From: Clostridiales bacterium
GTDB lineage: Bacteria > Bacillota > Clostridia > Lachnospirales > Lachnospiraceae
Direction: 5' to 3'
NCBI GenBank assembly: GCA_012839295.1
Contig: DUNO01000066.1
Coordinates: 124,001 to 188,000, forward strand
Length of the DNA: 64,000 bases
Below the pieces are notes generated by a model that did not search any database, was not told the origin of the DNA, and worked only from the letters and a program-made list of their open reading frames with translations. Position numbers and translations under genes: made by a program. Shown here in pieces: positions 1-64,000 of the stretch (within the stretch, counting starts at the first letter, position 1; each line of letters begins with the position of its first letter).

Positions 1-53
1 TCCGCATATTCTGATTTCCCGCTTCCGCTTCCGCCAATAATTAATGCTACCAT
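1..53 (-). CDS. cobU: Adenosylcobinamide kinase/guanylyltransferase CobU, N-terminal fragment
   Basis: Only the first 17 codons are inside the window; the gene continues past the left edge. The start ATG (complement of 51-53) is preceded by GGAG four bases upstream. The peptide begins with a short hydrophobic strand followed by the P-loop GGSGSGKS, the N-terminal hallmark of CobU, which phosphorylates adenosylcobinamide and attaches GMP during nucleotide-loop assembly of cobalamin. It lies just downstream of cobT on the same strand, with about 30 bases between, and this order fits a cobalamin salvage operon. The fragment is short, so another P-loop protein cannot be excluded, but the neighbour makes CobU by far the best reading. 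Confidence 0.75.
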   Translation of the reverse strand, partial: MVALIIGGSGSGKSEYA

Positions 54-85
54 AGCTCTCCATTCCTGATTATTCTACAAGTTCT

Positions 86-1135
86 TTATAACGGCTGGTA
101 GGCCTCTATCTCTATCTGCTCAAAGGTGCTCATCTGGCTGTACACCGCCAGCCCCATATCTAGCAATGGGAATAATGCGATTGCCCCCGTTCCTTCCCCA
201 AGACACATGTCACAGGTAAGGTAGGGCTCCAGTCCAAGGGCATCCAGCAAAAGCTTGCCTGCATTTTCCTTGGATTGATGGGAGGGCATCATATAAGCCT
301 TCACCTTTGGTTCAATCCGAAGGGCTAACAAGGCTGCCACTCCTGAGATGAAACCATCGATCACTACCGGCAGCTTTGCGGCCGCACCACCAAGGAACAG
401 CCCCACGATGCCGGCAATATCAAAGCCTCCCACCTTGGAAAGCACATCAATGGGATCATTTTTGTCCGGCTTATGCTTCTCAATAGAACGCCTGATCACA
501 TCTATCTTTCTTTTTAACCCATCCTCTGATAAACCGGCTCCCTTTCCTGTCACTGCCTCCACCGGCAGATCCAGAAGTACAGCCGCCACGGCACTGCTGG
601 TGGTGGTATTACCTATCCCCATCTCCCCCGTTGCCAGGATATGATAGCCCTTTTCCTTTAATTCAAAGGCTGTATTAATTCCCGCTTCAATTGCACGGAC
701 TGCCTGTTCCCTTGTCATGGCAGGCTCCTGCAGCATGTTTTTCGTACCGTAAGCAATCTTTTTATCCTTTGGCAGCCTTGTATCCCTGCCGATCCCAATA
801 TCAACCGGAAACACCTCTGCCCCGGCCTGTGCCGCCATAATACAGGCGCAGGACTTCCTATCCAGGAAATTTTCCGAGACGATAGCCGTAATCTCACTGG
901 TGGATTGTGTGACCCCCTCTGAGACAACGCCATTGTCTGCGCACATAATAACAAGCGCCTTCCTGTCCAGCCTGACCTGTGAAGAGCCCCCAATCCCTGC
1001 AAGCTGTATTATCCCAGCTTCCAGCTTTCCTAAGCTATGTAAAGGTTTAGCTATGCTGTCCCAACGCTTGGCACATTGCTGCATCGCTTTTTCATCCGGC
1101 GGCTGGACCAGCTTTAACGCCTCATCATATTTCAT
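86..1135 (-). CDS. cobT: Nicotinate-nucleotide--dimethylbenzimidazole phosphoribosyltransferase CobT
   Basis: The 349-residue product matches CobT in length and content. CobT transfers phosphoribose from nicotinate mononucleotide to dimethylbenzimidazole (or another base), giving the alpha-ribazole phosphate of the lower ligand of B12. Visible signatures are RKALVIMCADNGVV near residue 60, the GEMGIGNTTTSSAV glycine-rich loop near residue 170, and the C-terminal GEGTGA segment near residue 316 that carries the catalytic-base glutamate in the family. The start ATG has GGAGG nine bases upstream. A cobalamin riboswitch lies about 390 bases upstream on the same strand, so expression should fall when B12 is plentiful. 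Cytoplasmic. Confidence 0.95.
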   Translation of the reverse strand: MKYDEALKLVQPPDEKAMQQCAKRWDSIAKPLHSLGKLEAGIIQLAGIGGSSQVRLDRKALVIMCADNGVVSEGVTQSTSEITAIVSENFLDRKSCACIMAAQAGAEVFPVDIGIGRDTRLPKDKKIAYGTKNMLQEPAMTREQAVRAIEAGINTAFELKEKGYHILATGEMGIGNTTTSSAVAAVLLDLPVEAVTGKGAGLSEDGLKRKIDVIRRSIEKHKPDKNDPIDVLSKVGGFDIAGIVGLFLGGAAAKLPVVIDGFISGVAALLALRIEPKVKAYMMPSHQSKENAGKLLLDALGLEPYLTCDMCLGEGTGAIALFPLLDMGLAVYSQMSTFEQIEIEAYQPL

Positions 1136-1170
1136 CTGTCGATACCTCCATTAACCCCTTAATTAAACTG

Positions 1171-1335
1171 CTTTTAAAATGCTATTCTTTAAATATTACT
1201 CTTTATAAGTCTCTCTTATAAGCACTCTTTAATGCCGCCCTTCAAAAGACACCCTTTAAACCACCTCTTAAATGCCGCTCTTTAAACCGCTCTTTAAACC
1301 GCCCTTTAAATGCTACTCTTTAAATATTGCCTTTT
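1171..1335 (-). repeat. Degenerate short-period AT/pyrimidine repeat in the cobT leader
   Basis: Between the riboswitch attenuator and cobT the sequence is built of imperfect copies of a roughly 12-17 base unit, on the plus strand of the type CCGCTCTTTAAA. About nine copies are seen, and two longer blocks (near 1175-1205 and 1306-1337) share a related version. No convincing reading frame crosses it. It will be transcribed as part of the cobT leader on the minus strand. The function is unknown; slippage-generated sequence is the simplest explanation. Confidence 0.6.
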
Positions 1336-1371
1336 ACTGGCTGCCTTATTAGAATTGCCTGCTCCACACTA

Positions 1372-1418
1372 CAAAAAGGCCTTAAACAGGAAACCCGCCA
1401 GGTATCCCCTCCAAAGCC
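1372..1418 (-). terminator. Attenuator terminator of the cobalamin riboswitch
   Basis: On the minus-strand transcript GGCUUU (1418-1413) can pair with AAGGCC (1383-1378, with one G-U pair), followed directly by five U residues. The hairpin loop includes GGCGGGUUUCCUG (1399-1387), which can alternatively pair over 13 bases with the 3' strand of the aptamer at 1532-1520. This is the arrangement expected of a ligand-induced terminator with an antiterminator. Confidence 0.6.
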
Positions 1419-1519
1419 TTGTGCCAGACTGCATAGCCCTCAATTATTTCGTACGTACATTTCATTGTAATCTCCTTCTGCTCCCCTTCCCTCCGAGGTC
1501 AAGCGGTCAGTTCAAATAT

Positions 1520-1736
1520 GGCAGGTTTCCTGACTTATGGTTCACTTACTCGCTGCTGCCTTCTCAGACGAATGTCTCTTTTCCAATCGAACTATGTTTC
1601 CGGCAGTTGACTGGCTCTTCCTCATTCCTCCAATGGCAATTCCTGCAGCTTTCAAACCAATTACAGTAGCGGGGGCTGTTGCGGATTTAAACCGCATTCC
1701 CTTTTAACTTTTTAAAGCACCATAAATTAATCGTAC
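1520..1736 (-). promoter_or_regulatory. Cobalamin (adenosylcobalamin) riboswitch
   Basis: Read on the minus strand the region shows the ordered blocks of the B12 riboswitch. There is GGGAAU followed by a GG..AAAUCC block, then CAGCCCCCGCUACUGUA, GAGCCAGUCAACUGCC, GCGAGUAAGUGAACCAUAAGUCAGGA, and the final AAACCUGCC. The last lies at 1528-1520 and closes P1 with a GGAGGU-type strand near 1740. The aptamer precedes cobT and cobU, and family knowledge says it represses B12 genes when adenosylcobalamin binds. Confidence 0.95.
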
Positions 1737-1742
1737 CTCCAC

Positions 1743-1771
1743 ATTATATCTGTTTTTTTTCAATTGTACAA
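1743..1771 (-). promoter_or_regulatory. Promoter of the cobalamin riboswitch-cobT transcript
   Basis: A TTGTAC -35 box (1771-1766) is separated by 17 bases from a perfect TATAAT -10 box (1748-1743) on the minus strand. The predicted transcription start near 1736 coincides with the 5' edge of the riboswitch. Confidence 0.8.
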
Positions 1772-1822
1772 GCACTGAAAACAGAAAGATATTGACAGCA
1801 CTGAAAACAGAAAGGTATCGTC
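1771..1822. repeat. Tandem duplication of a 26 bp unit upstream of the cob promoter
   Basis: Two adjacent 26 bp copies (1771-1796 and 1797-1822) both start AGCACTGAAAACAGAAAG and differ at only three positions. The first overlaps the -35 end of the riboswitch promoter. It may be a simple duplication or a pair of regulator sites. Confidence 0.75.
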
Positions 1823-1864
1823 AGGCGCTAAGACAGAGATGGTTTATAAGGTACAAAAAAGGTA

Positions 1865-1899
1865 CAAAAAAATCACGCCACTAATTATAGTAACGTGAT
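1865..1899 (-). terminator. Rho-independent terminator after the phospholipase C-like gene
   Basis: On the minus strand a 10 bp stem (1899-1890 with 1881-1872, two G-U pairs) with an 8-base loop is followed by a run of U residues at 1872-1866. It sits about 80 bases downstream of the stop codon at 1982. Confidence 0.8.
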
Positions 1900-1981
1900 A
1901 AATACAAAAGTAAATTTTTATCTGCCATGTTTGTCCAAGGGCAAATGGCCTTTCCACCCATAGCTGCTTCTTCATACGAAA

Positions 1982-2605
1982 TTAAGCCTGGGAATAATGG
2001 ATTTTCACCTTATGCTTGTGTAAAATCTCAGTTTCAAATTTCTCGACAGCCAGCTCAAAAAACCTCAATATTGCATCCACTACCTTGTAACACAGGTGGA
2101 TAATATACTGGATGTCCTCATGGACTTCCTTAATCGCCTTTAAATATTCCCCATGGGTTTTGTTGATAAAATGGATGATTTCCTCAAAGGTATGGAAGCT
2201 CTGACCCGGCGTCCGTTCCCTTTGGACATCATCGCGTTTAACATATTGGCGGAGCTGAAATTTCAGATCCTTTTCATAGGTTACATGATCCTTCAAACTC
2301 CCGTCAAAGATAGAATTATGGGGGAAGGTGCAATAGTCAGAAAGGTAATGGGTTATCACTCCTAAATGCCTTGCATAATAGCTGTTAATTCCCTTGTGGA
2401 CATCATACTCTATCGTAATTTTCCTGATTTCATCCATCAAGATCCCAAAGGTTTCTTCTATGGTATGGCGTTTTGTCAGAAAAGATGGCTGAAGATCCGG
2501 CAAAATGCTTCCCAAATAAAATGCTTTCTTGTGTTCCAGCAGATCCTGCACCTGCATGTTGTTAACTAAATATCTTGCGAGGGAGATATGTGACTTCTTA
2601 CGCAA
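1982..2605 (-). CDS. Zinc-dependent phospholipase C-like protein
   Basis: The 207-residue product resembles the zinc-dependent phospholipase C family (Pfam Zn_dep_PLPC). It begins with a helix containing SHISLARYL, then FYLGSILPDLQPSF near residue 30, TKRHTI near residue 45, and GVITHYLSDYCTFPHN near residue 82. These carry His and Asp residues of the kind that bind the zinc cluster. No signal peptide is seen, unlike secreted clostridial alpha toxins, so this belongs to the short intracellular members common in Lachnospiraceae, whose substrate is unknown. The start is TTG (complement of 2603-2605), chosen because AGGAGG lies eight bases upstream. It is a single-gene transcript with its own terminator. 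Function inferred from family only. Confidence 0.75.
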   Translation of the reverse strand: MRKKSHISLARYLVNNMQVQDLLEHKKAFYLGSILPDLQPSFLTKRHTIEETFGILMDEIRKITIEYDVHKGINSYYARHLGVITHYLSDYCTFPHNSIFDGSLKDHVTYEKDLKFQLRQYVKRDDVQRERTPGQSFHTFEEIIHFINKTHGEYLKAIKEVHEDIQYIIHLCYKVVDAILRFFELAVEKFETEILHKHKVKIHYSQA

Positions 2606-2958
2606 CTCGAATGCCTCCTATAAGTACACCGTGCTTATTTCCTACCAGTAAGAACCTATTTCTTAATACTGAGAGCACTGTTAAAATGATACACCAAAAC
2701 TTGCAATTCCACAATAGGATTATCCTATTTTTATAGCACAAATTCGTTGGTTCCTAAACTTATTTTTCTATCTATCCTCATTATTTTATTATCATTTCTG
2801 TCCCAATGTTTTTTTATAATTATAAATTACCCATTAAATTACCATAAAATAACAATATTGATCTTGACATTTGCCTTCTCCTTACCTATGATTAATTCTT
2901 GAACAAGCAATATTTACTGTATCCTTTTATCATGATGGTAACGGAGGCCATTTATCAT
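2606..2958. other. Intergenic region with divergent promoters
   Basis: This 353-base gap separates divergent genes. It holds the ribosome site of the minus-strand gene, a palindrome reading AATAGGATTATCCTATT near 2711-2728 followed by T residues on the plus strand, and the strong plus-strand promoter at 2864-2892. No other reading frame is convincing. Confidence 0.6.
2864..2892 (+). promoter_or_regulatory. Promoter of the PAP2-like gene
   Basis: TTGACA (2864-2869), a 17-base spacer and TATGAT (2887-2892). Transcription should begin near 2899, which argues against translation from the in-frame TTG at 2899 and for the ATG at 2959. Confidence 0.8.
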
Positions 2959-3648
2959 ATGAAGGCGTTACATAATTTTTTATCCTCTCATAAGCATCTA
3001 TACAAAATACTAATTTTGCTGCCATTATTGATCTGGTTCAAATATCTGGAGGTTTCCGTTGAACCGGTATTCCTGATGCATTCCACACTTGACGATAAAA
3101 TCCCGTTCTTAAAATTCTTTATCCTCCCCTACCTGATATGGTTCCCCTATATCGCCTTTGGCCTAATTTATACGGGAATCCACTGTGCAAAGGATTTTAA
3201 CCGGTTACTGCTTTTTTTGGGAGCTGGCATGACCATTGCTTATCTCATCTACAGCGTCTTTCCAAACGCACAGGATTTGAGGCCCGTCATCACGCAACAG
3301 GACATGCTGTCCAGGACAATTGCATTCATCTACACGACTGATACACCGACAAATGTGTGCCCCAGCATCCACGTGATTAACTCCATCGCCGTCGACAGCG
3401 CACTCCGCCGGTCAAAAGCATTCTCAAAGATCAAATACGGAAAGCCGGCCTCCCTTGTATTAACGATCCTGATCTGCCTTTCTACTATGTTCATCAAGCA
3501 GCACTCCATCCTTGATGTAGCTTACGGAATCCTTACGGCAGGCGTACTGTACCTGATGATTTACATTATCCCGGAGACGAAAATAATGTTGACACTAAAA
3601 CAGAGCCTTTCCCTCCGCCTTCGCGGGGCAGGCGATCATGAATCCTAA
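2959..3648 (+). CDS. PAP2-family membrane phosphatase-like protein
   Basis: The product (229 residues from the chosen start) is an integral membrane protein with about six hydrophobic segments. Near residue 130 it has PTNVCPSIHV, and near residue 185 KQHSILDV. These correspond to the SxxHV and HxxxD catalytic histidine motifs of the PAP2/inositolphosphotransferase group, which dephosphorylates or transfers lipid phosphates at the membrane. The open frame extends up to a TTG at 2899, but the promoter places the transcript start there. The ATG at 2959 has GGAGG upstream with a somewhat long 11-base spacing. The gene stands alone between the phospholipase C-like gene and a CorC-like gene. The lipid substrate is not evident. 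Confidence 0.8.
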   Translation: MKALHNFLSSHKHLYKILILLPLLIWFKYLEVSVEPVFLMHSTLDDKIPFLKFFILPYLIWFPYIAFGLIYTGIHCAKDFNRLLLFLGAGMTIAYLIYSVFPNAQDLRPVITQQDMLSRTIAFIYTTDTPTNVCPSIHVINSIAVDSALRRSKAFSKIKYGKPASLVLTILICLSTMFIKQHSILDVAYGILTAGVLYLMIYIIPETKIMLTLKQSLSLRLRGAGDHES

Positions 3649-3688
3649 GAACCAATTACCATGGTTTCTCTTAAAAACGCATTTATAT

Positions 3689-3717
3689 TTGACAGAAATA
3701 TCGCTTCGTTATAAAAT
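3689..3717 (+). promoter_or_regulatory. Promoter of the CorC/HlyC-like gene
   Basis: TTGACA (3689-3694), a 17-base spacer and TAAAAT (3712-3717), about 110 bases before the start codon at 3827. Confidence 0.75.
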
Positions 3718-3826
3718 GTTTATAAAATAAGTATTCGGACACAATTAAAATTTTTACAAAATTCACAATGACGGCTTGCCCTTCTGCAAGATGTCATAAC
3801 AAAGAAAGATTATAGGAGATGATGAT

Positions 3827-5104
3827 TTGGATCCCAGTGATGCCATGCAACCGATTATATTGTTCTTATTGCTAGTACTGTCCGCCTTTTTCTCAAGCTC
3901 TGAGACGGCGCTGACCACAGTAAACAAACTGCGTATCCGCTCTCTGGCGGATGACGATATAAGAGGTGCAAAAACGGTAAGTAAATTAATCGAGAACCCA
4001 AGCCAAATGCTAAGCGCTATATTGATAGGCAATAACGTTGCAAACATTACTGCTTCCGCTATGGCCACCACCTTAGCCGCAAAGTACTTCGGAAACCAAT
4101 GGATTGCCTTAGTGACCGGTATATTAACCCTCCTCATCCTGATTTTCTGCGAAATCACCCCAAAATCCATGTCAACGATTTATGCGGAGAGATTTGCCCT
4201 TTGGGTTGCCGGACCAATTTACTTCCTGACAAAGCTGCTGACACCAATAATATATATTTTAAATAAACTATGTAACGGAATCCTTATCATACTGCGTATG
4301 GATCCTAAGGCCAAGCTCCCCAACATGACAGAGAATGAGCTTAGGACCATCCTTGACTATAGCCATGAGGAAGGTGTAATCGAAAGCGAAGAACGCAGGA
4401 TGATTACCAATGTAGTTGATTTCGGGGATTCTCTCGCAAAGGATGTTATGGTTCCACGGATTGATATGGCATTTGCCAATATTGAATTCAACTATAAGGA
4501 GCTGGTAGAGGCCTTTGCAAAGGATAAATACACCAGGTTGCCCGTGTATTCGGAAACCAGGGACAACGTAATCGGAATCGTAAACCTTAAGGATGTCTTC
4601 TTCTACAATGGAAATACAAAAACCTTCAACATATCCGATATCATACGTGAGCCTTACTTTACTTATGAATATAAGAAGACCTCCGAGCTGCTGATTGAGA
4701 TGCGGCGGGACTCCATTTCACTTGCCATCGTCCTGGACGAATACGGTGCCACTGTGGGGCTGATTACCATTGAGGACCTCCTGGAAGAGATCGTGGGTGA
4801 GATCCGGGATGAGTATGATGATGACGAGGAAGATAAGATCAAAGCCCTGTCCGAGAACGAATTTATCGTTGATGGCTATACGAAGCTGGATGAAATTAAC
4901 GAGGCAATTGGCTTGGAGCTTGAATCGGATGATTACGATTCCATCGCCGGCCATATCATCTACCTGCTTGACCATCTTCCGGATGAAGGTGAATCCGTTA
5001 TAGACCATAATGTTGTATTTACGGTTGCCTCGACAGACAAGAACCGGGTTGATAAAGTGCACATCCTTTTACGGCCAGAACAAGAGGAATTATTAAAGGA
5101 ATAA
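3827..5104 (+). CDS. CorC/HlyC (CNNM-like) membrane protein with CBS domains
   Basis: The 425-residue product has the architecture of the hemolysin C/CorC family. The N-terminal DUF21 membrane domain (about residues 1-190, three to four segments) includes the ILIGNNVANI and EITPKS motifs. Two CBS domains follow (about 205-330), with VMVPRIDM, RLPVY and VVLDEYGATVGLITIEDLLEEIVGEI. A C-terminal CorC_HlyC domain (about 345-425) ends it, after an acidic DDDEED stretch. Family members are linked to magnesium or other cation efflux and membrane homeostasis; the name hemolysin is historical. The start is TTG with AGGAG eight bases upstream, since nearby ATG codons are out of frame. Single-gene transcript with its own promoter and terminator. 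Confidence 0.9.
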   Translation: MDPSDAMQPIILFLLLVLSAFFSSSETALTTVNKLRIRSLADDDIRGAKTVSKLIENPSQMLSAILIGNNVANITASAMATTLAAKYFGNQWIALVTGILTLLILIFCEITPKSMSTIYAERFALWVAGPIYFLTKLLTPIIYILNKLCNGILIILRMDPKAKLPNMTENELRTILDYSHEEGVIESEERRMITNVVDFGDSLAKDVMVPRIDMAFANIEFNYKELVEAFAKDKYTRLPVYSETRDNVIGIVNLKDVFFYNGNTKTFNISDIIREPYFTYEYKKTSELLIEMRRDSISLAIVLDEYGATVGLITIEDLLEEIVGEIRDEYDDDEEDKIKALSENEFIVDGYTKLDEINEAIGLELESDDYDSIAGHIIYLLDHLPDEGESVIDHNVVFTVASTDKNRVDKVHILLRPEQEELLKE

Positions 5105-5110
5105 AAACAG

Positions 5111-5148
5111 CGCTGGTTATCCTGCCATGGGATAACCAGTGTTTTTTA
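5111..5148 (+). terminator. Rho-independent terminator of the CorC-like gene
   Basis: An 11 bp stem, CTGGTTATCC paired with GGATAACCAG, with a short loop is followed by TTTTTT, starting six bases after the stop codon. Confidence 0.9.
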
Positions 5149-5193
5149 TAATAACTTTGATTAAAAGATTTTGATTAAAAATCAAAAATACTA

Positions 5194-5222
5194 TTGACAA
5201 CCATCTTTAAATTGTTTACAAT
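5194..5222 (+). promoter_or_regulatory. Promoter of the glutathione peroxidase pair
   Basis: TTGACA (5194-5199), a 17-base spacer and TACAAT (5217-5222). AT-rich sequence around the -10 could hold a peroxide-regulator site, but no clear PerR box could be assigned. Confidence 0.8.
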
Positions 5223-5262
5223 CTAATTGTGATAAATATTAATTTTATAGGAGGATCGTCCG

Positions 5263-5739
5263 ATGGGCTTTTATGATTTTACCGTAAAGGATGCAAAAGG
5301 GCATGATATATCCATGAAGGATTATAAGGGGAAGCCGGTCTTAATCGTAAATACTGCCACCGGATGCGGCTTCACCCCACAATATGCCGGATTGCAAAAA
5401 TTATATGACAAATACAAGGACAAAGGCTTTGAGGTGCTGGATTTCCCCTGCAACCAATTCGCCAACCAGGCTCCAGGAACCGAAGAAGAAATCCACAGCT
5501 TTTGTATCTCCAGGTTCGGTACAACCTTTAAGCTTTTTGCAAAGGTTAATGTTAACGGAAAAGCTGCCGAGCCCTTGTTCACCTACCTCAAGAACGCCCA
5601 AGGAGGACTGTTCGGCAATGATATCAAATGGAATTTTACCAAATTCCTGGTTGACCGCGATGGTAATGTAATAAAGCGTTACGCCCCTACTGTCACTCCG
5701 GAAAGCATTGAAAACGATATTGAGAAGGTATTAAGTTAA
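5263..5739 (+). CDS. Glutathione peroxidase-like thiol peroxidase (first copy)
   Basis: The 158-residue product is a compact glutathione peroxidase of the BsaA type, reducing hydroperoxides in the cytoplasm. The catalytic set is visible: Cys in NTATGCGFTPQY (near residue 35), Gln in PCNQF (near 65), and Trp-Asn in KWNFTKF (near 125). The Cys of PCNQF is the probable resolving cysteine, so thioredoxin rather than glutathione is the likely reductant. Catalysis uses cysteine, not selenocysteine. GGAGG lies before the ATG, with a strong promoter upstream. A second, more divergent copy follows 126 bases later. Confidence 0.95.
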   Translation: MGFYDFTVKDAKGHDISMKDYKGKPVLIVNTATGCGFTPQYAGLQKLYDKYKDKGFEVLDFPCNQFANQAPGTEEEIHSFCISRFGTTFKLFAKVNVNGKAAEPLFTYLKNAQGGLFGNDIKWNFTKFLVDRDGNVIKRYAPTVTPESIENDIEKVLS

Positions 5740-5832
5740 GGATAATGAAATAAATATAAGTAAGAAAGATTTTGGCTAAAATACATTTATGTTAAATCAA
5801 GAAACCATATGTAACGATTAAAGAAAGGATAA

Positions 5833-5854
5833 GGTATATTTCATACAATATACC
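5833..5854 (+). promoter_or_regulatory. Palindrome in the leader of the second glutathione peroxidase
   Basis: GGTATATT (5833-5840) and AATATACC (5847-5854) form a perfect 8 bp stem with a 6-base loop, ending 11 bases before the ATG at 5866. It lies between an AAAGGA ribosome-like site and a weaker AGG. It could be an operator or a leader hairpin that sets translation of the second copy. Confidence 0.55.
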
Positions 5855-5865
5855 AGGTAAAAATT

Positions 5866-6411
5866 ATGAGCATTTATGATTTTAAGGTATTAACCAGGAA
5901 GGGCGAAGAGGTTTCATTATCCGATTATCAAGGCAAGGTATTATTGGTTATCAATTCTGCAACCCAGTGCGGCTTTACCCCTCAATACGATAACCTCCAG
6001 GACCTCTATGAAAAATATGCGGACGAAGGTTTCGTAATACTGGATTTCCCCTGCAACCAGTTCGGCAGCCAGGCTCCAGGCAGCGACGAGGAGATTTACA
6101 GCTTCTGTGATTCTAATTACGGCGTCACCTTCCCCATCTTCTCAAAAATTGAAGTAAACGGTGACAACGCCCATTCCCTTTACAAATATCTTAAAAGTGA
6201 AAAGGGCTTTGCGGGCTTTGACATGTCACATCCAATCGCTCCAAAATTGCTTCCCCATGTTGAGCAGCTTGACCCGGATTATGCCAATAATCCCAGTATT
6301 AAATGGAATTTCACCAAATTCCTGATTGACCGTAAGGGAAATGTTGTTGCAAGATTTGAGCCGACTGAGGATATGTTTATTGTTGAAAGTAAGATTAAAG
6401 AATTATTGTAA
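5866..6411 (+). CDS. Glutathione peroxidase-like thiol peroxidase (second copy)
   Basis: This 181-residue paralogue has the same tetrad: Cys in NSATQCGFTPQY, Gln in PCNQF, and Trp-Asn in KWNFTKF. It carries an insert of about 22 residues (FDMSHPIAPKLLPHVEQLDP region, near residues 125-148) absent from the first copy. The insert is known in longer clostridial members and may change substrate or reductant contacts. It is cotranscribed with, or closely follows, the first peroxidase. An elaborate terminator-like hairpin follows downstream. Both are cysteine enzymes for peroxide defence in an anaerobe. Confidence 0.93.
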   Translation: MSIYDFKVLTRKGEEVSLSDYQGKVLLVINSATQCGFTPQYDNLQDLYEKYADEGFVILDFPCNQFGSQAPGSDEEIYSFCDSNYGVTFPIFSKIEVNGDNAHSLYKYLKSEKGFAGFDMSHPIAPKLLPHVEQLDPDYANNPSIKWNFTKFLIDRKGNVVARFEPTEDMFIVESKIKELL

Positions 6412-6545
6412 GAAACAGTATCAGTAAAGTGTAACCCTGTATATTATTATATCCCTATCTATTATTCCCCCGTATATTACTAAATCACTTAGCTGTTCTT
6501 TTGGCATCTGAATAATCAGATGAATATGCATCAAAAACTTTTGGA

Positions 6546-6629
6546 AATATGTCTATACTTCTATGTCAGAATACATCATCCCTAGCTCAGGCTTGCATAT
6601 ATTCTGTCCGGAATGTAGACATATTTTTT
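6546..6629 (+). terminator. Branched terminator-like structure after the peroxidases
   Basis: AATATGTCTA (6546-6555) pairs perfectly with TAGACATATT (6616-6625), followed by T residues to 6629. Inside, AGAATA (6568-6573) pairs with TATTCT (6600-6605). The long structured loop is unusual for a plain terminator. It lies in the 292-base convergent gap between the peroxidases and the large surface gene, where no other gene was seen. Confidence 0.6.
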
Positions 6630-6703
6630 CGTTATGCCTACAGAAACTTCCCTCAGGAATGATATGATCCTCTAAAGGTGGCTTAGTTAGGCTTTTTTAG
6701 CTT

Positions 6704-9700
6704 TCAATATATTGCCCCAGGTGAATAGTCTTCACTCATTTTACGGTCAGAGTAGTAAATGCAGAAATCCCCTGCATAAAAATTGAACGCAGGACCTTTA
6801 TAGCTATTCTTTGACAGCGGAGGATTTTCCATTACCCACATACTGCAGTTACCACGGTTCTTATAATTTGCGGCATTGACATAGCTTAAATGCTTCTTTT
6901 TATCCTCGTCAATGGTGTAGATATCCAGGTTTACAATAATATACCCCCCATTAAGCCAGAAGCTTTCATCATAGTCAATACCGTGCTTAGCCGCATAATC
7001 CATAACATCATATCCTTTCGGTGCGGCATGTACATCATTCGGTATGTAATACTGCCCATACCACCTCTGCATGGACTTGTCCGGCTTGCTGGTTGTTATT
7101 TTGCTTGCCACAATATCACCATAACAGTCCAGTTTCTTTATGGATGCTGTATAATCCTGCCCTACCAACATCCTGAAAGCATGGCCAAGCTGTATTTTCG
7201 AAAATGTGAACATCCCCGACTGCTGCCAGAAGAGCTTGCCATATTTCACGTTCCTGAGTGCCGCAGTAGCCTTCATTTCAGACTGGGGGATTCCAAGATT
7301 TGGATCACCTGTATGGGTGGCTTTGATGTTCAGGGAATCCGTTGCCCCTCCCACCTTGACTAAAGTCCTGGACTTACCGTTGATTTCCTCGGCGTAATAG
7401 AGGTCTACCGCCTTCCGGTTTTTCCCGTCCTTGTCCACGTAATAGAAGGATGGCCTGATGACAACTGCCGTTGCATCCGAATACATATTGCCTATGGTGT
7501 CAAGGGAATATCTGACCATGTAGCCTGTCTTTAAAATGCCCTGGTTCTTATAATAGGGATGACTGCCGTTGACCAGCGGAAAGGTATATTTTACATTCCT
7601 GCCACTGTCGTTCCCATACTGGTCATTCGTCCCTACCGTATAGGTATAATAATTCCCCTTATTGTATGCTGTCTTTTTGGTTCCATCCGTGTATTTGGGG
7701 CTGTTCTTTTTTAGCCCTGAGGATCCGGGAATCCGAAAGACCTCCTGCCACAGCGGATAGTCCGAGACATCATACACGGTCAGCCCGTAAATCCTCCCGG
7801 ATACTTCGAATTTGACCGTCGCAGTGGCCACATAATGCATCCTGTCCCTGTTGGCGTAGGTTTCCGTATGGTTGATATAATCCTCCCCGTTGACAGCCAC
7901 CGTCCGGAAGTCTGCCGTATAGACGCCTTCCGTTATCCAGGTCGGCAGGTAGAACCTTGCGGTGCCCCGCCCCAGCGTAACCCAGGTTCCTGCTTTAATA
8001 TAATCGTCATTCTTCTGCTTCCCGTCGCTCCCTACATCCACAAACACGTCAAAGGGGAACCTGACCTCATTCCTGAGCAGCCCGTTTTTCTCCGCGATAT
8101 AGGAGGCAATGTCATCATGCAGGGAGCGGGAAAAATCCCGTGTGTAATATCCCGTCATGCCGGTATGGAAGCCCGTGTTTGAAATCCTTACCGTGAAATC
8201 GGACAATGTAGGATCCGGATCCAGCACCAGTTCCACGCATCCATCTGTTGGGTTGACCAGCTGCACGTACTTGTCGTTGTCCGCATTCACGACCGGGTCG
8301 CAGACCACAGGCGTGTGTATAACGACATCATTAATGCCCGCGATGCCGTAATTGGCAGTTGCTCCCCTGGAGGACCCTACCCTTGCCACCGCATTATAGG
8401 TGATCGTGCCGTTGGAGGCATAGATACCGTTTTTCTTCCTGGCCTCTATCACCTGGTCATTCCTGTATAATGCGTTCTTATTGGTGAAGGTGGTGCACTG
8501 GGGTATGGCACCCCTATTGATGTCCGGAGCCTCCGTTTCTGTTATTTCACCACTGATTACCGTCTGCCCGCCAAATACAAGCGTGTCACTCCTTACCCTG
8601 CATTTTCCCGTCTGGGTCAGTGCCTGGTAGCTGAAGTCCTCCCTGGGTACGGACGGCCTGCTCGTACCTCCCGAAACCGTCTGGGAAGGGAGGGTAATCC
8701 CGTTGACGGCTTCATTGGGAGGGATGATGTGGTAACCCTCGCTAGTGTCATGGGTGTAACTGACTGCCGGAGGGCTGTAATATGCCCTGTCCGGGGTGAG
8801 TGTAAGGGATCCGCCCGGGAGCGCATAATTCCGCAGGACCGCACTCCCAATATTGTAATAGTCCAGGTTCATGATCTCCCAGTACCCGTATGCCCTAGGT
8901 ACTGATATGTACTGCGTGACGGTCACCGTTTCCGTCTGGGACTTCCCTCCCCCTGCACTACCCGGCGTCGCGCTCTTCCAGGTCAGGATGTAGCTCTTGG
9001 AGACCCTCACGGAATAATGCTTGATGCCCACCTTCTTCTCGAAGAAGTACCCCAGGAGGTATTCCTTTGCCGTCACCTGGCCGTACAGGCTTTCCGTCGT
9101 CGGCACCCCGGATGTGGCCGTGAATTTCTCAGCACCCCGGTCATCTGCCCGGATCTCGCCGGTCGTCACTGCCTCCGTGAATTCGGAGTAAGCGGAATCG
9201 TAGGCCGGTACCTCAACCTCCGGGATCGGGGGAGTCGGCGTGGGCGCTGCCGTCGGTGTAGGTGTCGGGATCCCCGTCACTTTTGGGGTAGGCGTGGGGG
9301 TTCCCGGCGGGCCGTCGCCATAGATAACATAGAAGGTCGCAAGGGAACCGTTCTGGGCGGCAGGCATGGTATGGTTGCTGATCTTCGCCGCCGTCTTCGT
9401 GTCCGTGGTCTGCACCATCCCGGACGTGTCCTTGTACTTCAGGTACCATTTATTCTGGAGTTTATATTTCTTACTGTCCTTCGTGAAGCTGTCAATGGGC
9501 GTATAACTTACCTTGTCCCCGGACTTCACGCCGACGCGCTCGGAGGTAAGGTGCCTGAGGTAGTTACCCTCCGCGTCAATGGCCACCACGTTGTACTGGT
9601 ACGAGGTTTCCTTCTTGTCGAATACCATCCTTACCGTGAGCGTGGATCCGCCGGCAGCATCAGGGGCACGGAAACTCACTGAGTTCCCCGAGAAGGGTCC

Positions 9701-10531
9701 CTTCTGCACCGTGCCGCCGCTTTCCCGATCCGTATAGCTATAGTTCCATTTAGAGGTGTATTCGTAGGATACCCCTCCTACAGATATGGTATTCTTGGAC
9801 AGCGTATAGGGCGGGATCACTTCATCGTAAATGGCGTTCTTGGTACGTCCGAGCAGGTCAGGATCCAGGACATTGCCGCTGGAGTCAACGGCTACCACTT
9901 TGACTTTAAAGGTCGTGTTGTTGCTGATCACATATTTAAAATTATAATAACCCTTTAAATAATTAACTGTTGCAGACGTCCATGGGGCTTCTGCTAACAT
10001 TTCCTGATATCCATATACGTAAGAATCAAGTGTATTATTTCCTTGAAAAATCTCGAATACATTATTAAGGTAAACCGTTGCACTACCATTACTGACAATA
10101 TAATCACCCGTTATGCCCAAATTAGAGGCTGCTTTCATAAAGTCTTTCTGTTTAATGATATATTTCGTTGTTTTAATAGTCCCATTATCTGTTTCATTAC
10201 CAAAAACAAATGGGACATATGCAACATTTATACTTGCATTACTCCCTGATGTAAATTTTTCCGAAATATTATACCTTTGGACTGCCATCTTATAACACAA
10301 CGTTTTGTAACGAATAGAATTTTCATTTGCACTATTATGAACTCCAGTTTGAATGATTTGATCACCAAGGACTTCCGTTTCCTGAATTCCATTTGTGCCA
10401 CCTTCTATTGTAACCCATGGCGCTGCAGCTTTCACGATTTTAATATTATAAAAATTATTTATTAATAGAATAAACACAAGGAATATGCCTAATTTTTTCA
10501 AGTTAATCTTTGGTTTTAAGAAAAGTTCCAT
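6704..10531 (-). CDS. Giant secreted surface protein, DUF5704-like
   Basis: The 1275-residue product has a hydrophobic N-terminal signal (about residues 13-36, ending KAAA). Two similar extracellular modules follow: about 205-305 starting KVKVVAVDSSGN, and 313-405 starting YNVVAIDAEGN. Next is a Pro-Thr linker of TPTPTP repeats (about 407-438), then a long beta-rich region up to the C-terminus that resembles the uncharacterised DUF5704 group. No LPXTG motif, SLH domain or C-terminal membrane helix was seen, so anchoring may depend on a partner. The ATG lies two bases after the stop codon of the SLH gene, and its AGGAG site is inside that gene, so the two are translationally coupled. The first 600 bases are visibly AT-richer than the rest. 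Function unknown; probably an adhesin or fibre protein of the adjoining pilus-like locus. Confidence 0.75.
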   Translation of the reverse strand: MELFLKPKINLKKLGIFLVFILLINNFYNIKIVKAAAPWVTIEGGTNGIQETEVLGDQIIQTGVHNSANENSIRYKTLCYKMAVQRYNISEKFTSGSNASINVAYVPFVFGNETDNGTIKTTKYIIKQKDFMKAASNLGITGDYIVSNGSATVYLNNVFEIFQGNNTLDSYVYGYQEMLAEAPWTSATVNYLKGYYNFKYVISNNTTFKVKVVAVDSSGNVLDPDLLGRTKNAIYDEVIPPYTLSKNTISVGGVSYEYTSKWNYSYTDRESGGTVQKGPFSGNSVSFRAPDAAGGSTLTVRMVFDKKETSYQYNVVAIDAEGNYLRHLTSERVGVKSGDKVSYTPIDSFTKDSKKYKLQNKWYLKYKDTSGMVQTTDTKTAAKISNHTMPAAQNGSLATFYVIYGDGPPGTPTPTPKVTGIPTPTPTAAPTPTPPIPEVEVPAYDSAYSEFTEAVTTGEIRADDRGAEKFTATSGVPTTESLYGQVTAKEYLLGYFFEKKVGIKHYSVRVSKSYILTWKSATPGSAGGGKSQTETVTVTQYISVPRAYGYWEIMNLDYYNIGSAVLRNYALPGGSLTLTPDRAYYSPPAVSYTHDTSEGYHIIPPNEAVNGITLPSQTVSGGTSRPSVPREDFSYQALTQTGKCRVRSDTLVFGGQTVISGEITETEAPDINRGAIPQCTTFTNKNALYRNDQVIEARKKNGIYASNGTITYNAVARVGSSRGATANYGIAGINDVVIHTPVVCDPVVNADNDKYVQLVNPTDGCVELVLDPDPTLSDFTVRISNTGFHTGMTGYYTRDFSRSLHDDIASYIAEKNGLLRNEVRFPFDVFVDVGSDGKQKNDDYIKAGTWVTLGRGTARFYLPTWITEGVYTADFRTVAVNGEDYINHTETYANRDRMHYVATATVKFEVSGRIYGLTVYDVSDYPLWQEVFRIPGSSGLKKNSPKYTDGTKKTAYNKGNYYTYTVGTNDQYGNDSGRNVKYTFPLVNGSHPYYKNQGILKTGYMVRYSLDTIGNMYSDATAVVIRPSFYYVDKDGKNRKAVDLYYAEEINGKSRTLVKVGGATDSLNIKATHTGDPNLGIPQSEMKATAALRNVKYGKLFWQQSGMFTFSKIQLGHAFRMLVGQDYTASIKKLDCYGDIVASKITTSKPDKSMQRWYGQYYIPNDVHAAPKGYDVMDYAAKHGIDYDESFWLNGGYIIVNLDIYTIDEDKKKHLSYVNAANYKNRGNCSMWVMENPPLSKNSYKGPAFNFYAGDFCIYYSDRKMSEDYSPGAIY

Positions 10532-10533
10532 TA

Positions 10534-11829
10534 TTAATCTACTCTCCTTTTATCATATAAAAGTTCATCCCAGACTGCGTAAAATATACCTATGTTGTCT
10601 GGACTTTTATTAGCATACCATCCAAGTTCTACATCAAAATAACTTTCTTTCCATTTTCCTATTGTATATGATCTTAAACAAACTATCGGATACCTGGTAT
10701 ACAGTATCTTTCCGTAAGGGTTTTCCATGATCAGGGTATCAGTATCCACCCCATACCCTACCTTTGATGATAATACCCTGTATTTAACATACACCCTTAA
10801 TGTGTATACTCCATCAAAATAATATAAAGATGAACCATCCACTGCTATCTTTGAGCTTTCTATTACGGTCCTATTGGCCTTCATATCCTTAATGTACTGT
10901 TTAATGGATTCCTTTTCTCTCTTAACCAGGTTATCATGCCCATAGCTGTAATCCGCCGAAAGAAGGGTGTTTGCCCATTTGTCATCTATGGTACGGTAAT
11001 CCGCATTGAACACGCATTCCGCATAAGTCTTTGCTTTCTGGACCCACAGGTCAAGATATTCTTCCCTGACGGACTTGAAGTCATCAAAGTCCGTTATTTT
11101 ATCTATATCTTTTGGTGAGGCATATTCCTCCAGATATACATACGGAATCCTTTCATCTGTCCTAGGATTCACTTTTGCCTGTCCCTCATAACTGAACTTC
11201 CAGTCATAATATTGGTTCGGGAAACTGGCAAGTATATAAGGATAATACTTTTCATACTTTGGGAGGTTGGTCGTCCTGATCAGCTGCCCGTCGGGGCTTA
11301 TTTTTGCCCTTTTTTCCGGATCCAGCACCAGGGAGATGACAGACTTTGCCGCTGCCGGCGTGACATGACCCTTGCCTTTGAAAGCCCGGTCCTGGGAGTA
11401 GGTGCCATTGCCATAACCAATAATGATCCCCTTTGCCATGACCTTGGCCACGTCCTTACGTTTTCCCACTGCTACGCTGCTGATATCGGATATCCTCTTT
11501 TCAAGGATCGTATTAATCAGTTTCTCTTTCACGGTATCCCCGTTCAGGTATTCATCGGCCCTGTTTGCCAATACGGCAAGATCTTCCCTTGTAAGGTTTC
11601 CTGTATACTTCTTGAAATCCCCTTCCTTTAAAATACCTGCAGCCTTGGCGGCTTCTATATGCGGCTCAAGCTTACTTTCATCTACCTCTAGCCCCAGTTC
11701 CATGACAAGCAACTTTACGAATTCATTTACCTTTATGTACCCGGCAGCATCTACTTTCTGCGCTGGTGTTGCGAACATCGTAAACATAATAGTCACCATA
11801 ATAATTCCTATCAGTCTTTTTACTTTCAT
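10534..11829 (-). CDS. Secreted protein with SLH-like domain
   Basis: The product (431 residues from the chosen start) has a signal peptide (about residues 1-29, ending KVDAAG). An S-layer-homology-like region spans about residues 30-185: a helix with VNEFVKLLV, then AAKAAGILKEGD, LTREDLAVLANRADEYL, and MAKGIIIGYGNGTYS. SLH domains bind pyruvylated wall polysaccharides, so this protein is expected to sit on the cell surface. The remaining 240 residues have no recognised domain. The start is the ATG at 11829 because GGAGG lies five bases before it; an upstream in-frame ATG overlaps that site. It is coupled to the giant secreted protein downstream, suggesting a surface pair in which this protein provides the anchor. 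Confident in secretion and the SLH-like fold, not in role. Confidence 0.75.
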   Translation of the reverse strand: MKVKRLIGIIMVTIMFTMFATPAQKVDAAGYIKVNEFVKLLVMELGLEVDESKLEPHIEAAKAAGILKEGDFKKYTGNLTREDLAVLANRADEYLNGDTVKEKLINTILEKRISDISSVAVGKRKDVAKVMAKGIIIGYGNGTYSQDRAFKGKGHVTPAAAKSVISLVLDPEKRAKISPDGQLIRTTNLPKYEKYYPYILASFPNQYYDWKFSYEGQAKVNPRTDERIPYVYLEEYASPKDIDKITDFDDFKSVREEYLDLWVQKAKTYAECVFNADYRTIDDKWANTLLSADYSYGHDNLVKREKESIKQYIKDMKANRTVIESSKIAVDGSSLYYFDGVYTLRVYVKYRVLSSKVGYGVDTDTLIMENPYGKILYTRYPIVCLRSYTIGKWKESYFDVELGWYANKSPDNIGIFYAVWDELLYDKRRVD

Positions 11830-12257
11830 GTTTTCCTCCATCTGCATTTAGTCGAATTGCTTTCTCATTTTCATATAAAATATATAACTCTTATATCCAA
11901 TTCCATTATAATACAATTTTAGTAATATTGGGATATATATCGGTAATTTTATACAATGACTTATGACCTAATATATCTGCATAAGCAGAAAGCCGTTTCG
12001 ATTGACTTCTAATGCCACCATTAATTTCACCCGTTAACACCCCCACATCCCCAAAAACATCCATTTTATTAACAAAGCCTATTTTCCCCCTTTAATTAAC
12101 AATACCTTCTCGGAATCTCTAAGCCTTGTTTTTACTGGCTTTCCAGGTTCTATTTTATAAATCACCCACTTTTTTACCAAAAATGCTTGACAAACCTCTA
12201 AAATTTTACGTTGGAATTAGAATTATCTAATTCCGAGAAGATATAACACTATTAAGG
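11830..12257. other. Gap between the pilus-like operon and the SLH pair, with inverted repeats
   Basis: This AT-rich 428-base gap holds no convincing gene. It contains a perfect small palindrome (GGAATTAGA 12213-12221 with TCTAATTCC 12226-12234), just beyond the end of the upstream operon. A wider inverted repeat, CTTCTCGGAAT (12106-12116) with ATTCCGAGAAG (12230-12240), encloses about 113 bases. It must also hold the minus-strand promoter for the SLH gene, but no box pair with good spacing could be chosen. Confidence 0.55.
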
Positions 12258-13316
12258 TCACTCCGCATAAGGCTCATACTCTGGTGCGAAGGCTCCTTCT
12301 GCACAACAGACCGGGCACGCATAGGCTCCTTCCTCAGCACAGCTTTTCACTGTATAAAAGGGTTCATCAAAAAATAGCAGCCCATCTCCCTGTAGCTGCG
12401 GACAGCTGCTCCTGTGGTATATCAGATACCAGCTTTTCTGCTCCAGGTAGAAAACATCATTTTTTGATACTTTTGCTCCTGAAGTGGCAATTCTACTGTA
12501 AGCCTCACCCTGCCCGTCAAAGTAAGGGTAGCCCTGAAAGACCACGAACATGCTGTTCCTTTCCATATAATCCTCCCACTCGTGTCTGTTAATTACCGGA
12601 AGTGCAAAGTTATAGGTTATGCCATATTCTGACGCTATCCTGTTGTGCCTGTTTGTATAATAACCCAGGGAATCCTGAATCAGATTCACAAGCGTATTGT
12701 TTTTTATCTCTGTAAACTTATCGTCGGATAACATGAGGTTTCCGGGTCTGGCATCCCTGAAAGCGGAATATTCTTCCCCCTCCTGTAGCTCATGGTAGTC
12801 CATGACGAATACTTTCTGGCTGCCGGACCCATCCAGCAGTCCGTTTTTGTCGTACAGAGTTATCCTGTCCCCCAGGGTGAAGCCGTAGATAAAGTCCCCA
12901 TCCTCGTAATAATACGGGAATCTCTCTGACCATCTTTTTGTCAGTTGAACCTTTCCATCAGCCCCCGTATAGATGTCACTGTAAAAGACGTAGTAACCAT
13001 CCTCCAGCGTGACACATACGACTGGGACATAAAGGTTCAGCTTTTCCCTTTCTTCCGGGTCTGAGAGTACGCCGAAGGATGCAGCCAGGGAGATGAAAAA
13101 GCTGTTGATGGCAGAATCCTTGTCCACAATTATCCTGTCGTCATCCCCAACCATGACGAACGAGGCAACCCCGTCGTCAATGGCAGTATTGAGGTTCTGG
13201 TCTATCCTGTCTTTGTCTTTTACGGCTGCCTTGAGGTTGTCCGTCCTTGTGTCCAGGACCACGACACAGGATATCACGATTATCACGAAGACCAATATGA
13301 AATGGTATAGTTTCAT
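12258..13316 (-). CDS. Membrane-anchored extracytoplasmic protein of the pilus-like locus
   Basis: The 352-residue product has one N-terminal membrane segment (about residues 4-21, FILVFVIIVISCVVVLDT) and a long, probably external domain. The end is cysteine-rich, with SSCPQ near 308 and CAEEGAYACPVCC near 331-343. The N-terminal layout (short start, one helix, then a region of charged and small residues) matches the pilin-like and TadE/TadF-like proteins that precede it. It is the last gene of the run starting at 29,706, with 30 bases between it and the preceding giant protein. No homologue was recognised. A minor pseudopilin or assembly factor is the best inference. Confidence 0.6.
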   Translation of the reverse strand: MKLYHFILVFVIIVISCVVVLDTRTDNLKAAVKDKDRIDQNLNTAIDDGVASFVMVGDDDRIIVDKDSAINSFFISLAASFGVLSDPEEREKLNLYVPVVCVTLEDGYYVFYSDIYTGADGKVQLTKRWSERFPYYYEDGDFIYGFTLGDRITLYDKNGLLDGSGSQKVFVMDYHELQEGEEYSAFRDARPGNLMLSDDKFTEIKNNTLVNLIQDSLGYYTNRHNRIASEYGITYNFALPVINRHEWEDYMERNSMFVVFQGYPYFDGQGEAYSRIATSGAKVSKNDVFYLEQKSWYLIYHRSSCPQLQGDGLLFFDEPFYTVKSCAEEGAYACPVCCAEGAFAPEYEPYAE

Positions 13317-13346
13317 TGTTCCTTTCCACCCCTTTTCCCTGTATTC

Positions 13347-15887
13347 CTACTGCCCGTTTTCACGGATATAACCGCCGTCCTCCGCCCTAATGCCCTGTTC
13401 CGGTAACGTCCTGTGCACAAAGGAGCTCAGTTTGCCTCCCAGGCTCCTGCTGCTGTTTGCCAGGGATATTTTAAAATAATCACCCCTGGAGAAATAATAG
13501 ATCCCGGTACCCTCATAGAGTTCCTTCAGGATGTCCTCCGTAAATTTCTTTTTCTTATATTCCATGACACTCCCCGTGAAAATGGGGGTTCTTGCCGCAC
13601 AGTACGGACACCCCGGGTCGGAATCATCCGGATACAGCTCATAGAACCTGCCGCAGACCGTACATTTTGTTAGGTTGCGCTTTACGGTTACTATGACTGT
13701 TACTGTTTTCCCTTTGTACCCAATGGTCACCGTCTGGATCCCGATGTAGCCGTTGTCAAGGTTGTCCACGTATCCTCCCGTCACTGCCTCCCTGTGCCCG
13801 TCCAGGTAAGTGGCCAGGAGCTCCACCCCGTTCTGCTCCAGCGTGGTTCCCCGGTAGATTGTTAATTTCCCGTCAGCCGGCGTGACCAGCTTCAGGGAGA
13901 AAAGCCAGACCCGGCAGTATGGGCACCCCGGGTCACTGCCGTCAGCCTCCAGGTTGTAAACATGGCCGTTGGGGCAGGTCTTACTCCTCGGAACTACGGA
14001 TATGGTGATGGTACAGGTTTTTGTATGGGACACCCCGTCCACCGGGTATGTATGTGTCAGCGTGGCTGTCTGCTCCTGGCACAGGTTTGCCGTGCTGAAA
14101 TCCGTCGTTGCGACCAGCGTTGCGACTGATCCGTCCGCATAAGTAACGACAACCGTCGTGATGAGCGGGTCATTCTGGTATACCACTTGCACCGGATGGG
14201 TCGGCGTGATGCTGGTGACCGTAGATCCACAATCAAGGGTTGCATCTTCTGTTTTCCCACAGTTAAAAATCCACTTATTTTTTTCTCCTACGAATGTACA
14301 AGTACTTACATTTCCATAATGATAACCTACTCTATTCTCATATAACATATAATTTCTTAAATATCCTATTATAGGTTGACCTTCAGTATAAATATATCTA
14401 GCCTGTTCATATGAATTCCAACCTCCAGATCCGTCTTCATACCATTCCCAATATTTTTCAGTACTAGTATATGGTAATCTTGAAAACATTATTGTTCTTG
14501 CAGCAGGAGAATTTTTATCTACAAGGAATTCATTTACTTTAACAAGTAAATCAGTATTAAGCATACCAGCCAAATCATATAAAGTTAAATACTGCTTCGT
14601 AAAATCACCATTTAAAGAATCAAGAGTATAATTATTATCTGCAATTATAACCTCCTGTCCATATTGATTCTTTCCGTATACCCATTCGCTTATATTAAAT
14701 TTATAACTAAACATAAGAGTTCCATTAATAACAGCTGTTTTAAATGTAATATTAGCATTTCTTAACCTATGCCCCGTAAGTGCAATATCAGAATCATTTC
14801 CTTCGACAGAATACTGGAAACTCTCGGGCGCATAACACACAACACCATTGTATCGATTAATCATCTCCTGTGACCATGCAAAGATATTACTAAAATATCT
14901 TTCCGTAGGAGGGTTTATCCAGCCTAAATCCCTATAATAATAAGGGTCATAATGCGCTATATAAGAATACAATATTCCACCACTCATATTGGGCTGTCCA
15001 CTGCCCGAAGATACACATTGATGAAAACTATGGCACCCGTCTACCAATGTACCACCTTTAAACGACTGTGGGAGTGTCTGACCCGGATATGCGACTTCAT
15101 TTTCAAATCCTACATCGTCATTTACTCCGTCCCCATTACGGTCTATGTTATAGCCGCACGTCCAGAACTTCTCTACAGTAACCTTGTCTTTACCAACTAC
15201 ACGGTATCCTTCCAAACCACAATTGGAACACCCGCCATGCCAGCCGCCCGTAGGCTGGTTACTTTGCCAAAACTGTGCCTGCCAACAATAATAAGTATGA
15301 CAATTAGCACATTCCCCCATCCAATATACATAAGTGGTCCAATACTGACAACCGTAGGTATGTTTATGGTAATGCGTATAGGTAGATCGTTCGGTATGTT
15401 TATGCCCCGTATAACATGCCTCCGTATGTATATGCGTTGGCGAAGATCCTGTGTTCACTGCGGAGGCCATCACGCTTTCGTTCGTCTCCGTGTTCAGGCT
15501 CCCCGTGTAGACCGGATCCGTCACTTCCGGGTTGTCCGTCGTAACCGGGACATAGTGGTATACGTTAGATCCGGGGAACTGGGAATCCTGCAGGTCAATG
15601 ACCTCCCCAGGTGTCCGGAACCGGTATTCCGGCTCCTGCACCGTCATCCAATGCTCCAGGGCTATGTCATAGGTCAGGCCTGTCCTTGACAACCCGTCCA
15701 GGAATTCCCCGTACCTCTCCTTCGTAAGGTAGCCGTCGCTCCTGACCTCCTCGACCAGGCTTTTCGTGCCAGTATCCGAGACGGTCTGCGTTAATGCATC
15801 CTGTTTCATGGAAAAATAAACGAGGGGGAACAGGAAAAAGACCAGGATGGCAAGTATGATGTCTATGATATGGTCCAATGGTTTCAT
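13347..15887 (-). CDS. Giant anchored Cys/His-rich Ig-like protein (short paralogue)
   Basis: The 846-residue product has one N-terminal membrane segment (about 7-26) and a conserved segment DGYLTKERYGEFLDGLSRTG (51-70) shared with its neighbour. A His/Cys-rich module follows (about 152-290), with HIHTEACYTGHKH, GECANCH and GGCSNCGLEGYRV. After a long middle region come Ig-like Big_3-type domains (about 555-632 and 665-736), each followed by a ribbon CPNGHVYNL..DPGCPYC (638-658) or CTVCGRFYEL..DPGCPYC (742-763). A conserved tail, ILKELYEGTGIYYFSRGDYF (786-805), is also shared. The pairs of CxxC suggest zinc binding, but outside the cell. It starts one base after the stop of the longer paralogue. 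DNA from about 14,260 to 15,050 is visibly AT-richer than its flanks. Function unknown; likely a structural or adhesive component. Confidence 0.7.
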   Translation of the reverse strand: MKPLDHIIDIILAILVFFLFPLVYFSMKQDALTQTVSDTGTKSLVEEVRSDGYLTKERYGEFLDGLSRTGLTYDIALEHWMTVQEPEYRFRTPGEVIDLQDSQFPGSNVYHYVPVTTDNPEVTDPVYTGSLNTETNESVMASAVNTGSSPTHIHTEACYTGHKHTERSTYTHYHKHTYGCQYWTTYVYWMGECANCHTYYCWQAQFWQSNQPTGGWHGGCSNCGLEGYRVVGKDKVTVEKFWTCGYNIDRNGDGVNDDVGFENEVAYPGQTLPQSFKGGTLVDGCHSFHQCVSSGSGQPNMSGGILYSYIAHYDPYYYRDLGWINPPTERYFSNIFAWSQEMINRYNGVVCYAPESFQYSVEGNDSDIALTGHRLRNANITFKTAVINGTLMFSYKFNISEWVYGKNQYGQEVIIADNNYTLDSLNGDFTKQYLTLYDLAGMLNTDLLVKVNEFLVDKNSPAARTIMFSRLPYTSTEKYWEWYEDGSGGWNSYEQARYIYTEGQPIIGYLRNYMLYENRVGYHYGNVSTCTFVGEKNKWIFNCGKTEDATLDCGSTVTSITPTHPVQVVYQNDPLITTVVVTYADGSVATLVATTDFSTANLCQEQTATLTHTYPVDGVSHTKTCTITISVVPRSKTCPNGHVYNLEADGSDPGCPYCRVWLFSLKLVTPADGKLTIYRGTTLEQNGVELLATYLDGHREAVTGGYVDNLDNGYIGIQTVTIGYKGKTVTVIVTVKRNLTKCTVCGRFYELYPDDSDPGCPYCAARTPIFTGSVMEYKKKKFTEDILKELYEGTGIYYFSRGDYFKISLANSSRSLGGKLSSFVHRTLPEQGIRAEDGGYIRENGQ

Positions 15888-15888
15888 G

Positions 15889-18800
15889 TCAGATGGTTAC
15901 CTCCCCTCCGTAAGTACGGCTTTCCTTCCTCTTGTTCTCCGATTTCCTGCCCCGGAACAGCCCAATGATCCGGGTTCTTGCCGAATCTCTGGTAACGCTC
16001 ACCGTCAACGTAAAGTAATCCCCGTCCTGTAGGTGGTATACCCCGTCCTCCAGAAGTTTTTTCAGGATCTCCTCCGTATAAACCGTATCAAAGTAGAAGA
16101 CTGCCCTTTCCGCGTCCCCTTCCCCGGAGCAGTAGGGGCACCCAGGGTCTGCCCCGTCCTCGTTCAAGTAATACTGTGAACCGCATACGGGGCAGGTAAC
16201 GATGTCCAGGGTGTCGACTACCTCAACTGTGAGGGTTGTGGTGAACTCCCCATAAGTTACCGTTACCGTCTGTACCCCAAGTACGGAGGAATCAAACCCG
16301 GTATAGGTAAACCCGGTGTAAGTGATTTCCCTATGGGTATCGCGGTAGATTAGGATGACCTGGAGGTTTAAGTCCGACCGGTATATCACCCGGTTCCCTC
16401 CATTCCTAAGCTGCGCCTCGATCCCGTCTAGCGTCCTGCTGCATACCGGGCAGCCCTTGGGGTACTCATGCCGGGAATATACCGTGTGGCAGTAGGGACA
16501 GGTTGCCAGCCCTTCCTCAAGCACCGTGACATGCACACTCGTCACGGCACTCTTATAATATATGGGTACGTCAAATTCGCCCGTGGTGTCGGCCGTAAAA
16601 TCTGTGCCCCAGCCATCCACCTCTTCCGTGTGTCCATCCCTGAAAGTTGCAGTTACTGTTATGGGCAGCTCCCCATAGCGTTCTACCGTCATGTCTTCCG
16701 GTGCCGCCGATATGCTGACGACCTCAGAACGGCAGACGGGGCATCCTGGATCCGTCCCGTCCGGATTCAGGGAATAGATGTTCCCACAGACCGGGCAGGT
16801 CTTCCCGCTGCTGACTGTGACCATGACATGGGCCGTAAAATTGTCATAGGTGACCGTCACGTCCTGCAGTCCCGTTTTTTCCGGGTCATAGTTGCTGTCC
16901 CAGCCGCTGAGGATGCCTGTCCTCCCATCCCGGTAATATGCCGTTACCGTTATAGGAAGCTCCTCCCCCTTCCTTACCGTGACTTCCTCAGGGGACACGC
17001 TGATGGATACAACCGCCCCTGAGCAGGTAGGGCACCCCCTATCCACGTCATCGTCGTCCAGCTCGTAGACCGTACCGCAGACCGGACAGGTGGCAGTAAG
17101 CCTGCAGACCGTTACACTTGCCGTGGCAGTCCTCCCCACGCCGTCCTCCGTATAGGACAGGGTCACGGTCTGCTCCCCAAGCTTTACGCCATCAAACCCC
17201 AGGACGTTAACCCCCAGCACCTGGCTGCTTGTCCCGTCGCTGTAGGAAGCTGTCACGGTGAAAGCTGGATCCGTATACCTTGTTACCTCCTGGGATGCAG
17301 GTAACACCGTGATTCCGGTAAGGGTCTTGCGGCTTTTCACGGTAACATCCACCGTACAGGACTTCGTCCCCGTTGTTTTCGCATTGTCCACCAGCCCGTG
17401 GTAGGTAAGCGTGACCGTCTGTGTACCCAGGCTGTTGCTGTCATAACCGGATGCGGTGCAGCTGACCGTCTTTACCGAACCGTCCATCATAGTAGCCGTG
17501 GCGCTTGTTATGATTGGATCCCCCTTATATACAGTCTGTACGGGATTTGTCGGTGTCAGGGAGGTTACCACGTCACCGCAGTCCAGGGTAGTATCCTCCG
17601 TAAGGCCGCAGCCGTTCCATTGGTTGGGAGGCCCGGCTTGGTATGCACAAAGGCTTACCTGGCCATAGGCATATATCCTATTCATGCCGCCGGCAAGGGT
17701 AGAATATCCCGCATCTGCCCTATACCCTATTACAGGCTGTCCGTAAACAAAACCATAATTATAAATTTGATTTCCCCAGTCATCATACGTTATGAAGTGG
17801 TTTGTATAAGGCTGCTTAACAAGTGGGCAGACCTTGGCAAGGGTAGAGTTTTTATCCTTAATTAAAGAATAAAAATAGTCAGCTATATTGGTTATGTCCC
17901 CCAAATTTGCCAGATCACTGATTGTAAAATAATTTTTTGTGAAATGCCCGTCAGCAGACTTCAAAGTGCAGGGGGGCATATTCCCGCCATGGATTGACGA
18001 ATAAAAATAATTAGGTACTGTGAGGGTAACCTCATAATCAAAGACGATGTTATTTTCCAGCAGCCGGGGATAAAGCCTTACCGTAATGTATGTTTCTACC
18101 TCCGTGGAGTAATTAAAACCACCAAGGCTGGATGTAACACCCATGGTTGTCTTATAATTGTACGTGATCCTTAAATCCTGGGGAACACTACAAGTTACCC
18201 CGCCATACCTATTTATAATCTCGGATGCCCAGACATTGATTCTATTATAATAAAAGCTATAGTCGTAATTGAGATTGCCACCACTATACTCCGGGACGCC
18301 ATTAGCACGGGCCCGCGCGTAGTCATAGATCTGTATGGTATCATAATTCCCGTTATAGGGTCCATTCAGTCCGACCGGGGTATGCCCATATGAATTTATG
18401 TGGTTGTGGTAACTCCAACATCCACCGTATACAGTTCCAAGTGAGTAACCCTGCGGTAAAGCCTGGCCACCATAGGCATATGTCACATCATATGGTACAC
18501 TGTTATCGTAAATCCCGTCACCGTTATCGTCTTTGTTATACCCACAGGTCCAGTAATACCCGGTCAAAACTTTGTCCTTACCTGCTACACGGTAGCCTTC
18601 CAGGCCGCATTTGGGGCATCCACCGTGCCACCCACCGGTAGGCTGGTTGTTTGCCCAGTTCTGCAGCTGCCAGGTGTACACAGTATGGCAGCTGGCACAC
18701 TCCCCCTCCCAATACCTATAAGTAATCCATAACTGGCAATTGCCGCTGTGGGCATGATAATGGGTATATGTCGGTTTTGCGGTATGCCTGTGCCCTGCAT

Positions 18801-19197
18801 AGCAGTCATCCGTATGAACATGACCTAAAGAAAAGATTTCTGCTCTATGTCCTGTTGTGGCGGCTGCCGGTTCATATTTTGCCAAAGCGGCAGGAGCCTT
18901 TTCCCCTGCTTCCTTTTCTGCTTCCTTTTCTGCTACTTCCCGCCCGGTCACCGGATGGGCAATTTCCAGTCCAATGTCATAGGAGTCACCCGTCCGCCCC
19001 AATGCCATAAGGTAATCCCCGTACATTTCTATCGTTATGTATCCCTGGTGCCTCACCCTGTCCGCAAACTCGGCAGATATGGTATCAACCGCACCATACA
19101 GTACTTCTTCCTGCCCCTGTGCGGCATACTGGAGTGGGATGATTGCCACCATGACCACCACTACCAGTACAGCTATAAACCTTCCGATTGAATCCAC
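15889..19197 (-). CDS. Giant anchored Cys/His-rich Ig-like protein (long paralogue)
   Basis: The 1102-residue product shares the plan of the next gene. It has an N-terminal membrane segment (about 6-22) and QGYITIEMYGDYLMALGRTG (51-70), then a His/Cys-rich module (about 125-262) with HVHTDDCYAGHRH, GECASCH and GGCPKCGLEGYRV. A unique middle region follows. Five Ig-like segments (about 541-620, 625-697, 728-796, 825-892, 922-995) come next, with ribbons CPVCG..GCPTC (704-725), CPVCG..GCPVC (801-822), CPYCH..GCPVC (900-919) and CPVCG..GCPYC (1002-1023). The tail EILKKLLEDGVYHLQDGDYF (1043-1062) is conserved. It lies 12 bases after the M50 protease gene. The difference in repeat number between paralogues suggests growth by module duplication. 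Expected to stand outside the membrane as a fibre tip, shaft or adhesin; not recognised as a named family. Confidence 0.7.
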   Translation of the reverse strand: MDSIGRFIAVLVVVVMVAIIPLQYAAQGQEEVLYGAVDTISAEFADRVRHQGYITIEMYGDYLMALGRTGDSYDIGLEIAHPVTGREVAEKEAEKEAGEKAPAALAKYEPAAATTGHRAEIFSLGHVHTDDCYAGHRHTAKPTYTHYHAHSGNCQLWITYRYWEGECASCHTVYTWQLQNWANNQPTGGWHGGCPKCGLEGYRVAGKDKVLTGYYWTCGYNKDDNGDGIYDNSVPYDVTYAYGGQALPQGYSLGTVYGGCWSYHNHINSYGHTPVGLNGPYNGNYDTIQIYDYARARANGVPEYSGGNLNYDYSFYYNRINVWASEIINRYGGVTCSVPQDLRITYNYKTTMGVTSSLGGFNYSTEVETYITVRLYPRLLENNIVFDYEVTLTVPNYFYSSIHGGNMPPCTLKSADGHFTKNYFTISDLANLGDITNIADYFYSLIKDKNSTLAKVCPLVKQPYTNHFITYDDWGNQIYNYGFVYGQPVIGYRADAGYSTLAGGMNRIYAYGQVSLCAYQAGPPNQWNGCGLTEDTTLDCGDVVTSLTPTNPVQTVYKGDPIITSATATMMDGSVKTVSCTASGYDSNSLGTQTVTLTYHGLVDNAKTTGTKSCTVDVTVKSRKTLTGITVLPASQEVTRYTDPAFTVTASYSDGTSSQVLGVNVLGFDGVKLGEQTVTLSYTEDGVGRTATASVTVCRLTATCPVCGTVYELDDDDVDRGCPTCSGAVVSISVSPEEVTVRKGEELPITVTAYYRDGRTGILSGWDSNYDPEKTGLQDVTVTYDNFTAHVMVTVSSGKTCPVCGNIYSLNPDGTDPGCPVCRSEVVSISAAPEDMTVERYGELPITVTATFRDGHTEEVDGWGTDFTADTTGEFDVPIYYKSAVTSVHVTVLEEGLATCPYCHTVYSRHEYPKGCPVCSRTLDGIEAQLRNGGNRVIYRSDLNLQVILIYRDTHREITYTGFTYTGFDSSVLGVQTVTVTYGEFTTTLTVEVVDTLDIVTCPVCGSQYYLNEDGADPGCPYCSGEGDAERAVFYFDTVYTEEILKKLLEDGVYHLQDGDYFTLTVSVTRDSARTRIIGLFRGRKSENKRKESRTYGGEVTI

Positions 19198-19209
19198 GTT
19201 TCCCCCCTC

Positions 19210-20190
19210 CTACGTTTCCCTTATTTCCCTTATCAATGACTCACAGAATATGGCTTCGCCCTTATATATATAATTTTTCTTATTTTTTTCAAGTTTAAGG
19301 AGTACTGTTTCCTTATCCGCCCGGTTCGAGAATATATCGTATGCGGAACGGATCCGGATCGAATTGAAATCCCCCGCAGCCTTCAGGCACTTATGCAGCT
19401 CCATTAAGATACCGCTGTCCTTAACCGTAGTGTCATTGCGCAGGATGCTTATGAAAAACTGTTCCGACAGGATCATGTTCCTGATCATCACGGGAACCCT
19501 GTCCATTACGGGGTAGAACTGGTCCAGGCATTCGCATGCCTTAGCCCATTCTCTCTTGTCCATGTAACGGTAGCATTCCAGTATTTTATGGTACCCTACC
19601 AGTGAATTTGTAAAATCTGCATCTTCAGGTATCGTCAGTTCCCCCATGTCTAATTCCCCGTATGTTTTCCCGGCAATAAGATCCCGGGTCATTTGCAGCT
19701 GGGCCTGGTTACAGCTCCTGGCCAGCCCGTCCTTTTTCATCTCGGACAGGACCGTCCCGTCCGTTACTGTGGCTCCCCCCTTCCCTGGGAGGATGTTCAG
19801 TGCCGCAAAGCCTGCCCCGTAAAAGGCAAACAGTACTATCCCCATGGCATGCACAAAAGGTACCTGACCACGGGATACCCACAGGTAAACCAGGGCGGCA
19901 ACCCCAGTTGCCATGTTAAGTATTACCCCTCCTAAGGTAACCAGGGCGTAAGGGTACTTTTCCTTTTCCGGGGGCAGCATCAGACACTGGCCCAAAGACC
20001 CCGGGCTCCGGTGGTACCTTATCCTGTAACTACTCCCCTCCCTTACCAGTGCCAGGCCAAAGACCCGGAACAACAGGAAACGGTATCCTGTTATCCGTCC
20101 AAAGATGTAATGTCCCAGCTCGTGGACTACCGCCTGTGCGGCGAATGCAAATGCCACGTAAAAGACTGACCACAATATTAGGTTTATCAT
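19210..20190 (-). CDS. M50-family membrane metalloprotease
   Basis: The product (326 residues from the chosen start) is a membrane protein with the zinc-protease motif HELGH (residues 23-27) in its first hydrophobic region. The second M50 motif, NILPGKGGATVTDG, follows at 132-145 with the third zinc ligand Asp144. Site-2 proteases of this type cut substrates within or next to the membrane. The C-terminal half (about 150-326) is soluble, helical and of unknown function. The frame is open for 36 residues upstream, but AGGAAGG lies before the ATG at 20,190. It sits between the pilin-like genes and the giant anchored proteins, and no type A24 prepilin peptidase is visible in the locus. It is therefore a candidate for processing pilin-like or anchored proteins, which is inference. 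Confidence 0.85.
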   Translation of the reverse strand: MINLILWSVFYVAFAFAAQAVVHELGHYIFGRITGYRFLLFRVFGLALVREGSSYRIRYHRSPGSLGQCLMLPPEKEKYPYALVTLGGVILNMATGVAALVYLWVSRGQVPFVHAMGIVLFAFYGAGFAALNILPGKGGATVTDGTVLSEMKKDGLARSCNQAQLQMTRDLIAGKTYGELDMGELTIPEDADFTNSLVGYHKILECYRYMDKREWAKACECLDQFYPVMDRVPVMIRNMILSEQFFISILRNDTTVKDSGILMELHKCLKAAGDFNSIRIRSAYDIFSNRADKETVLLKLEKNKKNYIYKGEAIFCESLIREIRET

Positions 20191-20206
20191 TTGACCGCCT
20201 TCCTTC

Positions 20207-20587
20207 TTAATCCGTGATGGAGCGGTAGACCACCATCTGTATTTCCCCATTCCCACCATAGACGTAATTTTTCCTGTATCCCGTCTGCCTGATCCCATAA
20301 AGAGGTATGTCCTCGGGGTCGTGATCCGACCTGTTGATGGTGATCCCGTCTATCTCTATGCTGTATTCCAGCCTGCCATATAGCGTCGCAATAAGTTCCG
20401 CATAATAAACAGTTTCCACGCCGTCCCCATCGTATTGCATATATAGCTCCTTATCCCTGTAAGACTGGCCGGTTACCCCCTCAAGGGCTGACAGGTACAG
20501 CTTTGTATGGTGGACCAGGAGGAAAACCCCGGTACAGAACATGATGGCCGAAAAGGCCATGTAAATTAGTTTGGTTGCATGGTTCAT
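20207..20587 (-). CDS. Divergent pilin-like protein
   Basis: The product (126 residues from the chosen start) has a short N-terminus, one membrane segment (about 7-25) and a small external domain. It keeps the YDG motif (52-54) followed by a helix YYAELIATLYG (61-71), which aligns with the YDG..GSEVV..I segment of the three preceding pilin-like proteins. Otherwise it is diverged. The start was set at 20,587 by GGAGG three to four bases upstream; the longer frame would read through a strong hairpin at 20,604-20,629 and overlap the previous gene. Probably a minor pseudopilin. Confidence 0.6.
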   Translation of the reverse strand: MNHATKLIYMAFSAIMFCTGVFLLVHHTKLYLSALEGVTGQSYRDKELYMQYDGDGVETVYYAELIATLYGRLEYSIEIDGITINRSDHDPEDIPLYGIRQTGYRKNYVYGGNGEIQMVVYRSITD

Positions 20588-20603
20588 TTCGCCTCCGGTT
20601 CCA

Positions 20604-20629
20604 ATTACTGCCGGAAGACCGGCAGTAAT
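20604..20629 (-). promoter_or_regulatory. Intercistronic hairpin within the pilin-like cluster
   Basis: A perfect 11 bp stem (20604-20614 with 20619-20629) and 4-base loop lies between the third and fourth pilin-like genes, without a U-run on the minus strand. It may stabilise the upstream mRNA or lower read-through, giving more of the first three proteins than of downstream products. Confidence 0.65.
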
Positions 20630-20640
20630 TTCATCGTGGG

Positions 20641-21087
20641 TCACTGCCGGACAAATACGATCCCTTCAATTACCCCGTTCTCGTTTTTTATTACATCGCC
20701 CAGGAAACGCCCAAGCGGCCTTATGTATTTTGTGTCCGCAAATGACTTGATGTCCTTTATATACGCGTTGTTGGTGTAAGTATTTGTGGACAGGGCTGTC
20801 GTAACCGTAATGTAGATGGGGGCAGCCTCCGTGCTTTCATATCCGCCAAGGTTCCTGCGTATACAGTTGACCACCTCACTCCCATCCACCGTCAGCCCAT
20901 CATATTTCGATATCCCGCTGTCCTTTATGTCGTCGGCGACCTCCCTCATCTGCCCCATTGCACTGCTGCTTATTTCCCTTGCCATCCCGGTGGCCTGGAA
21001 TCCCAGCCACACAATGGTGCAGGTGATGAGTACGGCCGCCGCCAGCAACATGACCTTGGTTGCTTCCGATAACTGATTTGTTTTCAT
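20641..21087 (-). CDS. Pilin-like protein, third of a tandem set
   Basis: The 148-residue product starts with MKTNQLSEATKV and one membrane segment (about 12-30), followed by a small external domain. YDG at 62-64 and GSEVV at 69-73 fall at exactly the same positions in the two upstream paralogues, so the three are clearly related. The N-terminus resembles a Flp or type IV pilin only in general layout (a Glu just before the hydrophobic helix). No classical prepilin cleavage site is clear. AGGAGG lies seven bases before the ATG. Candidate structural subunit; no named family recognised. Confidence 0.7.
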   Translation of the reverse strand: MKTNQLSEATKVMLLAAAVLITCTIVWLGFQATGMAREISSSAMGQMREVADDIKDSGISKYDGLTVDGSEVVNCIRRNLGGYESTEAAPIYITVTTALSTNTYTNNAYIKDIKSFADTKYIRPLGRFLGDVIKNENGVIEGIVFVRQ

Positions 21088-21099
21088 CTTCCAGCCTCC

Positions 21100-21573
21100 T
21101 TACTTCTGTTGTTCGAATCTCAGGCACACAATGTTCCCGTTTTCATTACGGTACGAGGCTCCCAGGAAATTGGCTGCGGCATTGATGTAGCCGTACTGGG
21201 AATTATCCTTGGGCGGCTCTGTTTCCACCCCCTCCTGCGTTACCGTCAGGCTGCCGTAATCAAAGCGGTAATTATATGCCCTGGTGGATCCGTCAAGCGT
21301 CAGGACCTCAATCGCGAGGCAGTCGCCTTCCCCTGCAGCTTTTTTTATCAGGCTGGCCACTTCGCTTCCTTTTATGATGCTGCCGTCATATAAGGACACG
21401 TCAATGTCGGAATAGTCCGACACCATGCCCGTAAGCTGCCCGGCTGCGGAGCCCACCCCTGACTGCCCCGCCTTGGTAAGCTTGAGCCCTGTTGCACAGA
21501 GGATGCATATTATGATCACCGATGCCACGAGTAGCAATATCCTTACTGATTCATTTAAATTCATGTTTTTCAA
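21100..21573 (-). CDS. Pilin-like protein, second of a tandem set
   Basis: The 157-residue product begins MKNMNLNESVRIL with a membrane segment (about 11-29) and the common YDG (62-64) and GSEV (69-72) motifs, then a diverged tail. The start is TTG at 21,573, chosen because GGAGGG lies seven bases upstream; the in-frame ATG three codons later is too far from that site. It lies between two paralogues with short gaps, so all three should be made from one mRNA. Candidate fibre subunit. Confidence 0.7.
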   Translation of the reverse strand: MKNMNLNESVRILLLVASVIIICILCATGLKLTKAGQSGVGSAAGQLTGMVSDYSDIDVSLYDGSIIKGSEVASLIKKAAGEGDCLAIEVLTLDGSTRAYNYRFDYGSLTVTQEGVETEPPKDNSQYGYINAAANFLGASYRNENGNIVCLRFEQQK

Positions 21574-21594
21574 CGGCTTACCCTCCTATGCCCG

Positions 21595-22095
21595 TCAGGT
21601 CTGGGTAAATTCGATGCATATGATGATGTTGTTGGCATCTTTGTACACTTTCCCGGAGAAGGAGGCCTGCGGGTTGATGTACCAGGCATCCTTCTTTTCC
21701 GAGGACAGCTGCGCGTCAGCATTTCCAGAAACTTTTGCCCCCAAGGTTGCCGAGGTTCCGGAACCCGTCGTTGCTGCTGCATTGAAGGTATAATTGTAAT
21801 CCCTGTCTTTGTCCGCCTTTGTGCTGACCCTGATTGCCACATATTCATCCGAATTGATTACCTTTTTGATCAGGTTTACGACTTCACTTCCCTGGACCGT
21901 GGTTCCGTCATAAATTGCCTTGTCAATATCGGAGTACTGGCTTGTCATGCTGTTCAAATTATTGGTTGCCGCATTTACCGAGGATTTTCCCTCATTGGTT
22001 ATCTTAAAGCCTACTGCGCATAAAACGCATACAATGATTACTGTCGCCACAAGGATCAATACCTTGGTTGCCTCACTTAGATTATTTGTTTTCAT
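21595..22095 (-). CDS. Pilin-like protein, first of a tandem set
   Basis: The product (166 residues) begins MKTNNLSEATKVLIL, has one membrane segment (about 11-30) and an external domain with YDG (62-64) and GSEVVNLIKK (69-78). The external region has a Thr/Ser/Ala-rich insert (about 105-135) missing in the paralogues. AGGAG eight bases before the ATG at 22,095 fixes the start; a GTG three codons earlier overlaps that site. It is the pilin-like gene nearest to the motor genes, the usual place for a major subunit. No exact family recognised. Confidence 0.7.
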   Translation of the reverse strand: MKTNNLSEATKVLILVATVIIVCVLCAVGFKITNEGKSSVNAATNNLNSMTSQYSDIDKAIYDGTTVQGSEVVNLIKKVINSDEYVAIRVSTKADKDRDYNYTFNAAATTGSGTSATLGAKVSGNADAQLSSEKKDAWYINPQASFSGKVYKDANNIIICIEFTQT

Positions 22096-22137
22096 TCGGT
22101 TCACTCCTATTTTCTATTAAATTAGTTATTGGAACTC

Positions 22138-24153
22138 TTAATAAGCATTCATCATCTCCTGGAACATTGCCAGCGCATCTATGCTGGTTACGACCATTGG
22201 CAGGATCAGATAAATCAACACCAGCCCCGCCGGCAGGTAGGACAAAAGCTGGGCTCTATCTGCCCTCTTTTGTACAAGGATCTCATTCTCCAGCTTCCTC
22301 CTCTCATGGTAATTCTCCCGGTCGGCCGCAATTTCATCAAAAGCCTTATAAATCGCCACATCATCACACCGGATCAGGTTACCCACCAGTCTCTTGAAGG
22401 GCGGGGAGGCTTCGCTCTCCCGCATCCTCACAAGGGCTTCCACATCCCCGCTGTTATAATCATTAATACACTCCTGGAGCGGCTGTTTAAATACAACCGC
22501 AAACAGCTCCATCTCCTCAAGAAGATTCTTGACGGTGATATGGTCACAGTACATCAGCATGTAGATAATGGCATTCAGCTGGTTTACCTCATCCTCCATG
22601 TTCATCTGCCGGATACTTTTTTTATAAAGGATCAGCCAATAAGGAAGATGGAAGGCAAACACCCCGGTACAGATACAGGCAAGCAGTTCATACCACCGGA
22701 AATATTCCAGGTGATACTTCCTGATCCTATCAATCACTTCATCTGCCACCGCATCATTTAGCTTTTCCTGGTAAAAGGTTCCCTGTCTGGCCAATTCCTC
22801 CAGTATTTCGGCTTTTTCCAGGCCTTGTTTACCAAGATACCGTGACACATATTCGAGGATTGTTCCCTTTATCATCTCCTTCTGGGATGCATTTACTGTG
22901 ACAATTTCCTTGGGAAGCTCCGGAACCTTGTCCGTCAGATTATGCCGGTTGACTCCATGGAGATAGACAAAAAACAGGATCATTCCCAGACTTGTCACGG
23001 CTGCAAGAAGCATCCTCTTTAGCAACAGCTGCCTTGGGGTGATTGTTTCCCCAAGTCCTTTTAAAACGGTCTGGAGCCTTGCTACCTTGGAATAATTCTT
23101 CTCAGTATAGTTATCCAGGGCCTTATGCAGGAGGTCAAGCTGTTCCAGCCGCTTTAATAACGTATGCTCCCGGGATGCCGGCACCTTCATTTCCTTTAGA
23201 TGATTGTTCAATATATAGATCAGTAATGCCATCAGGAGCATTAGGGTAACATAGATCATACCGGAGCTTCCGTTATAAAAACTGTCCATCTCCGGCAGCA
23301 TGGATAAGCCATAGCTTTTTATCGCATCAATCGGGACGCAGACTGCAATTGCCACAAAGGTGAAGCCGGAGAACTTGTACCGGATTTTCTTTATTTTAAG
23401 CACTTCATTTTGGATTTCCTTTTTCAGGTTGTCCAGGTTTGCCGTAAACAGGTTATGCCCCTTTACCTCCTTATCCCCATATTCTATGACATTCACACAG
23501 AGGGAAAGGAACATTTTCATGTACCGGTTATGCATCGTGGAATTATAAGCAGCTACTGCATCTTTCAGGGAACTGGACAGGATGACCTCGTAGATCTTTT
23601 TCCCATGCAGCTTCATCTCAAGGCTTTTCGTCTCCTGCAGGGCGAGCAATATGGCATCATCCACCATCTGGTTAAGGTAGAAACTATGCCTTACATTCGA
23701 AAGGAATACACACATCTCCTCAAGGATCCTCAACTCCAGGTTCACGGTTATGAATGCTACGATTTCCGTATTCATAACATATATCAGTAGAAGGGCAACG
23801 CCTGCGTTATTAAAATTAGGCTTGGTGAAAAACAGGAGCAGAAGGGTAATCCCACAAGACAACCAGGTAACGAACACTGTCCCTGCAGTCTTCCTCTGAA
23901 TGTCATCCGCTTCTCCCGGATATAAAAGCTCGTACAGCCTCCCGATCCGCTGGGTATATCCGGCGGTCAAGGCTGACCGGGTTAAGACCTGGTATAGCCT
24001 GCGGTAGATGTTTCTCCGGGGCTTCTCCGACAGGGAGGCCCCATAATTTTTCCTGCTCCTCTGTCTCCGGTCCAAAATCTCAAGCAGGCAAAGGACGAGG
24101 GGCAACACCAGCAGCACCGCAATCCCCATCACAAAGAGCAACTGCTTGTCCAT
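22138..24153 (-). CDS. Fused TadB/TadC-like (GspF-type) inner-membrane platform protein
   Basis: The 671-residue membrane protein contains two copies of the T2SF/TadB-TadC plan, each with a cytoplasmic helical domain followed by membrane segments. The first half has segments near 5-22, 92-135 and about 255-320; the second has segments near 382-402, 505-530 and 640-660. Tad systems normally encode TadB and TadC as separate proteins of about 300 residues; here one long chain does both. The gene overlaps the ATPase stop codon (TGATG), with GGAGG upstream, so the two are translationally coupled, as expected of the ATPase and platform of a pilus motor. The assignment rests on architecture and position. 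Confidence 0.75.
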   Translation of the reverse strand: MDKQLLFVMGIAVLLVLPLVLCLLEILDRRQRSRKNYGASLSEKPRRNIYRRLYQVLTRSALTAGYTQRIGRLYELLYPGEADDIQRKTAGTVFVTWLSCGITLLLLFFTKPNFNNAGVALLLIYVMNTEIVAFITVNLELRILEEMCVFLSNVRHSFYLNQMVDDAILLALQETKSLEMKLHGKKIYEVILSSSLKDAVAAYNSTMHNRYMKMFLSLCVNVIEYGDKEVKGHNLFTANLDNLKKEIQNEVLKIKKIRYKFSGFTFVAIAVCVPIDAIKSYGLSMLPEMDSFYNGSSGMIYVTLMLLMALLIYILNNHLKEMKVPASREHTLLKRLEQLDLLHKALDNYTEKNYSKVARLQTVLKGLGETITPRQLLLKRMLLAAVTSLGMILFFVYLHGVNRHNLTDKVPELPKEIVTVNASQKEMIKGTILEYVSRYLGKQGLEKAEILEELARQGTFYQEKLNDAVADEVIDRIRKYHLEYFRWYELLACICTGVFAFHLPYWLILYKKSIRQMNMEDEVNQLNAIIYMLMYCDHITVKNLLEEMELFAVVFKQPLQECINDYNSGDVEALVRMRESEASPPFKRLVGNLIRCDDVAIYKAFDEIAADRENYHERRKLENEILVQKRADRAQLLSYLPAGLVLIYLILPMVVTSIDALAMFQEMMNAY

Positions 24154-25973
24154 CAGGAAGCACCTCCCATCTGGTTGAACAAAAGGAACCGCATCCCATC
24201 CTCCTGGCTTAGGTTCTTTAAAATCCGGGCTACACTCCTTTTTGAAAGCGGATTTTTAAAAATGTACCTGCCTTCCTCGAAGGTAATGATTTCCCTTGTT
24301 GTAAATGCCCTCCTTCTTGCAAGCGTCCTGAGTGACTCTGCGATATCATCCCAGCGGTTTCCGGTATTAATATTCGCCCTGGGGCTTGGTATGATCTCTG
24401 CAATATAGCTGATATGGCGCTTCCCGTCCGCAGTCTTTTCCCAATGGATGTCGATGTGGATTGCATTTGCCACCTGTTCCTCCGCCGTCATTTCATTATG
24501 GAAGCTCCCATATTTGGATAATGTAGCATTCCTGAAATAGTCCACTGTATCCTCGGGTGACATGGTATGCACAGTCCCAATGGTGCACTTTGTTCCGGCC
24601 TGGGTCAGGGTAATATAGGCATTCGCCTGCTGTGCGTCTGCGATCTCCCCTAAAATCATAACCATGCCATCTGTTTTTTTCTGTATATTAATAGCATCCA
24701 TGAGGCTGACCTCCTGGGTTCCCCGGAAAGGAACCACATTCAGCTCCGGGTAAAGATTGTTCAGCCAAAGCTCATATTCTGCCTCCGTGGTACGGATCTG
24801 GTAGCGCTGGTCCATAAACTGGAGCATCACCTTTAAAAAGGTCGTCTTCCCGGAGCCCTGATCCCCGGATACGACGATATTCAAAAGCCCCTTCACCATC
24901 CATTTGGTCAGTTCGATTACCACATCACTGCTCTCATCGGCCAGCAGCTCTGCCAGCCCCATGGCCTTTGAGCTTTCAAACTTCCGTATGAAAAATGCCC
25001 AGCCGGAGGTTAGCTTCGGCCTGGTGACTACCACGCGGCTTCCGTTATAAAGGTAGGATAGCTTAAAACCGTTGGAGGAGGTAAGATGCCCGATATTATC
25101 ATACCGGTAAAGATTCTTGCAGATACGGATCAGCTCCCCGGGGCTTCCAAAACCAAGGAAGGACAGCCGGACTGATTTCCCGTTAAAGATAATCCATATG
25201 CTGTCGAAGGATTTCTGTCCGCTAATATCAGCCGTTCCCATGATCTCCTCCATGAAGTTGTACTGGTCATTCGTAATACCGCTTGTCCCCCCTGATATCC
25301 CATCAATTGCATTTTGGTAGATCAATTCATCCACACAGCCGTATCCATAGGATAATTGGAATATCCTTTGGACCACTACCTCAAGCTTCAGCACATAGGA
25401 TAAATCACCGTAGAACCGGCCAAAGGCTTTGTGGATATCCTCCTCTGTAACCTCATAATAAAGACCATTTTCATTTGCCTTTTCAAACTCTATTTCCTGC
25501 TCCTTTAGGAATACTCCAAATGCCTGCAGCCCATGCCTTAAACGGTAGGCCTGAAGCAGTATCTCGAATTTGTCCTGGGCTGTGAGCTGTAATGGGTCGT
25601 TAAAGGGTATTACCGCATCAATTGTTCCTTTATCAATGCCCAGCCTGTTCTGCAGAAGATCCTTGAGGTAATCCTTAATGAATTCCTTTTCACCTAAATT
25701 TCCTTGGGCGCATGACCTTACTGCCGTACTGATCCTGGCCTTCTGCTGCTCCCTTTTCTTCATTTCACTCCTGCTGATATATAGCTCCAGCAGGTTTTGA
25801 TTGATGATCTCGTTTAACATGGCTTTCACCTGCCCGCAAAGGTAAGGAAGCGCATATGGGCTTTCCAACTCTACAGCTTCCGGCTCTACCTCCTTTTTAA
25901 AGATAAAAAAGACAGCAAGGCATGCAGCCGCTATGAGTACAACCATGATTAAGGTATTATTCCCCATGTACAT
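24153..25973 (-). CDS. CpaF/TadA-like secretion ATPase with N-terminal membrane anchor
   Basis: The product (606 residues from the chosen start) is a VirB11/TadA-type ATPase. Its motifs are the Walker A loop GDQGSGKTT (about 370-378), an acidic Walker B-like MVMILGEIAD (437-446) and the His-box TVHTMSPED (about 467-475). It would power assembly of the pilin-like subunits. Unlike classical TadA/CpaF it begins with a hydrophobic segment (about 7-25), predicting direct membrane attachment. The start at 25,973 was chosen because AGGAG lies eight bases upstream and the frame further up is a low-complexity repeat shared with the end of the preceding gene. It overlaps that gene by 17 bases. Confidence 0.9.
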   Translation of the reverse strand: MYMGNNTLIMVVLIAAACLAVFFIFKKEVEPEAVELESPYALPYLCGQVKAMLNEIINQNLLELYISRSEMKKREQQKARISTAVRSCAQGNLGEKEFIKDYLKDLLQNRLGIDKGTIDAVIPFNDPLQLTAQDKFEILLQAYRLRHGLQAFGVFLKEQEIEFEKANENGLYYEVTEEDIHKAFGRFYGDLSYVLKLEVVVQRIFQLSYGYGCVDELIYQNAIDGISGGTSGITNDQYNFMEEIMGTADISGQKSFDSIWIIFNGKSVRLSFLGFGSPGELIRICKNLYRYDNIGHLTSSNGFKLSYLYNGSRVVVTRPKLTSGWAFFIRKFESSKAMGLAELLADESSDVVIELTKWMVKGLLNIVVSGDQGSGKTTFLKVMLQFMDQRYQIRTTEAEYELWLNNLYPELNVVPFRGTQEVSLMDAINIQKKTDGMVMILGEIADAQQANAYITLTQAGTKCTIGTVHTMSPEDTVDYFRNATLSKYGSFHNEMTAEEQVANAIHIDIHWEKTADGKRHISYIAEIIPSPRANINTGNRWDDIAESLRTLARRRAFTTREIITFEEGRYIFKNPLSKRSVARILKNLSQEDGMRFLLFNQMGGAS

Positions 25974-26886
25974 GCAGTCCTCTCCTTCCCCAAGGATATT
26001 GCCTCCCGCCCCAGGGATGTTCATTCCCGGATTTACCCTCGAGCCTATTCCTGGATTTCTCCTCAAGACTATCCCCGGGTCTACTCCCGGATTTCTTCTC
26101 CGCCATGTCAAGAATCTTTCCGGCCGCGCCCACAGTCTTTTTCATAAAATAATAATTGTCATTCTGATTGCCTACGTTAATATTCCTTTTGATAAAATCA
26201 ACCACGCGGCTGTCGGCCTGTGCATCCTTATATGCCGTATTATAAGGAATGACACCTGAATTTGCTTTTGTAATGCCGCCATATTTCTTTCTGAGGTTAT
26301 TGATATTATACTTAGATTCTGCGTCATAGGCTCCAAACAAAAAGAATTTATTGCCGGGAATCAATTTATCATACTGCCTGAAATACAGATCAATAATCTC
26401 CAGGTTCTGGTTCAGGTTAATGACCGTAAGCTCGGCGTCTTCCATAAGCTTTATGGAAAGCTCCTTTCCTCCGGGATTAGTGTCAATGAACATACAGTCA
26501 TAGAACTGTTCCATTGCAAGGAATACCTTCGGTACCGCCATTCCAACTGCATAATCAAAGGATTCCCGGTTCGTCTTGGTGGTGCCGGGCAACAGGCTCA
26601 GGCTTGTATCACCAAGGGCAATACAGCAGTTTTCAACCAAGCTCCGGTTTAACCTTTCTGCCTTGAAGTTCCTGACCAGCGCATCAATGCCCACATCCAG
26701 GAAATAGTCCGGGGAGGCCTTCGAATTCCTCTCAATTAAGGGCGCCTCCAGGTTGTTATAATTAAAATGGGTCTGGGTTACCAAGCATTTTCTCTTATAC
26801 GAAACCGCACTGACCAGTGACAGGGCAAGGATATTGCTTGTCGTGCCGGTTTGCCCATGTACCGGCGACCAGAATACAATTTTCAT
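25957..26886 (-). CDS. CpaE/TadZ-like MinD-family protein with degenerate P-loop
   Basis: The product (309 residues) resembles the MinD/ParA-like CpaE (TadZ) proteins that position Tad pili. It starts MKIVFWSPVHGQTGTTSN: the P-loop position is recognisable, but both lysines of the deviant Walker A (KGGxGK[TS]) are missing. The Walker B region CMFIDTNPGG (near 160) is kept. ATP binding is therefore doubtful and a scaffold role more likely. The start overlaps the previous stop codon (TGATG), with GAGGAGG upstream. The last 45 residues are a charged, Gly/Pro/Arg-rich repeat reflecting a CCCGGATT-type DNA repeat (about 25,990-26,110). Confidence 0.7.
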   Translation of the reverse strand: MKIVFWSPVHGQTGTTSNILALSLVSAVSYKRKCLVTQTHFNYNNLEAPLIERNSKASPDYFLDVGIDALVRNFKAERLNRSLVENCCIALGDTSLSLLPGTTKTNRESFDYAVGMAVPKVFLAMEQFYDCMFIDTNPGGKELSIKLMEDAELTVINLNQNLEIIDLYFRQYDKLIPGNKFFLFGAYDAESKYNINNLRKKYGGITKANSGVIPYNTAYKDAQADSRVVDFIKRNINVGNQNDNYYFMKKTVGAAGKILDMAEKKSGSRPGDSLEEKSRNRLEGKSGNEHPWGGRQYPWGRRGLHVHGE

Positions 26887-27557
26887 CAGGTCACACCTCC
26901 TCTGCTTGCCGCCCTGTATGCCGTATGGATCCACCGCTTATCTGCCTCAGGACACAGCCTTCCAAGCTCCTTTACAAGATATTTTTTCAGCTCCGCAGAC
27001 AGCAGCTTAAACTTGAAGGATTCACCATTCTGACATAGCAGGGCGTTAAAATGATCATTCTCATTCAGATGAATCACCTCAGTCCCTACCCCATCCACCA
27101 TACCCTCCATTTCCTCGTCCAATAAATCCAGGCACACAGAGGAAAACACATTATTACGGATTACCAGGGATCTTCTCGGGCAGGCACTTTTGCACATGAT
27201 CCGCTTTACAGCTTCCATATTACAGGTAAAAAGATCTGTTACATACACTTCCCTGTTAGTATCCAAATCATAGGGTGATCCAGAGTAACCGGCAGAGATA
27301 AACACCGTGTCATAGGCATGTAAACACTCCTCCTCCGGCAGGAAAAGGGCAAAATCAATCCTTCGGAATGTAATGATCTCCTTCCTTTCATCCACGCCCT
27401 TCGGTACCGGCAGCATACTGGTAAAAGGACACCGTTCCATCCTTTTGCTATCTTCAATAATTAATACCTTCTTTTGCATTTTAGCCAACACACAGGCCTG
27501 ATAGAGAATAAGATCAAAGCTATCCAGCCCAATATAAGTAACCATCTCACTCACCAT
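26886..27557 (-). CDS. Hypothetical protein, probable degenerate MinD-like partner
   Basis: The 223-residue cytoplasmic product begins MVTYIGLDSFDLILYQACVLA, has a strand KVLIIED near residue 33, and has HAYDTVFISAGYSG near residue 80. These are at the positions of a MinD-type fold, but it has neither a P-loop nor a Walker B aspartate. No family was recognised. It sits between the SAF-domain gene and the CpaE-like gene, overlapping both by a few bases. The start is ambiguous between ATG 27,557 and ATG 27,545; the first has AGGAAGGG at about nine bases. Probably a scaffold or localisation factor of the same machine. Confidence 0.55.
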   Translation of the reverse strand: MVSEMVTYIGLDSFDLILYQACVLAKMQKKVLIIEDSKRMERCPFTSMLPVPKGVDERKEIITFRRIDFALFLPEEECLHAYDTVFISAGYSGSPYDLDTNREVYVTDLFTCNMEAVKRIMCKSACPRRSLVIRNNVFSSVCLDLLDEEMEGMVDGVGTEVIHLNENDHFNALLCQNGESFKFKLLSAELKKYLVKELGRLCPEADKRWIHTAYRAASRGGVT

Positions 27558-28569
27558 ATTCCATATCCCTTCCTACCGCCTCTTCCTCCTGGGTATAATA
27601 GAAAAAATCCGCGTCTCCTGCTTCCTTACTCCTGACTTCTTTATCCCCAGCTTCTTTATCCTGGATCCCCTTAACCTCCTTATCCGCCTCTTGCGCGGCG
27701 GTAGCAGAAGCCTCCCCTGCGCCAAGCTCCGGAAACTCATTGGGGGAAACATTCCACTCAATTGTACTGACATCCAAAGCCATGCTATCCGCCAGCCGGT
27801 TCTCAAGGGATTTGCGTACCTCTTTATTTAATTCCTGTGAACAACGTTCTACTATATTGGGATTTTTTTCGATTAATGACAGAATAGACAGACTGGGTGT
27901 ATAAGTAATTACTGAAGCTTTTTGGATATTTGGCTCGATATACTTGGTGACATATAATTTTGACCCGGTGTACAGGCTTGCATCCACAATTGCGGCGGAC
28001 ATTCTGAGTATTTCCTCTTCCTCCATCCATAGAAAAATGGCTGCAGTATCCGTATCCAGGCCTTTGATGACCTTCTTGGACAGCACCACGTAGCTTTCCC
28101 CGTTGGGATATAGCATCCGTATGTCCACAGTGTCATCCTGTTCCATATTAGAATTTAAATGAATCACCTCATACTGCGCTTCCCTTAAGTTTGTGGTGAT
28201 GGAGCGGTCTGCTGCCATTGTAGCCATTACCTGTGTTCCCGCAGGTATGTTGATTAGCGCCAGCCTTCCTATCTGCTCCTCGCTGATAAAGGTTTCCTTG
28301 GCCTGTGATGAGTATACCCTCTTCTTTACCAACCGCTCCCTGGTAATGATATCTCCGGCCGTAATATCCGCCGCAGCTACATACACCTCCCTCTGGTTTT
28401 CCTCCAGCTTCCTGTTGGCCTCAGCCAGAAGCTCACGGTATTCCTGCTTGATCTGGCCGGTGATGACCAGTGTCGTTAATACTCCTGCCCCTCCTATTAC
28501 GGTAATGCACAGGATTGAAACAATAATATATTGCTTCGTTGTTCTTTTAAATCTGCTGTATATCCTCAT
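27547..28569 (-). CDS. CpaB/RcpC-like SAF-domain protein
   Basis: The 340-residue product has one N-terminal membrane segment (about 13-37) and a short coiled segment (40-60). A SAF domain follows (about 61-125): EVYVAAADITAGDIITRERL, then GRLALINIPAGTQVMATM. This is the plan of CpaB/RcpC, an extracytoplasmic Tad assembly factor. The C-terminal end is a charged, low-complexity linker of repeated DKEAGDKEVRSKEAG type (about 290-320) and may be flexible. It overlaps the small membrane gene upstream by four bases (ATGA) and the next gene by about ten. Confidence 0.85.
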   Translation of the reverse strand: MRIYSRFKRTTKQYIIVSILCITVIGGAGVLTTLVITGQIKQEYRELLAEANRKLEENQREVYVAAADITAGDIITRERLVKKRVYSSQAKETFISEEQIGRLALINIPAGTQVMATMAADRSITTNLREAQYEVIHLNSNMEQDDTVDIRMLYPNGESYVVLSKKVIKGLDTDTAAIFLWMEEEEILRMSAAIVDASLYTGSKLYVTKYIEPNIQKASVITYTPSLSILSLIEKNPNIVERCSQELNKEVRKSLENRLADSMALDVSTIEWNVSPNEFPELGAGEASATAAQEADKEVKGIQDKEAGDKEVRSKEAGDADFFYYTQEEEAVGRDMEYGE

Positions 28570-28811
28570 AGCTCACCCCTTAAAATTAGTTTAATAAATA
28601 AGAAAAGCATTGCCGCAATCATCAGCTGCATTATGGTATACAAAATAATAATTGCATTCCTTCTGCCTTCATCCGGCTTTTTCCCTTCTCTGCCCTTTTT
28701 CCTTAAGGGCCCGATGCCGTCAAGTAAGTCCTTCATATGGAACAGGCCAAAAAACATCAATATCCCTATGGTAACTAACGCCAGGATTCTAATTAATTCA
28801 AATGGATGCAC
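28566..28811 (-). CDS. Small two-helix membrane protein
   Basis: The 81-residue product has two hydrophobic segments (about 6-24 and 52-76) joined by a basic loop rich in Lys, Arg and Gly. The start is GTG with AGAGGA six bases upstream and overlaps the end of the CpaE-like gene before it. No family was recognised. Its fixed place in the operon suggests an assembly or regulatory subunit of the pilus-like machine. Confidence 0.6.
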   Translation of the reverse strand: MHPFELIRILALVTIGILMFFGLFHMKDLLDGIGPLRKKGREGKKPDEGRRNAIIILYTIMQLMIAAMLFLFIKLILRGEL

Positions 28812-29706
28812 AATACATCCTCTCCGGGGGAAATCCGGCTCCCTCTTTTCCTTCCTCCTGGAGCATATGGAGCATCTCCTCCTCCAGTCCCTTGTTCCTT
28901 TCTGCCTCCACTGCTTTTTTAAGAATGAGGTAGGTAGCCTTTCTTATGGCATGCATGAAGAGGAAGTTTGGACTTTCCCTGCTACATCCATTATAATAGT
29001 CAATAAAATCCTTGACTCCACCATTCATGCAGGCAACCTGAAACAGTTCATTCTCAGGGATTGCTACCAGATTCTCCAACGGGATATCATACATATGGCT
29101 GATTTTCTTAAGGGACAGCTTCGTATGGTATTCATAGCTACTGATTAAAAATACTGACTTGGAAATTAATGAGGAATAGTTAAGGAAGAACTCATCTAAG
29201 ATACTTTGATTCTGGCATAGATTTACCACGATTAAATCAGCTTTTTGAAGAATTGTCTTTGTGCTTAGGCTATGATGGCTGGCCGTACCAATAAAGCTAA
29301 TATCAGCATATCCTTCCATCATTTTTAATAAATGCTCAATCCCATATTCAAATTCATAATCAAAAATTTCATTATGGATCACCCGCCCCTTAGGGATATA
29401 AGACAGCCGGTCCGGAATAATCTGTTTTATGTAGGATGTAAGGACATGCTTTGTAGCATCCCCGCGGTAAATCCTGCGGACCAGCCCCTCCATCCCGTTA
29501 CCGTCATAGTAATTGGATCCCGCTTCATTCATAAAACGGATCGTTTCCCTTCCATAGAACGCTGCCCTAAGGCTGCTCCTGCCCAGATAATTTTCCATCA
29601 TGACTACGGAATACGGATAACGGATTACACTGGCCACACTGATTGCAGCCATATTGGCAGTGACTGGGCATTTTTCATTTGCATTGCTCCAAAATGCAAT
29701 TACCAA
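28798..29706 (-). CDS. CpaE/TadZ-like protein lacking ATPase motifs
   Basis: The 302-residue product begins MVIAFWSNANEKCPVTANMAAISVA, which aligns with the start of the other CpaE-like gene of the locus (MKIVFWSPVHGQTGTTSNILALSLV). The P-loop glycines and lysine are gone, and the Walker B position reads ISFIGTASHH with no aspartate. Later segments DLIVVNLCQN and SVFLISSYEYHTKLSLKKI also match the paralogue (ELTVINLNQN, KFFLFGAYDAESKYNINNL). It is probably a non-hydrolysing partner. The start is TTG with GGAGGGG five bases upstream, and this is the first gene of the long operon. Confidence 0.7.
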   Translation of the reverse strand: MVIAFWSNANEKCPVTANMAAISVASVIRYPYSVVMMENYLGRSSLRAAFYGRETIRFMNEAGSNYYDGNGMEGLVRRIYRGDATKHVLTSYIKQIIPDRLSYIPKGRVIHNEIFDYEFEYGIEHLLKMMEGYADISFIGTASHHSLSTKTILQKADLIVVNLCQNQSILDEFFLNYSSLISKSVFLISSYEYHTKLSLKKISHMYDIPLENLVAIPENELFQVACMNGGVKDFIDYYNGCSRESPNFLFMHAIRKATYLILKKAVEAERNKGLEEEMLHMLQEEGKEGAGFPPERMYCASI

Positions 29707-29768
29707 CTAGACCCCTCCTATTATGTTTTTTATGGAAAAATTAAAAGAAAACCCTCTTCATTTCTATA

Positions 29769-29818
29769 CCCGTGCCTTTCACTTTCTGATGACCTATTCA
29801 AAAAGTGAAAGGCACGGG
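29769..29818. repeat. Perfect 17 bp inverted repeat with 16-base spacer
   Basis: CCCGTGCCTTTCACTTT (29769-29785) and its exact reverse complement (29802-29818) flank 16 bases. It lies between divergent promoters and inside the predicted leader of the pilus-like operon. No U-run follows on either strand, so it is not a standard terminator. Confidence 0.85.
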
Positions 29819-29874
29819 CGTTAAACGAATGTCGTTCAAGATAAATTTACAAAGAATTTTAACAAGATATGTAT

Positions 29875-29903
29875 ATCATAATCGAAAGCTGTTGAATTGT
29901 AAA
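29875..29903 (-). promoter_or_regulatory. Predicted promoter of the pilus-like operon
   Basis: On the minus strand TTTACA (29903-29898) is 17 bases from TATGAT (29880-29875). It would start transcription near 29,868, giving a leader of about 160 bases containing the inverted repeat. Confidence 0.5.
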
Positions 29904-29988
29904 TATTTTTATTAGAAAATTTTTCCACATAAATTTTTTATTTTTTTGTGTATATTTTACAAATCATAACGGTGCCTGCTCCCTTTCA

Positions 29989-30017
29989 TTTACAACAGGA
30001 AAAAACAATGCTACAAT
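29989..30017 (+). promoter_or_regulatory. Promoter of the Big_2 protein gene
   Basis: TTTACA (29989-29994), a 17-base spacer and TACAAT (30012-30017). The leader of about 145 bases contains three hairpins, one of them (GGCGC..GCGCC at 30094-30110) followed by TTTT and thus a possible attenuator. Confidence 0.6.
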
Positions 30018-30167
30018 ATGGACAAGTTTGCTGGTATTCACTCCCCTATTATTACAGGAAGTAAATTTTACCTTCCCGTAATCGAAGATGCATGGCGCAG
30101 GAGCAGCGCCTTTTATGAGAAGTCAAAAGACAGCTTCTCATAACTTATCTTACACAAGGAGGAATAC

Positions 30168-31172
30168 ATGAAAAAATTCGCAAAGATTCTATTATCTCTT
30201 ATCCTAAGCTTTACCTTTCTAAGCTTATCCGTACCAACTCAGAAAGCTTCCGCCTTAACCTCGGATTTTGCATTCATCATACTCTCCCAATATAAGGCAA
30301 CTGCTGATATTGGAGATCAGCTTCATATTGCTGCTGTCACCTCCACCGGCAAGTCAGTCACCTGGAAAAGCAGTGACTCCAAGATTGCTTCCGTCAATAC
30401 CTATGGTGTGGTCACGGCAAAAAAAGCCGGTACTGCAATTATCACCGCGAAGCTTAAGAACGCTGAGGCCTCCTGCCAGGTGACAGTCAATAAGACAAAG
30501 GTCACTATCAGCAAAGAGAAGGCAAGTATCGAGCGTGGTGAAACGCTCCGTCTGTCTGCCTCTACTTCCAATGAATCACCCATAACCTGGAAAAGCAGTA
30601 AAAAGAGTATCGCTACTGTGGATGAATACGGCAAGGTGACGGGACTAAAGCCCGGTGAAACTACCATAACAGCCTCTGCTGACGGAACCAGCGCCGTATG
30701 CCAGGTAACCGTTAAGCTTCCCACCGTCCAACTGAAGCAGGCCTCAGCTACCTTATACCGTGGAAAGACCCTTCAGCTGTCGGCAACCGTATCTTCTTCC
30801 GTAAAGCCCACCTGGAAAACAAATAAGAAAAGCGTAGCCCTCGTGGACGCTACGGGTACCGTAACTGCGATCAAGCATGGAACGGCCATCATCACGGCAA
30901 CCGTGGACGGAGTAACACAAACCTGCGAGATTACTGTCCAGAAGCCTGAGATTACCTTAAGCTTAACAGAGTTAACCCTGAACAAGGGCGACAGCGCCAC
31001 CCTCTCGGCAAAGGTCTCCTCCGGGAACCGGCCTACCTGGACCTCCAGTAATCCTAATATCGTATCGGTGAACGCCTATGGGGACGTTAAAGCCCTGCAG
31101 AAGGGAAAAGCCTATATTTATGCCGCAGAAGATGGTACCAAGGTAAGATGTTCTGTAACCGTTACCCAATAA
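30168..31172 (+). CDS. Secreted protein with four bacterial Ig-like (Big_2) domains
   Basis: The 334-residue product has a signal peptide (about 1-29, ending KASA) and four tandem Big_2-type domains of about 75 residues. Each carries the WKSSDSKIASVNTYGVVTAKKAG type of motif, followed by a strand ending in CQVTV or CEITV. Nothing else is present: no membrane anchor, sorting signal or catalytic domain. Such proteins are usually surface adhesive or spacer modules; retention may be non-covalent. Four cysteines at equivalent domain ends could pair. AAGGAGG lies before the ATG. It is divergently transcribed from the pilus-like operon and could be an accessory of it. Confidence 0.85.
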   Translation: MKKFAKILLSLILSFTFLSLSVPTQKASALTSDFAFIILSQYKATADIGDQLHIAAVTSTGKSVTWKSSDSKIASVNTYGVVTAKKAGTAIITAKLKNAEASCQVTVNKTKVTISKEKASIERGETLRLSASTSNESPITWKSSKKSIATVDEYGKVTGLKPGETTITASADGTSAVCQVTVKLPTVQLKQASATLYRGKTLQLSATVSSSVKPTWKTNKKSVALVDATGTVTAIKHGTAIITATVDGVTQTCEITVQKPEITLSLTELTLNKGDSATLSAKVSSGNRPTWTSSNPNIVSVNAYGDVKALQKGKAYIYAAEDGTKVRCSVTVTQ

Positions 31173-31230
31173 CGCAATTCTTCTATTATCTTATTTCCGT
31201 ATATACTATATTTGTACCCGTATACATTCT

Positions 31231-31268
31231 ATTTGCAGATATTAAAGTCATTTCTTGTATCTGCAAAT
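31231..31268. terminator. Hairpin between convergent genes
   Basis: ATTTGCAGATA (31231-31241) and TATCTGCAAAT (31258-31268) form a perfect 11 bp stem with a 16-base loop in the convergent gap. No clear U-run follows, so termination is only probable. Confidence 0.45.
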
Positions 31269-31314
31269 ATTGTATCTTTACTCTTAGTGTATCTTCACTT
31301 CTTATATACGGATA

Positions 31315-32499
31315 TTAACACGGAGTGGATCCAGCAAACTGCTCTTCAACTAACCTTGACAATACCTTGGCCCTGGCGGCCCAGGTGTGCTCCTCCCTGG
31401 CCTTTCTGTGGCCCTCGTCCGCAATCCGTTGCATTCCTTCCGGTTCAGCCAATAGCTCTGCGGCGATCTTCGGGAGCTTTTCAAGCTCATTTAAGCGGTA
31501 GAAGATAATTTCCGCTCCTGCCTTAAGGTGTTCCTTCATCCAGATACTTTCATCACTGACACATACTGCCCCGTTTAGCATGGAATTAAATACCCGGTCA
31601 TGGGCTCCTTCCTTAAACCAGGGCATTACATTCAGGGACAGCTTACTGTCAGCAATTGCTTCCAGGCAGCCTAGGGAATCCTTTGCTCCAAGCCGGATAA
31701 TATTCTCCGGGTGGGCACAGTCCAGCAGATTCCAGCCACTCCCGGCAACATGTACCTTAAAGCCGTTATCTGCAAGCACCTTTACTGCCTCACCCCGGAA
31801 ATAAAAGCGTACATATAAGTCAATAAATATCATCTTTTCCATGCACAGCATTAGCTCCTGGGTATTGATATCCGGCATGTCGTTTTTCAGGTGCTTTTCA
31901 AAAGCTTCCTCCATCCCCAGGGTGGGATTCTCTATCAAATCATGGATAATCCCGTAATAAAACCGGGTATATTCCTCATCAATCCGTGTGATATACTTTT
32001 CGAACTTATGGGGAGGCGTGTAATGTCCGGTCATTACAATATCCATGCTGCGCTCTGCAATTGGTTTATGTGGAATTTCTGTGCCTGCAAGGGGCAGCAG
32101 GGGTCCCCTCTTAATATCCGGGAAAAACCTTGCTATATAACGGTTATGAGCCTCATCTACACACAGGTTGCAGTAAAGCGGCGGCATGGATCTAAGATAT
32201 TTATGGTAATAGAAGGGATGGTCAAGCATGATATTATAGCAGGGAATCCCCCATTCCTCCCAGAACAGCCTTCCGGTCTGATAGAATACCTTTTCCTCAT
32301 TTAGCCCGTGGTAATTAAAGGTTATCATGGCAGTATTCCCTTTTTCTATGAAGCTGGGCAACTTAGTAAATTCCTCCTCTTCCTTCTCTAATTGGAACAG
32401 GAATACATCATGCCCCAATTGTTCAAAGGCCTTTCCCAATTGCTTTGAAAAATACTCCGTCGTCTCAATTCCTCCAATAAACATCACTATCTTTTTCAT
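31315..32499 (-). CDS. Glycosyltransferase-like protein (CgeB/GT1 type)
   Basis: The product (394 residues from the chosen start) resembles CgeB-like glycosyltransferases with a GT-B fold. The N-terminal half begins MKKIVMFIGGIETTEYFSKQLGKAF. The C-terminal half has VHVAGSGW (near 255), ADSKLSLNVMPWFKEGAHDRVFNSMLNGAVCVSDES (about 290-325) and EGHRKAREEHTWAARA, typical donor-binding and C-terminal features. The frame is open to 32,571, but GGAGG lies ten to eleven bases before the ATG at 32,499 while the upstream ATG has no ribosome site. Cytoplasmic; acceptor unknown. A single gene, possibly for surface polysaccharide or protein glycosylation. Confidence 0.75.
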   Translation of the reverse strand: MKKIVMFIGGIETTEYFSKQLGKAFEQLGHDVFLFQLEKEEEEFTKLPSFIEKGNTAMITFNYHGLNEEKVFYQTGRLFWEEWGIPCYNIMLDHPFYYHKYLRSMPPLYCNLCVDEAHNRYIARFFPDIKRGPLLPLAGTEIPHKPIAERSMDIVMTGHYTPPHKFEKYITRIDEEYTRFYYGIIHDLIENPTLGMEEAFEKHLKNDMPDINTQELMLCMEKMIFIDLYVRFYFRGEAVKVLADNGFKVHVAGSGWNLLDCAHPENIIRLGAKDSLGCLEAIADSKLSLNVMPWFKEGAHDRVFNSMLNGAVCVSDESIWMKEHLKAGAEIIFYRLNELEKLPKIAAELLAEPEGMQRIADEGHRKAREEHTWAARAKVLSRLVEEQFAGSTPC

Positions 32500-32607
32500 G
32501 GTGGCAGCTTCCTCCAAACAAGGTTTTATCTCTGTCACATTATACTCCCTGGCTTCGATAAAATATAGCATTTTTTCATATATCTGCTATCCAGCGTTAT
32601 TTTTTTC

Positions 32608-32636
32608 TTGAACATCCTTCTCCGATGGAATATACT
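32608..32636 (+). promoter_or_regulatory. Predicted promoter upstream of the YqeY-like gene
   Basis: TTGAAC (32608-32613), a 17-base spacer and TATACT (32631-32636). It would transcribe the short open frame at 32,653 and the YqeY-like gene. The rest of the 332-base gap to 32,831 holds nothing else recognisable. Confidence 0.6.
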
Positions 32637-32652
32637 ATTTTCGATAGGACTA

Positions 32653-32802
32653 ATGGCCCGTAATTTTTATATTTTCATGAATAACCAAGAAACACTAATA
32701 CTAATCCCTAATAAGAAACCTTTACCAAAAGATCAATGGAAAGACCATATACAAAAGTCTCCCCTTAATTTTTTGGAAGCTTCTGAATGGAGATTACTAT
32801 GA
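32653..32802 (+). CDS. Possible small protein of 49 residues
   Basis: A short frame begins ATG at 32,653, with another in-frame ATG at 32,677, and contains NNQETLILIPNKKPLPKDQW, which looks protein-like. It lies just after a good promoter. The ribosome site (AGGA three bases from the ATG) is poor and no family is recognised. It could be a remnant of a longer gene or chance. Confidence 0.3.
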   Translation: MARNFYIFMNNQETLILIPNKKPLPKDQWKDHIQKSPLNFLEASEWRLL

Positions 32803-32831
32803 GGTATAATCAAATTTAGGAGGTATCATTT

Positions 32832-33269
32832 ATGCAGATGGAACAATTACAAAAAGATATGGTTACAGCTATGAAGGCTCATGACAAGGTACGCAAGGAC
32901 GCCCTTTCTTCTTTAATATCCGCTGTTAAGAAAATAGCAATTGACGAGGGCTGCCGTGACGCCATTCCGGAAGAATTGGTTGACCGTGCTATTTTAAAGG
33001 AATTAAAGCTTGTGAAGGAACAAATAGATACCTGCCCTGCTGAAAGAACCGAACTGAAGGCAGGCTACCAGGCAACCCATGATATTATCCAGGAATATGC
33101 TCCCTCCATGATGTCCGAGGAAGAAATCCAGTCCTTTATTACAGAAAAATATGCCGATCTTGTAGCCACGAAAAACAAAGGCATGATCATGAAAAGCATA
33201 ATGGGTGAGCTTAAGGGCAAGGCAGACGGCAAGCTGATCAATGAAGTCGTCGCAAAGCTGTGCCAGTAA
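32832..33269 (+). CDS. GatB/YqeY domain protein
   Basis: The 145-residue product matches the YqeY family in length and motifs. It begins with a helix LQKDMVTAMKAHDKVRKDALSSLISAVK, then KELKLVKEQIDTCPAERTEL, and ends with the KYADLVATKNKGMIMKSIMGELKGKADGKLINEVV region related to the tail of the GatB amidotransferase subunit. This tail binds tRNA in GatB; the role of the stand-alone protein is not settled. AGGAGGT lies seven bases before the ATG. Cytoplasmic. Confidence 0.9.
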   Translation: MQMEQLQKDMVTAMKAHDKVRKDALSSLISAVKKIAIDEGCRDAIPEELVDRAILKELKLVKEQIDTCPAERTELKAGYQATHDIIQEYAPSMMSEEEIQSFITEKYADLVATKNKGMIMKSIMGELKGKADGKLINEVVAKLCQ

Positions 33270-33349
33270 AGGGATCTTCAATTCTTGTAGCATTTGCTTT
33301 ATTGTGATATACTGCTTATATACTTAATATAATTCACCCCAAAAAGGAG

Positions 33350-33510
33350 ATGAATCATATGGCAGAGGCAGCAAAGGAAAATATGAAGCTGATCGTGAGA
33401 ATAACCAATCTAATGTCAGACATTTGGTAACACAGGCCATTGACCAGGTAAAACAGGGGCAAATAAAAGATTTAAAAATACAAGTGTTAGGGCGTGTGTT
33501 ATGTCTTTAA
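33350..33510 (+). pseudogene. Short frameshifted remnant downstream of yqeY
   Basis: An AAAAAGGAG ribosome site precedes ATG codons at 33,350 and 33,359 that open a frame ending at 33,430. A different frame continues with protein-like sequence (ADRENNQSNVRHLVTQAIDQ and onward) to a stop near 33,510. Together they look like one small gene broken by a frameshift. The family is not recognised, and two chance frames remain possible. Confidence 0.35.
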
Positions 33511-33530
33511 CACCAAGTTTTACATAAAAT

Positions 33531-33579
33531 AAAGGAAGCAGTAATCCATCTTTGAATGGAATATGACACTGCTTCCTTT
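33531..33579. terminator. Bidirectional terminator hairpin
   Basis: AAAGGAAGCAGT (33531-33542) and ACTGCTTCCTTT (33568-33579) form a perfect 12 bp stem between convergent transcription units, with AT-rich tails on both sides. Confidence 0.75.
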
Positions 33580-33630
33580 AATTTAATAATATATTCTCCG
33601 TATGACTAACCCGTTTATATTCTCAAACCT

Positions 33631-34371
33631 TTACTGCTGGTTTAAGACCCTCTTTAAGAATTCCTTCGTTCTCTCCTGTGTCGGATTATTAAAGATCTGA
33701 TCCGGTGAGCCCTCCTCGGCAATGACACCCTTGTCCATGAATACAACGCGGTTGGACACTTCCTTTGCAAAGCCCATCTCGTGGGTTACAACAAGCATCG
33801 TTAAGCCGGTCTTAGCCAGCTCCTTCATAACACCCAGAACTTCACCAACCATCTCCGGGTCAAGGGCTGAGGTCGGCTCGTCAAACAGGAGGACGTCCGG
33901 CTCCATGGATAAGGCACGGGCGATGGCTACACGCTGCTTCTGTCCGCCGGACAGCTGCTTTGGCTTCGCATTGATGTATTGGTCCATGCCAACGACCTTT
34001 AAGTATTTCATCGCCACCTGCTCCGCTTCTTCCTTGCTTCTCTTTAATACCTTGATCTGCCCCACGGTACAGTTATTTAATACATTATGGTTATTGAACA
34101 GGTTAAACTGCTGGAATACCATTCCAAGCTTGGTTCTGTAAGCATAGATATCATGCCTGTCGTCCAATATATTTTCACCCTTATATATGATCTTTCCACC
34201 GCTTGGCTTCTCCAGCAGATTGATGCAGCGGAGCAGGGTTGATTTTCCTGAGCCGGATGCACCGATGATGCACACTACCTCTCCTTTATCTACGGAGAAA
34301 TCGATATCCTTAAGAATCTCATTTTTTCCAAAGGATTTCTTTAAATGCTGTATATCAATTACTCTTTCCAT
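33631..34371 (-). CDS. Amino-acid ABC transporter ATP-binding protein (probably lysine)
   Basis: The product (246 residues from the chosen start) is a GlnQ-like ATPase. It has Walker [10 protein letters not shown] (near 36-44), Q-loop FQQFN, signature [15 protein letters not shown] (near 133-147), Walker [13 protein letters not shown] (near 155-166) and the H-loop VTHEM. The ATG at 34,371 has GGAGG five bases upstream; an in-frame ATG four codons earlier contains that site. It energises the permease encoded just upstream. The lysine riboswitch on this transcript suggests lysine as substrate. Confidence 0.93.
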
Positions 34372-34475
34372 GCTTACCTCCATCTTGCCGTCCTATGGCG
34401 GCGCTTCTATCGACAAATTCCGTATCCCGGTCCAGTACTGCATTGTGCAAGTTTCGTTTAATGCGGCACTAGTTA

Positions 34476-35240
34476 CTACTGTCTATATCTAAGTGCGTCT
34501 TCCGGCCTCTCTACCTGCATCTGGTTTCCCGGAATGACCATGAAGTTCTCAGGTCCTTCCAGTTTCTTCTCAATAAATCGGAGGATCCGGGTTACCGTCA
34601 AGGTCATTACAAGATAAATAACACTTGCTACAGCGAAGGCTTCAAAGTACCTGAAGTTATTTCCTGCGATGGACTTTGTCGTAAAGTATAATTCTGATAC
34701 ACCAATAACATTAAGCACGGAGGTATCCTTGATATTAATAACAAATTCATTACCGAGGGCAGGAAGAATATTACGGATAACCTGGGGCAACACGACATGG
34801 AGCATGGTTTTCATATGGTTCATGCCGATTGCATGAGCCGCTTCAAACTGTCCCTTGTCAATGGAAATAATACCGCCTCTCACAATTTCCGCTGTATATG
34901 CGCCTGTGTTGATGGATACGATCAGCAACGCTGCCCCAAAGGGATTCATATTGATTCCCAAGGCCATAGCCGAACCATAATAAATTACCATCGCCTGTAC
35001 AATCATAGGTGTACCGCGGAAAAATTCCACGTAAGCGGTCAGCAACGCATTAACACCCTTTAAGAATGCCCTTTTAATTCCCTTGTCCGGCAACGGGATC
35101 GTCCGGATTATACCGATTAATAACCCAATGAAAGAGCCCAGGATTGTACCGGTAATGGAGATCAGGAGGGTTATTCCCGCACCTAATAAAAACCCCTTCC
35201 AATTTCCTGAAACTATCTTAACCAACCATTCCCATGTCAT
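34476..35240 (-). CDS. Amino-acid ABC transporter permease (probably lysine)
   Basis: The product (254 residues from the chosen start) is a polar amino acid permease of the HisM/GlnP family. It has about five membrane segments and the ATPase-contact (EAA) motif in DKGQFEAAHAIGMNHMKTMLHVVLPQVIRNILPALGNEFV (near 145-185). AYVEFFRGTPMIVQ near 90 is also characteristic. The ATG at 35,240 was chosen over an upstream in-frame codon on the basis of an AAAGG ribosome-like site. A terminator-like hairpin lies between it and the binding-protein gene, so less permease than binding protein should be made. Confidence 0.92.
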   Translation of the reverse strand: MTWEWLVKIVSGNWKGFLLGAGITLLISITGTILGSFIGLLIGIIRTIPLPDKGIKRAFLKGVNALLTAYVEFFRGTPMIVQAMVIYYGSAMALGINMNPFGAALLIVSINTGAYTAEIVRGGIISIDKGQFEAAHAIGMNHMKTMLHVVLPQVIRNILPALGNEFVINIKDTSVLNVIGVSELYFTTKSIAGNNFRYFEAFAVASVIYLVMTLTVTRILRFIEKKLEGPENFMVIPGNQMQVERPEDALRYRQ

Positions 35241-35440
35241 AAGAACACCATACCTTTCCCATATGTACACTTTAAGTGTGCATCAACATCATTATTTAAT
35301 ACATTTCCATATTATTGGAACCAAATACATGTTCCGCTAACAAATAACAGGAACAAAAGCGAGTAACTATTATCAGGATAGACGACGTAAAAACGCGCCT
35401 TTTATTTATGAAGAAAAACGACTTCCCACAACTCATAAAA

Positions 35441-35481
35441 CAGGCTGTCCAAAAATAAATCCTTTGTTTTTGGACAGCCTG
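35441..35481 (-). terminator. Terminator/attenuator between binding protein and permease
   Basis: CAGGCTGTCCAAAAA (35441-35455) and TTTTTGGACAGCCTG (35467-35481) form a perfect 15 bp stem. On the minus strand it is followed by TTTTATG. Partial termination here is typical after ABC binding-protein genes. Confidence 0.8.
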
Positions 35482-35515
35482 ATCCGTAACACGACCTCTT
35501 AAGAAATTATACTGC

Positions 35516-36328
35516 TTACTCTGCTGCTGGTTGATTTGCGATGGCAGTATCCATAATTGACAGACGGTCATCCTCCGAGATTCCTGCCAAGATATCATTA
35601 ATTTTCGATGTCATATCACTGCCCTTTTTAATACCAACTGCAATAGCCGTATCATCCTCGGAGGTTTGGAAACCATCCGTAAATTCTATCATTGCGAACT
35701 TGGCATTGGCAGCGGTAGCACTTACACCCTCCGGGCGCTCCGATACATAGCCGTCAATAATACCGGACTCCAGCGCAACCCTCATCGCAGGGAAATTATC
35801 CATAGCCGTCTGCTTCTGGACATCCTTGATCTGGTCGATAACGGAATAGTGGAAGGTATTTAACTGGGCGGTAATCTTTGCACCTGCAAAATCCTGGATG
35901 GATGCGGCCTCTTCATAAGCCCCACCCTTTAATATCACCATTACCAGGTTTGATTTATAATAATTGTCGGAAAAATCGATGGTCTGCTTTCTCTCTTCCG
36001 TGGGTGACATACCGGCAACGATTGCATCAATTTTACCGGAAGTCAAAGCGGGTACCAGACCATCCCATTCGGTCTTAACAATAACGAGCTTCTTGCCTAA
36101 GCCATCTGCGATCTTCTTTGCGATTTCAACATCATAGCCGCCGGCATACTCCGTCGTTCCTTCAATTGCAACCGCACCGTTGGAATCATTATTCTGGCTC
36201 CAGTTAAAGGGCGCATAGCCGCATTCCATGCCCACGCGGAAGGTTCCGCTGTCCTTGGTTCCACAGCCGGCAAATAACAGCATCGTTATAACTGTGAGCA
36301 GCAATAAAATTGATATTTTCTTCTTCAT
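35516..36328 (-). CDS. Amino-acid ABC transporter substrate-binding lipoprotein (probably lysine)
   Basis: The 270-residue product has a lipoprotein signal with the lipobox LLFAGC (Cys22) and the family-3 solute-binding plan. Recognisable segments are FRVGMECGYAPFNW, GGYDVEIAKKIADGLGKKLVIVKTEWDGLVPALTSGKIDAIVAGMSPTEERKQTIDFS, and GIIDGYVSERP. It captures the amino acid outside the membrane and delivers it to the permease. It is the first gene after the lysine riboswitch. GGAGG lies nine bases before the ATG. Substrate assignment to lysine is from the riboswitch, not from the binding site. Confidence 0.93.
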   Translation of the reverse strand: MKKKISILLLLTVITMLLFAGCGTKDSGTFRVGMECGYAPFNWSQNNDSNGAVAIEGTTEYAGGYDVEIAKKIADGLGKKLVIVKTEWDGLVPALTSGKIDAIVAGMSPTEERKQTIDFSDNYYKSNLVMVILKGGAYEEAASIQDFAGAKITAQLNTFHYSVIDQIKDVQKQTAMDNFPAMRVALESGIIDGYVSERPEGVSATAANAKFAMIEFTDGFQTSEDDTAIAVGIKKGSDMTSKINDILAGISEDDRLSIMDTAIANQPAAE

Positions 36329-36363
36329 AAATTCTTTCCTCCATTTTTATTTCTTTATTGCAA

Positions 36364-36389
36364 TAAAAAAACCTGAGATTTTCTCAGGT
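36364..36389 (-). terminator. Terminator of the lysine riboswitch expression platform
   Basis: ACCTGAGA (36371-36378) and TCTCAGGT (36382-36389) form a stem, followed on the minus strand by seven U residues (36370-36364), just upstream of the binding-protein gene. Confidence 0.9.
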
Positions 36390-36403
36390 GATTATTCCAG
36401 CCC

Positions 36404-36619
36404 AAGACCCCAAAATCCCATTATGAGATAGCACAACCAAGCAAGCCGGGTAGCCCGCCTGGACAGTTCTGCAATTATTCACTGCAGCCCCAGCAAAATA
36501 ATACCGAGCGTATCATCTGCTTCGGCGATATTCCCTTCTCTGTAGCCTCATTGCTGCTCAAGCTCCTCTACAGACTGTTTCATACCGCGCCTCTACCCCA
36601 CCGCCCTTAGTGAGGTCTT
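36404..36619 (-). promoter_or_regulatory. Lysine riboswitch (L-box)
   Basis: The minus-strand transcript shows the L-box order. A long P1 joins AAGACCUCA (36619-36611) to UGGGGUCUU (36412-36404). Next come GUAGAGGCGCGG, GAAGGGAAUAUCGCCGAAGC, CUGGGGCUGC, GCAGAACUGUCC and the closing GUGCUAUCU. Lysine binding should favour the terminator at 36364-36389 and lower expression. This identifies the following ABC transporter as lysine-responsive. It fills most of the 342-base gap. Confidence 0.95.
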
Positions 36620-36635
36620 ATTCAATTACGCTATA

Positions 36636-36664
36636 ATATTACAACATCCCGGTTGCTCTGTCAA
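36636..36664 (-). promoter_or_regulatory. Promoter of the lysine transporter operon
   Basis: TTGACA (36664-36659), a 17-base spacer and TAATAT (36641-36636) on the minus strand, immediately upstream of the riboswitch. Confidence 0.8.
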
Positions 36665-36670
36665 TTGAAA

Positions 36671-37261
36671 TCATATTTTCCCAGCAGTGAGGGGTGAATT
36701 TTTGTGAACCGCCTCCCCTATCTGATAATACTTATGTCTAATCGCACCTAACAACTTTTTATTTTCGTAATCCACTTTTCTCCGTTCATCGCTTTCCGGA
36801 TTATTGGGATCCCCTATTACATCCAGACACTCATAATATCCCTCTATACCGCCACAATCTTCAATCGGACAATCCCCTTTAACTTTTATGACTTGGGAAT
36901 AATTATCGGGGTAATCCTCAATAATTTTCTCTATCGTTACCCTGTGCTGCCAGTCATCACCCAAATCATAGGTGTAGGTAAACCATTCTTGCTGTTCCAT
37001 ATATTCATTAATAAATGTTTTAGATGAATCCAATAAGTCAAAGTCCCACATTGGGACAAAATCAAAGAATTCATCCTCCTCCCGCAGTTGAAGCCGCAGA
37101 TGATAAAATTCAAACTCGGACAAGTGATAACCTGACCACCACATAACCTTATTTAATATTATGCTAAGCTGTGAAAAGGTTATCCCTGCCGGTATAATAC
37201 AGCGCCTCCAGATAGGTGGCTTCGAATTTTTAATTACAATTTTTATCTGATATGCTTTCAT
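36671..37261 (-). CDS. Plasmid pRiA4b ORF-3-like protein
   Basis: The 196-residue product matches the pRiA4b ORF-3 family. It begins YQIKIVIKNSKPPIWRRCIIPAGITFSQL, followed by SGYHLSEFEF and FTYTYDLGDDWQHRVTIEKI (near 90-115), then a cysteine pair in GDCPIEDCGGIEGY. The molecular role of the family is not known. GGAG lies nine bases before the ATG. A single gene between the lysine transport operon and a DUF4153 gene, with no sign of mobile DNA. Confidence 0.85.
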   Translation of the reverse strand: MKAYQIKIVIKNSKPPIWRRCIIPAGITFSQLSIILNKVMWWSGYHLSEFEFYHLRLQLREEDEFFDFVPMWDFDLLDSSKTFINEYMEQQEWFTYTYDLGDDWQHRVTIEKIIEDYPDNYSQVIKVKGDCPIEDCGGIEGYYECLDVIGDPNNPESDERRKVDYENKKLLGAIRHKYYQIGEAVHKNSPLTAGKI

Positions 37262-37297
37262 AATTTTTTTCTCCGTTGCGGGTAATATTCCAACTTG

Positions 37298-39064
37298 CTA
37301 CTTAATCTTCACCAGTATGTCAACATCCGCCTGCTGGCTCCTTCCGCCCTGCCAGATATTGATACTAATTGATTCTGCGACAACCGTTATTACTGCCCTT
37401 TCATTTTCCTTTGTGAAGGTTAACTCAGGGGTGTCTAATTCCTTTGCCCCAGTTTCGTTCTCAAACTTAGCATAAATCTCCTTTAGAGGAAAACGTATCA
37501 GCTCCTGGTTTCCCTCCTTAAGGAGAACCTCCTGCTCATTTTCAGAAAGAGCCTCCACACTCAGGGTATACGTCTTCCCGGCCAGCTCATAGCTGCTTAC
37601 CACCGTATCATCATGCTTTCTATAGGAAAACAGCTGGAGCATAAAATCATAACCTGCAACGGGAATCGGGGAGGCTTGCTTTCTCGTAACCGAAATGTAC
37701 TCCGTTCCATTTCCCGGATCATAGTTGTACTCAGAGAAGCCAAAGGTTTTTTCAAAATTATAGCCCTCGTTATATTCCTTTAGCCAGCTTATCTCCTTCG
37801 TATACCTCATCTCATCAAGATACCGGACCGCACTAATGATTGTCTCCCTGTCCTTCTCCGGTACATCGGACTTTGGAATGACCGCCTCACCGTTAAACAT
37901 GCCGTTACGCTCCAGGGCATTAACCAAACGGTTCATCTGGTTGCTTCTGCTGATGGTAAACACATCAATAAAGGGCAGGATGGATATGAGGGACAGGACA
38001 ATGAGCACCGGTGCAACGATACCATTGCTGCGAACCGGCCTTACACAGAACCAGCCGCTTGCAATGATCGCAAATATCCCAAACATGATAACATAATATC
38101 TTCCATAGCTGATCCCTGCTTCCTGGATCTTCAAAATGGAGGCTATGGTCTGGAACAGAACTACCGGAAGCAGTATTTTAGGAAAAACCCTCCGGAAAAA
38201 CAGGGTAACTGCATTCGTTACCGTGCTTGCCAGCAGGTATACAATAATGACGACAATGGAATAGGACACCAGTAAGGGCTCCAGCAGATTATCCGTCCAA
38301 AACTCTCCCCTGATATTCATAATAATATAGAGCAGCAATATAACGGTAAATACTGTGGCAATCGGAATTGTCACATAGGAAATCAGCGCCTCTAAAAACC
38401 GGGCCGGTGTTACCCGCTTCATCAATACCTCATCCAATTCCTCCGGCTCCCCATCCTCTTCCCGTGGATATACAGGGATCAGGCTTAAGAAAATCATCGG
38501 GAACAAAAGGACAAATACGATATTTGCCCCATGGGCGTAAGCCTTGTCTGAAACCGCTGTAATCAATTCATTGGTAGTTGCCAGGATCAGTACGATCCCC
38601 AGGAATAATACCAGGCTAAACAACAGGGCCATGAAAAAGGCTTTAAAGGCCGCCATAAAGCTCTGGTTAAAATTGATCCTGCCCTTAATCACCGGCACCC
38701 ATAAAAATGCCATGAATAAGCAGAAAAACAGCACCATAGTCCGAATGCTGACCTTTACGTCAAACTCGCCATCTTTAATCAAAAGATAATATATCAACGA
38801 TAGGATGAACGGTACTGCCATGAAGATGTACCGGACCATTGCTTTGCCAACGAACCTCTCATATACCATCTGCAAAGTCCCATAAATAAAAGCTCCCAGT
38901 ACAAAGCTAAGCACTATCTTACCGTAATGGTCATAATTCTGTTGGTTAATGGCAACGATATTCCATACCGCGGTTAAAAGAAGAAATACCACTGTCACCG
39001 GAAAGCGTAAAGCCGTATCAACAATGCCTTTTCCTTTCTCCTGTATCTTAACAAATAACTTCAT
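37298..39064 (-). CDS. DUF4153 polytopic membrane protein
   Basis: The product (588 residues from the chosen start) has about eleven hydrophobic segments in its first 360 residues and a soluble C-terminal domain of about 220 residues ending in a charged DVDILVKIK. It fits the DUF4153 family, common in Clostridia and without an established function. The ATG at 39,064 is preferred because GAGGAGGG lies nine bases upstream; in-frame ATGs further up overlap that site. It has its own promoter (39,119-39,147). Confidence 0.8.
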   Translation of the reverse strand: MKLFVKIQEKGKGIVDTALRFPVTVVFLLLTAVWNIVAINQQNYDHYGKIVLSFVLGAFIYGTLQMVYERFVGKAMVRYIFMAVPFILSLIYYLLIKDGEFDVKVSIRTMVLFFCLFMAFLWVPVIKGRINFNQSFMAAFKAFFMALLFSLVLFLGIVLILATTNELITAVSDKAYAHGANIVFVLLFPMIFLSLIPVYPREEDGEPEELDEVLMKRVTPARFLEALISYVTIPIATVFTVILLLYIIMNIRGEFWTDNLLEPLLVSYSIVVIIVYLLASTVTNAVTLFFRRVFPKILLPVVLFQTIASILKIQEAGISYGRYYVIMFGIFAIIASGWFCVRPVRSNGIVAPVLIVLSLISILPFIDVFTISRSNQMNRLVNALERNGMFNGEAVIPKSDVPEKDRETIISAVRYLDEMRYTKEISWLKEYNEGYNFEKTFGFSEYNYDPGNGTEYISVTRKQASPIPVAGYDFMLQLFSYRKHDDTVVSSYELAGKTYTLSVEALSENEQEVLLKEGNQELIRFPLKEIYAKFENETGAKELDTPELTFTKENERAVITVVAESISINIWQGGRSQQADVDILVKIK

Positions 39065-39118
39065 ATCATACATCCCTCCTCTGTTAACAACACAAGCCAT
39101 GAAGTATCTAATAAGAAA

Positions 39119-39147
39119 AGTATAGCATATTTTATTATTTACTACAA
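39119..39147 (-). promoter_or_regulatory. Promoter of the DUF4153 gene
   Basis: TTGTAG (39147-39142), a 17-base spacer and TATACT (39124-39119) on the minus strand, about 50 bases before the start. Confidence 0.7.
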
Positions 39148-39225
39148 TTAATACTATAATTCCATTCTCTTATCCTATTCCATTCTGCTGACCATTCTAT
39201 TTCCCCAGTCCATTTCTTATAAAAG

Positions 39226-39265
39226 CAAAAAGAGTATGCCTACATAAATTACTGCAGGCATACTC
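39226..39265 (-). terminator. Terminator of the sugar-utilisation operon
   Basis: On the minus strand a 10 bp stem (39265-39256 with 39241-39232) is followed by TTTTTG, 14 bases after the glycosidase stop codon. Confidence 0.85.
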
Positions 39266-39279
39266 TCCCGATTATTTTT

Positions 39280-40812
39280 CTACAAACATTTTTTAGCACG
39301 GATTGCCATATACTCTTTCCCAGGCAGTTCTATCCTGAACCTTCCCTTAAAAATACCTTTCCTCTCAATTTTCATGTCCCAGGTATCAATTACTTCAATT
39401 TCAAATTCACTGGAATCATCATAATAAAACTCCCTAAAGGACGGCCTGTTAAACCCGTAGTAATATAAATAATAGCTTTTTACCTCCTGCGCCATCCCGT
39501 CGGCACTTTCCGGAACTGCACAAACCTCATCCCATCCCTGTTGCAGCGGCATCAAACCATAGCCCGGCGTTTCTGATAAAATCCGGTACAAAAACTTTAG
39601 TCTGTCAGGGCTTTCCCCATGCAGGACGCCTCCATGGGACCACCATAAAATATCATCCGGGCTCATATAGGTTTCCCCATGCCCCACATATCCGCCCCTT
39701 AAGCTGGCTTCCCAAAAGCGGCGTACCAATTCCTTACCGCTGATATTTCCCCAGCCATGCTGGATATTTCCTTCATAGGCAATTTCATCAATTACAATGG
39801 GCTTTTTATATCTCTCCCTCCACTCCGTAACAAGCTCTGCGGTTTTATAGACATCCTGCCTTTGTATGCTGCAATGTGTGATCCAGGGCCTGGTATAATC
39901 ATAAAAGGGCCTGCAGTTATGGATTGACCTTAAGCGGCCATACTTATCTTTTTCACAAATAATCCTGGCATAGTTTTCCCAGTCCCCGATTGTCTTTTGG
40001 GGCATAAGATCATATTCGTTGGCAAGGGACCACCAGACGTTCCTATACGAAGAAAACCTTGCTATCACATAATTCCAGTAAAGCTCATCTTCTTCCCTGC
40101 TCATAAGGCTAAAGCCCCAGCGGTCATAGGGGTGCATGACGATGATATCCGCTTCAATGGATAATTCCCTCAGCTCCTTAATGCATTTTTCTATATTCCT
40201 AAAATGCTCCGGGTTAAAGCGTTTAAAATCCCACCTGTTCCCCTCTGCTTTCCCATTGAATAAATGGAAATTTTCTTTTGTTAATTTGGAGCTGTCACAG
40301 GGTGTCCCTTCATACGGATATGAAAGAGGCTCATTCAAATTATAATCATAATGCTTCGGAAAGATGCAGAAACGGATTTTGTTAAAAGCGCTATGCTTTA
40401 ATGTTTCTATTGTCTGCCTTTGCAGCTCCTCCCCCTGCAGCTCCCATACATAGCATGTGGTGCCAATGGAATAGTGGGGCGTTCCGTCCTCATAGGCAAA
40501 ATGATAGGTATTTGCCACACGGACCGGCCCATGGTTATTCCCGGTAGGCGCTTTGACGTCAAAGCTTCCTTCATAAACCTCCTCCGAAAAGCTTCCTTTA
40601 ATGGTAAATTCATACCGTTCCTCAAAAGAAGGCATGAAACGGACAATATATTTACCATCCCCATCATAGAAGCCGTCCACCGTTTTACATTCATGCTCAC
40701 TTTTAAAGGTACCACCAATCTGGTAATCAACAAATGGATTTTTATCCGAATGCCCCATACAGGTGATTTCCCAGGTATCCCATCTTTCTATTTCCCGTGC
40801 ATAATCTGTCAT
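39280..40812 (-). CDS. Clan GH-A-like glycoside hydrolase (DUF5060/DUF4038 type)
   Basis: The 510-residue product has an N-terminal beta-sandwich (about 1-95, DUF5060-like) followed by a TIM-barrel resembling the apiosidase-like DUF4038 group. The final region is of DUF5605 type. Candidate catalytic residues are Glu266 in WWSLANEYD (acid/base) and Glu343 in IVIDEIAYEG (nucleophile), in the usual GH-A positions. No signal peptide is present, so it acts inside the cell on an oligosaccharide brought in by the adjacent ABC transporter. AGGAG lies before the ATG. The sugar cannot be read from the sequence; plant cell-wall side chains are plausible. Confidence 0.8.
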   Translation of the reverse strand: MTDYAREIERWDTWEITCMGHSDKNPFVDYQIGGTFKSEHECKTVDGFYDGDGKYIVRFMPSFEERYEFTIKGSFSEEVYEGSFDVKAPTGNNHGPVRVANTYHFAYEDGTPHYSIGTTCYVWELQGEELQRQTIETLKHSAFNKIRFCIFPKHYDYNLNEPLSYPYEGTPCDSSKLTKENFHLFNGKAEGNRWDFKRFNPEHFRNIEKCIKELRELSIEADIIVMHPYDRWGFSLMSREEDELYWNYVIARFSSYRNVWWSLANEYDLMPQKTIGDWENYARIICEKDKYGRLRSIHNCRPFYDYTRPWITHCSIQRQDVYKTAELVTEWRERYKKPIVIDEIAYEGNIQHGWGNISGKELVRRFWEASLRGGYVGHGETYMSPDDILWWSHGGVLHGESPDRLKFLYRILSETPGYGLMPLQQGWDEVCAVPESADGMAQEVKSYYLYYYGFNRPSFREFYYDDSSEFEIEVIDTWDMKIERKGIFKGRFRIELPGKEYMAIRAKKCL

Positions 40813-40839
40813 TTCTTATCTCCTATCTATAGAGTCTTC

Positions 40840-41679
40840 TTATGATTTTACTGCTCCCGACATTCCCTCTACAAAGTAACGCTGGAAAATCAAATATACG
40901 ACCAATACCGGAATCACGGAAACTAATACCCCGGCACATAGATAACCATAATCGGTTCCGTGTTCCCCCACAAAGGTCATGATCCCCACCGGAACCGTTT
41001 TCTTCGTGTTGTCATTTATAATTACACTTGCCAGCAGATACTCGTTCCAGGTTGCCAAAAAATCCGTAATTACCAAAGTTGCCACCGCAGGCTTTGCCAT
41101 CGGGAAGATAATCCTCAAAAACAACTGCCACTTATTACATCCGTCAATTACCGCCGCTTCATCGATCTCCTTGGGAATTCCTTTAAAGAATCCCCTCAAA
41201 ATTAAAATACCATAGGAAATTCCGAAGCCCACATACACATAGAACAACCCAAAATATGTATTCAAGAAGCCCAGCTTGCTGTAGATAACATTGATCGGTA
41301 CCAAGGCCGTCTGCATCGGCAGCATCATCCCGATTAAGAAAAATATAAAAATCCCTGTTTTGTGCTTAATATTCAGCCTTGTCAAAGCAAAGGCCGCCAA
41401 TGCCTCAATAAAAATACCTAAGGGAACCTTTAGGCCGGACACAATGAGGTCATTTTTCATATAGGTTAACAAGCGCCCTTTTACCAAAGCATTCGTAAAA
41501 TTATCCCATGCGATCCGGGCAGGGATGCTAAACAGGCTCAGTCCGCTGTAGAAATCCTTTTTTCCTTTGATTGCAGTTAAAAACAGTGTTAACATTGGAA
41601 CAATCCAAATAACCGCAAGGATAACCAGTATTAAATACAGCACAACCTTCTTTGTTATTTTTTGAGTCTTTCCCTCCAT
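40840..41679 (-). CDS. Carbohydrate ABC transporter permease (MalG-type)
   Basis: The 279-residue product has six membrane segments and the EAA loop EIDEAAVIDGCNKWQLFLRIIFPMAKPA (near 188-215). It is typical of MalG/CUT1 permeases that work with a MalF-type partner. AAGGAGG lies before the ATG, and it follows the partner by 12 bases. No ATPase is encoded here, as is common for CUT1 systems that share a general MsmK-like ATPase. Confidence 0.93.
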   Translation of the reverse strand: MEGKTQKITKKVVLYLILVILAVIWIVPMLTLFLTAIKGKKDFYSGLSLFSIPARIAWDNFTNALVKGRLLTYMKNDLIVSGLKVPLGIFIEALAAFALTRLNIKHKTGIFIFFLIGMMLPMQTALVPINVIYSKLGFLNTYFGLFYVYVGFGISYGILILRGFFKGIPKEIDEAAVIDGCNKWQLFLRIIFPMAKPAVATLVITDFLATWNEYLLASVIINDNTKKTVPVGIMTFVGEHGTDYGYLCAGVLVSVIPVLVVYLIFQRYFVEGMSGAVKS

Positions 41680-41691
41680 GTTAACACCTCC

Positions 41692-42567
41692 TTAGTCTTC
41701 CCGTGCCGTAAATGATACATAGGGCACTATGACCACCAGCATCATAATTACCATAACACAGGCAATCGTAGTCCCGATTCCTACATTGTTATATTGGAAG
41801 GTTTGCGAATACATATAGGTTGACAGCATCTGGGTCGCATTATTCGGCCCTCCGCCCGTCAATCCCTGGATCACGTCAAATACCTTCATTGCCGATACAA
41901 TCAGCGTGGCAATGACAATAACAAAGCTTTCCTTTAATAAGGGCACCGTAATCAGCACAAACTGCTTTATCCCGGAAGCCCCGTCAATCCTCGACGCCTC
42001 TATTACATCCGGGGACACTGCCTGCAGGCCGGCCAGGAAGAGGATCATGGGCTGGCCTATGGCCTGCCATAATGCAGCCACAAAGATGGCGTAAATACTT
42101 ACCTTGGGATCGGAAATCCAGCTTTGTGAAAAATCACTTCCTATTGCTTTAAAGAATTGGTTAATAAAGCCCACATTGGGGTTATAGATCCATCTCCATA
42201 TAATCGAGACCGCAATCGGAGCAATTACACATGGAAAATAGAAGAATCCCCTGAAAAAGGTTCGGCCTCTAAACTGCTTATTTAAAATGACCGCAAAGCC
42301 CAAGGACACCGTCATCGTAACAAAAATGGTTAGTATGATCCAAATCAGGTTGTTTTTTATGGAAATCAAAAATATAGGATCCGACCGGAATAAATTAATA
42401 TAATTCCTAAGCCCCAAAAACTCTTTTTCGCCTATCCCATTCCATTTAAACAGGCTTATGTACAGGGAATAAAGTACCGGAACAACAATGACTGATAAGT
42501 ATATAATTCCGGCCGGAAGCATAAATGCATATGCGCCCCAATCTCTCTTATTATCACTATTTTTCAT
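41692..42567 (-). CDS. Carbohydrate ABC transporter permease (MalF-type)
   Basis: The 291-residue product has six membrane segments and the EAA motif VIEASRIDGASGIKQFVLITVPLLKES (near 190-215). It is the MalF-like half of the CUT1 transporter. AGGAG lies eight bases before the ATG. A terminator-like hairpin at 42,612-42,640 separates it from the binding-protein gene and probably lowers its expression relative to that protein. Confidence 0.93.
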   Translation of the reverse strand: MKNSDNKRDWGAYAFMLPAGIIYLSVIVVPVLYSLYISLFKWNGIGEKEFLGLRNYINLFRSDPIFLISIKNNLIWIILTIFVTMTVSLGFAVILNKQFRGRTFFRGFFYFPCVIAPIAVSIIWRWIYNPNVGFINQFFKAIGSDFSQSWISDPKVSIYAIFVAALWQAIGQPMILFLAGLQAVSPDVIEASRIDGASGIKQFVLITVPLLKESFVIVIATLIVSAMKVFDVIQGLTGGGPNNATQMLSTYMYSQTFQYNNVGIGTTIACVMVIMMLVVIVPYVSFTARED

Positions 42568-42611
42568 GAATTTTCTCCTTAAATTTAGCCCAACACATTA
42601 TCCGGTTTTAG

Positions 42612-42640
42612 AAAACGGACAGTTGAAAGCTGTCCGTTTT
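42612..42640 (-). terminator. Attenuating hairpin between binding protein and permease
   Basis: AAAACGGACAG (42612-42622) pairs with CTGTCCGTTTT (42630-42640); on the minus strand a TTTTC tail follows. Same arrangement as in the lysine operon. Confidence 0.75.
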
Positions 42641-42650
42641 TCTTTTTGTG

Positions 42651-43979
42651 TTATTTATTTGCCGCCTGGTATGCCTCGATTGCTTCCTGGATCTTAGCAG
42701 CACCCTCTGCCGGTTCCATTTGGCCGTTCGCAATCGCATCCTGTACGTTAAATAAAGCGTCTGCCACCTCAGTGGGGAATGCCTGGTCGGTGATCGTAAA
42801 GGTTCCGTTGGTCTCTGCGGTTGCCAGCATTTTCGCTACATTCGGCTGCCCCTCCGGCATCTTTGCCCCAATCTTAGGAAGTGGCATGTTATAGTATTCT
42901 GCGTATTTCTCAGCATTTTCATCGCTGTAATAATAATCCATGAATTTCATGCAGGCCTCAAGCTGGGCATCCGTATTTTTAGCGTTAAACTGCGTCATCT
43001 CCGCAAAGGCCGACAGCCTGTTTGTGCCACCGGAGGGGAAGGCAAAGGTATCATATAAATTCATGTCCTGTTCTTCCTGTATGATCATACCGTCATACCA
43101 CTGTCCCTGGATATCCATTGCCGCTGTTCCTGAGAATACTGCCATCCTGGTATCATTGGGATCTGCAGTAACAAAGCCTGCCGGGAAATAACCCTTCTCA
43201 CAGAATTCCTTGTATTTTGCCAAGGCCTGGACCACCGCATCACAATTATAGCTGGAATCAAAGGTATTCATGGAATCATGGAGCTCACTTCCCGCATAAT
43301 GCTCGATGAGTAATTCCACAAACCGCATGACATGCCATCCGTTTAAGCCCGCTGTTGAAATAGGTGTAATACCATTTTCCTTTAAGGTTGCACAGGCTGC
43401 TTCAAACTCTTCAAAGGTGGTGGGAACCTGGATTCCATATTGCGCAAAGATGTCTTTTCTATAATAAACATCCAATACATTATAGCTTGTAGGATAGCCG
43501 GACAATTGGCCGCCTAATTGGCAAAGGTTTAAAACGCCCGCGCTAAATTTATTCTCCCAGTCATTCTTCTTTGCATATTCTGTTAAATCATAGCAAAGGC
43601 CATTGTCTGCATAAAAGCCTCCCAGGCTTCCGCCCCAATTAAACCACATGTTGGGAAGTGTTCCCGAAGAAGCAGCAACCTTGCATGCATCCTTAATCCC
43701 GTCCGTATCATAATAGGCTACGGTAACCTTAATGTCTTTATTCTGGGAATTAAAGGCTTCCACAATAGGGTCAACTGCGTTTTGTCTGGTATTTAATGTC
43801 CAAAATGTGACCTCAGTAACTCCCCCTGAGCTGCCTGATGATTTGCCGCTTGCCGTTACTTCCGTGTCTGTAGTTCCCGTAGTTTCTGTCCCCGCTCCGT
43901 TGTTTCCACAACCAGCCAGAACCATGGTGACCAGCATCATCACTGCCAGTAAAAATGCCATACCCTTTTTCGCTTTCAT
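42651..43979 (-). CDS. Sugar ABC transporter substrate-binding lipoprotein
   Basis: The product (442 residues from the chosen start) has a lipoprotein signal with the lipobox VLAGC (near residue 24), then a Ser/Thr/Gly linker, then a family-1 solute-binding domain: VTFWTLNTRQNAVDPIVEAFN, GLCYDLTEYAKKNDW, and FEEFEAACATLKENGITPI. The start at 43,979 is set by AAGGAGGG eight bases upstream, rather than the longer frame. It is the first gene of the transport operon, behind a TTGAAA/TATGAT promoter and next to a LacI regulator gene. Substrate unknown. Confidence 0.92.
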   Translation of the reverse strand: MKAKKGMAFLLAVMMLVTMVLAGCGNNGAGTETTGTTDTEVTASGKSSGSSGGVTEVTFWTLNTRQNAVDPIVEAFNSQNKDIKVTVAYYDTDGIKDACKVAASSGTLPNMWFNWGGSLGGFYADNGLCYDLTEYAKKNDWENKFSAGVLNLCQLGGQLSGYPTSYNVLDVYYRKDIFAQYGIQVPTTFEEFEAACATLKENGITPISTAGLNGWHVMRFVELLIEHYAGSELHDSMNTFDSSYNCDAVVQALAKYKEFCEKGYFPAGFVTADPNDTRMAVFSGTAAMDIQGQWYDGMIIQEEQDMNLYDTFAFPSGGTNRLSAFAEMTQFNAKNTDAQLEACMKFMDYYYSDENAEKYAEYYNMPLPKIGAKMPEGQPNVAKMLATAETNGTFTITDQAFPTEVADALFNVQDAIANGQMEPAEGAAKIQEAIEAYQAANK

Positions 43980-44061
43980 AAAAACCCTCCTTAAAATTAA
44001 AAATTTAATCTCATTCAAATTCATAAACTTCTATTAAACATTTGAATTTTGATTTAAACTA

Positions 44062-44090
44062 ATCATATCACCATATCAACATTTTTTCAA
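44062..44090 (-). promoter_or_regulatory. Promoter of the sugar ABC transporter operon
   Basis: TTGAAA (44090-44085), a 17-base spacer and TATGAT (44067-44062) on the minus strand. The 298-base gap also holds the LacI-gene terminator. No clear LacI operator was identified here. Confidence 0.7.
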
Positions 44091-44191
44091 CACTTTTTTA
44101 TGAATATTGTACATTTATTTTAATCTCCAATTTTAATCTTATACATATAGTATATTTTACTTTTCTGTCAGTCCATGTATTAATTCATCAT

Positions 44192-44237
44192 ATAAACAAA
44201 TAAACACCGGACTTTTGTCCGGTGTTTATTTGTTTAT
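44192..44237. terminator. Strong hairpin terminator after the LacI-type gene
   Basis: A perfect 21 bp stem (44192-44212 with 44217-44237) and TTTT/AAAA loop ends in AT-rich sequence on both strands, about 40 bases downstream of the regulator. Confidence 0.85.
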
Positions 44238-44277
44238 ATCCCTTATTCCCAATTTAGCTCCCAGGTGCCGGCTGCTC

Positions 44278-45297
44278 TTAGCCTCTCACGCTTCCTCCTT
44301 CTAACAACGTACAATCAGACAACACTTTAAACTTTGTCTGCATGTTTTCCTTTATTTCTTTATACAATAATGTCATCGCCATGACAGGCCTGTTTACATG
44401 GTCTATCTTTATTGTTGTCAGCTTATAGTCCTCCACAGCATAGCTCGGTACCTCATCCACCCCGATCAGTGAGATATGCTCTGGTACCAGGATACCTTCC
44501 GCTTTCATGGCTTTCATAACCCCTGCCGATACCTGGTAGTTTTCCATAATAAAAGCATCCGGCAATGGATTTTCCCTTAAATATAGTTTCATCTTTTCAT
44601 TTGCATTTTCGATCATCCGTCCCATCCGCACGATCATATCCGGCCTGAATTCCAGTCCGCTGTTCCAGATCGCCTGCTTAAACCCGTTCCTTCTTTGCAT
44701 GAAATTATAGATATCAATTTCATTCGCCAGATATACTATATTTTTCAGATTCCTTTTCAGCAGATAATCCACCGCCTGCTTCACCGCCGAGATATTATCT
44801 ATACATACCCTGTGGTGGGAATTGTCTTCAAAATCATTATCTGTTATTATCATCGGTTTATTTATATTCTTTACCAGCTCATAATCCTTCTCCTGCATTT
44901 CCGTAGCACACAGGATTACCCCTGCCACGCTGTTCATATTGCATTCATTCACGATCTGCTCTACGGGATCCTTTAGCAGGTTCACATAGGTAACCCCCAG
45001 GGAATAGCCCAGCTTTTTGGATTCCTTGTCATATACCCTCAGGACATTCGTCCATAGATCCATCTCCGAACCGTATGCCACCTTTAAATCCCGGTGCATG
45101 AATATCACCTTAATAATCTGCTTCTCCTGAATGGCGGAGGCTGTTTTCTCTATATTTCTACTTTCTAAAAGCTTTTTGCAATCAAGAATCTCCTGCCTGG
45201 TCTGCTCGCTTACACCAGGCTTATTGTTCAGCGCCAGGGAAACAGTTGCTTTTGATATTTGGAGCTCCCTGGCAATATCCGCTGCTTTTATTTTCAT
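44278..45297 (-). CDS. LacI-family transcriptional regulator
   Basis: The 339-residue product has the LacI DNA-binding domain at its N-terminus: AADIARELQISKATVSLALNNKPGVSEQTRQEIL (about 4-37). A periplasmic-binding-like sensor domain follows, with GVILCATEM, PMIITDNDFEDNSHHRVCIDN and SLIGVDEVP. It lies directly upstream of, and on the same strand as, the sugar ABC transporter and glycosidase genes it probably controls. A palindrome-like site overlapping its own promoter suggests autoregulation. GGGAGG precedes the ATG. Confidence 0.93.
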   Translation of the reverse strand: MKIKAADIARELQISKATVSLALNNKPGVSEQTRQEILDCKKLLESRNIEKTASAIQEKQIIKVIFMHRDLKVAYGSEMDLWTNVLRVYDKESKKLGYSLGVTYVNLLKDPVEQIVNECNMNSVAGVILCATEMQEKDYELVKNINKPMIITDNDFEDNSHHRVCIDNISAVKQAVDYLLKRNLKNIVYLANEIDIYNFMQRRNGFKQAIWNSGLEFRPDMIVRMGRMIENANEKMKLYLRENPLPDAFIMENYQVSAGVMKAMKAEGILVPEHISLIGVDEVPSYAVEDYKLTTIKIDHVNRPVMAMTLLYKEIKENMQTKFKVLSDCTLLEGGSVRG

Positions 45298-45339
45298 TCC
45301 AGCAATTCCCTCCTATTTTGTCATAAACTCTTCAGACAC

Positions 45340-45368
45340 ATTTTAAACGTTTTCAACTTTTCCGTCAA
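45340..45368 (-). promoter_or_regulatory. Promoter with probable LacI-type operator, upstream of the regulator gene
   Basis: TTGACG (45368-45363), a 17-base spacer and TAAAAT (45345-45340). The near-palindrome TTTTAAACGTTTTCAA (45341-45356), with the central CG typical of LacI-family sites, covers the -10 and part of the spacer. Confidence 0.65.
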
Positions 45369-45531
45369 GTCATCCACACCCCATTTTTACACAAAATTTA
45401 AGGGGATATGCTATAATTACTATAAACATAACCCCTTTATCTTTAAACTTCTTTAACCCAAACAATTTACATGCCTCTTTTGTCCGCATGGAAGAATACC
45501 ATAGCCCTTATCATTCTCCGGCAACAAATAA

Positions 45532-45975
45532 TCATAACAGCTGCCCGCAGCTCTTACAGAATTTCGCATCCTCATCATTCAGGGCCTGGCAATTCCTGCA
45601 CCTGATCTTTACCACTTCCTTTTCACCTGGTTTGTTTACCACGTTATCAAGGGCATCAACATTACTGATTACATCATTAATCATACCGCCCATGGCTTCG
45701 TTATAGGGCTTCAGGTCTTCCCTTGCCTTATCCGGGTCGAGGATGATTCCTGAACCGGCGGTGCCCCTTGCTCCCACATTCCGAACAATTCCCCCTGCCA
45801 CTATCAGGATCATGCCAAACACAGCATTTGCAAAGGGAGGCGGACCGCTCATAAATGGATCATTCATCATGCTTGCTGCTGAAAAAAACACAGAAAGGAA
45901 AAGGACGAATCCAAGAACAATCATTCCCATCCCTACATAGTAAAGCGCTTTCCTTTCTCCCGGTATCTTTGACAT
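45532..45975 (-). CDS. Membrane protein with C-terminal zinc ribbon
   Basis: The 147-residue product has two hydrophobic segments (about 11-32 and 48-66), a Gly-rich turn, and a C-terminal zinc ribbon CRNCQALNDEDAKFCKSCG (about 126-144) of the double CxxC type. Proteins of this plan are common and unassigned. GAAGGAGG lies seven bases before the ATG. A single gene. Confidence 0.7.
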   Translation of the reverse strand: MSKIPGERKALYYVGMGMIVLGFVLFLSVFFSAASMMNDPFMSGPPPFANAVFGMILIVAGGIVRNVGARGTAGSGIILDPDKAREDLKPYNEAMGGMINDVISNVDALDNVVNKPGEKEVVKIRCRNCQALNDEDAKFCKSCGQLL

Positions 45976-46120
45976 TACTTCACCTCCTTCAAAATATAGG
46001 ATAGAAAACCCATCTATTATCTCCTAATCCTACTCAATTCCTTAATAATTTAATTTTACTACAATTAATGTTATGATTCCATTCATATTTTCGAATATCG
46101 TGCAAACAAATAAACATGGA

Positions 46121-46157
46121 GAGAGTATATTCGCTTCTTTTTCGCAAATATACTCTC
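46121..46157. terminator. Hairpin in the gap downstream of the NCS2 permease gene
   Basis: GAGAGTATATT (46121-46131) pairs with AATATACTCTC (46147-46157) around a T-rich loop. It could end the remnant gene or protect the zinc-ribbon gene from read-through. Confidence 0.55.
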
Positions 46158-46198
46158 TTAAAACCATGACTATATTTCATTATTATAACCAGCCTTAG

Positions 46199-46345
46199 TC
46201 AGTACCTATTCTTTAAAAGAGTATCTTTAACAGGTGTCAGCCATTCTTTCGGATATGCCCCTTTATAACAGCTCCTTCCATAGCAAACCCATTGTATTCA
46301 TAGAACTCTAATAAACATAGGCAGGTTCTGCCAGATAAACTATAT
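46199..46345 (-). pseudogene. Degraded gene remnant in three frames
   Basis: Read on the minus strand, protein-like segments follow one another in three frames: YLAEPAYVY, then LLEFYEYNGFAMEGA, then KGAYPKEWLTPVKDTLLKNRY with a stop at 46,199. Together they look like the C-terminal third of a gene broken by frameshifts. The family is not certain. The surrounding 464-base gap holds only this and two hairpins. Confidence 0.4.
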
Positions 46346-46381
46346 GAGAAGATGATGAAAAATATAATCTTATATGAATAA

Positions 46382-46409
46382 AGATGGGGCAATTATAACC
46401 ACCCCATCT
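46382..46409 (-). terminator. Terminator of the NCS2 permease gene
   Basis: On the minus strand AGATGGGG pairs with CCCCATCT (46402-46409 with 46382-46389), followed by a TTATT tail, about 30 bases after the stop codon. Confidence 0.75.
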
Positions 46410-46439
46410 AAATCCAATTATTATATTCTGTAGAACCAT

Positions 46440-47861
46440 TTATGCTATAAATGCAAGTATTACAAAGTTAGCAATAAACAATGCTGTAGCAACCCAGATA
46501 ACAGGGCTGATTTCCTTTACCTTGCCCTTTACGACTTTAACGATGCAGTAGAAGATAAAGCCGCCTGCGATACCGTAGGAAATGCTGTAGCAGAAGCCCA
46601 TGAAGATAGCTGCAAAGAATGCAGGGATCGCATCCTCAAGCTCTGTCCATTTTACATCAGCAAAGGAAGACAGCATCATAACACCAACTGCAATCAAAGC
46701 CGGAGCCGTTGCCTGGGTAGGAACGATTCCTACGACAGGAGCCAGGAATATACTTACGATAAAACATAGTGCGGTTACAACGGAGGTTAATCCAGTACGC
46801 CCGCCTGCCTCGATACCGGCAGCACTTTCCACATAGGTGGTTGTATTGGAGGTGCCAAAGATTGCACCGACACTTGTTGCAACAGAATCTGCAAATAAAG
46901 CCTTGTCCATCTTGGATGCAAAGCCGGAGCCGGTCTCCAAAGCCTTCTCGTCATTTGCGTCAAAGATACCGGATCTTCTTCCTGTACCGATAAAGGTACC
47001 TATGGTATCAAAGGTATCTGATAAGCTGAAAGCAAAAATAGTCATAAGGATCAAAGGAATCTTGGCAGGATCATCAAAGAAGGATAACAGCCCTTCCTTG
47101 CCAAAGGCTGCGCCAATGGTAGTGCCCAATGCCGCAAAGGATTCTCCCAGACCTGAGGTAGCCACACCGCCGCTGACATTAGTTACACCCATGGGGATAC
47201 CAATAATGGTAATAAGTATGATACTGATAAAAATTGAACCCTTTACTTTCTTTACTAAAAGCGCAAAAGTAATAATAATACCGATAAGCGAAAGAATAAC
47301 TGCCGGTGTATTAAACTCAATTAATGCAGGAACAATGCTGCTGTCCGTAATAACCGTTCCGCCGTCTAAAACGATATTTTTACCAGGATCTGAGGTGAAT
47401 TTAAGTAAGCCCGCATTCTTAATACCGATATATGCGATAAAAATTCCGATACCGCCGCCGATTGCATGCTGAAGACTTTCTGGTATTGCTTTAATAATTA
47501 ATTTACGGAGCTTGGTAACCGTAATGATGATATTAATAATACCACATAGGAACACCATTGCTAATGCCTGCTGCCATGAGAAGCCAAGGGCAAACACTAC
47601 CGTATAGGTAAAGAAAGCATTTAAACCCATACCTGGAGCCTGGGCATAAGGTACATTTGCAAAAAGACCCATTACCAGGGTACCCGCTACAGATGCAAAA
47701 ATAGTAGCCAAAAATACTGCATTGTACGGTATTCCAGTTTGAGACAGCATCTGGGGATTCACGAAAATAATGTAAGCCATTGCAAAGAACGTAGTCAATC
47801 CGGCTATTACTTCCGTGGAAACGGTAGTCCCACTCTCCTTTAGTTTAAAGAACTTTTCCAT
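46440..47861 (-). CDS. NCS2/AzgA-type purine permease
   Basis: The 473-residue membrane protein has about 12-14 segments and the features of the AzgA/PbuG branch of NCS2 proton symporters for guanine, hypoxanthine or adenine. These are AGLTTFFAMAYIIFVNPQML (near 20-39), PYAQAPGMGLNAFFTYTVV (near 70-90), IPESLQHAIGGGIGIFIAYIG (near 125-146) and TTTYVESAAGIEAGGRTGLT (about 318-337). AAGGAG precedes the ATG. The leader carries strong RNA structure, but not the known purine aptamer consensus. Its own transcript, with a terminator downstream. Confidence 0.9.
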   Translation of the reverse strand: MEKFFKLKESGTTVSTEVIAGLTTFFAMAYIIFVNPQMLSQTGIPYNAVFLATIFASVAGTLVMGLFANVPYAQAPGMGLNAFFTYTVVFALGFSWQQALAMVFLCGIINIIITVTKLRKLIIKAIPESLQHAIGGGIGIFIAYIGIKNAGLLKFTSDPGKNIVLDGGTVITDSSIVPALIEFNTPAVILSLIGIIITFALLVKKVKGSIFISIILITIIGIPMGVTNVSGGVATSGLGESFAALGTTIGAAFGKEGLLSFFDDPAKIPLILMTIFAFSLSDTFDTIGTFIGTGRRSGIFDANDEKALETGSGFASKMDKALFADSVATSVGAIFGTSNTTTYVESAAGIEAGGRTGLTSVVTALCFIVSIFLAPVVGIVPTQATAPALIAVGVMMLSSFADVKWTELEDAIPAFFAAIFMGFCYSISYGIAGGFIFYCIVKVVKGKVKEISPVIWVATALFIANFVILAFIA

Positions 47862-47919
47862 AAATAACTCTCCTTTTTATTTTTTTTATAAAAAGAGAAT
47901 CCATGAGATCCCCTTTATA

Positions 47920-48063
47920 TACATCCCAACCCTACAGCATGCCCAGCATTCCAGTCTTCAGAAATCCCCATCGGCAACGCATAGGTAGGAGGCTTATCCG
48001 TACAATGATCCCACCCCTTTGCGGGCATTTTCTGAGGTAAGCCTCCATTTTCCCATTATATTA
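47920..48063 (-). ncRNA. Structured leader or small RNA upstream of the NCS2 permease
   Basis: A predicted promoter (TTGAAA 48087-48082, TAATAT 48063-48058, 18-base spacing) precedes a G-rich transcript with several perfect but competing stems. GGAGGCUUA (48046-48038) can pair with UAAGCCUCC (47996-47988), GGUGGGA with UCCUACC, and GGGCAU (47944-47939 as read) with AUGCCC (48028-48023). The mutually exclusive pairings are typical of riboswitches or of 6S-like RNAs. The purine aptamer consensus was not found. Identity unresolved; the structure itself is seen directly. Confidence 0.45.
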
Positions 48064-48124
48064 CATAAATTGAGTTATTTTTTTCAAACCAACTTATTAT
48101 ACAACATCTTTTTGCAGATAGCAA

Positions 48125-50212
48125 TTACTCTTCTGACTGTTCTTCTTTTGCATTTTCCTCCATTACCTTCTGCTGTACATCGGACGGTGCCTGCTCATAA
48201 CGGGCAAATTCATAAGAATAATCACCGCTGCCGCCGGTCATGGAACGAAGGTCCGTGGAATAGCCGTATAATTCGGACATCGGGATATCTGCAAGAATCT
48301 CCTGCTTTCCTCCTGATACAGGGTTCATACCGAGAACCCGCCCACGGCGTTTGTTCAGGTCACCCATAATATCACCGGTGAATTTATCCGGTACAACGAC
48401 CCTTATGGATGCGATTGGCTCCAACAGTACCGGGGAAGCCTCCATGAAGCCCTGCTTGAAGGCCTGGATTGTAGCCATCTTGAAGGCCATTTCTGAGGAG
48501 TCAACGGGATGATAAGAACCGTCCACCAGGGTTGCTTTTAAGCCCACTACCGGGTATCCTGCAACGGGACCCTTTAATACGCATTCCGCAATACCCTTTT
48601 CTACTGCCGGGAAATAGTTTCTCGGAACCGCACCGCCAAAGACCTTCTCTTCGAATACGTATGCGGTCTCCGTATCACCGGAAGGCTCGAATTCAATGTG
48701 GACATCACCATACTGCCCATGTCCGCCGGACTGCTTCTTATATTTACCCTGTACACGTACCTTTTTGCGGAGTGTCTCCCTAAAGGGTACCCTGGGCTTC
48801 ATTATCTCGATATCTACCTTATACTTTGTTAAGAGCTTATTTACCACGACATCCAGCTGCTGGTCGCCGATTCCGTACAGCAGGGTCTGCCTGTTCTCCT
48901 TGTCATTTACCACCTTCAGCGTTAAATCCTCATCCATCAGCTTTGCAAGAGCCTGGGATACCTTATCATCATCACCCTTATTCTTGGTCTTAAACCTCTG
49001 GTAAGTATAAGGGGTTGAAACCTCGATACGGTCATAAACTACCGGCACCGCCTTCGTTGACAGGGTGTCTCCGGTAGAAGTATCGGATAATTTACCAAGG
49101 GCTCCGATGTCACCGGCATGGAGCTCCCCTACTTCAACCTGCTCTTTTCCTCTTAACACATAGAGGCGGCTAACCTTTTCTTCTGTTTCCTTATTCGAAT
49201 TGTAAATCAGGGAATCTGATTTAATTACACCCGAGCATACCTTGAATAAGGAGAATTTACCGATAAAGGGATCCGCAATGGTCTTAAATACCCTTGCAGT
49301 AAAAGGCTTATTCTCATCATAATCAGCGCTGAAGGCTTCCCCTGTCTTCATATTCTTGCCGCTGATGCTCATCTTGGAAGGATCGGGGAAATACTTCTCA
49401 ACCGCCTGTAATAGCATTGTGGTACCCTGCGCATTGATGCCGGAGCCCATCATAACCGGAACTACAGTACCATCTATAACATTATTCCTAAGTGCCATGG
49501 AGATTTCCTCCTGGGTAAACTCCTCACCAGAGAAATACTTTTCCATCAGCTCCTCGCTGGTTTCAGCCACTGCATCAAGTAAGATCTCACGGGACTTAGA
49601 AAGATTTTCTTGACTATAATCTGGAATCTCACATTCCACATAATTACTTCCGGTAGTAAATTTCCTACCTTCCATTTTAACGACATTAACAAATCCGACG
49701 AATTTTTCATTTTCCCTGATGGGTATATGAAATGGCGCTATCTTCTTGCCATAAAGGTCTGTTAACTTTTCAACTACTTCACGATAACTTGCATTGTCAT
49801 CATCCATATCTGATACAAAGAAAATTCTAGGCAGCCGGTACTTATCACAAAAATCCCAGGCCTTCATGGTTCCTACTTCCACACCGGCTTTTGCAGATAC
49901 GACAATAACCGCTGCATCCGCTACTGCCAATGCCTCCTCTACTTCCCCGACAAAATCAAAATATCCCGGGGTATCCAAAAAGTTAATCTTTGTGTCTTCA
50001 AATATAATAGGCACTACTGTGGTACTGATGGAGAACAGCCTCTTCTGTTCCTCTTTGTCGTAATCACTGATTGTATTTCCTTCTTCCACTTTCCCTTGAC
50101 GCTTGGTAATTCCGGTTGTGTACGCCATGGCTTCGACTAAAGTAGTCTTGCCACAGCCACCGTGGCCTAACAGAACAACATTGCGAATCTTTTCCGAAGT
50201 GTAAACATTCAT
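48125..50212 (-). CDS. Elongation factor G-like GTPase paralogue
   Basis: The 695-residue product has the five EF-G domains. G1 is GHGGCGKT (16-23), G3 is DTPGYFDF (near 80), and G4 reads SDMDDDNA instead of NKMD. Domains II-V include SGGHGQYGDV and DGSYHPVDSSEMAFK. The altered G4, and the early insertion of a short SISTT switch region, place it among divergent EF-G paralogues rather than the housekeeping fusA. Roles suggested for such paralogues include ribosome recycling or protection; the specific role here is not known. GGAGG precedes the ATG; promoter at 50,311-50,339. Cytoplasmic, ribosome-associated. Confidence 0.85.
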   Translation of the reverse strand: MNVYTSEKIRNVVLLGHGGCGKTTLVEAMAYTTGITKRQGKVEEGNTISDYDKEEQKRLFSISTTVVPIIFEDTKINFLDTPGYFDFVGEVEEALAVADAAVIVVSAKAGVEVGTMKAWDFCDKYRLPRIFFVSDMDDDNASYREVVEKLTDLYGKKIAPFHIPIRENEKFVGFVNVVKMEGRKFTTGSNYVECEIPDYSQENLSKSREILLDAVAETSEELMEKYFSGEEFTQEEISMALRNNVIDGTVVPVMMGSGINAQGTTMLLQAVEKYFPDPSKMSISGKNMKTGEAFSADYDENKPFTARVFKTIADPFIGKFSLFKVCSGVIKSDSLIYNSNKETEEKVSRLYVLRGKEQVEVGELHAGDIGALGKLSDTSTGDTLSTKAVPVVYDRIEVSTPYTYQRFKTKNKGDDDKVSQALAKLMDEDLTLKVVNDKENRQTLLYGIGDQQLDVVVNKLLTKYKVDIEIMKPRVPFRETLRKKVRVQGKYKKQSGGHGQYGDVHIEFEPSGDTETAYVFEEKVFGGAVPRNYFPAVEKGIAECVLKGPVAGYPVVGLKATLVDGSYHPVDSSEMAFKMATIQAFKQGFMEASPVLLEPIASIRVVVPDKFTGDIMGDLNKRRGRVLGMNPVSGGKQEILADIPMSELYGYSTDLRSMTGGSGDYSYEFARYEQAPSDVQQKVMEENAKEEQSEE

Positions 50213-50512
50213 ACGATTTCCTCCAATACTCTTAAAGTAGTAAGTAGTCGGGGGTAATTAACCTGACATCCAAAAATCCATTGTAATTACCCATAAATAC
50301 CTCTGTTTATATTTTACTAGACGAGCCTCACTTTTACAATACTTTTATGTAATAATTGACAAAGTTTTTCTTCCACGCTTTAAACCGTTACGCTTTAAAG
50401 TAATAGAGTATTGACACCCCTATCTTTAACGTGTATAATTGCAAAACAAGACGGGACTATTTTGAGGGGGCAAGCTCCGTTAAGAAATTTCATTGAGAAA
50501 GGACAAGCCAAA
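50213..50512. other. Divergent promoter region between the EF-G paralogue and aroF
   Basis: The 300-base gap contains the minus-strand promoter TTGTAA/TAAAAT (50334-50339, 50311-50316; 17-base spacing). The EF-G-side leader hairpin is GGGTAATTA (about 50255-50263) with TAATTACCC (about 50283-50291). It also contains a direct repeat ACGCTTTAAA (two copies near 50,376-50,400) and the plus-strand promoter at 50,411-50,439. Confidence 0.65.
50411..50439 (+). promoter_or_regulatory. Promoter of the aroF-tyrA-aroA transcript
   Basis: TTGACA (50411-50416), a 17-base spacer and perfect TATAAT (50434-50439). The short leader of about 65 bases shows no T-box or riboswitch. Confidence 0.85.
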
Positions 50513-51526
50513 ATGATTATCGTAATGAAGCCTAAGGCAAAAGCAGAATCCATTGAGAAAGTCAAAAGCTTAATTGAGTCCAATGGATTGGATGCACATA
50601 TTTCAGCTGGTAAAGAAGTAACCATCATCGGCGTTGTAGGAGATAAATCCAGGCTCCAGGACCAGAACCTGGAGATCTTTGAAGATGTAGATAAAATCGT
50701 ATCTGTAACAGAAACCTATAAATTAGCTAACAGGAAGTTCCATCCGGAACCCTCCAGGATTAAGGTAGGCAACGTAACTATCGGAGGAGGCTCCTTAGTC
50801 ATCATGTCAGGCCCCTGCGCCGTTGAAAGCAAGGAGCAGCTGCTCGCTACGGCACATGCCATTAAAAAGGCAGGAGCCCAGATACTGAGGGGCGGGGCTT
50901 ACAAGCCGAGAACCTCCCCCTATGCCTTCCAGGGTCTTGAGGAAGAGGGTCTGCAGTATATGAAGGAAGCCCGGGAAGAGACGGGACTGCCCGTCATTTG
51001 TGAGGTAACCAGCCTGGAGGCAATTGAGACGGCTGTTAAATATGTTGACATGCTCCAGATTGGTGCGAGAAACATGCAGAATTTTTACTTATTAAAGGAG
51101 GCCGGAAAATCCGGGCTGCCTGTTCTATTAAAAAGAGGCCTTTCCGCTACCATTGATGAATGGCTGAACGCCTCGGAATACATCCTTGCGGAGGGGAACC
51201 CCAATGTAGTTCTTTGCGAACGCGGTATCCGCACCTTTGAGACAGCAACCAGGAATACCCTGGATATCAGCGCTGTTCCGGTAATTAAGGAAAAGAGCCA
51301 TCTTCCGGTCATTGTGGATCCAAGCCATGCAACCGGGGTCCGTGCCTACGTAAAGCCCCTTGCCATGGGTGCCGTTGCCGTCGGTGCGGATGGCCTTATG
51401 ATCGAAACACATCCAAACCCGTCGACCGCATTATCCGACGGACCCCAGTCCCTGAACTTTGACCAGTTTGATGCACTGCTTCAGGAGCTGGCCCCTTTGG
51501 TTTCACTTATGGGCAAGACCCTTTAG
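50513..51526 (+). CDS. aroF: 3-deoxy-7-phosphoheptulonate synthase (DAHP synthase)
   Basis: The product (337 residues from the chosen start) makes DAHP from phosphoenolpyruvate and erythrose-4-phosphate, the first step of aromatic amino acid synthesis. It has the small N-terminal ferredoxin-like domain (about 1-67) of type Ib enzymes. The barrel follows, with IMSGPCAVES (near 98), RGGAYKPRTSPYAFQG (near 127), VLLKRGLSATIDEWL and VIVDPSHATG (near 265). The frame is open to the promoter, but AAAGGA before the ATG at 50,513 and the conserved MIIVMK start decide the N-terminus. First gene of aroF-tyrA-aroA. Confidence 0.95.
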   Translation: MIIVMKPKAKAESIEKVKSLIESNGLDAHISAGKEVTIIGVVGDKSRLQDQNLEIFEDVDKIVSVTETYKLANRKFHPEPSRIKVGNVTIGGGSLVIMSGPCAVESKEQLLATAHAIKKAGAQILRGGAYKPRTSPYAFQGLEEEGLQYMKEAREETGLPVICEVTSLEAIETAVKYVDMLQIGARNMQNFYLLKEAGKSGLPVLLKRGLSATIDEWLNASEYILAEGNPNVVLCERGIRTFETATRNTLDISAVPVIKEKSHLPVIVDPSHATGVRAYVKPLAMGAVAVGADGLMIETHPNPSTALSDGPQSLNFDQFDALLQELAPLVSLMGKTL

Positions 51527-51638
51527 GAACCGGGCTATATTTATTGATTCAATTGATTATATTTATGAACTTATTTCTAGACTGTAGGGATATAACCAAC
51601 TATAATAAAATTAGGATAGAATGAAACAGGAGGTTTTC

Positions 51639-52775
51639 ATGAAGGATTTTGAGAGTGATTTTAAGGGCAGTTTGAAGATAGGCTTTATCGGCTTTGGTTT
51701 AATCGGAGGCTCCATAGCGAGGGCATTGAAGAATATCAATCCTGATTATTATTTATTCGCCTACGATTATCATAAGGATGAGCCCAGCTTAGACCTTAAG
51801 GCAGCTCTTACGGATGGGGTTCTTAATTCCATCACCTCTACCCTGAGTGAAGACTTCCCGGAATGTGACCTGTTATTTCTATGTGCGCCGGTGTTATCAA
51901 ACATCAATTACCTTAAGCAGCTGAAGCCCCTCCTAAAGCCCACCTGTATCCTGACGGACGTGGGCAGTGTGAAAGGCAACATCCATGCTGCTGTGGAGGA
52001 GCTTGGCCTTACAAAGCAATTCATCGGCGGCCATCCAATGACCGGCTCGGAGAAGACCGGCTATCTGAACTCCTATGCCCTATTGCTGGAAAATGCTTAC
52101 TACATCCTTACACCTACCAGGGATGTTCCTTCCGCCATGGTGGATTTCCTGTTTGGGCTGGTGAAAAAGCTGGGCTCCATACCGATCCTTCTGGATGCGA
52201 AGGAGCATGATGGGATAACCGCCGCCATCAGCCATGTCCCCCATATTATTGCCGCACAGCTGGTCAACTTTGTCCGTGATTGTGACGGTGAGGCAGAAAG
52301 AATGCGTGAGCTGGCTGCCGGTGGCTTTAAGGATATCACCCGCATTGCCTCCTCCTCCCCCGTCATGTGGCAGAACATCTGCTTAACCAATTCCGGGCAA
52401 ATCAAAGGGCTGTTAGACCGTTACATAGCTTCGCTCCAAACTGCCTCGGAGGCGCTTGACAATATGGACGGGGATTATCTGTACCACATGTTTGACACTG
52501 CCGGGGAATACCGCAGCGCGATTCCGAATAAGTCCACCGGTATGATAAAGAAGCTTTTTGAAATTTATCTGGATATCGTAGACGAAGCCGGTGCCATCGC
52601 AACCATCGCCACGCTTCTGGCAAGTAACCAGATCAGCATCAAGAACATAGGGATCATCCATAACCGTGAATTCGAGGAAGGTGTACTGCGGATCGAATTC
52701 TATGATGAACGGGCACAGGACAAGGCAGTTACCCTGCTAAAAAGATACAATTACCGTATCTATGAGAGAACGTAA
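51639..52775 (+). CDS. tyrA: Prephenate dehydrogenase TyrA with C-terminal ACT domain
   Basis: The product (378 residues from the chosen start) has the NAD-binding GFIGFGLIGGSIARAL (near 13-28), the active-site segment GGHPMTGSEKTGY (near 135), and HDGITAAISHVPHIIAAQL. A C-terminal ACT-like domain (about 300-378, EAGAIATIATLLASNQISIKNIGIIHNRE) is probably for tyrosine feedback. It oxidises prephenate to 4-hydroxyphenylpyruvate. AGGAGG five bases before the ATG at 51,639 sets the start. Between aroF and aroA. Confidence 0.93.
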   Translation: MKDFESDFKGSLKIGFIGFGLIGGSIARALKNINPDYYLFAYDYHKDEPSLDLKAALTDGVLNSITSTLSEDFPECDLLFLCAPVLSNINYLKQLKPLLKPTCILTDVGSVKGNIHAAVEELGLTKQFIGGHPMTGSEKTGYLNSYALLLENAYYILTPTRDVPSAMVDFLFGLVKKLGSIPILLDAKEHDGITAAISHVPHIIAAQLVNFVRDCDGEAERMRELAAGGFKDITRIASSSPVMWQNICLTNSGQIKGLLDRYIASLQTASEALDNMDGDYLYHMFDTAGEYRSAIPNKSTGMIKKLFEIYLDIVDEAGAIATIATLLASNQISIKNIGIIHNREFEEGVLRIEFYDERAQDKAVTLLKRYNYRIYERT

Positions 52776-52851
52776 GAGAAAATTAGGCTGAAACGGGAAA
52801 ACCATTTTAATAAGCAAAAAAATTGTAAACCATCATAAGGAGATAATACCC

Positions 52852-54150
52852 ATGAATTTTTATAAAAAAGGCCCTCTGAAGGGGATTGTGACCATACCGG
52901 GCGATAAATCTGTCTCCCATCGCGGGGTCATGTTCGGCGCTTTGGCAAAGGGTACCACAGAGGTCACCAACTTCCTCCAGGGCGCCGACTGCCTGTCCAC
53001 CATCCAGTGCTTTAAGCAGATGGGCATTGAGATCATAAATAACCCCGCTTCAGATTCCGTCATTATCCACGGAAAAGGCCTCCATGGGCTGACAAAGCCT
53101 GCCGGCCTCCTTGACGTGGGCAACAGCGGAACCACGCTGCGCCTAATCTCAGGCATATTGAGCGGCCAGACCTTCGCCACCTCCTTAAACGGGGATGCCT
53201 CCATCCAAAAAAGACCTATGAACCGCATTATAGCTCCACTGTCCATGATGGGTGCCCATATTACAAGCCTGGGGGAAAACGGCTGTGCTCCCCTGGCAAT
53301 CAACCATTCGGGAGAAAGAACTGCCAGGCTGAAGGGTATCCATTACCATTCACCGGTGGCCTCCGCCCAAATCAAATCCTGCGTGTTGCTGGCGGGAATG
53401 TATGCGGATGGGGAAACCTCCGTAACCGAACCCACTCTTTCCAGGAACCATACGGAGCTCATGCTGTCGCAGTTTGGCGCCAGGATCAGCTCCCAGGGAA
53501 CTACGGCAACCATCCAGCCGGATCCGGACCTGTTGGGCCAGAAAATAAAGGTTCCCGGTGACATCTCCTCCGCAGCCTACTTTATTGCTGCGGGATTAAT
53601 CGTCCCTGGCTCCGAGATCCTTATTAAGAATGTTGGCATCAACCCCACAAGGGACGGCATTCTCCGGGTATGCAGGCAGATGGGTGCAGACATTACGCTG
53701 GAAAATGTTATTGATACCGGCGGCGAGCCCATGGCCGACCTTCTTGTAAGACATAGCGAATTAAAGGGTGTTGAAATTGGCGGTGACATCATCCCTACCC
53801 TGATCGATGAAATACCAGTCCTTGCAGTATTAGCCTGCCTGGCAAAGGGCAAGACCATCATCAGGGACGCCGCAGAGCTTAAGGTGAAGGAATCCAACCG
53901 CATCGATATGATGGCCGATAACCTTTCACGGATGGGTGCGGATATCAGGGCAACCGACGACGGCATGGTCATCAATGGGGGCAAGCCCCTCCATGGCGCC
54001 ACCATCGAAAGCAAAGCCGACCACCGCATCGCCATGACCTTTGCCATCGCCAGCTTAATTGCCGAAGGGGAAACCCTGATCCGGGAAGCAGAATGTGTCA
54101 CTGTCTCCTATCCGAATTTCCATTCCGATTTAAGTGCCCTGTGTAAATAA
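52852..54150 (+). CDS. aroA: 3-phosphoshikimate 1-carboxyvinyltransferase (EPSP synthase)
   Basis: The 432-residue product is EPSP synthase, joining shikimate-3-phosphate and phosphoenolpyruvate. Markers are GDKSVSHRGVMFGALAKGTTEV (near 17-38), LDVGNSGTTLRLISGIL (near 86-102), DGDASI-type RPMNRI, and the C-terminal KVKESNRIDMMADNLSRMGA and DHRIAMTFAIASL (near 383-395). The conserved glycine and alanine of the NSGTT loop are of class II-like sequence. AAGGAG precedes the ATG. Last gene of the operon, followed by a large inverted-repeat terminator. Confidence 0.96.
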   Translation: MNFYKKGPLKGIVTIPGDKSVSHRGVMFGALAKGTTEVTNFLQGADCLSTIQCFKQMGIEIINNPASDSVIIHGKGLHGLTKPAGLLDVGNSGTTLRLISGILSGQTFATSLNGDASIQKRPMNRIIAPLSMMGAHITSLGENGCAPLAINHSGERTARLKGIHYHSPVASAQIKSCVLLAGMYADGETSVTEPTLSRNHTELMLSQFGARISSQGTTATIQPDPDLLGQKIKVPGDISSAAYFIAAGLIVPGSEILIKNVGINPTRDGILRVCRQMGADITLENVIDTGGEPMADLLVRHSELKGVEIGGDIIPTLIDEIPVLAVLACLAKGKTIIRDAAELKVKESNRIDMMADNLSRMGADIRATDDGMVINGGKPLHGATIESKADHRIAMTFAIASLIAEGETLIREAECVTVSYPNFHSDLSALCK

Positions 54151-54186
54151 GCAGACTAATCCAGCAATGGCCGCCTGCCACAAAGA

Positions 54187-54291
54187 AAAGCCCGGAGTTC
54201 AGCATAAACCGTTTTCTGTCCATAAGCCTAAAAGAATGCCTTTTATTCCATAAGCTTATATCAAAACGTTTATCATGAAACTCCGGGCTTT
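54187..54291. terminator. Long-range inverted repeat between convergent operons
   Basis: AAAGCCCGGAGTT (54187-54199) pairs with AACTCCGGGCTTT (54279-54291), followed by TATAT. The 79-base loop carries a further short pairing, CATAAAC with GTTTATC. It sits between aroA and the NamZ-like gene and probably ends transcription both ways. Confidence 0.65.
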
Positions 54292-54378
54292 ATATCACCC
54301 CTCGGATACACCTCCCTCGACCCGTTTCCTGCCATTTAAAAATCCCCATCCGCCATTTGTGGGTGGTAATATCCGCAG

Positions 54379-55521
54379 CTAATAGAGGTGATATTGTATT
54401 TTTCTTTTCTTAAACTCTTCCTCCTCAAGCTGCCATTCCTTATATAAATTATCCGCAGCAAAATCATGGGTTCGTACATAATCGCTGCCTGTATTGTAAT
54501 CTATCATCGGCTTCCCCTTAGGGGAATAGGGCTCCATATAGGAGAATTGTTTTCCTGACAGCCTCTTCACTTCCTCCAGCAGGTATAAACCTGTTTTCAC
54601 GCTGCGGAAGCTTCTCCGGTCCGTCACATGCAGCTGTACTCCTTTACACAGAACATTCGCATGTTTGGAGAAGGTAGGTGTAAAATAAACCGGGCGGAAC
54701 AGGATGCCCTCCAAGCCGCGTTCGTTCATACGCTGTGCCAGGCAATCGGGATCCAGCCAGGGCGCACCGACCAATTCAAAGGGCTTTGTTGTTCCCCTCC
54801 CCTCCGAGAGGTTGGTTCCCTCAAAGATGCAGGTTCCGTTATAAACCACCGCGGTATCCACGGTGGGCATGTTCGGTGACGGCATAATCCAGAATAGTCC
54901 GGTATCCTCATAATACATCTGCCGGGTCCATCCGAGCATCGGTATCACCTTAAGGTCGCAGGGGATATCAAATTCCTTTTGAAAAAAGCATGCGGTTTCT
55001 CCGATGGTTAACCCATACCGATATGGGATCGGATGCAGCCCCACGAAGGAGGTAAAGCCCTCCCGGATTAGGTTTCCCTCCACCGCTTCACCGCCGATGG
55101 GATTTGGCCTGTCAAAGACGAGAAAGGTCACCCCGTATTCCGCACAGGCCTGCATACAATAAGACATGGTATACAGGTACGTATACAGCCTGGAGCCGAC
55201 ATCCTGAAGATCAACGGCCAATACATCCAGATCTGCCAGCAGCTCCCGGGAAGGCTTTTTGTTCTTCCCATAGAGGGAATACACCGGCAGCTCTGTTTTG
55301 CCATCCACGTAATATCCGACCGTCTCCCCAGCCTGGATATCTCCCCTGACGCCATGCTCCGGTGAAAACAGCTTCACCAGCTTTACTTCCTTTCGCAATA
55401 TATCAATGGTACTGTTAAGCCTGCTGTCTACTCCTGTCGGGTTCGTGATTAAACCCACCCGTTTTCCCTCCAGGAAAGTGCTCCACGCCCCATGATTTTC
55501 TATTCCGGGCTTTACCTTACC
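54379..55521 (-). CDS. namZ: Exo-beta-N-acetylmuramidase NamZ-like (DUF1343)
   Basis: The product (380 residues from the chosen start) matches DUF1343/GH171. Characteristic segments are GKRVGLITNPTGVD (near 19-32), LFSPEHGVRGDIQAGETVGYYVD (near 49-71), DLQDVGSRLYTYLYTM, DRPNPIGG, and VYNGTCIFEGTNLSEGRGTTKPFE (near 215-238). NamZ releases MurNAc from the non-reducing end of peptidoglycan fragments. The frame shows no signal peptide, so the substrate is probably imported fragments. GGAGG eight bases before the ATG at 55,521 fixes the start. First enzyme position in the salvage cluster, all on the minus strand. Confidence 0.88.
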   Translation of the reverse strand, partial: GKVKPGIENHGAWSTFLEGKRVGLITNPTGVDSRLNSTIDILRKEVKLVKLFSPEHGVRGDIQAGETVGYYVDGKTELPVYSLYGKNKKPSRELLADLDVLAVDLQDVGSRLYTYLYTMSYCMQACAEYGVTFLVFDRPNPIGGEAVEGNLIREGFTSFVGLHPIPYRYGLTIGETACFFQKEFDIPCDLKVIPMLGWTRQMYYEDTGLFWIMPSPNMPTVDTAVVYNGTCIFEGTNLSEGRGTTKPFELVGAPWLDPDCLAQRMNERGLEGILFRPVYFTPTFSKHANVLCKGVQLHVTDRRSFRSVKTGLYLLEEVKRLSGKQFSYMEPYSPKGKPMIDYNTGSDYVRTHDFAADNLYKEWQLEEEEFKKRKIQYHLY

Positions 55522-55696
55522 CATTACTGCCACCTCCACGCTCTCCATCCTGCTTCTTCATATTAAGATTAATGATATTAATTAATACTTAATTAATATT
55601 AATTGTCCCGCCGTACTTTGAATAACTTCCAACTTCCTCCATAAACCTTCTTATTACCGTTTATTCAACTGTCTGCTTATTATCTTATTCTGTCAA

Positions 55697-57256
55697 TTAC
55701 GGCTTCACCAATTCCACAGGAAGCTTACCGCTTGCCTCGACTTCATTCCTGATAACCTCTGCCAGGGCATCAAATACAGGGATATTGTATTCATAGGCAG
55801 CAATTTTATGGATATCCTTCCTTAGCAGGGCGGCATCATAGGGATTGCGCAGGGTAACCGCCAGCAGCTCATGACCCGCCTGGCGAATCTCATTAGCCAG
55901 GGCGATCTGCCCCAGGTTCAAATGTCCGTTATATAAGCCGTAGATCACATTACTGCCATGCCCGATTCCCGACAGTATCCCCCGGATGTCCTCCTCACCT
56001 GGATTGACCGGAACATCAAGGTACCTGCAGTGAAGCTTCTCTGCCATATACCTTGCAAAATGCAGCCCCTGGTCTACCGCACTGTTAGCCAGAGTGGACC
56101 GGTAAGCATAGCTTCCTATAATAACCGTATCCTCCGTAATCCCCGGCAGCTCTTTCTCCGTTATCTTTGTAATTCCCCGATGAATTATCTCCCTGATCAT
56201 ATTTTTATGCTCCCGGCTCCCGATGCAGCTGGTTTCATCCTTAGAATAATCAATTCGGTATCTTTCCTTAAACTTCAAAATATTTTCAACCGCCCGGTTA
56301 ATTATCTCCATGGATATTTCCCCGGCATCCACCGCTGCCTCGAGCTTGTGAACTGCTTCGATTACCAGCGAGGGCGTATGGGAAATGCAAAGCAGCTGTG
56401 CCCCCGCTTTTACCGCTTCTACTGCTCCCTGGGCGGTTCCATAGAAGGTCTTAATGGCTGACATCTCCAGGCAGTCTGTGATAATGATGCCTTCAAATCC
56501 CAGCTTCTCCCGCAATACGCCGGTTAAAACGGCCTTTGACATCGTCGCCGGCTTTTTCTCCGGCTCCAGCTTCGGGAACAGGATATGGGAGGTCATGACA
56601 CAGGGCGCTCCCTGGCGGATCGCACTCCGGAAGGGAATCAATTCACCTGCCATCAGTTCCTCCAGATCCTTTTCTACCACCGGCAGTCCCAGATGGCTGT
56701 CCACTGCCGTATCCCCATGCCCGGGAAAATGCTTTACGGTAGCCATGACACCGGCATGGAGGAGCCCCTTCATCATATGGCATCCATACTCTTCCACCAT
56801 ATGGGGGTCGTTCGAATAGGATCTTACGCCAATCACCGGATTATCCGGGTTCGAATTCACATCCAGCACCGGAGCAAGATCCATATTGATTCCCAGCGCT
56901 TTTAATTCTTCTCCGGTTATTCTTCCCGCCTGGTAAGCATACTCCTTATTCCCGGCGGCTCCAATCAGCATGGCCCCTGGTACATTGCAGGCCTGCTCCG
57001 GCAGCCGGGTAACCACACCGCCTTCCTGGTCAACGGAGATAAACGCGGGATATCCTGTGCTTTTCTCTATCCTTTGGTGAAGCTCCCTGCAATTTTTGCG
57101 TATCTGCTCCACACTAAGAAGGTTATAGGAGAAAAAGATAATATTTGCCACTTTATATTCTTCAATTAATTTTATAATATCCGGGGAAGGTTCAGCCGTC
57201 GGATACCCCGTCATTATCATTTGACCAATTTTCTCTCTGAGATTCATATTTTTCAT
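55697..57256 (-). CDS. nagZ: Beta-N-acetylhexosaminidase NagZ-like (GH3)
   Basis: The product (519 residues from the chosen start) is a GH3 enzyme with the NagZ motif KHFPGHGDTAVDSH (about 175-188), containing the His/Asp dyad, and the nucleophile Asp in IITDCLEMSAI (near 261). A C-terminal domain (about 345-519) is present, as in two-domain Gram-positive NagZ. No signal peptide. It removes GlcNAc from MurNAc-containing saccharides. The ATG at 57,256 has GGAGG six bases upstream; the ATG two codons earlier overlaps that site. Confidence 0.92.
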   Translation of the reverse strand: MKNMNLREKIGQMIMTGYPTAEPSPDIIKLIEEYKVANIIFFSYNLLSVEQIRKNCRELHQRIEKSTGYPAFISVDQEGGVVTRLPEQACNVPGAMLIGAAGNKEYAYQAGRITGEELKALGINMDLAPVLDVNSNPDNPVIGVRSYSNDPHMVEEYGCHMMKGLLHAGVMATVKHFPGHGDTAVDSHLGLPVVEKDLEELMAGELIPFRSAIRQGAPCVMTSHILFPKLEPEKKPATMSKAVLTGVLREKLGFEGIIITDCLEMSAIKTFYGTAQGAVEAVKAGAQLLCISHTPSLVIEAVHKLEAAVDAGEISMEIINRAVENILKFKERYRIDYSKDETSCIGSREHKNMIREIIHRGITKITEKELPGITEDTVIIGSYAYRSTLANSAVDQGLHFARYMAEKLHCRYLDVPVNPGEEDIRGILSGIGHGSNVIYGLYNGHLNLGQIALANEIRQAGHELLAVTLRNPYDAALLRKDIHKIAAYEYNIPVFDALAEVIRNEVEASGKLPVELVKP

Positions 57257-57283
57257 TTCCATCCTCCAAATGACCCCACTTAT

Positions 57284-57985
57284 CTACAGCCCTTCCTGTA
57301 TCACCCGGTAGGTCTCCTCCGGTATCATAAAGGTCTCCGCCCTGCCCTTTCTGCACTCAATTCCACGGACGCGGCTCAGATGGTCATAATATTCCAGATA
57401 GGGGAAGGAGGTGCTGCCCGTAACAAACCAATGGGTTGCTACCGCTTTTTTCCACAGCTCATAGCCCTGTGTCGTATCGATATAAAGATAGGGCTTATAA
57501 CCAACGGCATCCTCCCAGTTCTCCGCATAATATAGGCGGCCTGCAAAATGGGGCGCATCTGCCCTTTCAAAGCCTCCTAAAGCCGCATAATACCGGGCAT
57601 CCGTTACAATCTTATGGGTATTGTTATGATCCTTATGCATAGCGCTCTTATAATGGGTAATCAGAATATTTGGCCGTACTTTACGTATGACATCGCAGAC
57701 CTGCATCCGTACCTCATCAGTATCCGGCAATTCACCGTCCGGATAGTCAAATACAATGGCCTCACCGTTTAAAAGCCCGGCAAAAGCCTGTGCTTCTTCT
57801 ACCTTCTGTCTCCGGTAATCTGCGATATCCCTTCCCTTTGGCGCTCCCTTTTCACCTGCGGTTAATGCCAGCGTAACAATGTGGGCTCCTTCCAGGGCAT
57901 GCTTTGCCAGTGCCATCCCTGCGGTTAGCTCCATATCACCAACGTGTCCCCCGACAGCCAGAACTGTCAATTTTTCTCTGTCCAT
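57284..57985 (-). CDS. PIG-L/LmbE family deacetylase
   Basis: The product (233 residues from the chosen start) has the LmbE-like fold. The zinc site is slightly altered: VGGHVGDMELTAG replaces the usual AHPDDE, followed by ITHYKSAMHKDHNNTHKIVTDA (near 108-129) with the second His-Asp pair. Family members remove acetyl groups from GlcNAc-type sugars. Its position between NagZ and a GNAT acetyltransferase suggests action on an amino sugar from wall turnover. The start at 57,985 is supported by an AGG eight bases upstream. Specific substrate unknown. Confidence 0.82.
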   Translation of the reverse strand: MDREKLTVLAVGGHVGDMELTAGMALAKHALEGAHIVTLALTAGEKGAPKGRDIADYRRQKVEEAQAFAGLLNGEAIVFDYPDGELPDTDEVRMQVCDVIRKVRPNILITHYKSAMHKDHNNTHKIVTDARYYAALGGFERADAPHFAGRLYYAENWEDAVGYKPYLYIDTTQGYELWKKAVATHWFVTGSTSFPYLEYYDHLSRVRGIECRKGRAETFMIPEETYRVIQEGL

Positions 57986-58045
57986 AATAATAACCTGCCT
58001 TTCTTCCAACCTGCAAGCCTTGGGCCACAGGCACAAAGTTGCCTC

Positions 58046-59011
58046 CTATATCATTTTCCTCATAATTGCAAATTGCTGTACCGTTACGAAGCCGGCCTGG
58101 CTATATATCTTACCCGCAGGATTCTCCGATCCGGTATATAAGGACATATACTCAGCCCCCGCCCTCTTCTCTTCTTCACAGAGCTTATAGAAAAGTACGG
58201 TACCCAGTCCATGCCCTTCATGCTCCTTCACAACCCCAATTCCTGTAAAATATCCTCTTCCGCTCTTCTGCCTTATGACAGGGCCGGCAAAGCCGACCAC
58301 TTCCCCGTCCTTCGCCGCAATTACTACGGGGATATGCTCCCTGGTAGAATTGAGGATTTCCTTCTCCCATAGGGGATTCTCCAGCCGGGACAGCATCTCG
58401 GCTACCTTACTGTGGCGTTTTTCATCATACAGGGTAACCTCATAATTGGAACGGGCCGCCTTTTCCTCCTTCTCCCGGATGGCTTCCGGAATATGAAATT
58501 CCTCAAGGTTAAGATACATTGCATTCTCCGTGGCACGCTCCACATAGCCAAAGCTTAATAATTCCCGGTACAGCCGGCTGTCCTTAAAAACCCCGGGTGC
58601 ATTGTTATGCTCATGGTGCTGTGTATTCTTAATATACCAGGGAAGCATCATGGGATTAAAGAATAATACCTCCGATTGTGTCTTTCCTGCCTTTATGAAT
58701 GTTTCTTCAATCACACTTAATAACAATTGGTAATTCTCCGTGCTTTCATAGGGCTCTTTTATAACCACGCAGGTAATGTACCCGCTGGTATTGCCCAGGG
58801 GCAGGGAATCTCCCATGCAGCCGCAGGCAAAGCCGGCGATTTCCCCCTTCTCTCTCATAACAAAGGTCTGTTCCGGATTAAAGTAAGGATTCCGGATAAA
58901 GATCTCTGCGAATGATGTCTCGTTCAGTTCTTTGTATCCTATTATGGTTGCAGCTTCATTCCATAAACTGATAATAGCTTTCGCATCTTTTTCCTGATAT
59001 GTTTCTATCAT
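58046..59011 (-). CDS. Two-domain GNAT N-acetyltransferase
   Basis: The product (321 residues from the chosen start) contains two GNAT-like halves. The C-terminal one has the acetyl-CoA loop VVKEHEGHGLGTVLFYKLCEEE (near 271-292) and YSQAGF. The N-terminal one reads ITCVVIKEPYESTENYQLLL, which is degenerate at the acetyl-CoA loop. GGAGG five bases before the ATG at 59,011 sets the start. It lies in the salvage cluster next to the deacetylase, so the two may act on the same amino sugar in opposite directions. Substrate unknown. Confidence 0.8.
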   Translation of the reverse strand: MIETYQEKDAKAIISLWNEAATIIGYKELNETSFAEIFIRNPYFNPEQTFVMREKGEIAGFACGCMGDSLPLGNTSGYITCVVIKEPYESTENYQLLLSVIEETFIKAGKTQSEVLFFNPMMLPWYIKNTQHHEHNNAPGVFKDSRLYRELLSFGYVERATENAMYLNLEEFHIPEAIREKEEKAARSNYEVTLYDEKRHSKVAEMLSRLENPLWEKEILNSTREHIPVVIAAKDGEVVGFAGPVIRQKSGRGYFTGIGVVKEHEGHGLGTVLFYKLCEEEKRAGAEYMSLYTGSENPAGKIYSQAGFVTVQQFAIMRKMI

Positions 59012-59129
59012 AATAACCTCCATTTGCCGCTATAGCTGGAACATACCGATCCAATACGTGGATTAGTTTACCAATTCGGGTCGAGATAAGCTCTGTACTT
59101 TTTGCTCATCCGGTTCTATCTCCCTTTCT

Positions 59130-60323
59130 TTAGCATAAGGATATTTTGCCCATAATAACCGGCCTGTCTGCCCCAGTAACATAGGGAATATTATTACATC
59201 TGCCTGCCATAGTACAGTCTGCCAGCATGGCAAAGGCAATTGCCTCCTTGGCATCACTGCTAAAGCCCAGATCTTCCTGCAATAATACCTGGACATCCAG
59301 TGGCTCCAGCCTTCTGCGGATCATTGAGACCAGGGTGGCATTGTAGCTTCCTCCACCTCCAAGGATCAGCTCCCTTGCGGGATGCTTCGGCAGGATGAAT
59401 CTGCGGTAGGAAGCTTCAATACACCATGCCGTAAAGTCCGTCGCCGTTGCAATTGCATCCTCAAAGGAAATATGCTCTTCCCTTATCTTCTGGTACAGCC
59501 GGTCAATAAAGGCATCGCCAAATAATTCCCTGCCCGTTGACTTCGGCGGCTTCTTATCAAAGTAGTCATTGTCACACAGCCAGACCAGTAAGCCATGGTC
59601 CACCTGACCCTTTGCCGCAATGGCACCGCCGTAATCCATCCCTTTGCCTTGATCCGTAAACCGGGATACTAACCCGTCCATAATCATATTTCCGGGTCCC
59701 GTATCAAAGGCATATACCTCCTGGGCAGCACATCCTGCCGGCAATACCGTAATATTGCCGATTCCCCCGATATTCTGGAGCAGCCTGGTATGGCAGCTGT
59801 CCCGGTATAAAAGATATTCGGTAAAGGGTACCAGCGGCGCTCCCTGGCCGCCTACCGCCATGTCCGCCACCCGGAAATCGCTGACGCAGGGGATGCGGGT
59901 CCGGTTGGCAATCACGGCTCCTTCCCCAATCTGTACGGTATATCCGATGGGAAAGCCATCCTTATTCTCGATCTGGGGATGGTGATATATGGTCTGCCCA
60001 TGGGATCCGATATAATCAATATCCTGGGCTTCCAATCCGGCCTTTTGTATCACCGATATGGCTGCCTGGGCATAAAGCTCTCCTAAGAGGACATTCATAT
60101 ATCCGACCTTGTCAACCGTTGCATATCCAGGATCAAATAATTGAAATATTCCCTGCTTTACATGCTCCGGGAAGGGCTTGTTCTCAAATCCGACCAGACG
60201 GACCGCCGCATCATAGGGATCTCCCTTGATTTCTACCAAGGCTGCATCAATTCCATCAACGGAGGTACCGGACATCAAACCCACCACTCTCCTGATATCC
60301 TTTCCTGCTTTTATGTTATCCAT
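59130..60323 (-). CDS. anmK: Anhydro-N-acetylmuramic acid kinase AnmK
   Basis: The product (397 residues from the chosen start) phosphorylates 1,6-anhydro-MurNAc with ring opening to MurNAc-6-phosphate. Evidence: VVGLMSGTSVDGIDAALVEI (about 13-32), GSHGQTIYHHP (near 115), the conserved DFRVADMAVGGQGAPLVPFTEYLLY (near 150-175), FDTGPGNMIMDGLV, and GGGGSYNATLVSMIRRRL (near 330). The ATG at 60,323 has GGAAGG eight bases upstream. The substrate arises from lytic transglycosylases, so this cell must release anhydro ends. Confidence 0.93.
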   Translation of the reverse strand: MDNIKAGKDIRRVVGLMSGTSVDGIDAALVEIKGDPYDAAVRLVGFENKPFPEHVKQGIFQLFDPGYATVDKVGYMNVLLGELYAQAAISVIQKAGLEAQDIDYIGSHGQTIYHHPQIENKDGFPIGYTVQIGEGAVIANRTRIPCVSDFRVADMAVGGQGAPLVPFTEYLLYRDSCHTRLLQNIGGIGNITVLPAGCAAQEVYAFDTGPGNMIMDGLVSRFTDQGKGMDYGGAIAAKGQVDHGLLVWLCDNDYFDKKPPKSTGRELFGDAFIDRLYQKIREEHISFEDAIATATDFTAWCIEASYRRFILPKHPARELILGGGGSYNATLVSMIRRRLEPLDVQVLLQEDLGFSSDAKEAIAFAMLADCTMAGRCNNIPYVTGADRPVIMGKISLC

Positions 60324-60394
60324 AACACCATCCTTCCAACTCATGTCTGCCGCTGCTTTCTGCCATACGGCTTAAGTCTGCTCTGTTATAATGT

Positions 60395-60426
60395 TATAGC
60401 GTCCATCTTCCAGAGAGGACGCTATA
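60395..60426. promoter_or_regulatory. Intercistronic hairpin between the sugar kinase and AnmK genes
   Basis: TATAGCGTCC (60395-60404) pairs with GGACGCTATA (60417-60426), with a 12-base loop. No U-run follows on the minus strand. It may tune expression between the two cistrons. Confidence 0.55.
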
Positions 60427-60513
60427 TTGCTCTTGCCGCTTAAACGTCAAGCATTTCAGGCTACTTTTTTATCACCGCTTTTGTATTAACACATCAAGCC
60501 ATTTTTTACTGCT

Positions 60514-61425
60514 TCATTCCCTATCAGCTTCTATTATATCGAGTGCCATGGCAACTGCTCCGTCAACAGCATCCCCAAGAGCCTCCGTATATTCAATGCC
60601 TGGTCCGCAATGGTTTATTTCATCCATTACCCGTTTTCTTAATATTGTATCATGGGACAGCATTCCGCCCAGCAGCGCCACCTTGGCCACCGGCTGCTCC
60701 AGCTTTTGGCAGACCGCTTTCATTAAATCCATCAACAAGGAAGCGTTACGGCTGATGATCTCCAAGGCTGCCGGATCGCCTTCGGTGGCAGCCTGCTCTA
60801 CGAAAAGAGCAAAGGCAGCAATGGCTCCCTTGTCCGTCTGAGGGTTATACAGGAAGGGAACGATTTCCTCCGGTGTGTGGATATTAAGCCGCTGAAAGAA
60901 GTATTCCCTCAGAAGGGTCTCCCCTATTCTCCCGTCACAGCTTTGCACAACAGCCGCGAAGGCATCCCGGGCAATGGCATAGGCACTTCCTCCGTCGTCG
61001 ATGATGTGGCCCCAGCCTCCGGCCCTGACGATTCTTCCATCCTTACTCCTGCCATAGCATATGGAGCCGGTGCCGGAGATCAGTATCATTCCTTCCTCTT
61101 TTCCCAGTGCACCCCGAAGTGCTATTTCATGGTCACCCTTCAAAAGCAGTCTGCCTCCAAAACGGTATTCCTGCAGTACCCCGGATATCATCTTATGTAC
61201 TTTAGGATTACTGATTCCCGCCGCTCCGATACACAGGCACATACAATCCTGCATCGGGGCAAGCTCTTCACAGAGCTCCCTCAACAGCCTTTCAAAAAAA
61301 GCTTCCCCTGTACTGTTCACATTAAAAGCTCCAAATACCCTTCGTTTCATCACCTCATTCTGAAGGCTCCGTAGCTCTACCGTTGTTTTTGTTCCTCCGC
61401 CGTCTATCCCTGCTATATACTTCAA
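60514..61425 (-). CDS. BadF/BadG-family GlcNAc/MurNAc kinase (MurK/NagK-like)
   Basis: The 303-residue product has the ASKHA kinase signatures GIDGGGTKTTVELRS (near 5-19), GAFNVNSTGEA, the SGTGSICYGRSKDGRIVRAGGWGHIIDDGGSAYAIARDA region (near 117-151), and a C-terminal VALLGGMLSH (near 255). BadF/A/G/D-type kinases phosphorylate GlcNAc; in Clostridium acetobutylicum MurK of this family uses MurNAc too. The placement next to murQ makes MurNAc a likely substrate. The start is TTG at 61,425 with GAGGGG upstream. Cytoplasmic. Confidence 0.85.
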   Translation of the reverse strand: MKYIAGIDGGGTKTTVELRSLQNEVMKRRVFGAFNVNSTGEAFFERLLRELCEELAPMQDCMCLCIGAAGISNPKVHKMISGVLQEYRFGGRLLLKGDHEIALRGALGKEEGMILISGTGSICYGRSKDGRIVRAGGWGHIIDDGGSAYAIARDAFAAVVQSCDGRIGETLLREYFFQRLNIHTPEEIVPFLYNPQTDKGAIAAFALFVEQAATEGDPAALEIISRNASLLMDLMKAVCQKLEQPVAKVALLGGMLSHDTILRKRVMDEINHCGPGIEYTEALGDAVDGAVAMALDIIEADRE

Positions 61426-61459
61426 AGTCAGCCCCTCTTTTTCTTACGGAATTTTCCGT

Positions 61460-62368
61460 TTATGCTTGCTTGTGAATCTGAACCGCCCTTGCAATCTTTC
61501 CTTCGGCTTGCAGCAAAAGCTCCTTTGCCTCCTCCGGGCCCAGCCTGCATACCAGCATAACAATTGCTGTTTTCGGATTATAACCGCATTGCTCCAATGT
61601 CTCACTGGCTGTTTTTTCTGAAACATGGGCCGAGGAACAGACGATGGAGATGCAGCGTTGTATCAGCTTGGTGTTGGTGGGCTTCACGTCAACCATCAGA
61701 TTGCCGTACACCTTCCCCAGCTTTATCATGGAGCCGGTGGAAAGCATGTTTAAGATCATCTTTTGGGCCGTTCCGCTCTTCATGCGGGTTGATCCCGTAA
61801 CAACCTCCGGTCCCGGAGTGGGAGCAATATCAATATCTGCAATCCGGCCCATCCGGGATCCGGGACAGCAGGTGACAGAAATCACCGCCGCATCGATGGA
61901 CTTGGCATACTCCATTGCACCGATAACATATGGCGTTCTTCCTGAGGCGGCAATGCCCACCAGAATATCCTTACTTGTGAATGCAATCTCCTTCAGATCC
62001 TCTTCTCCCTGCTTATAATCATCCTCGGCGCCTTCCACCGCCTGGAATACCGCGGGATATCCTCCCGCAATTAATCCCTGCACCAGCTCCGGCTCCGTAG
62101 AATAGGTCGGCGGGCACTCAACCGCATCCAGAATCCCCAGCCTTCCCGAGGTTCCGCAGCCACAATAAATCAGTCGCCCATCCTCCTTCATTTTCTGTGT
62201 TATTAAATCAATCGCAGCTGCGATGGGTTCCAACTCCTCTTCCACGGCAAATGCTACTTTTTTATCTTCATCATTAATTAACCGAACCATATCCAGCGTA
62301 GATAATTCATCTATGTGGGCCGTCCTGTCGTTTCTCTGTTCGGTTATTATTTTCTCTATGTCCAGCAC
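61460..62368 (-). CDS. murQ: N-acetylmuramic acid 6-phosphate etherase MurQ
   Basis: The 302-residue product cleaves the lactyl ether of MurNAc-6P to give GlcNAc-6P and lactate. Its SIS domain has YCGCGTSGRLGILDAVECPPTYS (near 68-90), which holds the catalytic Glu in ECPPT, IAGGYPAVFQAVEGAEDD, and VGIAASGRTPYVIGAMEYA (near 137-155). GVVTGSTRMKSGTAQKMILNMLST-type sequence follows near 190. The start is GTG with AGGAGGG upstream. It is the convergence point of the AnmK and MurK branches of the cluster. Confidence 0.96.
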   Translation of the reverse strand: MLDIEKIITEQRNDRTAHIDELSTLDMVRLINDEDKKVAFAVEEELEPIAAAIDLITQKMKEDGRLIYCGCGTSGRLGILDAVECPPTYSTEPELVQGLIAGGYPAVFQAVEGAEDDYKQGEEDLKEIAFTSKDILVGIAASGRTPYVIGAMEYAKSIDAAVISVTCCPGSRMGRIADIDIAPTPGPEVVTGSTRMKSGTAQKMILNMLSTGSMIKLGKVYGNLMVDVKPTNTKLIQRCISIVCSSAHVSEKTASETLEQCGYNPKTAIVMLVCRLGPEEAKELLLQAEGKIARAVQIHKQA

Positions 62369-62399
62369 AAAATCCCTCCTTTGGAATATACTGCTATGT

Positions 62400-63269
62400 T
62401 TAACCCTTAACCGCCCCTATCGTAACTCCTTCAAGGAAATATTTTTGCAGTGAAAAGAATAGGACAAACATCGGCAATGCAGATATCGTAGCGCCTGCCA
62501 TCATGGGTCCGAATAATGTTGAATTAGCAAATTTAAAAAACTTAAGTCCTACCTGAATCGTATACATGCTATCCTTGCTGGTAACTAAAAACGGCCAAAA
62601 GAACGTATTCCAGGTACTCATAAAGGTATTGATCGCCATTACCGCAAGCACTGTCTTCGATAACGGAACAACGATGCGGGCAAAAATATTCAATTGGTTA
62701 CATCCCTCAATTTTCGCACTCTCAATTAACGAAGTCGGCAATCCTCCAAAGAACTGTTTTGATAAGAAGATATTATAGGAAGTAACCAGTCCCGGTAAGA
62801 TCAGGGATGCATAGGTATTTGACAAATGAAATTTATTTACAATTAAAATATATAAGGGAACCTGTGTTACCTGGTAGGGTATCATCATCGCAACTAAAAC
62901 CGCAAAGAATAAAAAACTCCTTCCCTTAAAGGGTATTTTGGAAAACGCATATCCGGCCATGGAGGCAAAAACCACATTTCCTAATACCACCAGCCCTGCT
63001 ACCAATAAGCTGTTCCAAATCCAGCGCAGGGAATACTTATTAAAATCGAAGAATGCCCTATAAGAGTCCAGCGTCCAGATCTTTGGAATAATTGTTCTGG
63101 ATGCCGATGCCGAGTCCGTCGCCGGCCCGAAGGAAGACATGATCATATATACAATCGGAAACAGTGAGATCACCGCTCCCAGAACCAGCAGGAACGTCAA
63201 TATACTATTGCGCAGATACAGCACTTTTTTATTTCTGGTATGTTTTGAATACAAACTCATCTCTGACAT
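62400..63269 (-). CDS. Carbohydrate ABC transporter permease (MalG-type)
   Basis: The product (289 residues from the chosen start) has six membrane segments and the CUT1 permease loop SLIESAKIEGCNQLNIFARIVVPLSKTV (near 185-212). The ATG at 63,269 follows GGAGGG by five bases; a GTG two codons earlier overlaps that site. It lies directly upstream of murQ with its partner permease before it, and so is a probable importer of MurNAc or muropeptide sugars. Substrate assignment is by context. Confidence 0.9.
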   Translation of the reverse strand: MSEMSLYSKHTRNKKVLYLRNSILTFLLVLGAVISLFPIVYMIMSSFGPATDSASASRTIIPKIWTLDSYRAFFDFNKYSLRWIWNSLLVAGLVVLGNVVFASMAGYAFSKIPFKGRSFLFFAVLVAMMIPYQVTQVPLYILIVNKFHLSNTYASLILPGLVTSYNIFLSKQFFGGLPTSLIESAKIEGCNQLNIFARIVVPLSKTVLAVMAINTFMSTWNTFFWPFLVTSKDSMYTIQVGLKFFKFANSTLFGPMMAGATISALPMFVLFFSLQKYFLEGVTIGAVKG

Positions 63270-63280
63270 TTTCACCCTCC

Positions 63281-64000
63281 CTAATATTCCACGTCAACGC
63301 CCATAAGTTTAAACTGTACGAAGGATATTGCAGCGATAATGATCGCCAGCACAATGGCCTGGGCGCATGCAAGTCCGTACTTGGAATATACAAAGGCATT
63401 ATTGAAGATTAAAAGTCCGATCATCGTGGTATTGTTGTCCGGCCCTCCTCCCGTCATCATGTATGCATTCATGAAGACCTGGAAGGATCCGATAATACCG
63501 GTTACGAATAAAAACAGTGTGGATGGCTTTACGAGAGGAATAACAATATAACGGATCTTCTGCATAAAGCTGGCACCGTCCAGCTCCGCCGCTTCAAAGG
63601 TGCTGTTATCAATTCCCAGGAGGGCTGCCACATAGATAATGATGCTGCTGCCCTGGCTGGATGCAAGGGCCATGATAATCAGTGACAGCATGGAGGTCTT
63701 GCTTGAATTCAGCCAATTCTGGGTTGACAGGCCAAAGAAGGACAGGATCCGATTAAACAGACCGGAGGGAGAAGAATCATACAGCCACAGCCAGACAACG
63801 GAAAGTGCTACGCCGGAGGCAATGCCCGGCAGATAATAAATAGCTTTAAATATCGATTGTGTCCTTTTCCTGAATGCCATAACCATGACAGCTATACTGA
63901 AGGCAATGACCAATGACAGGGGCACTACAACAACCGTATAAACGATAGTATTTTTCACTGATTTATAGAATAAGGCATTTGTGAATGTCTCAATATAATT
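63281..64000 (-). CDS. Carbohydrate ABC transporter permease (MalF-type), truncated at the window edge
   Basis: The frame runs from 63,281 to the right edge. An in-frame GTG at 63,958 could be mistaken for a start, but the 14 codons upstream (NYIETFTNALFYKSV) are typical MalF-like permease sequence, so the true start lies beyond the window. The visible 239 residues contain about five membrane segments and the EAA-type loop TFEAAELDGASFMQKIRYIVIPLVKPS. It is the MalF-like partner of the next gene. The binding protein is probably just outside the window. Confidence 0.9.
   Translation of the reverse strand, partial: NYIETFTNALFYKSVKNTIVYTVVVVPLSLVIAFSIAVMVMAFRKRTQSIFKAIYYLPGIASGVALSVVWLWLYDSSPSGLFNRILSFFGLSTQNWLNSSKTSMLSLIIMALASSQGSSIIIYVAALLGIDNSTFEAAELDGASFMQKIRYIVIPLVKPSTLFLFVTGIIGSFQVFMNAYMMTGGGPDNNTTMIGLLIFNNAFVYSKYGLACAQAIVLAIIIAAISFVQFKLMGVDVEY

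Follow-up and report, generated by a model that had tools for sequence, protein, structure and literature searches.

A conserved gene block of Clostridia and Paenibacillus that looks like a distant relative of fibre-building machines

Results

A tightly packed gene block with partly recognisable products

The window, by which we mean the whole 64,000-nucleotide stretch of DNA that was analysed, carries fifteen minus-strand genes between positions 29706 and 12258, neighbours being separated by -17 to +33 bases, and the tight block described in the initial annotation is thus present with all of its genes. A gap of 410 bases follows g15, after which two further minus-strand genes, g16 and g17, continue down to 6704. 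The operon probably ends there rather than at 12258 and includes the SLH-like and DUF5704 genes; the limits first assigned, 12258 to 29706, hold for the fifteen genes but are probably too narrow for the transcription unit. Numbering follows the direction of transcription.

28798..29706, minus strand: g01, MinD/TadZ(CpaE)-like protein with a degenerate P-loop, 302 aa (25% identical to g05 and alignable with its family; homologues found)
28566..28811, minus strand: g02, membrane protein, 81 aa (open reading frame; 0 homologues in 30 family loci searched)
27547..28569, minus strand: g03, SAF-domain CpaB/RcpC-like protein, 340 aa (Pfam SAF 2.6e-6; NCBIfam CpaB 2e-5, under cut-off)
26886..27557, minus strand: g04, conserved protein, 223 aa (homologues; without Pfam or NCBIfam family)
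25957..26889, minus strand: g05, MinD/TadZ-like protein that has lost its Walker A lysines (alignment; profile matches CooC 2e-4, ParA 1e-3)
24153..25973, minus strand: g06, CpaF/TadA-like secretion ATPase, 606 aa from an internal ATG (T2SSE 9e-13; CpaF best PDB match 1.5e-26; tree)
22138..24153, minus strand: g07, one long membrane platform protein, 671 aa (N-terminal half TadB-like by profile-profile comparison)
21595..22104, minus strand: g08, pilin-like protein (family alignment; AlphaFold model)
21100..21573, minus strand: g09, pilin-like protein (42% identity with g08)
20641..21087, minus strand: g10, pilin-like protein (36% identity with g08)
20207..20644, minus strand: g11, small pilin-like membrane protein (own profile overlaps the pilin-like profile)
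19210..20190, minus strand: g12, M50 (site-2-type) metalloprotease, from an internal ATG (Pfam M50 1.7e-5, under cut-off; HELGH)
15889..19197, minus strand: g13, giant 1, core residues ~1-93 and ~1040-1101 with an insertion between (alignment; Big_3 4e-14; four ribbon motifs)
13347..15887, minus strand: g14, giant 2, core residues ~1-98 and ~783-846 with an insertion between (alignment; structure model)
12258..13316, minus strand: g15, minor-subunit-like membrane protein, 352 aa (alignment; conserved in loci)
10534..11847, minus strand: g16, SLH-like protein (SLH 0.004, under cut-off)
6704..10531, minus strand: g17, DUF5704 protein, 1275 aa (Pfam 7.7e-45; co-occurrence with the system)

The start of g06 is probably the ATG at 25973, inside a longest reading frame that begins at 26111, and that of g12 is probably the ATG at 20190, likewise internal. 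Pfam and NCBIfam name the T2SSE ATPase, the SAF/CpaB protein, the Big_3 and zinc-ribbon-like parts of the giants, and DUF5704, with M50 (g12) and the SLH-like part of g16 found under cut-off; they give no useful family name for the pilin-like proteins, the platform, the CpaE-like proteins, g04, g11 or g15. Elsewhere on the minus strand of the window, cobalamin and lysine riboswitches score above the gathering threshold at 1503-1739 and 36421-36603, respectively, and a tandem Ig-like repeat protein (Big_2-like by eye) at 30168-31172 on the plus strand points away from the operon.

The block is conserved across Clostridia and some Bacilli

A search with the ATPase through a family sample of 200 genomes, including the window's own, gave matches at 1e-10 in 167. 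Most of the matching rows are of a short, canonical TadA kind; the long kind that marks the system, taken as rows of at least 140 bits, occurs in 28 of the 200 genomes. A scan of named genomes yielded 513 confirmed stretches, the best 80 of which were used as loci and come from Anaerocolumna, Alkaliphilus, Thermoclostridium, Paenibacillus, Tumebacillus and many uncultured Clostridia. Together with 30 family-genome regions they make up 110 loci (103 distinct), and 75 distinct loci are eligible for counting, having at least 3 kb upstream and at least 6.5 kb downstream of the ATPase. Because the ATPase served to pick these loci, its presence is not itself a finding. Rebuilding the HMMs on this same set also means that weak members do not count as independent evidence.

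Among the matches listed, MinD-like, platform, pilin-like and core genes are each present in 75/75 eligible distinct loci and gene order is maintained in 69/75, while homologues of g11 (73/75), g15 (69/75), g04 (67/75) and the SAF protein (61/75) are found alongside DUF5704 (19/75), g16 (16/75), M50 (2/75) and A24 prepilin peptidase as detected by a home-made profile (1/75). The small g02 had no homologue among the 30 family loci searched. At its core the block is one conserved system, as had been proposed, and this neighbourhood comparison extends it through Lachnospiraceae, other Clostridia, Paenibacillus and Tumebacillus. The case named in advance as speaking against a single system was that related ATPase loci would lack the giant and M50 genes; M50 is indeed mostly absent, and the huge inserts of the giants are confined to a few lineages, but a homologue of the giants' core is present in 75/75. 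In locus L067 (11635-13998) a 787-aa reading frame, cut by the contig end, takes the place of g01; by eye, it joins MinD-like parts to a long, charged coiled-coil region.

A CpaF-like motor and a one-piece platform

Several assignments of the initial annotation, made from the letters of the sequence, held up in profile searches. The ATPase family profile places CpaF structures at the top of its PDB matches, g03 is recognised as a SAF protein, and the profile of the CpaE-like family finds the ATPases CooC and ParA although its own Walker A lysines are gone. An ATPase tree was built from 44 domains, comprising 26 from the system, 16 from canonical TadA proteins encoded in genomes of the window's family and two from other ATPases of the window's own genome, PilT-like by eye, that served as the outside; three rows were removed because the P-loop pattern was missing or length insufficient. 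All 26 system ATPases form one clade with support of 100/99, beside canonical TadA. The stem of this clade measures 3.6 changes per column, a long branch that leaves its exact neighbour less sure than its unity.

The platform had been read as fused TadB and TadC, and only half of this is borne out. No Pfam match, and in particular no T2SSF, was found in any of 17 members of the family. Profile-profile comparison with canonical TadB matched the N-terminal half (probability 79-86, E 1.6e-5 and 5e-6); the C-terminal half gave no match in the comparisons tested, and the fusion is therefore only half shown.

Giant proteins are a small core subunit with large insertions

The two giant Cys/His-rich Ig proteins do exist, but they are not parts foreign to such loci, as they had first appeared. 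Among the matches listed, a counterpart of their core, mostly of 150-210 residues, occurs in 75/75 eligible loci, with huge inserts in a few lineages only. The giants are a conserved pilin-like subunit of ~175 residues carrying huge inserted zinc-ribbon/Ig modules, about 680 and 950 residues long in the window's two core subunits and made up of a Cys/His region and of zinc ribbons and Ig-like Big_3 domains in alternation. In the model of giant 2 both ends of the core are mostly above pLDDT 90, and Ig-like domains lie at ~553-634 and ~661-738. The modelled core begins like a pilin-like protein, with a 50-residue helix followed by strand, helix and strand.

The M50 gene is likewise present, with its HELGH motif intact, but outside the window it was found in only 3/110 loci, two of them in one genome, among the matches listed. 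It is accordingly a rare, lineage-specific accessory and not a core part of the machine. In M50-bearing loci, the window included, Ala or Gly directly follows Lys or Arg where the hydrophobic stretch begins in 1/8 pilin-like proteins, against 162/233 in loci without M50 (among the matches listed), a comparison in which the M50 loci come from three genera only and so are not independent.

Pilin-like proteins without a classical leader motif

The three co-linear pilin-like proteins and their divergent fourth relative were recognised correctly: g09 and g10 resemble g08 at the identities given above, and the profile of g11 overlaps theirs. The AlphaFold model of g08 (pLDDT 88.5, pTM 0.67) has a 56-residue N-terminal helix (residues 5-60) followed by beta strands; structure and fold searches with it matched no solved pilin. 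In a survey of 208 pilin-like reading frames from the named loci (best 80 of 513), none among the matches listed has, ahead of its hydrophobic segment, a classical [G/A]xxxx[E/D] motif, in keeping with the claim that no classical Flp pilin is encoded. In its strict form the motif rule caught 1/3 canonical proteins of the window's own genome and 0/208 pilin-like proteins, and in a loosened form 3/3 and 0/208; among the matches listed it also caught 5/61 g15 and 1/76 core proteins.

What most of these proteins share is a MENASKA-like N-terminal heptapeptide, here called MxN-type, seen in 157/208 among the matches listed. In the same listed matches residue 5 is acidic in 0/157, so that there is no Glu+5, and with position 7 left free Ala or Gly occupies it in 159/160; the window's g08-g10 have Val, Ile and Val there. 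Also among the matches listed, a Shine-Dalgarno sequence precedes the Met in 143/157 MxN-type frames, as against 121/800 random ATGs, and the Met is the first ATG, GTG or TTG past a stop in 146/157. This last count, together with the lack of a Glu+5 motif, was why leaderless pilins that are 'born mature' were at first our main reading; it was withdrawn, since Ala or Gly at position 7 fits a very short class III leader equally well. According to a review, prepilin leaders end in Gly or Ala, and Glu is often but not always present (PMC10191384). The heptapeptide would thus be either a minimal class III leader without Glu+5 or else an uncut N-terminus. Charge is greater on the N-terminal than on the C-terminal flank of the hydrophobic stretch in 176/207 pilin-like and 72/75 core proteins (among the matches listed), which favours a topology with the C-terminus out. 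In three plasmid records a pilin-like protein is annotated as 'ABC transporter permease'.

Prepilin peptidase lies elsewhere in the genome

Neither an A24 peptidase nor a secretin had been visible in the block, and both observations stand: there is no A24 gene on the window's contig, with five elsewhere in the same genome, and no secretin among the Pfam matches of the 17 proteins. Among the matches listed for family genomes, A24 lies within 10 kb of 0/32 long-type ATPase rows and of 18/22 canonical tadA rows of the same genomes. L094 is the sole named locus (best 80 of 513) in which A24 was seen, 4-6 kb upstream. Every tested genome with the system does encode A24 somewhere (27/27 family genomes and 24/24 more reached through named loci; G265, G304 and the window's own genome, G000, likewise), so use of a peptidase in trans is possible, and genomes free of A24 had to be dropped as a proof of peptidase-independence. 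The window's genome also has an ICE-like stretch (L073, G000:C65) with CpaB-like, CpaF-like and A24 genes of its own (names partly by eye) and, farther along the same contig, a TraG-D_C coupling protein.

DUF5704 accompanies the system

DUF5704 occurs in 25/28 family genomes with the system and in 1/172 without it (Fisher 2e-27, from genomes of different genera that nonetheless share ancestry). It lies on the block's contig in 9 of these 25 genomes and on another draft contig in 16. In a set of 299 genomes of the phylum, matches to the ATPase (threshold 1e-25) and to DUF5704 coincide in three genomes and occur in no others: that of the window and two that belong to one family. Among the matches listed for genomes behind the named loci, DUF5704 is present in 3/24, namely 1/20 reduced genomes (1.1-1.8 Mb, weakly) and 2/4 others. 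The start of g17 resembles an ordinary Sec signal (by eye), and the word DUF5704 was not found in the open-licence PMC literature searched.

Copies on large plasmids

The ATPase was found on 25 plasmid records from Bacilli, Butyrivibrio and Alkaliphilus and, as partial matches only, on two phage records. MOB-suite typed all 25 plasmids as non-mobilizable. In the stretch viewed of 12 plasmid regions there are genes for DUF5704 (8), a replication-relaxation protein (8), a coupling-type protein (6; annotated as TraM-recognition or conjugative DNA transfer) and a GGDEF-type protein (5), and in one region a separate Tcp-type conjugation set adjoins the block. TraG-D_C was found in 12/26 genomes with chromosomal copies and on the block's contig in three (11, 41 and 48 kb off); a coupling protein lies within 20 kb of the chromosomal block in 1/26 only. 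On these plasmids the block may be a mating or attachment pilus.

In L161, L164, L165, L167, L169 and L170 the block lies on large plasmids typed as non-mobilizable, with coupling-type and replication-relaxation genes adjoining, and in some of these regions GGDEF/HD genes lie downstream. Very large surface proteins, annotated as leucine-rich repeat and S-layer homology proteins, lie near the block's downstream end in L167 (26582-37684) and L170 (27227-36010), and a DUF5704 gene was not seen in these two plasmid blocks.

Discussion

The block shares with the Tad/Flp (type IVc) pilus a CpaF/TadA-type ATPase, a CpaB-like SAF protein, MinD/TadZ-like proteins and the TadB-like half of the platform; on account of its motor and parts we group it close to the type IV filament superfamily. 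It differs from Tad in having a one-piece platform in place of tadB and tadC, no Flp pilin and no Glu+5, no TadV in the locus, pilin-like proteins of ~150 residues with a predicted globular domain, and additional conserved g04, g11 and g15 along with DUF5704 as a frequent partner. We keep it outside Tad proper, since tests for an Flp pilin, for separate platform genes and for a locus-borne tadV came out negative. The nearest published description we found is the 'no Flp_2' group of tad-like loci (Imam et al., 2011; PMC3244431), which in the excerpted text are also clostridial and lack a protein with an apparent prepilin signal motif. Those loci, as excerpted, keep tadV and have a tadA not distant from other clostridial tadA, whereas the block is without tadV and its ATPase is distant; none of the five species named there is among the best 80 of 513 loci. 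No paper whose title or abstract describes the block was found in open-licence PMC, and it looks like a distant, undescribed relative of fibre-building machines.

From gene content, synteny, phylogeny, co-occurrence and the split core, all directly observed, we infer a filament, the position of its tip, the processing of its subunits and a role in attachment: the block probably encodes a Tad-like machine with which monoderm Bacillota build type IV filaments with adhesive tips. According to this model, the CpaF-like ATPase g06 would turn against the one-piece platform g07, with the degenerate MinD/TadZ-like proteins positioning the motor. The membrane-held g08-g10 subunits would be drawn into a filament or short pseudopilus that would traverse the wall next to the CpaB-like SAF protein, and the minor subunits g11, the core proteins g13 and g14, and g15 would initiate or cap it. 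The giant inserts of this lineage would then sit at the tip, where they are probably sticky or sensing and may bind other cells, polymers or surfaces, and the SLH-like and DUF5704 proteins would be the wall-side partner. Large modular minor pilins at Tad tips have precedent in the Myxococcus Kil pilus, whose minor pilins carry added modules at the tip; Kil is a Tad pilus that has a major pilin as well as a dedicated peptidase, while the modules of the block are inserted inside a small core (PMC12075869). A prepilin peptidase encoded elsewhere probably trims the pilin-like proteins, because most relatives' proteins start with a seven-residue segment ending in Lys-Ala/Gly, although the window's three lack the Ala/Gly. 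A borrowed peptidase has been proposed for MSH pili, whose loci are likewise without a prepilin peptidase of their own; in that paper's tree, as excerpted, MSH pili derive from T4aP and not from the Tad side (PMC6668835). It is unlikely that such a type IV filament machine needs no A24 at all, its N-termini being left uncut or, in the window's lineage, the M50 intramembrane metalloprotease having taken over.

If prepilin peptidase can be borrowed, the same might hold for the pilin, and the block would be a divergent ordinary Tad pilus using both the Flp pilin and the peptidase of the canonical Tad locus in the same genome. The presence of A24 in every tested system genome (27/27 and 24/24) and the example of the MSH loci (PMC6668835, as excerpted) suit this reading. 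It is nevertheless improbable, given that the block has conserved pilin-like proteins of its own with a predicted globular domain, which Tad pilins lack (PMC11067988, excerpted text), that its platform is in one piece and that a long stem separates the two ATPase clades. A pseudopilus-type piston that pushes proteins through the wall and makes no long fibre is distinctly unlikely. The lack of Glu+5, a residue through which Tad pilins contact one another (PMC11067988), would fit a piston, as would the single pilin-like gene in 35/75 eligible loci among the matches listed and the very large surface proteins downstream of some plasmid blocks; against it, 28/75 of these loci (again among the matches listed) have 5 to 7 pilin-like genes, no constant cargo gene was found, and the window's DUF5704 protein starts with its ordinary-looking Sec signal (by eye).

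The plasmid copies raise the further question of whether the machine belongs to conjugative elements and serves cell contact or DNA movement with a coupling protein. The 25 plasmid records with the ATPase, and the replication-relaxation and coupling-type proteins in 8/12 and 6/12 plasmid regions, point that way, and plasmid TP114 offers an example of a type IV pilus carried by a conjugative plasmid, although that plasmid is enterobacterial and its pilins, PilS and PilV, are classical T4 pilins unlike those of the block (PMC9045228, as excerpted). Yet chromosomal blocks mostly lie far from a coupling protein, MOB-suite types all 25 plasmids as non-mobilizable, and one plasmid has its separate Tcp-type set beside the block; a mating-pair or DNA-transfer apparatus is thus quite improbable as a general account, and we retain the filament machine with adhesive tips as the preferred reading.

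On that reading, genes now annotated as 'hypothetical protein' would become recognisable as parts of a single surface machine found in Clostridia, in Paenibacillus and on large plasmids of these bacteria, and DUF5704 could be assigned to it as a likely partner. The type IV filament superfamily would widen to include a form in which the Tad motor is retained, whereas the pilin and the platform layout differ and a dedicated peptidase is lacking. The giants show a route by which a small subunit resembling a minor pilin could become a large tip adhesin through insertion within a domain. In Anaerocolumna aminovalerica (L080, 14942-19627) the place between g11 and the core gene, taken in the window by the M50 protease and giant 1, is filled by a protein of 1561 aa that by eye has a signal-like N-terminus and long coiled-coil stretches.
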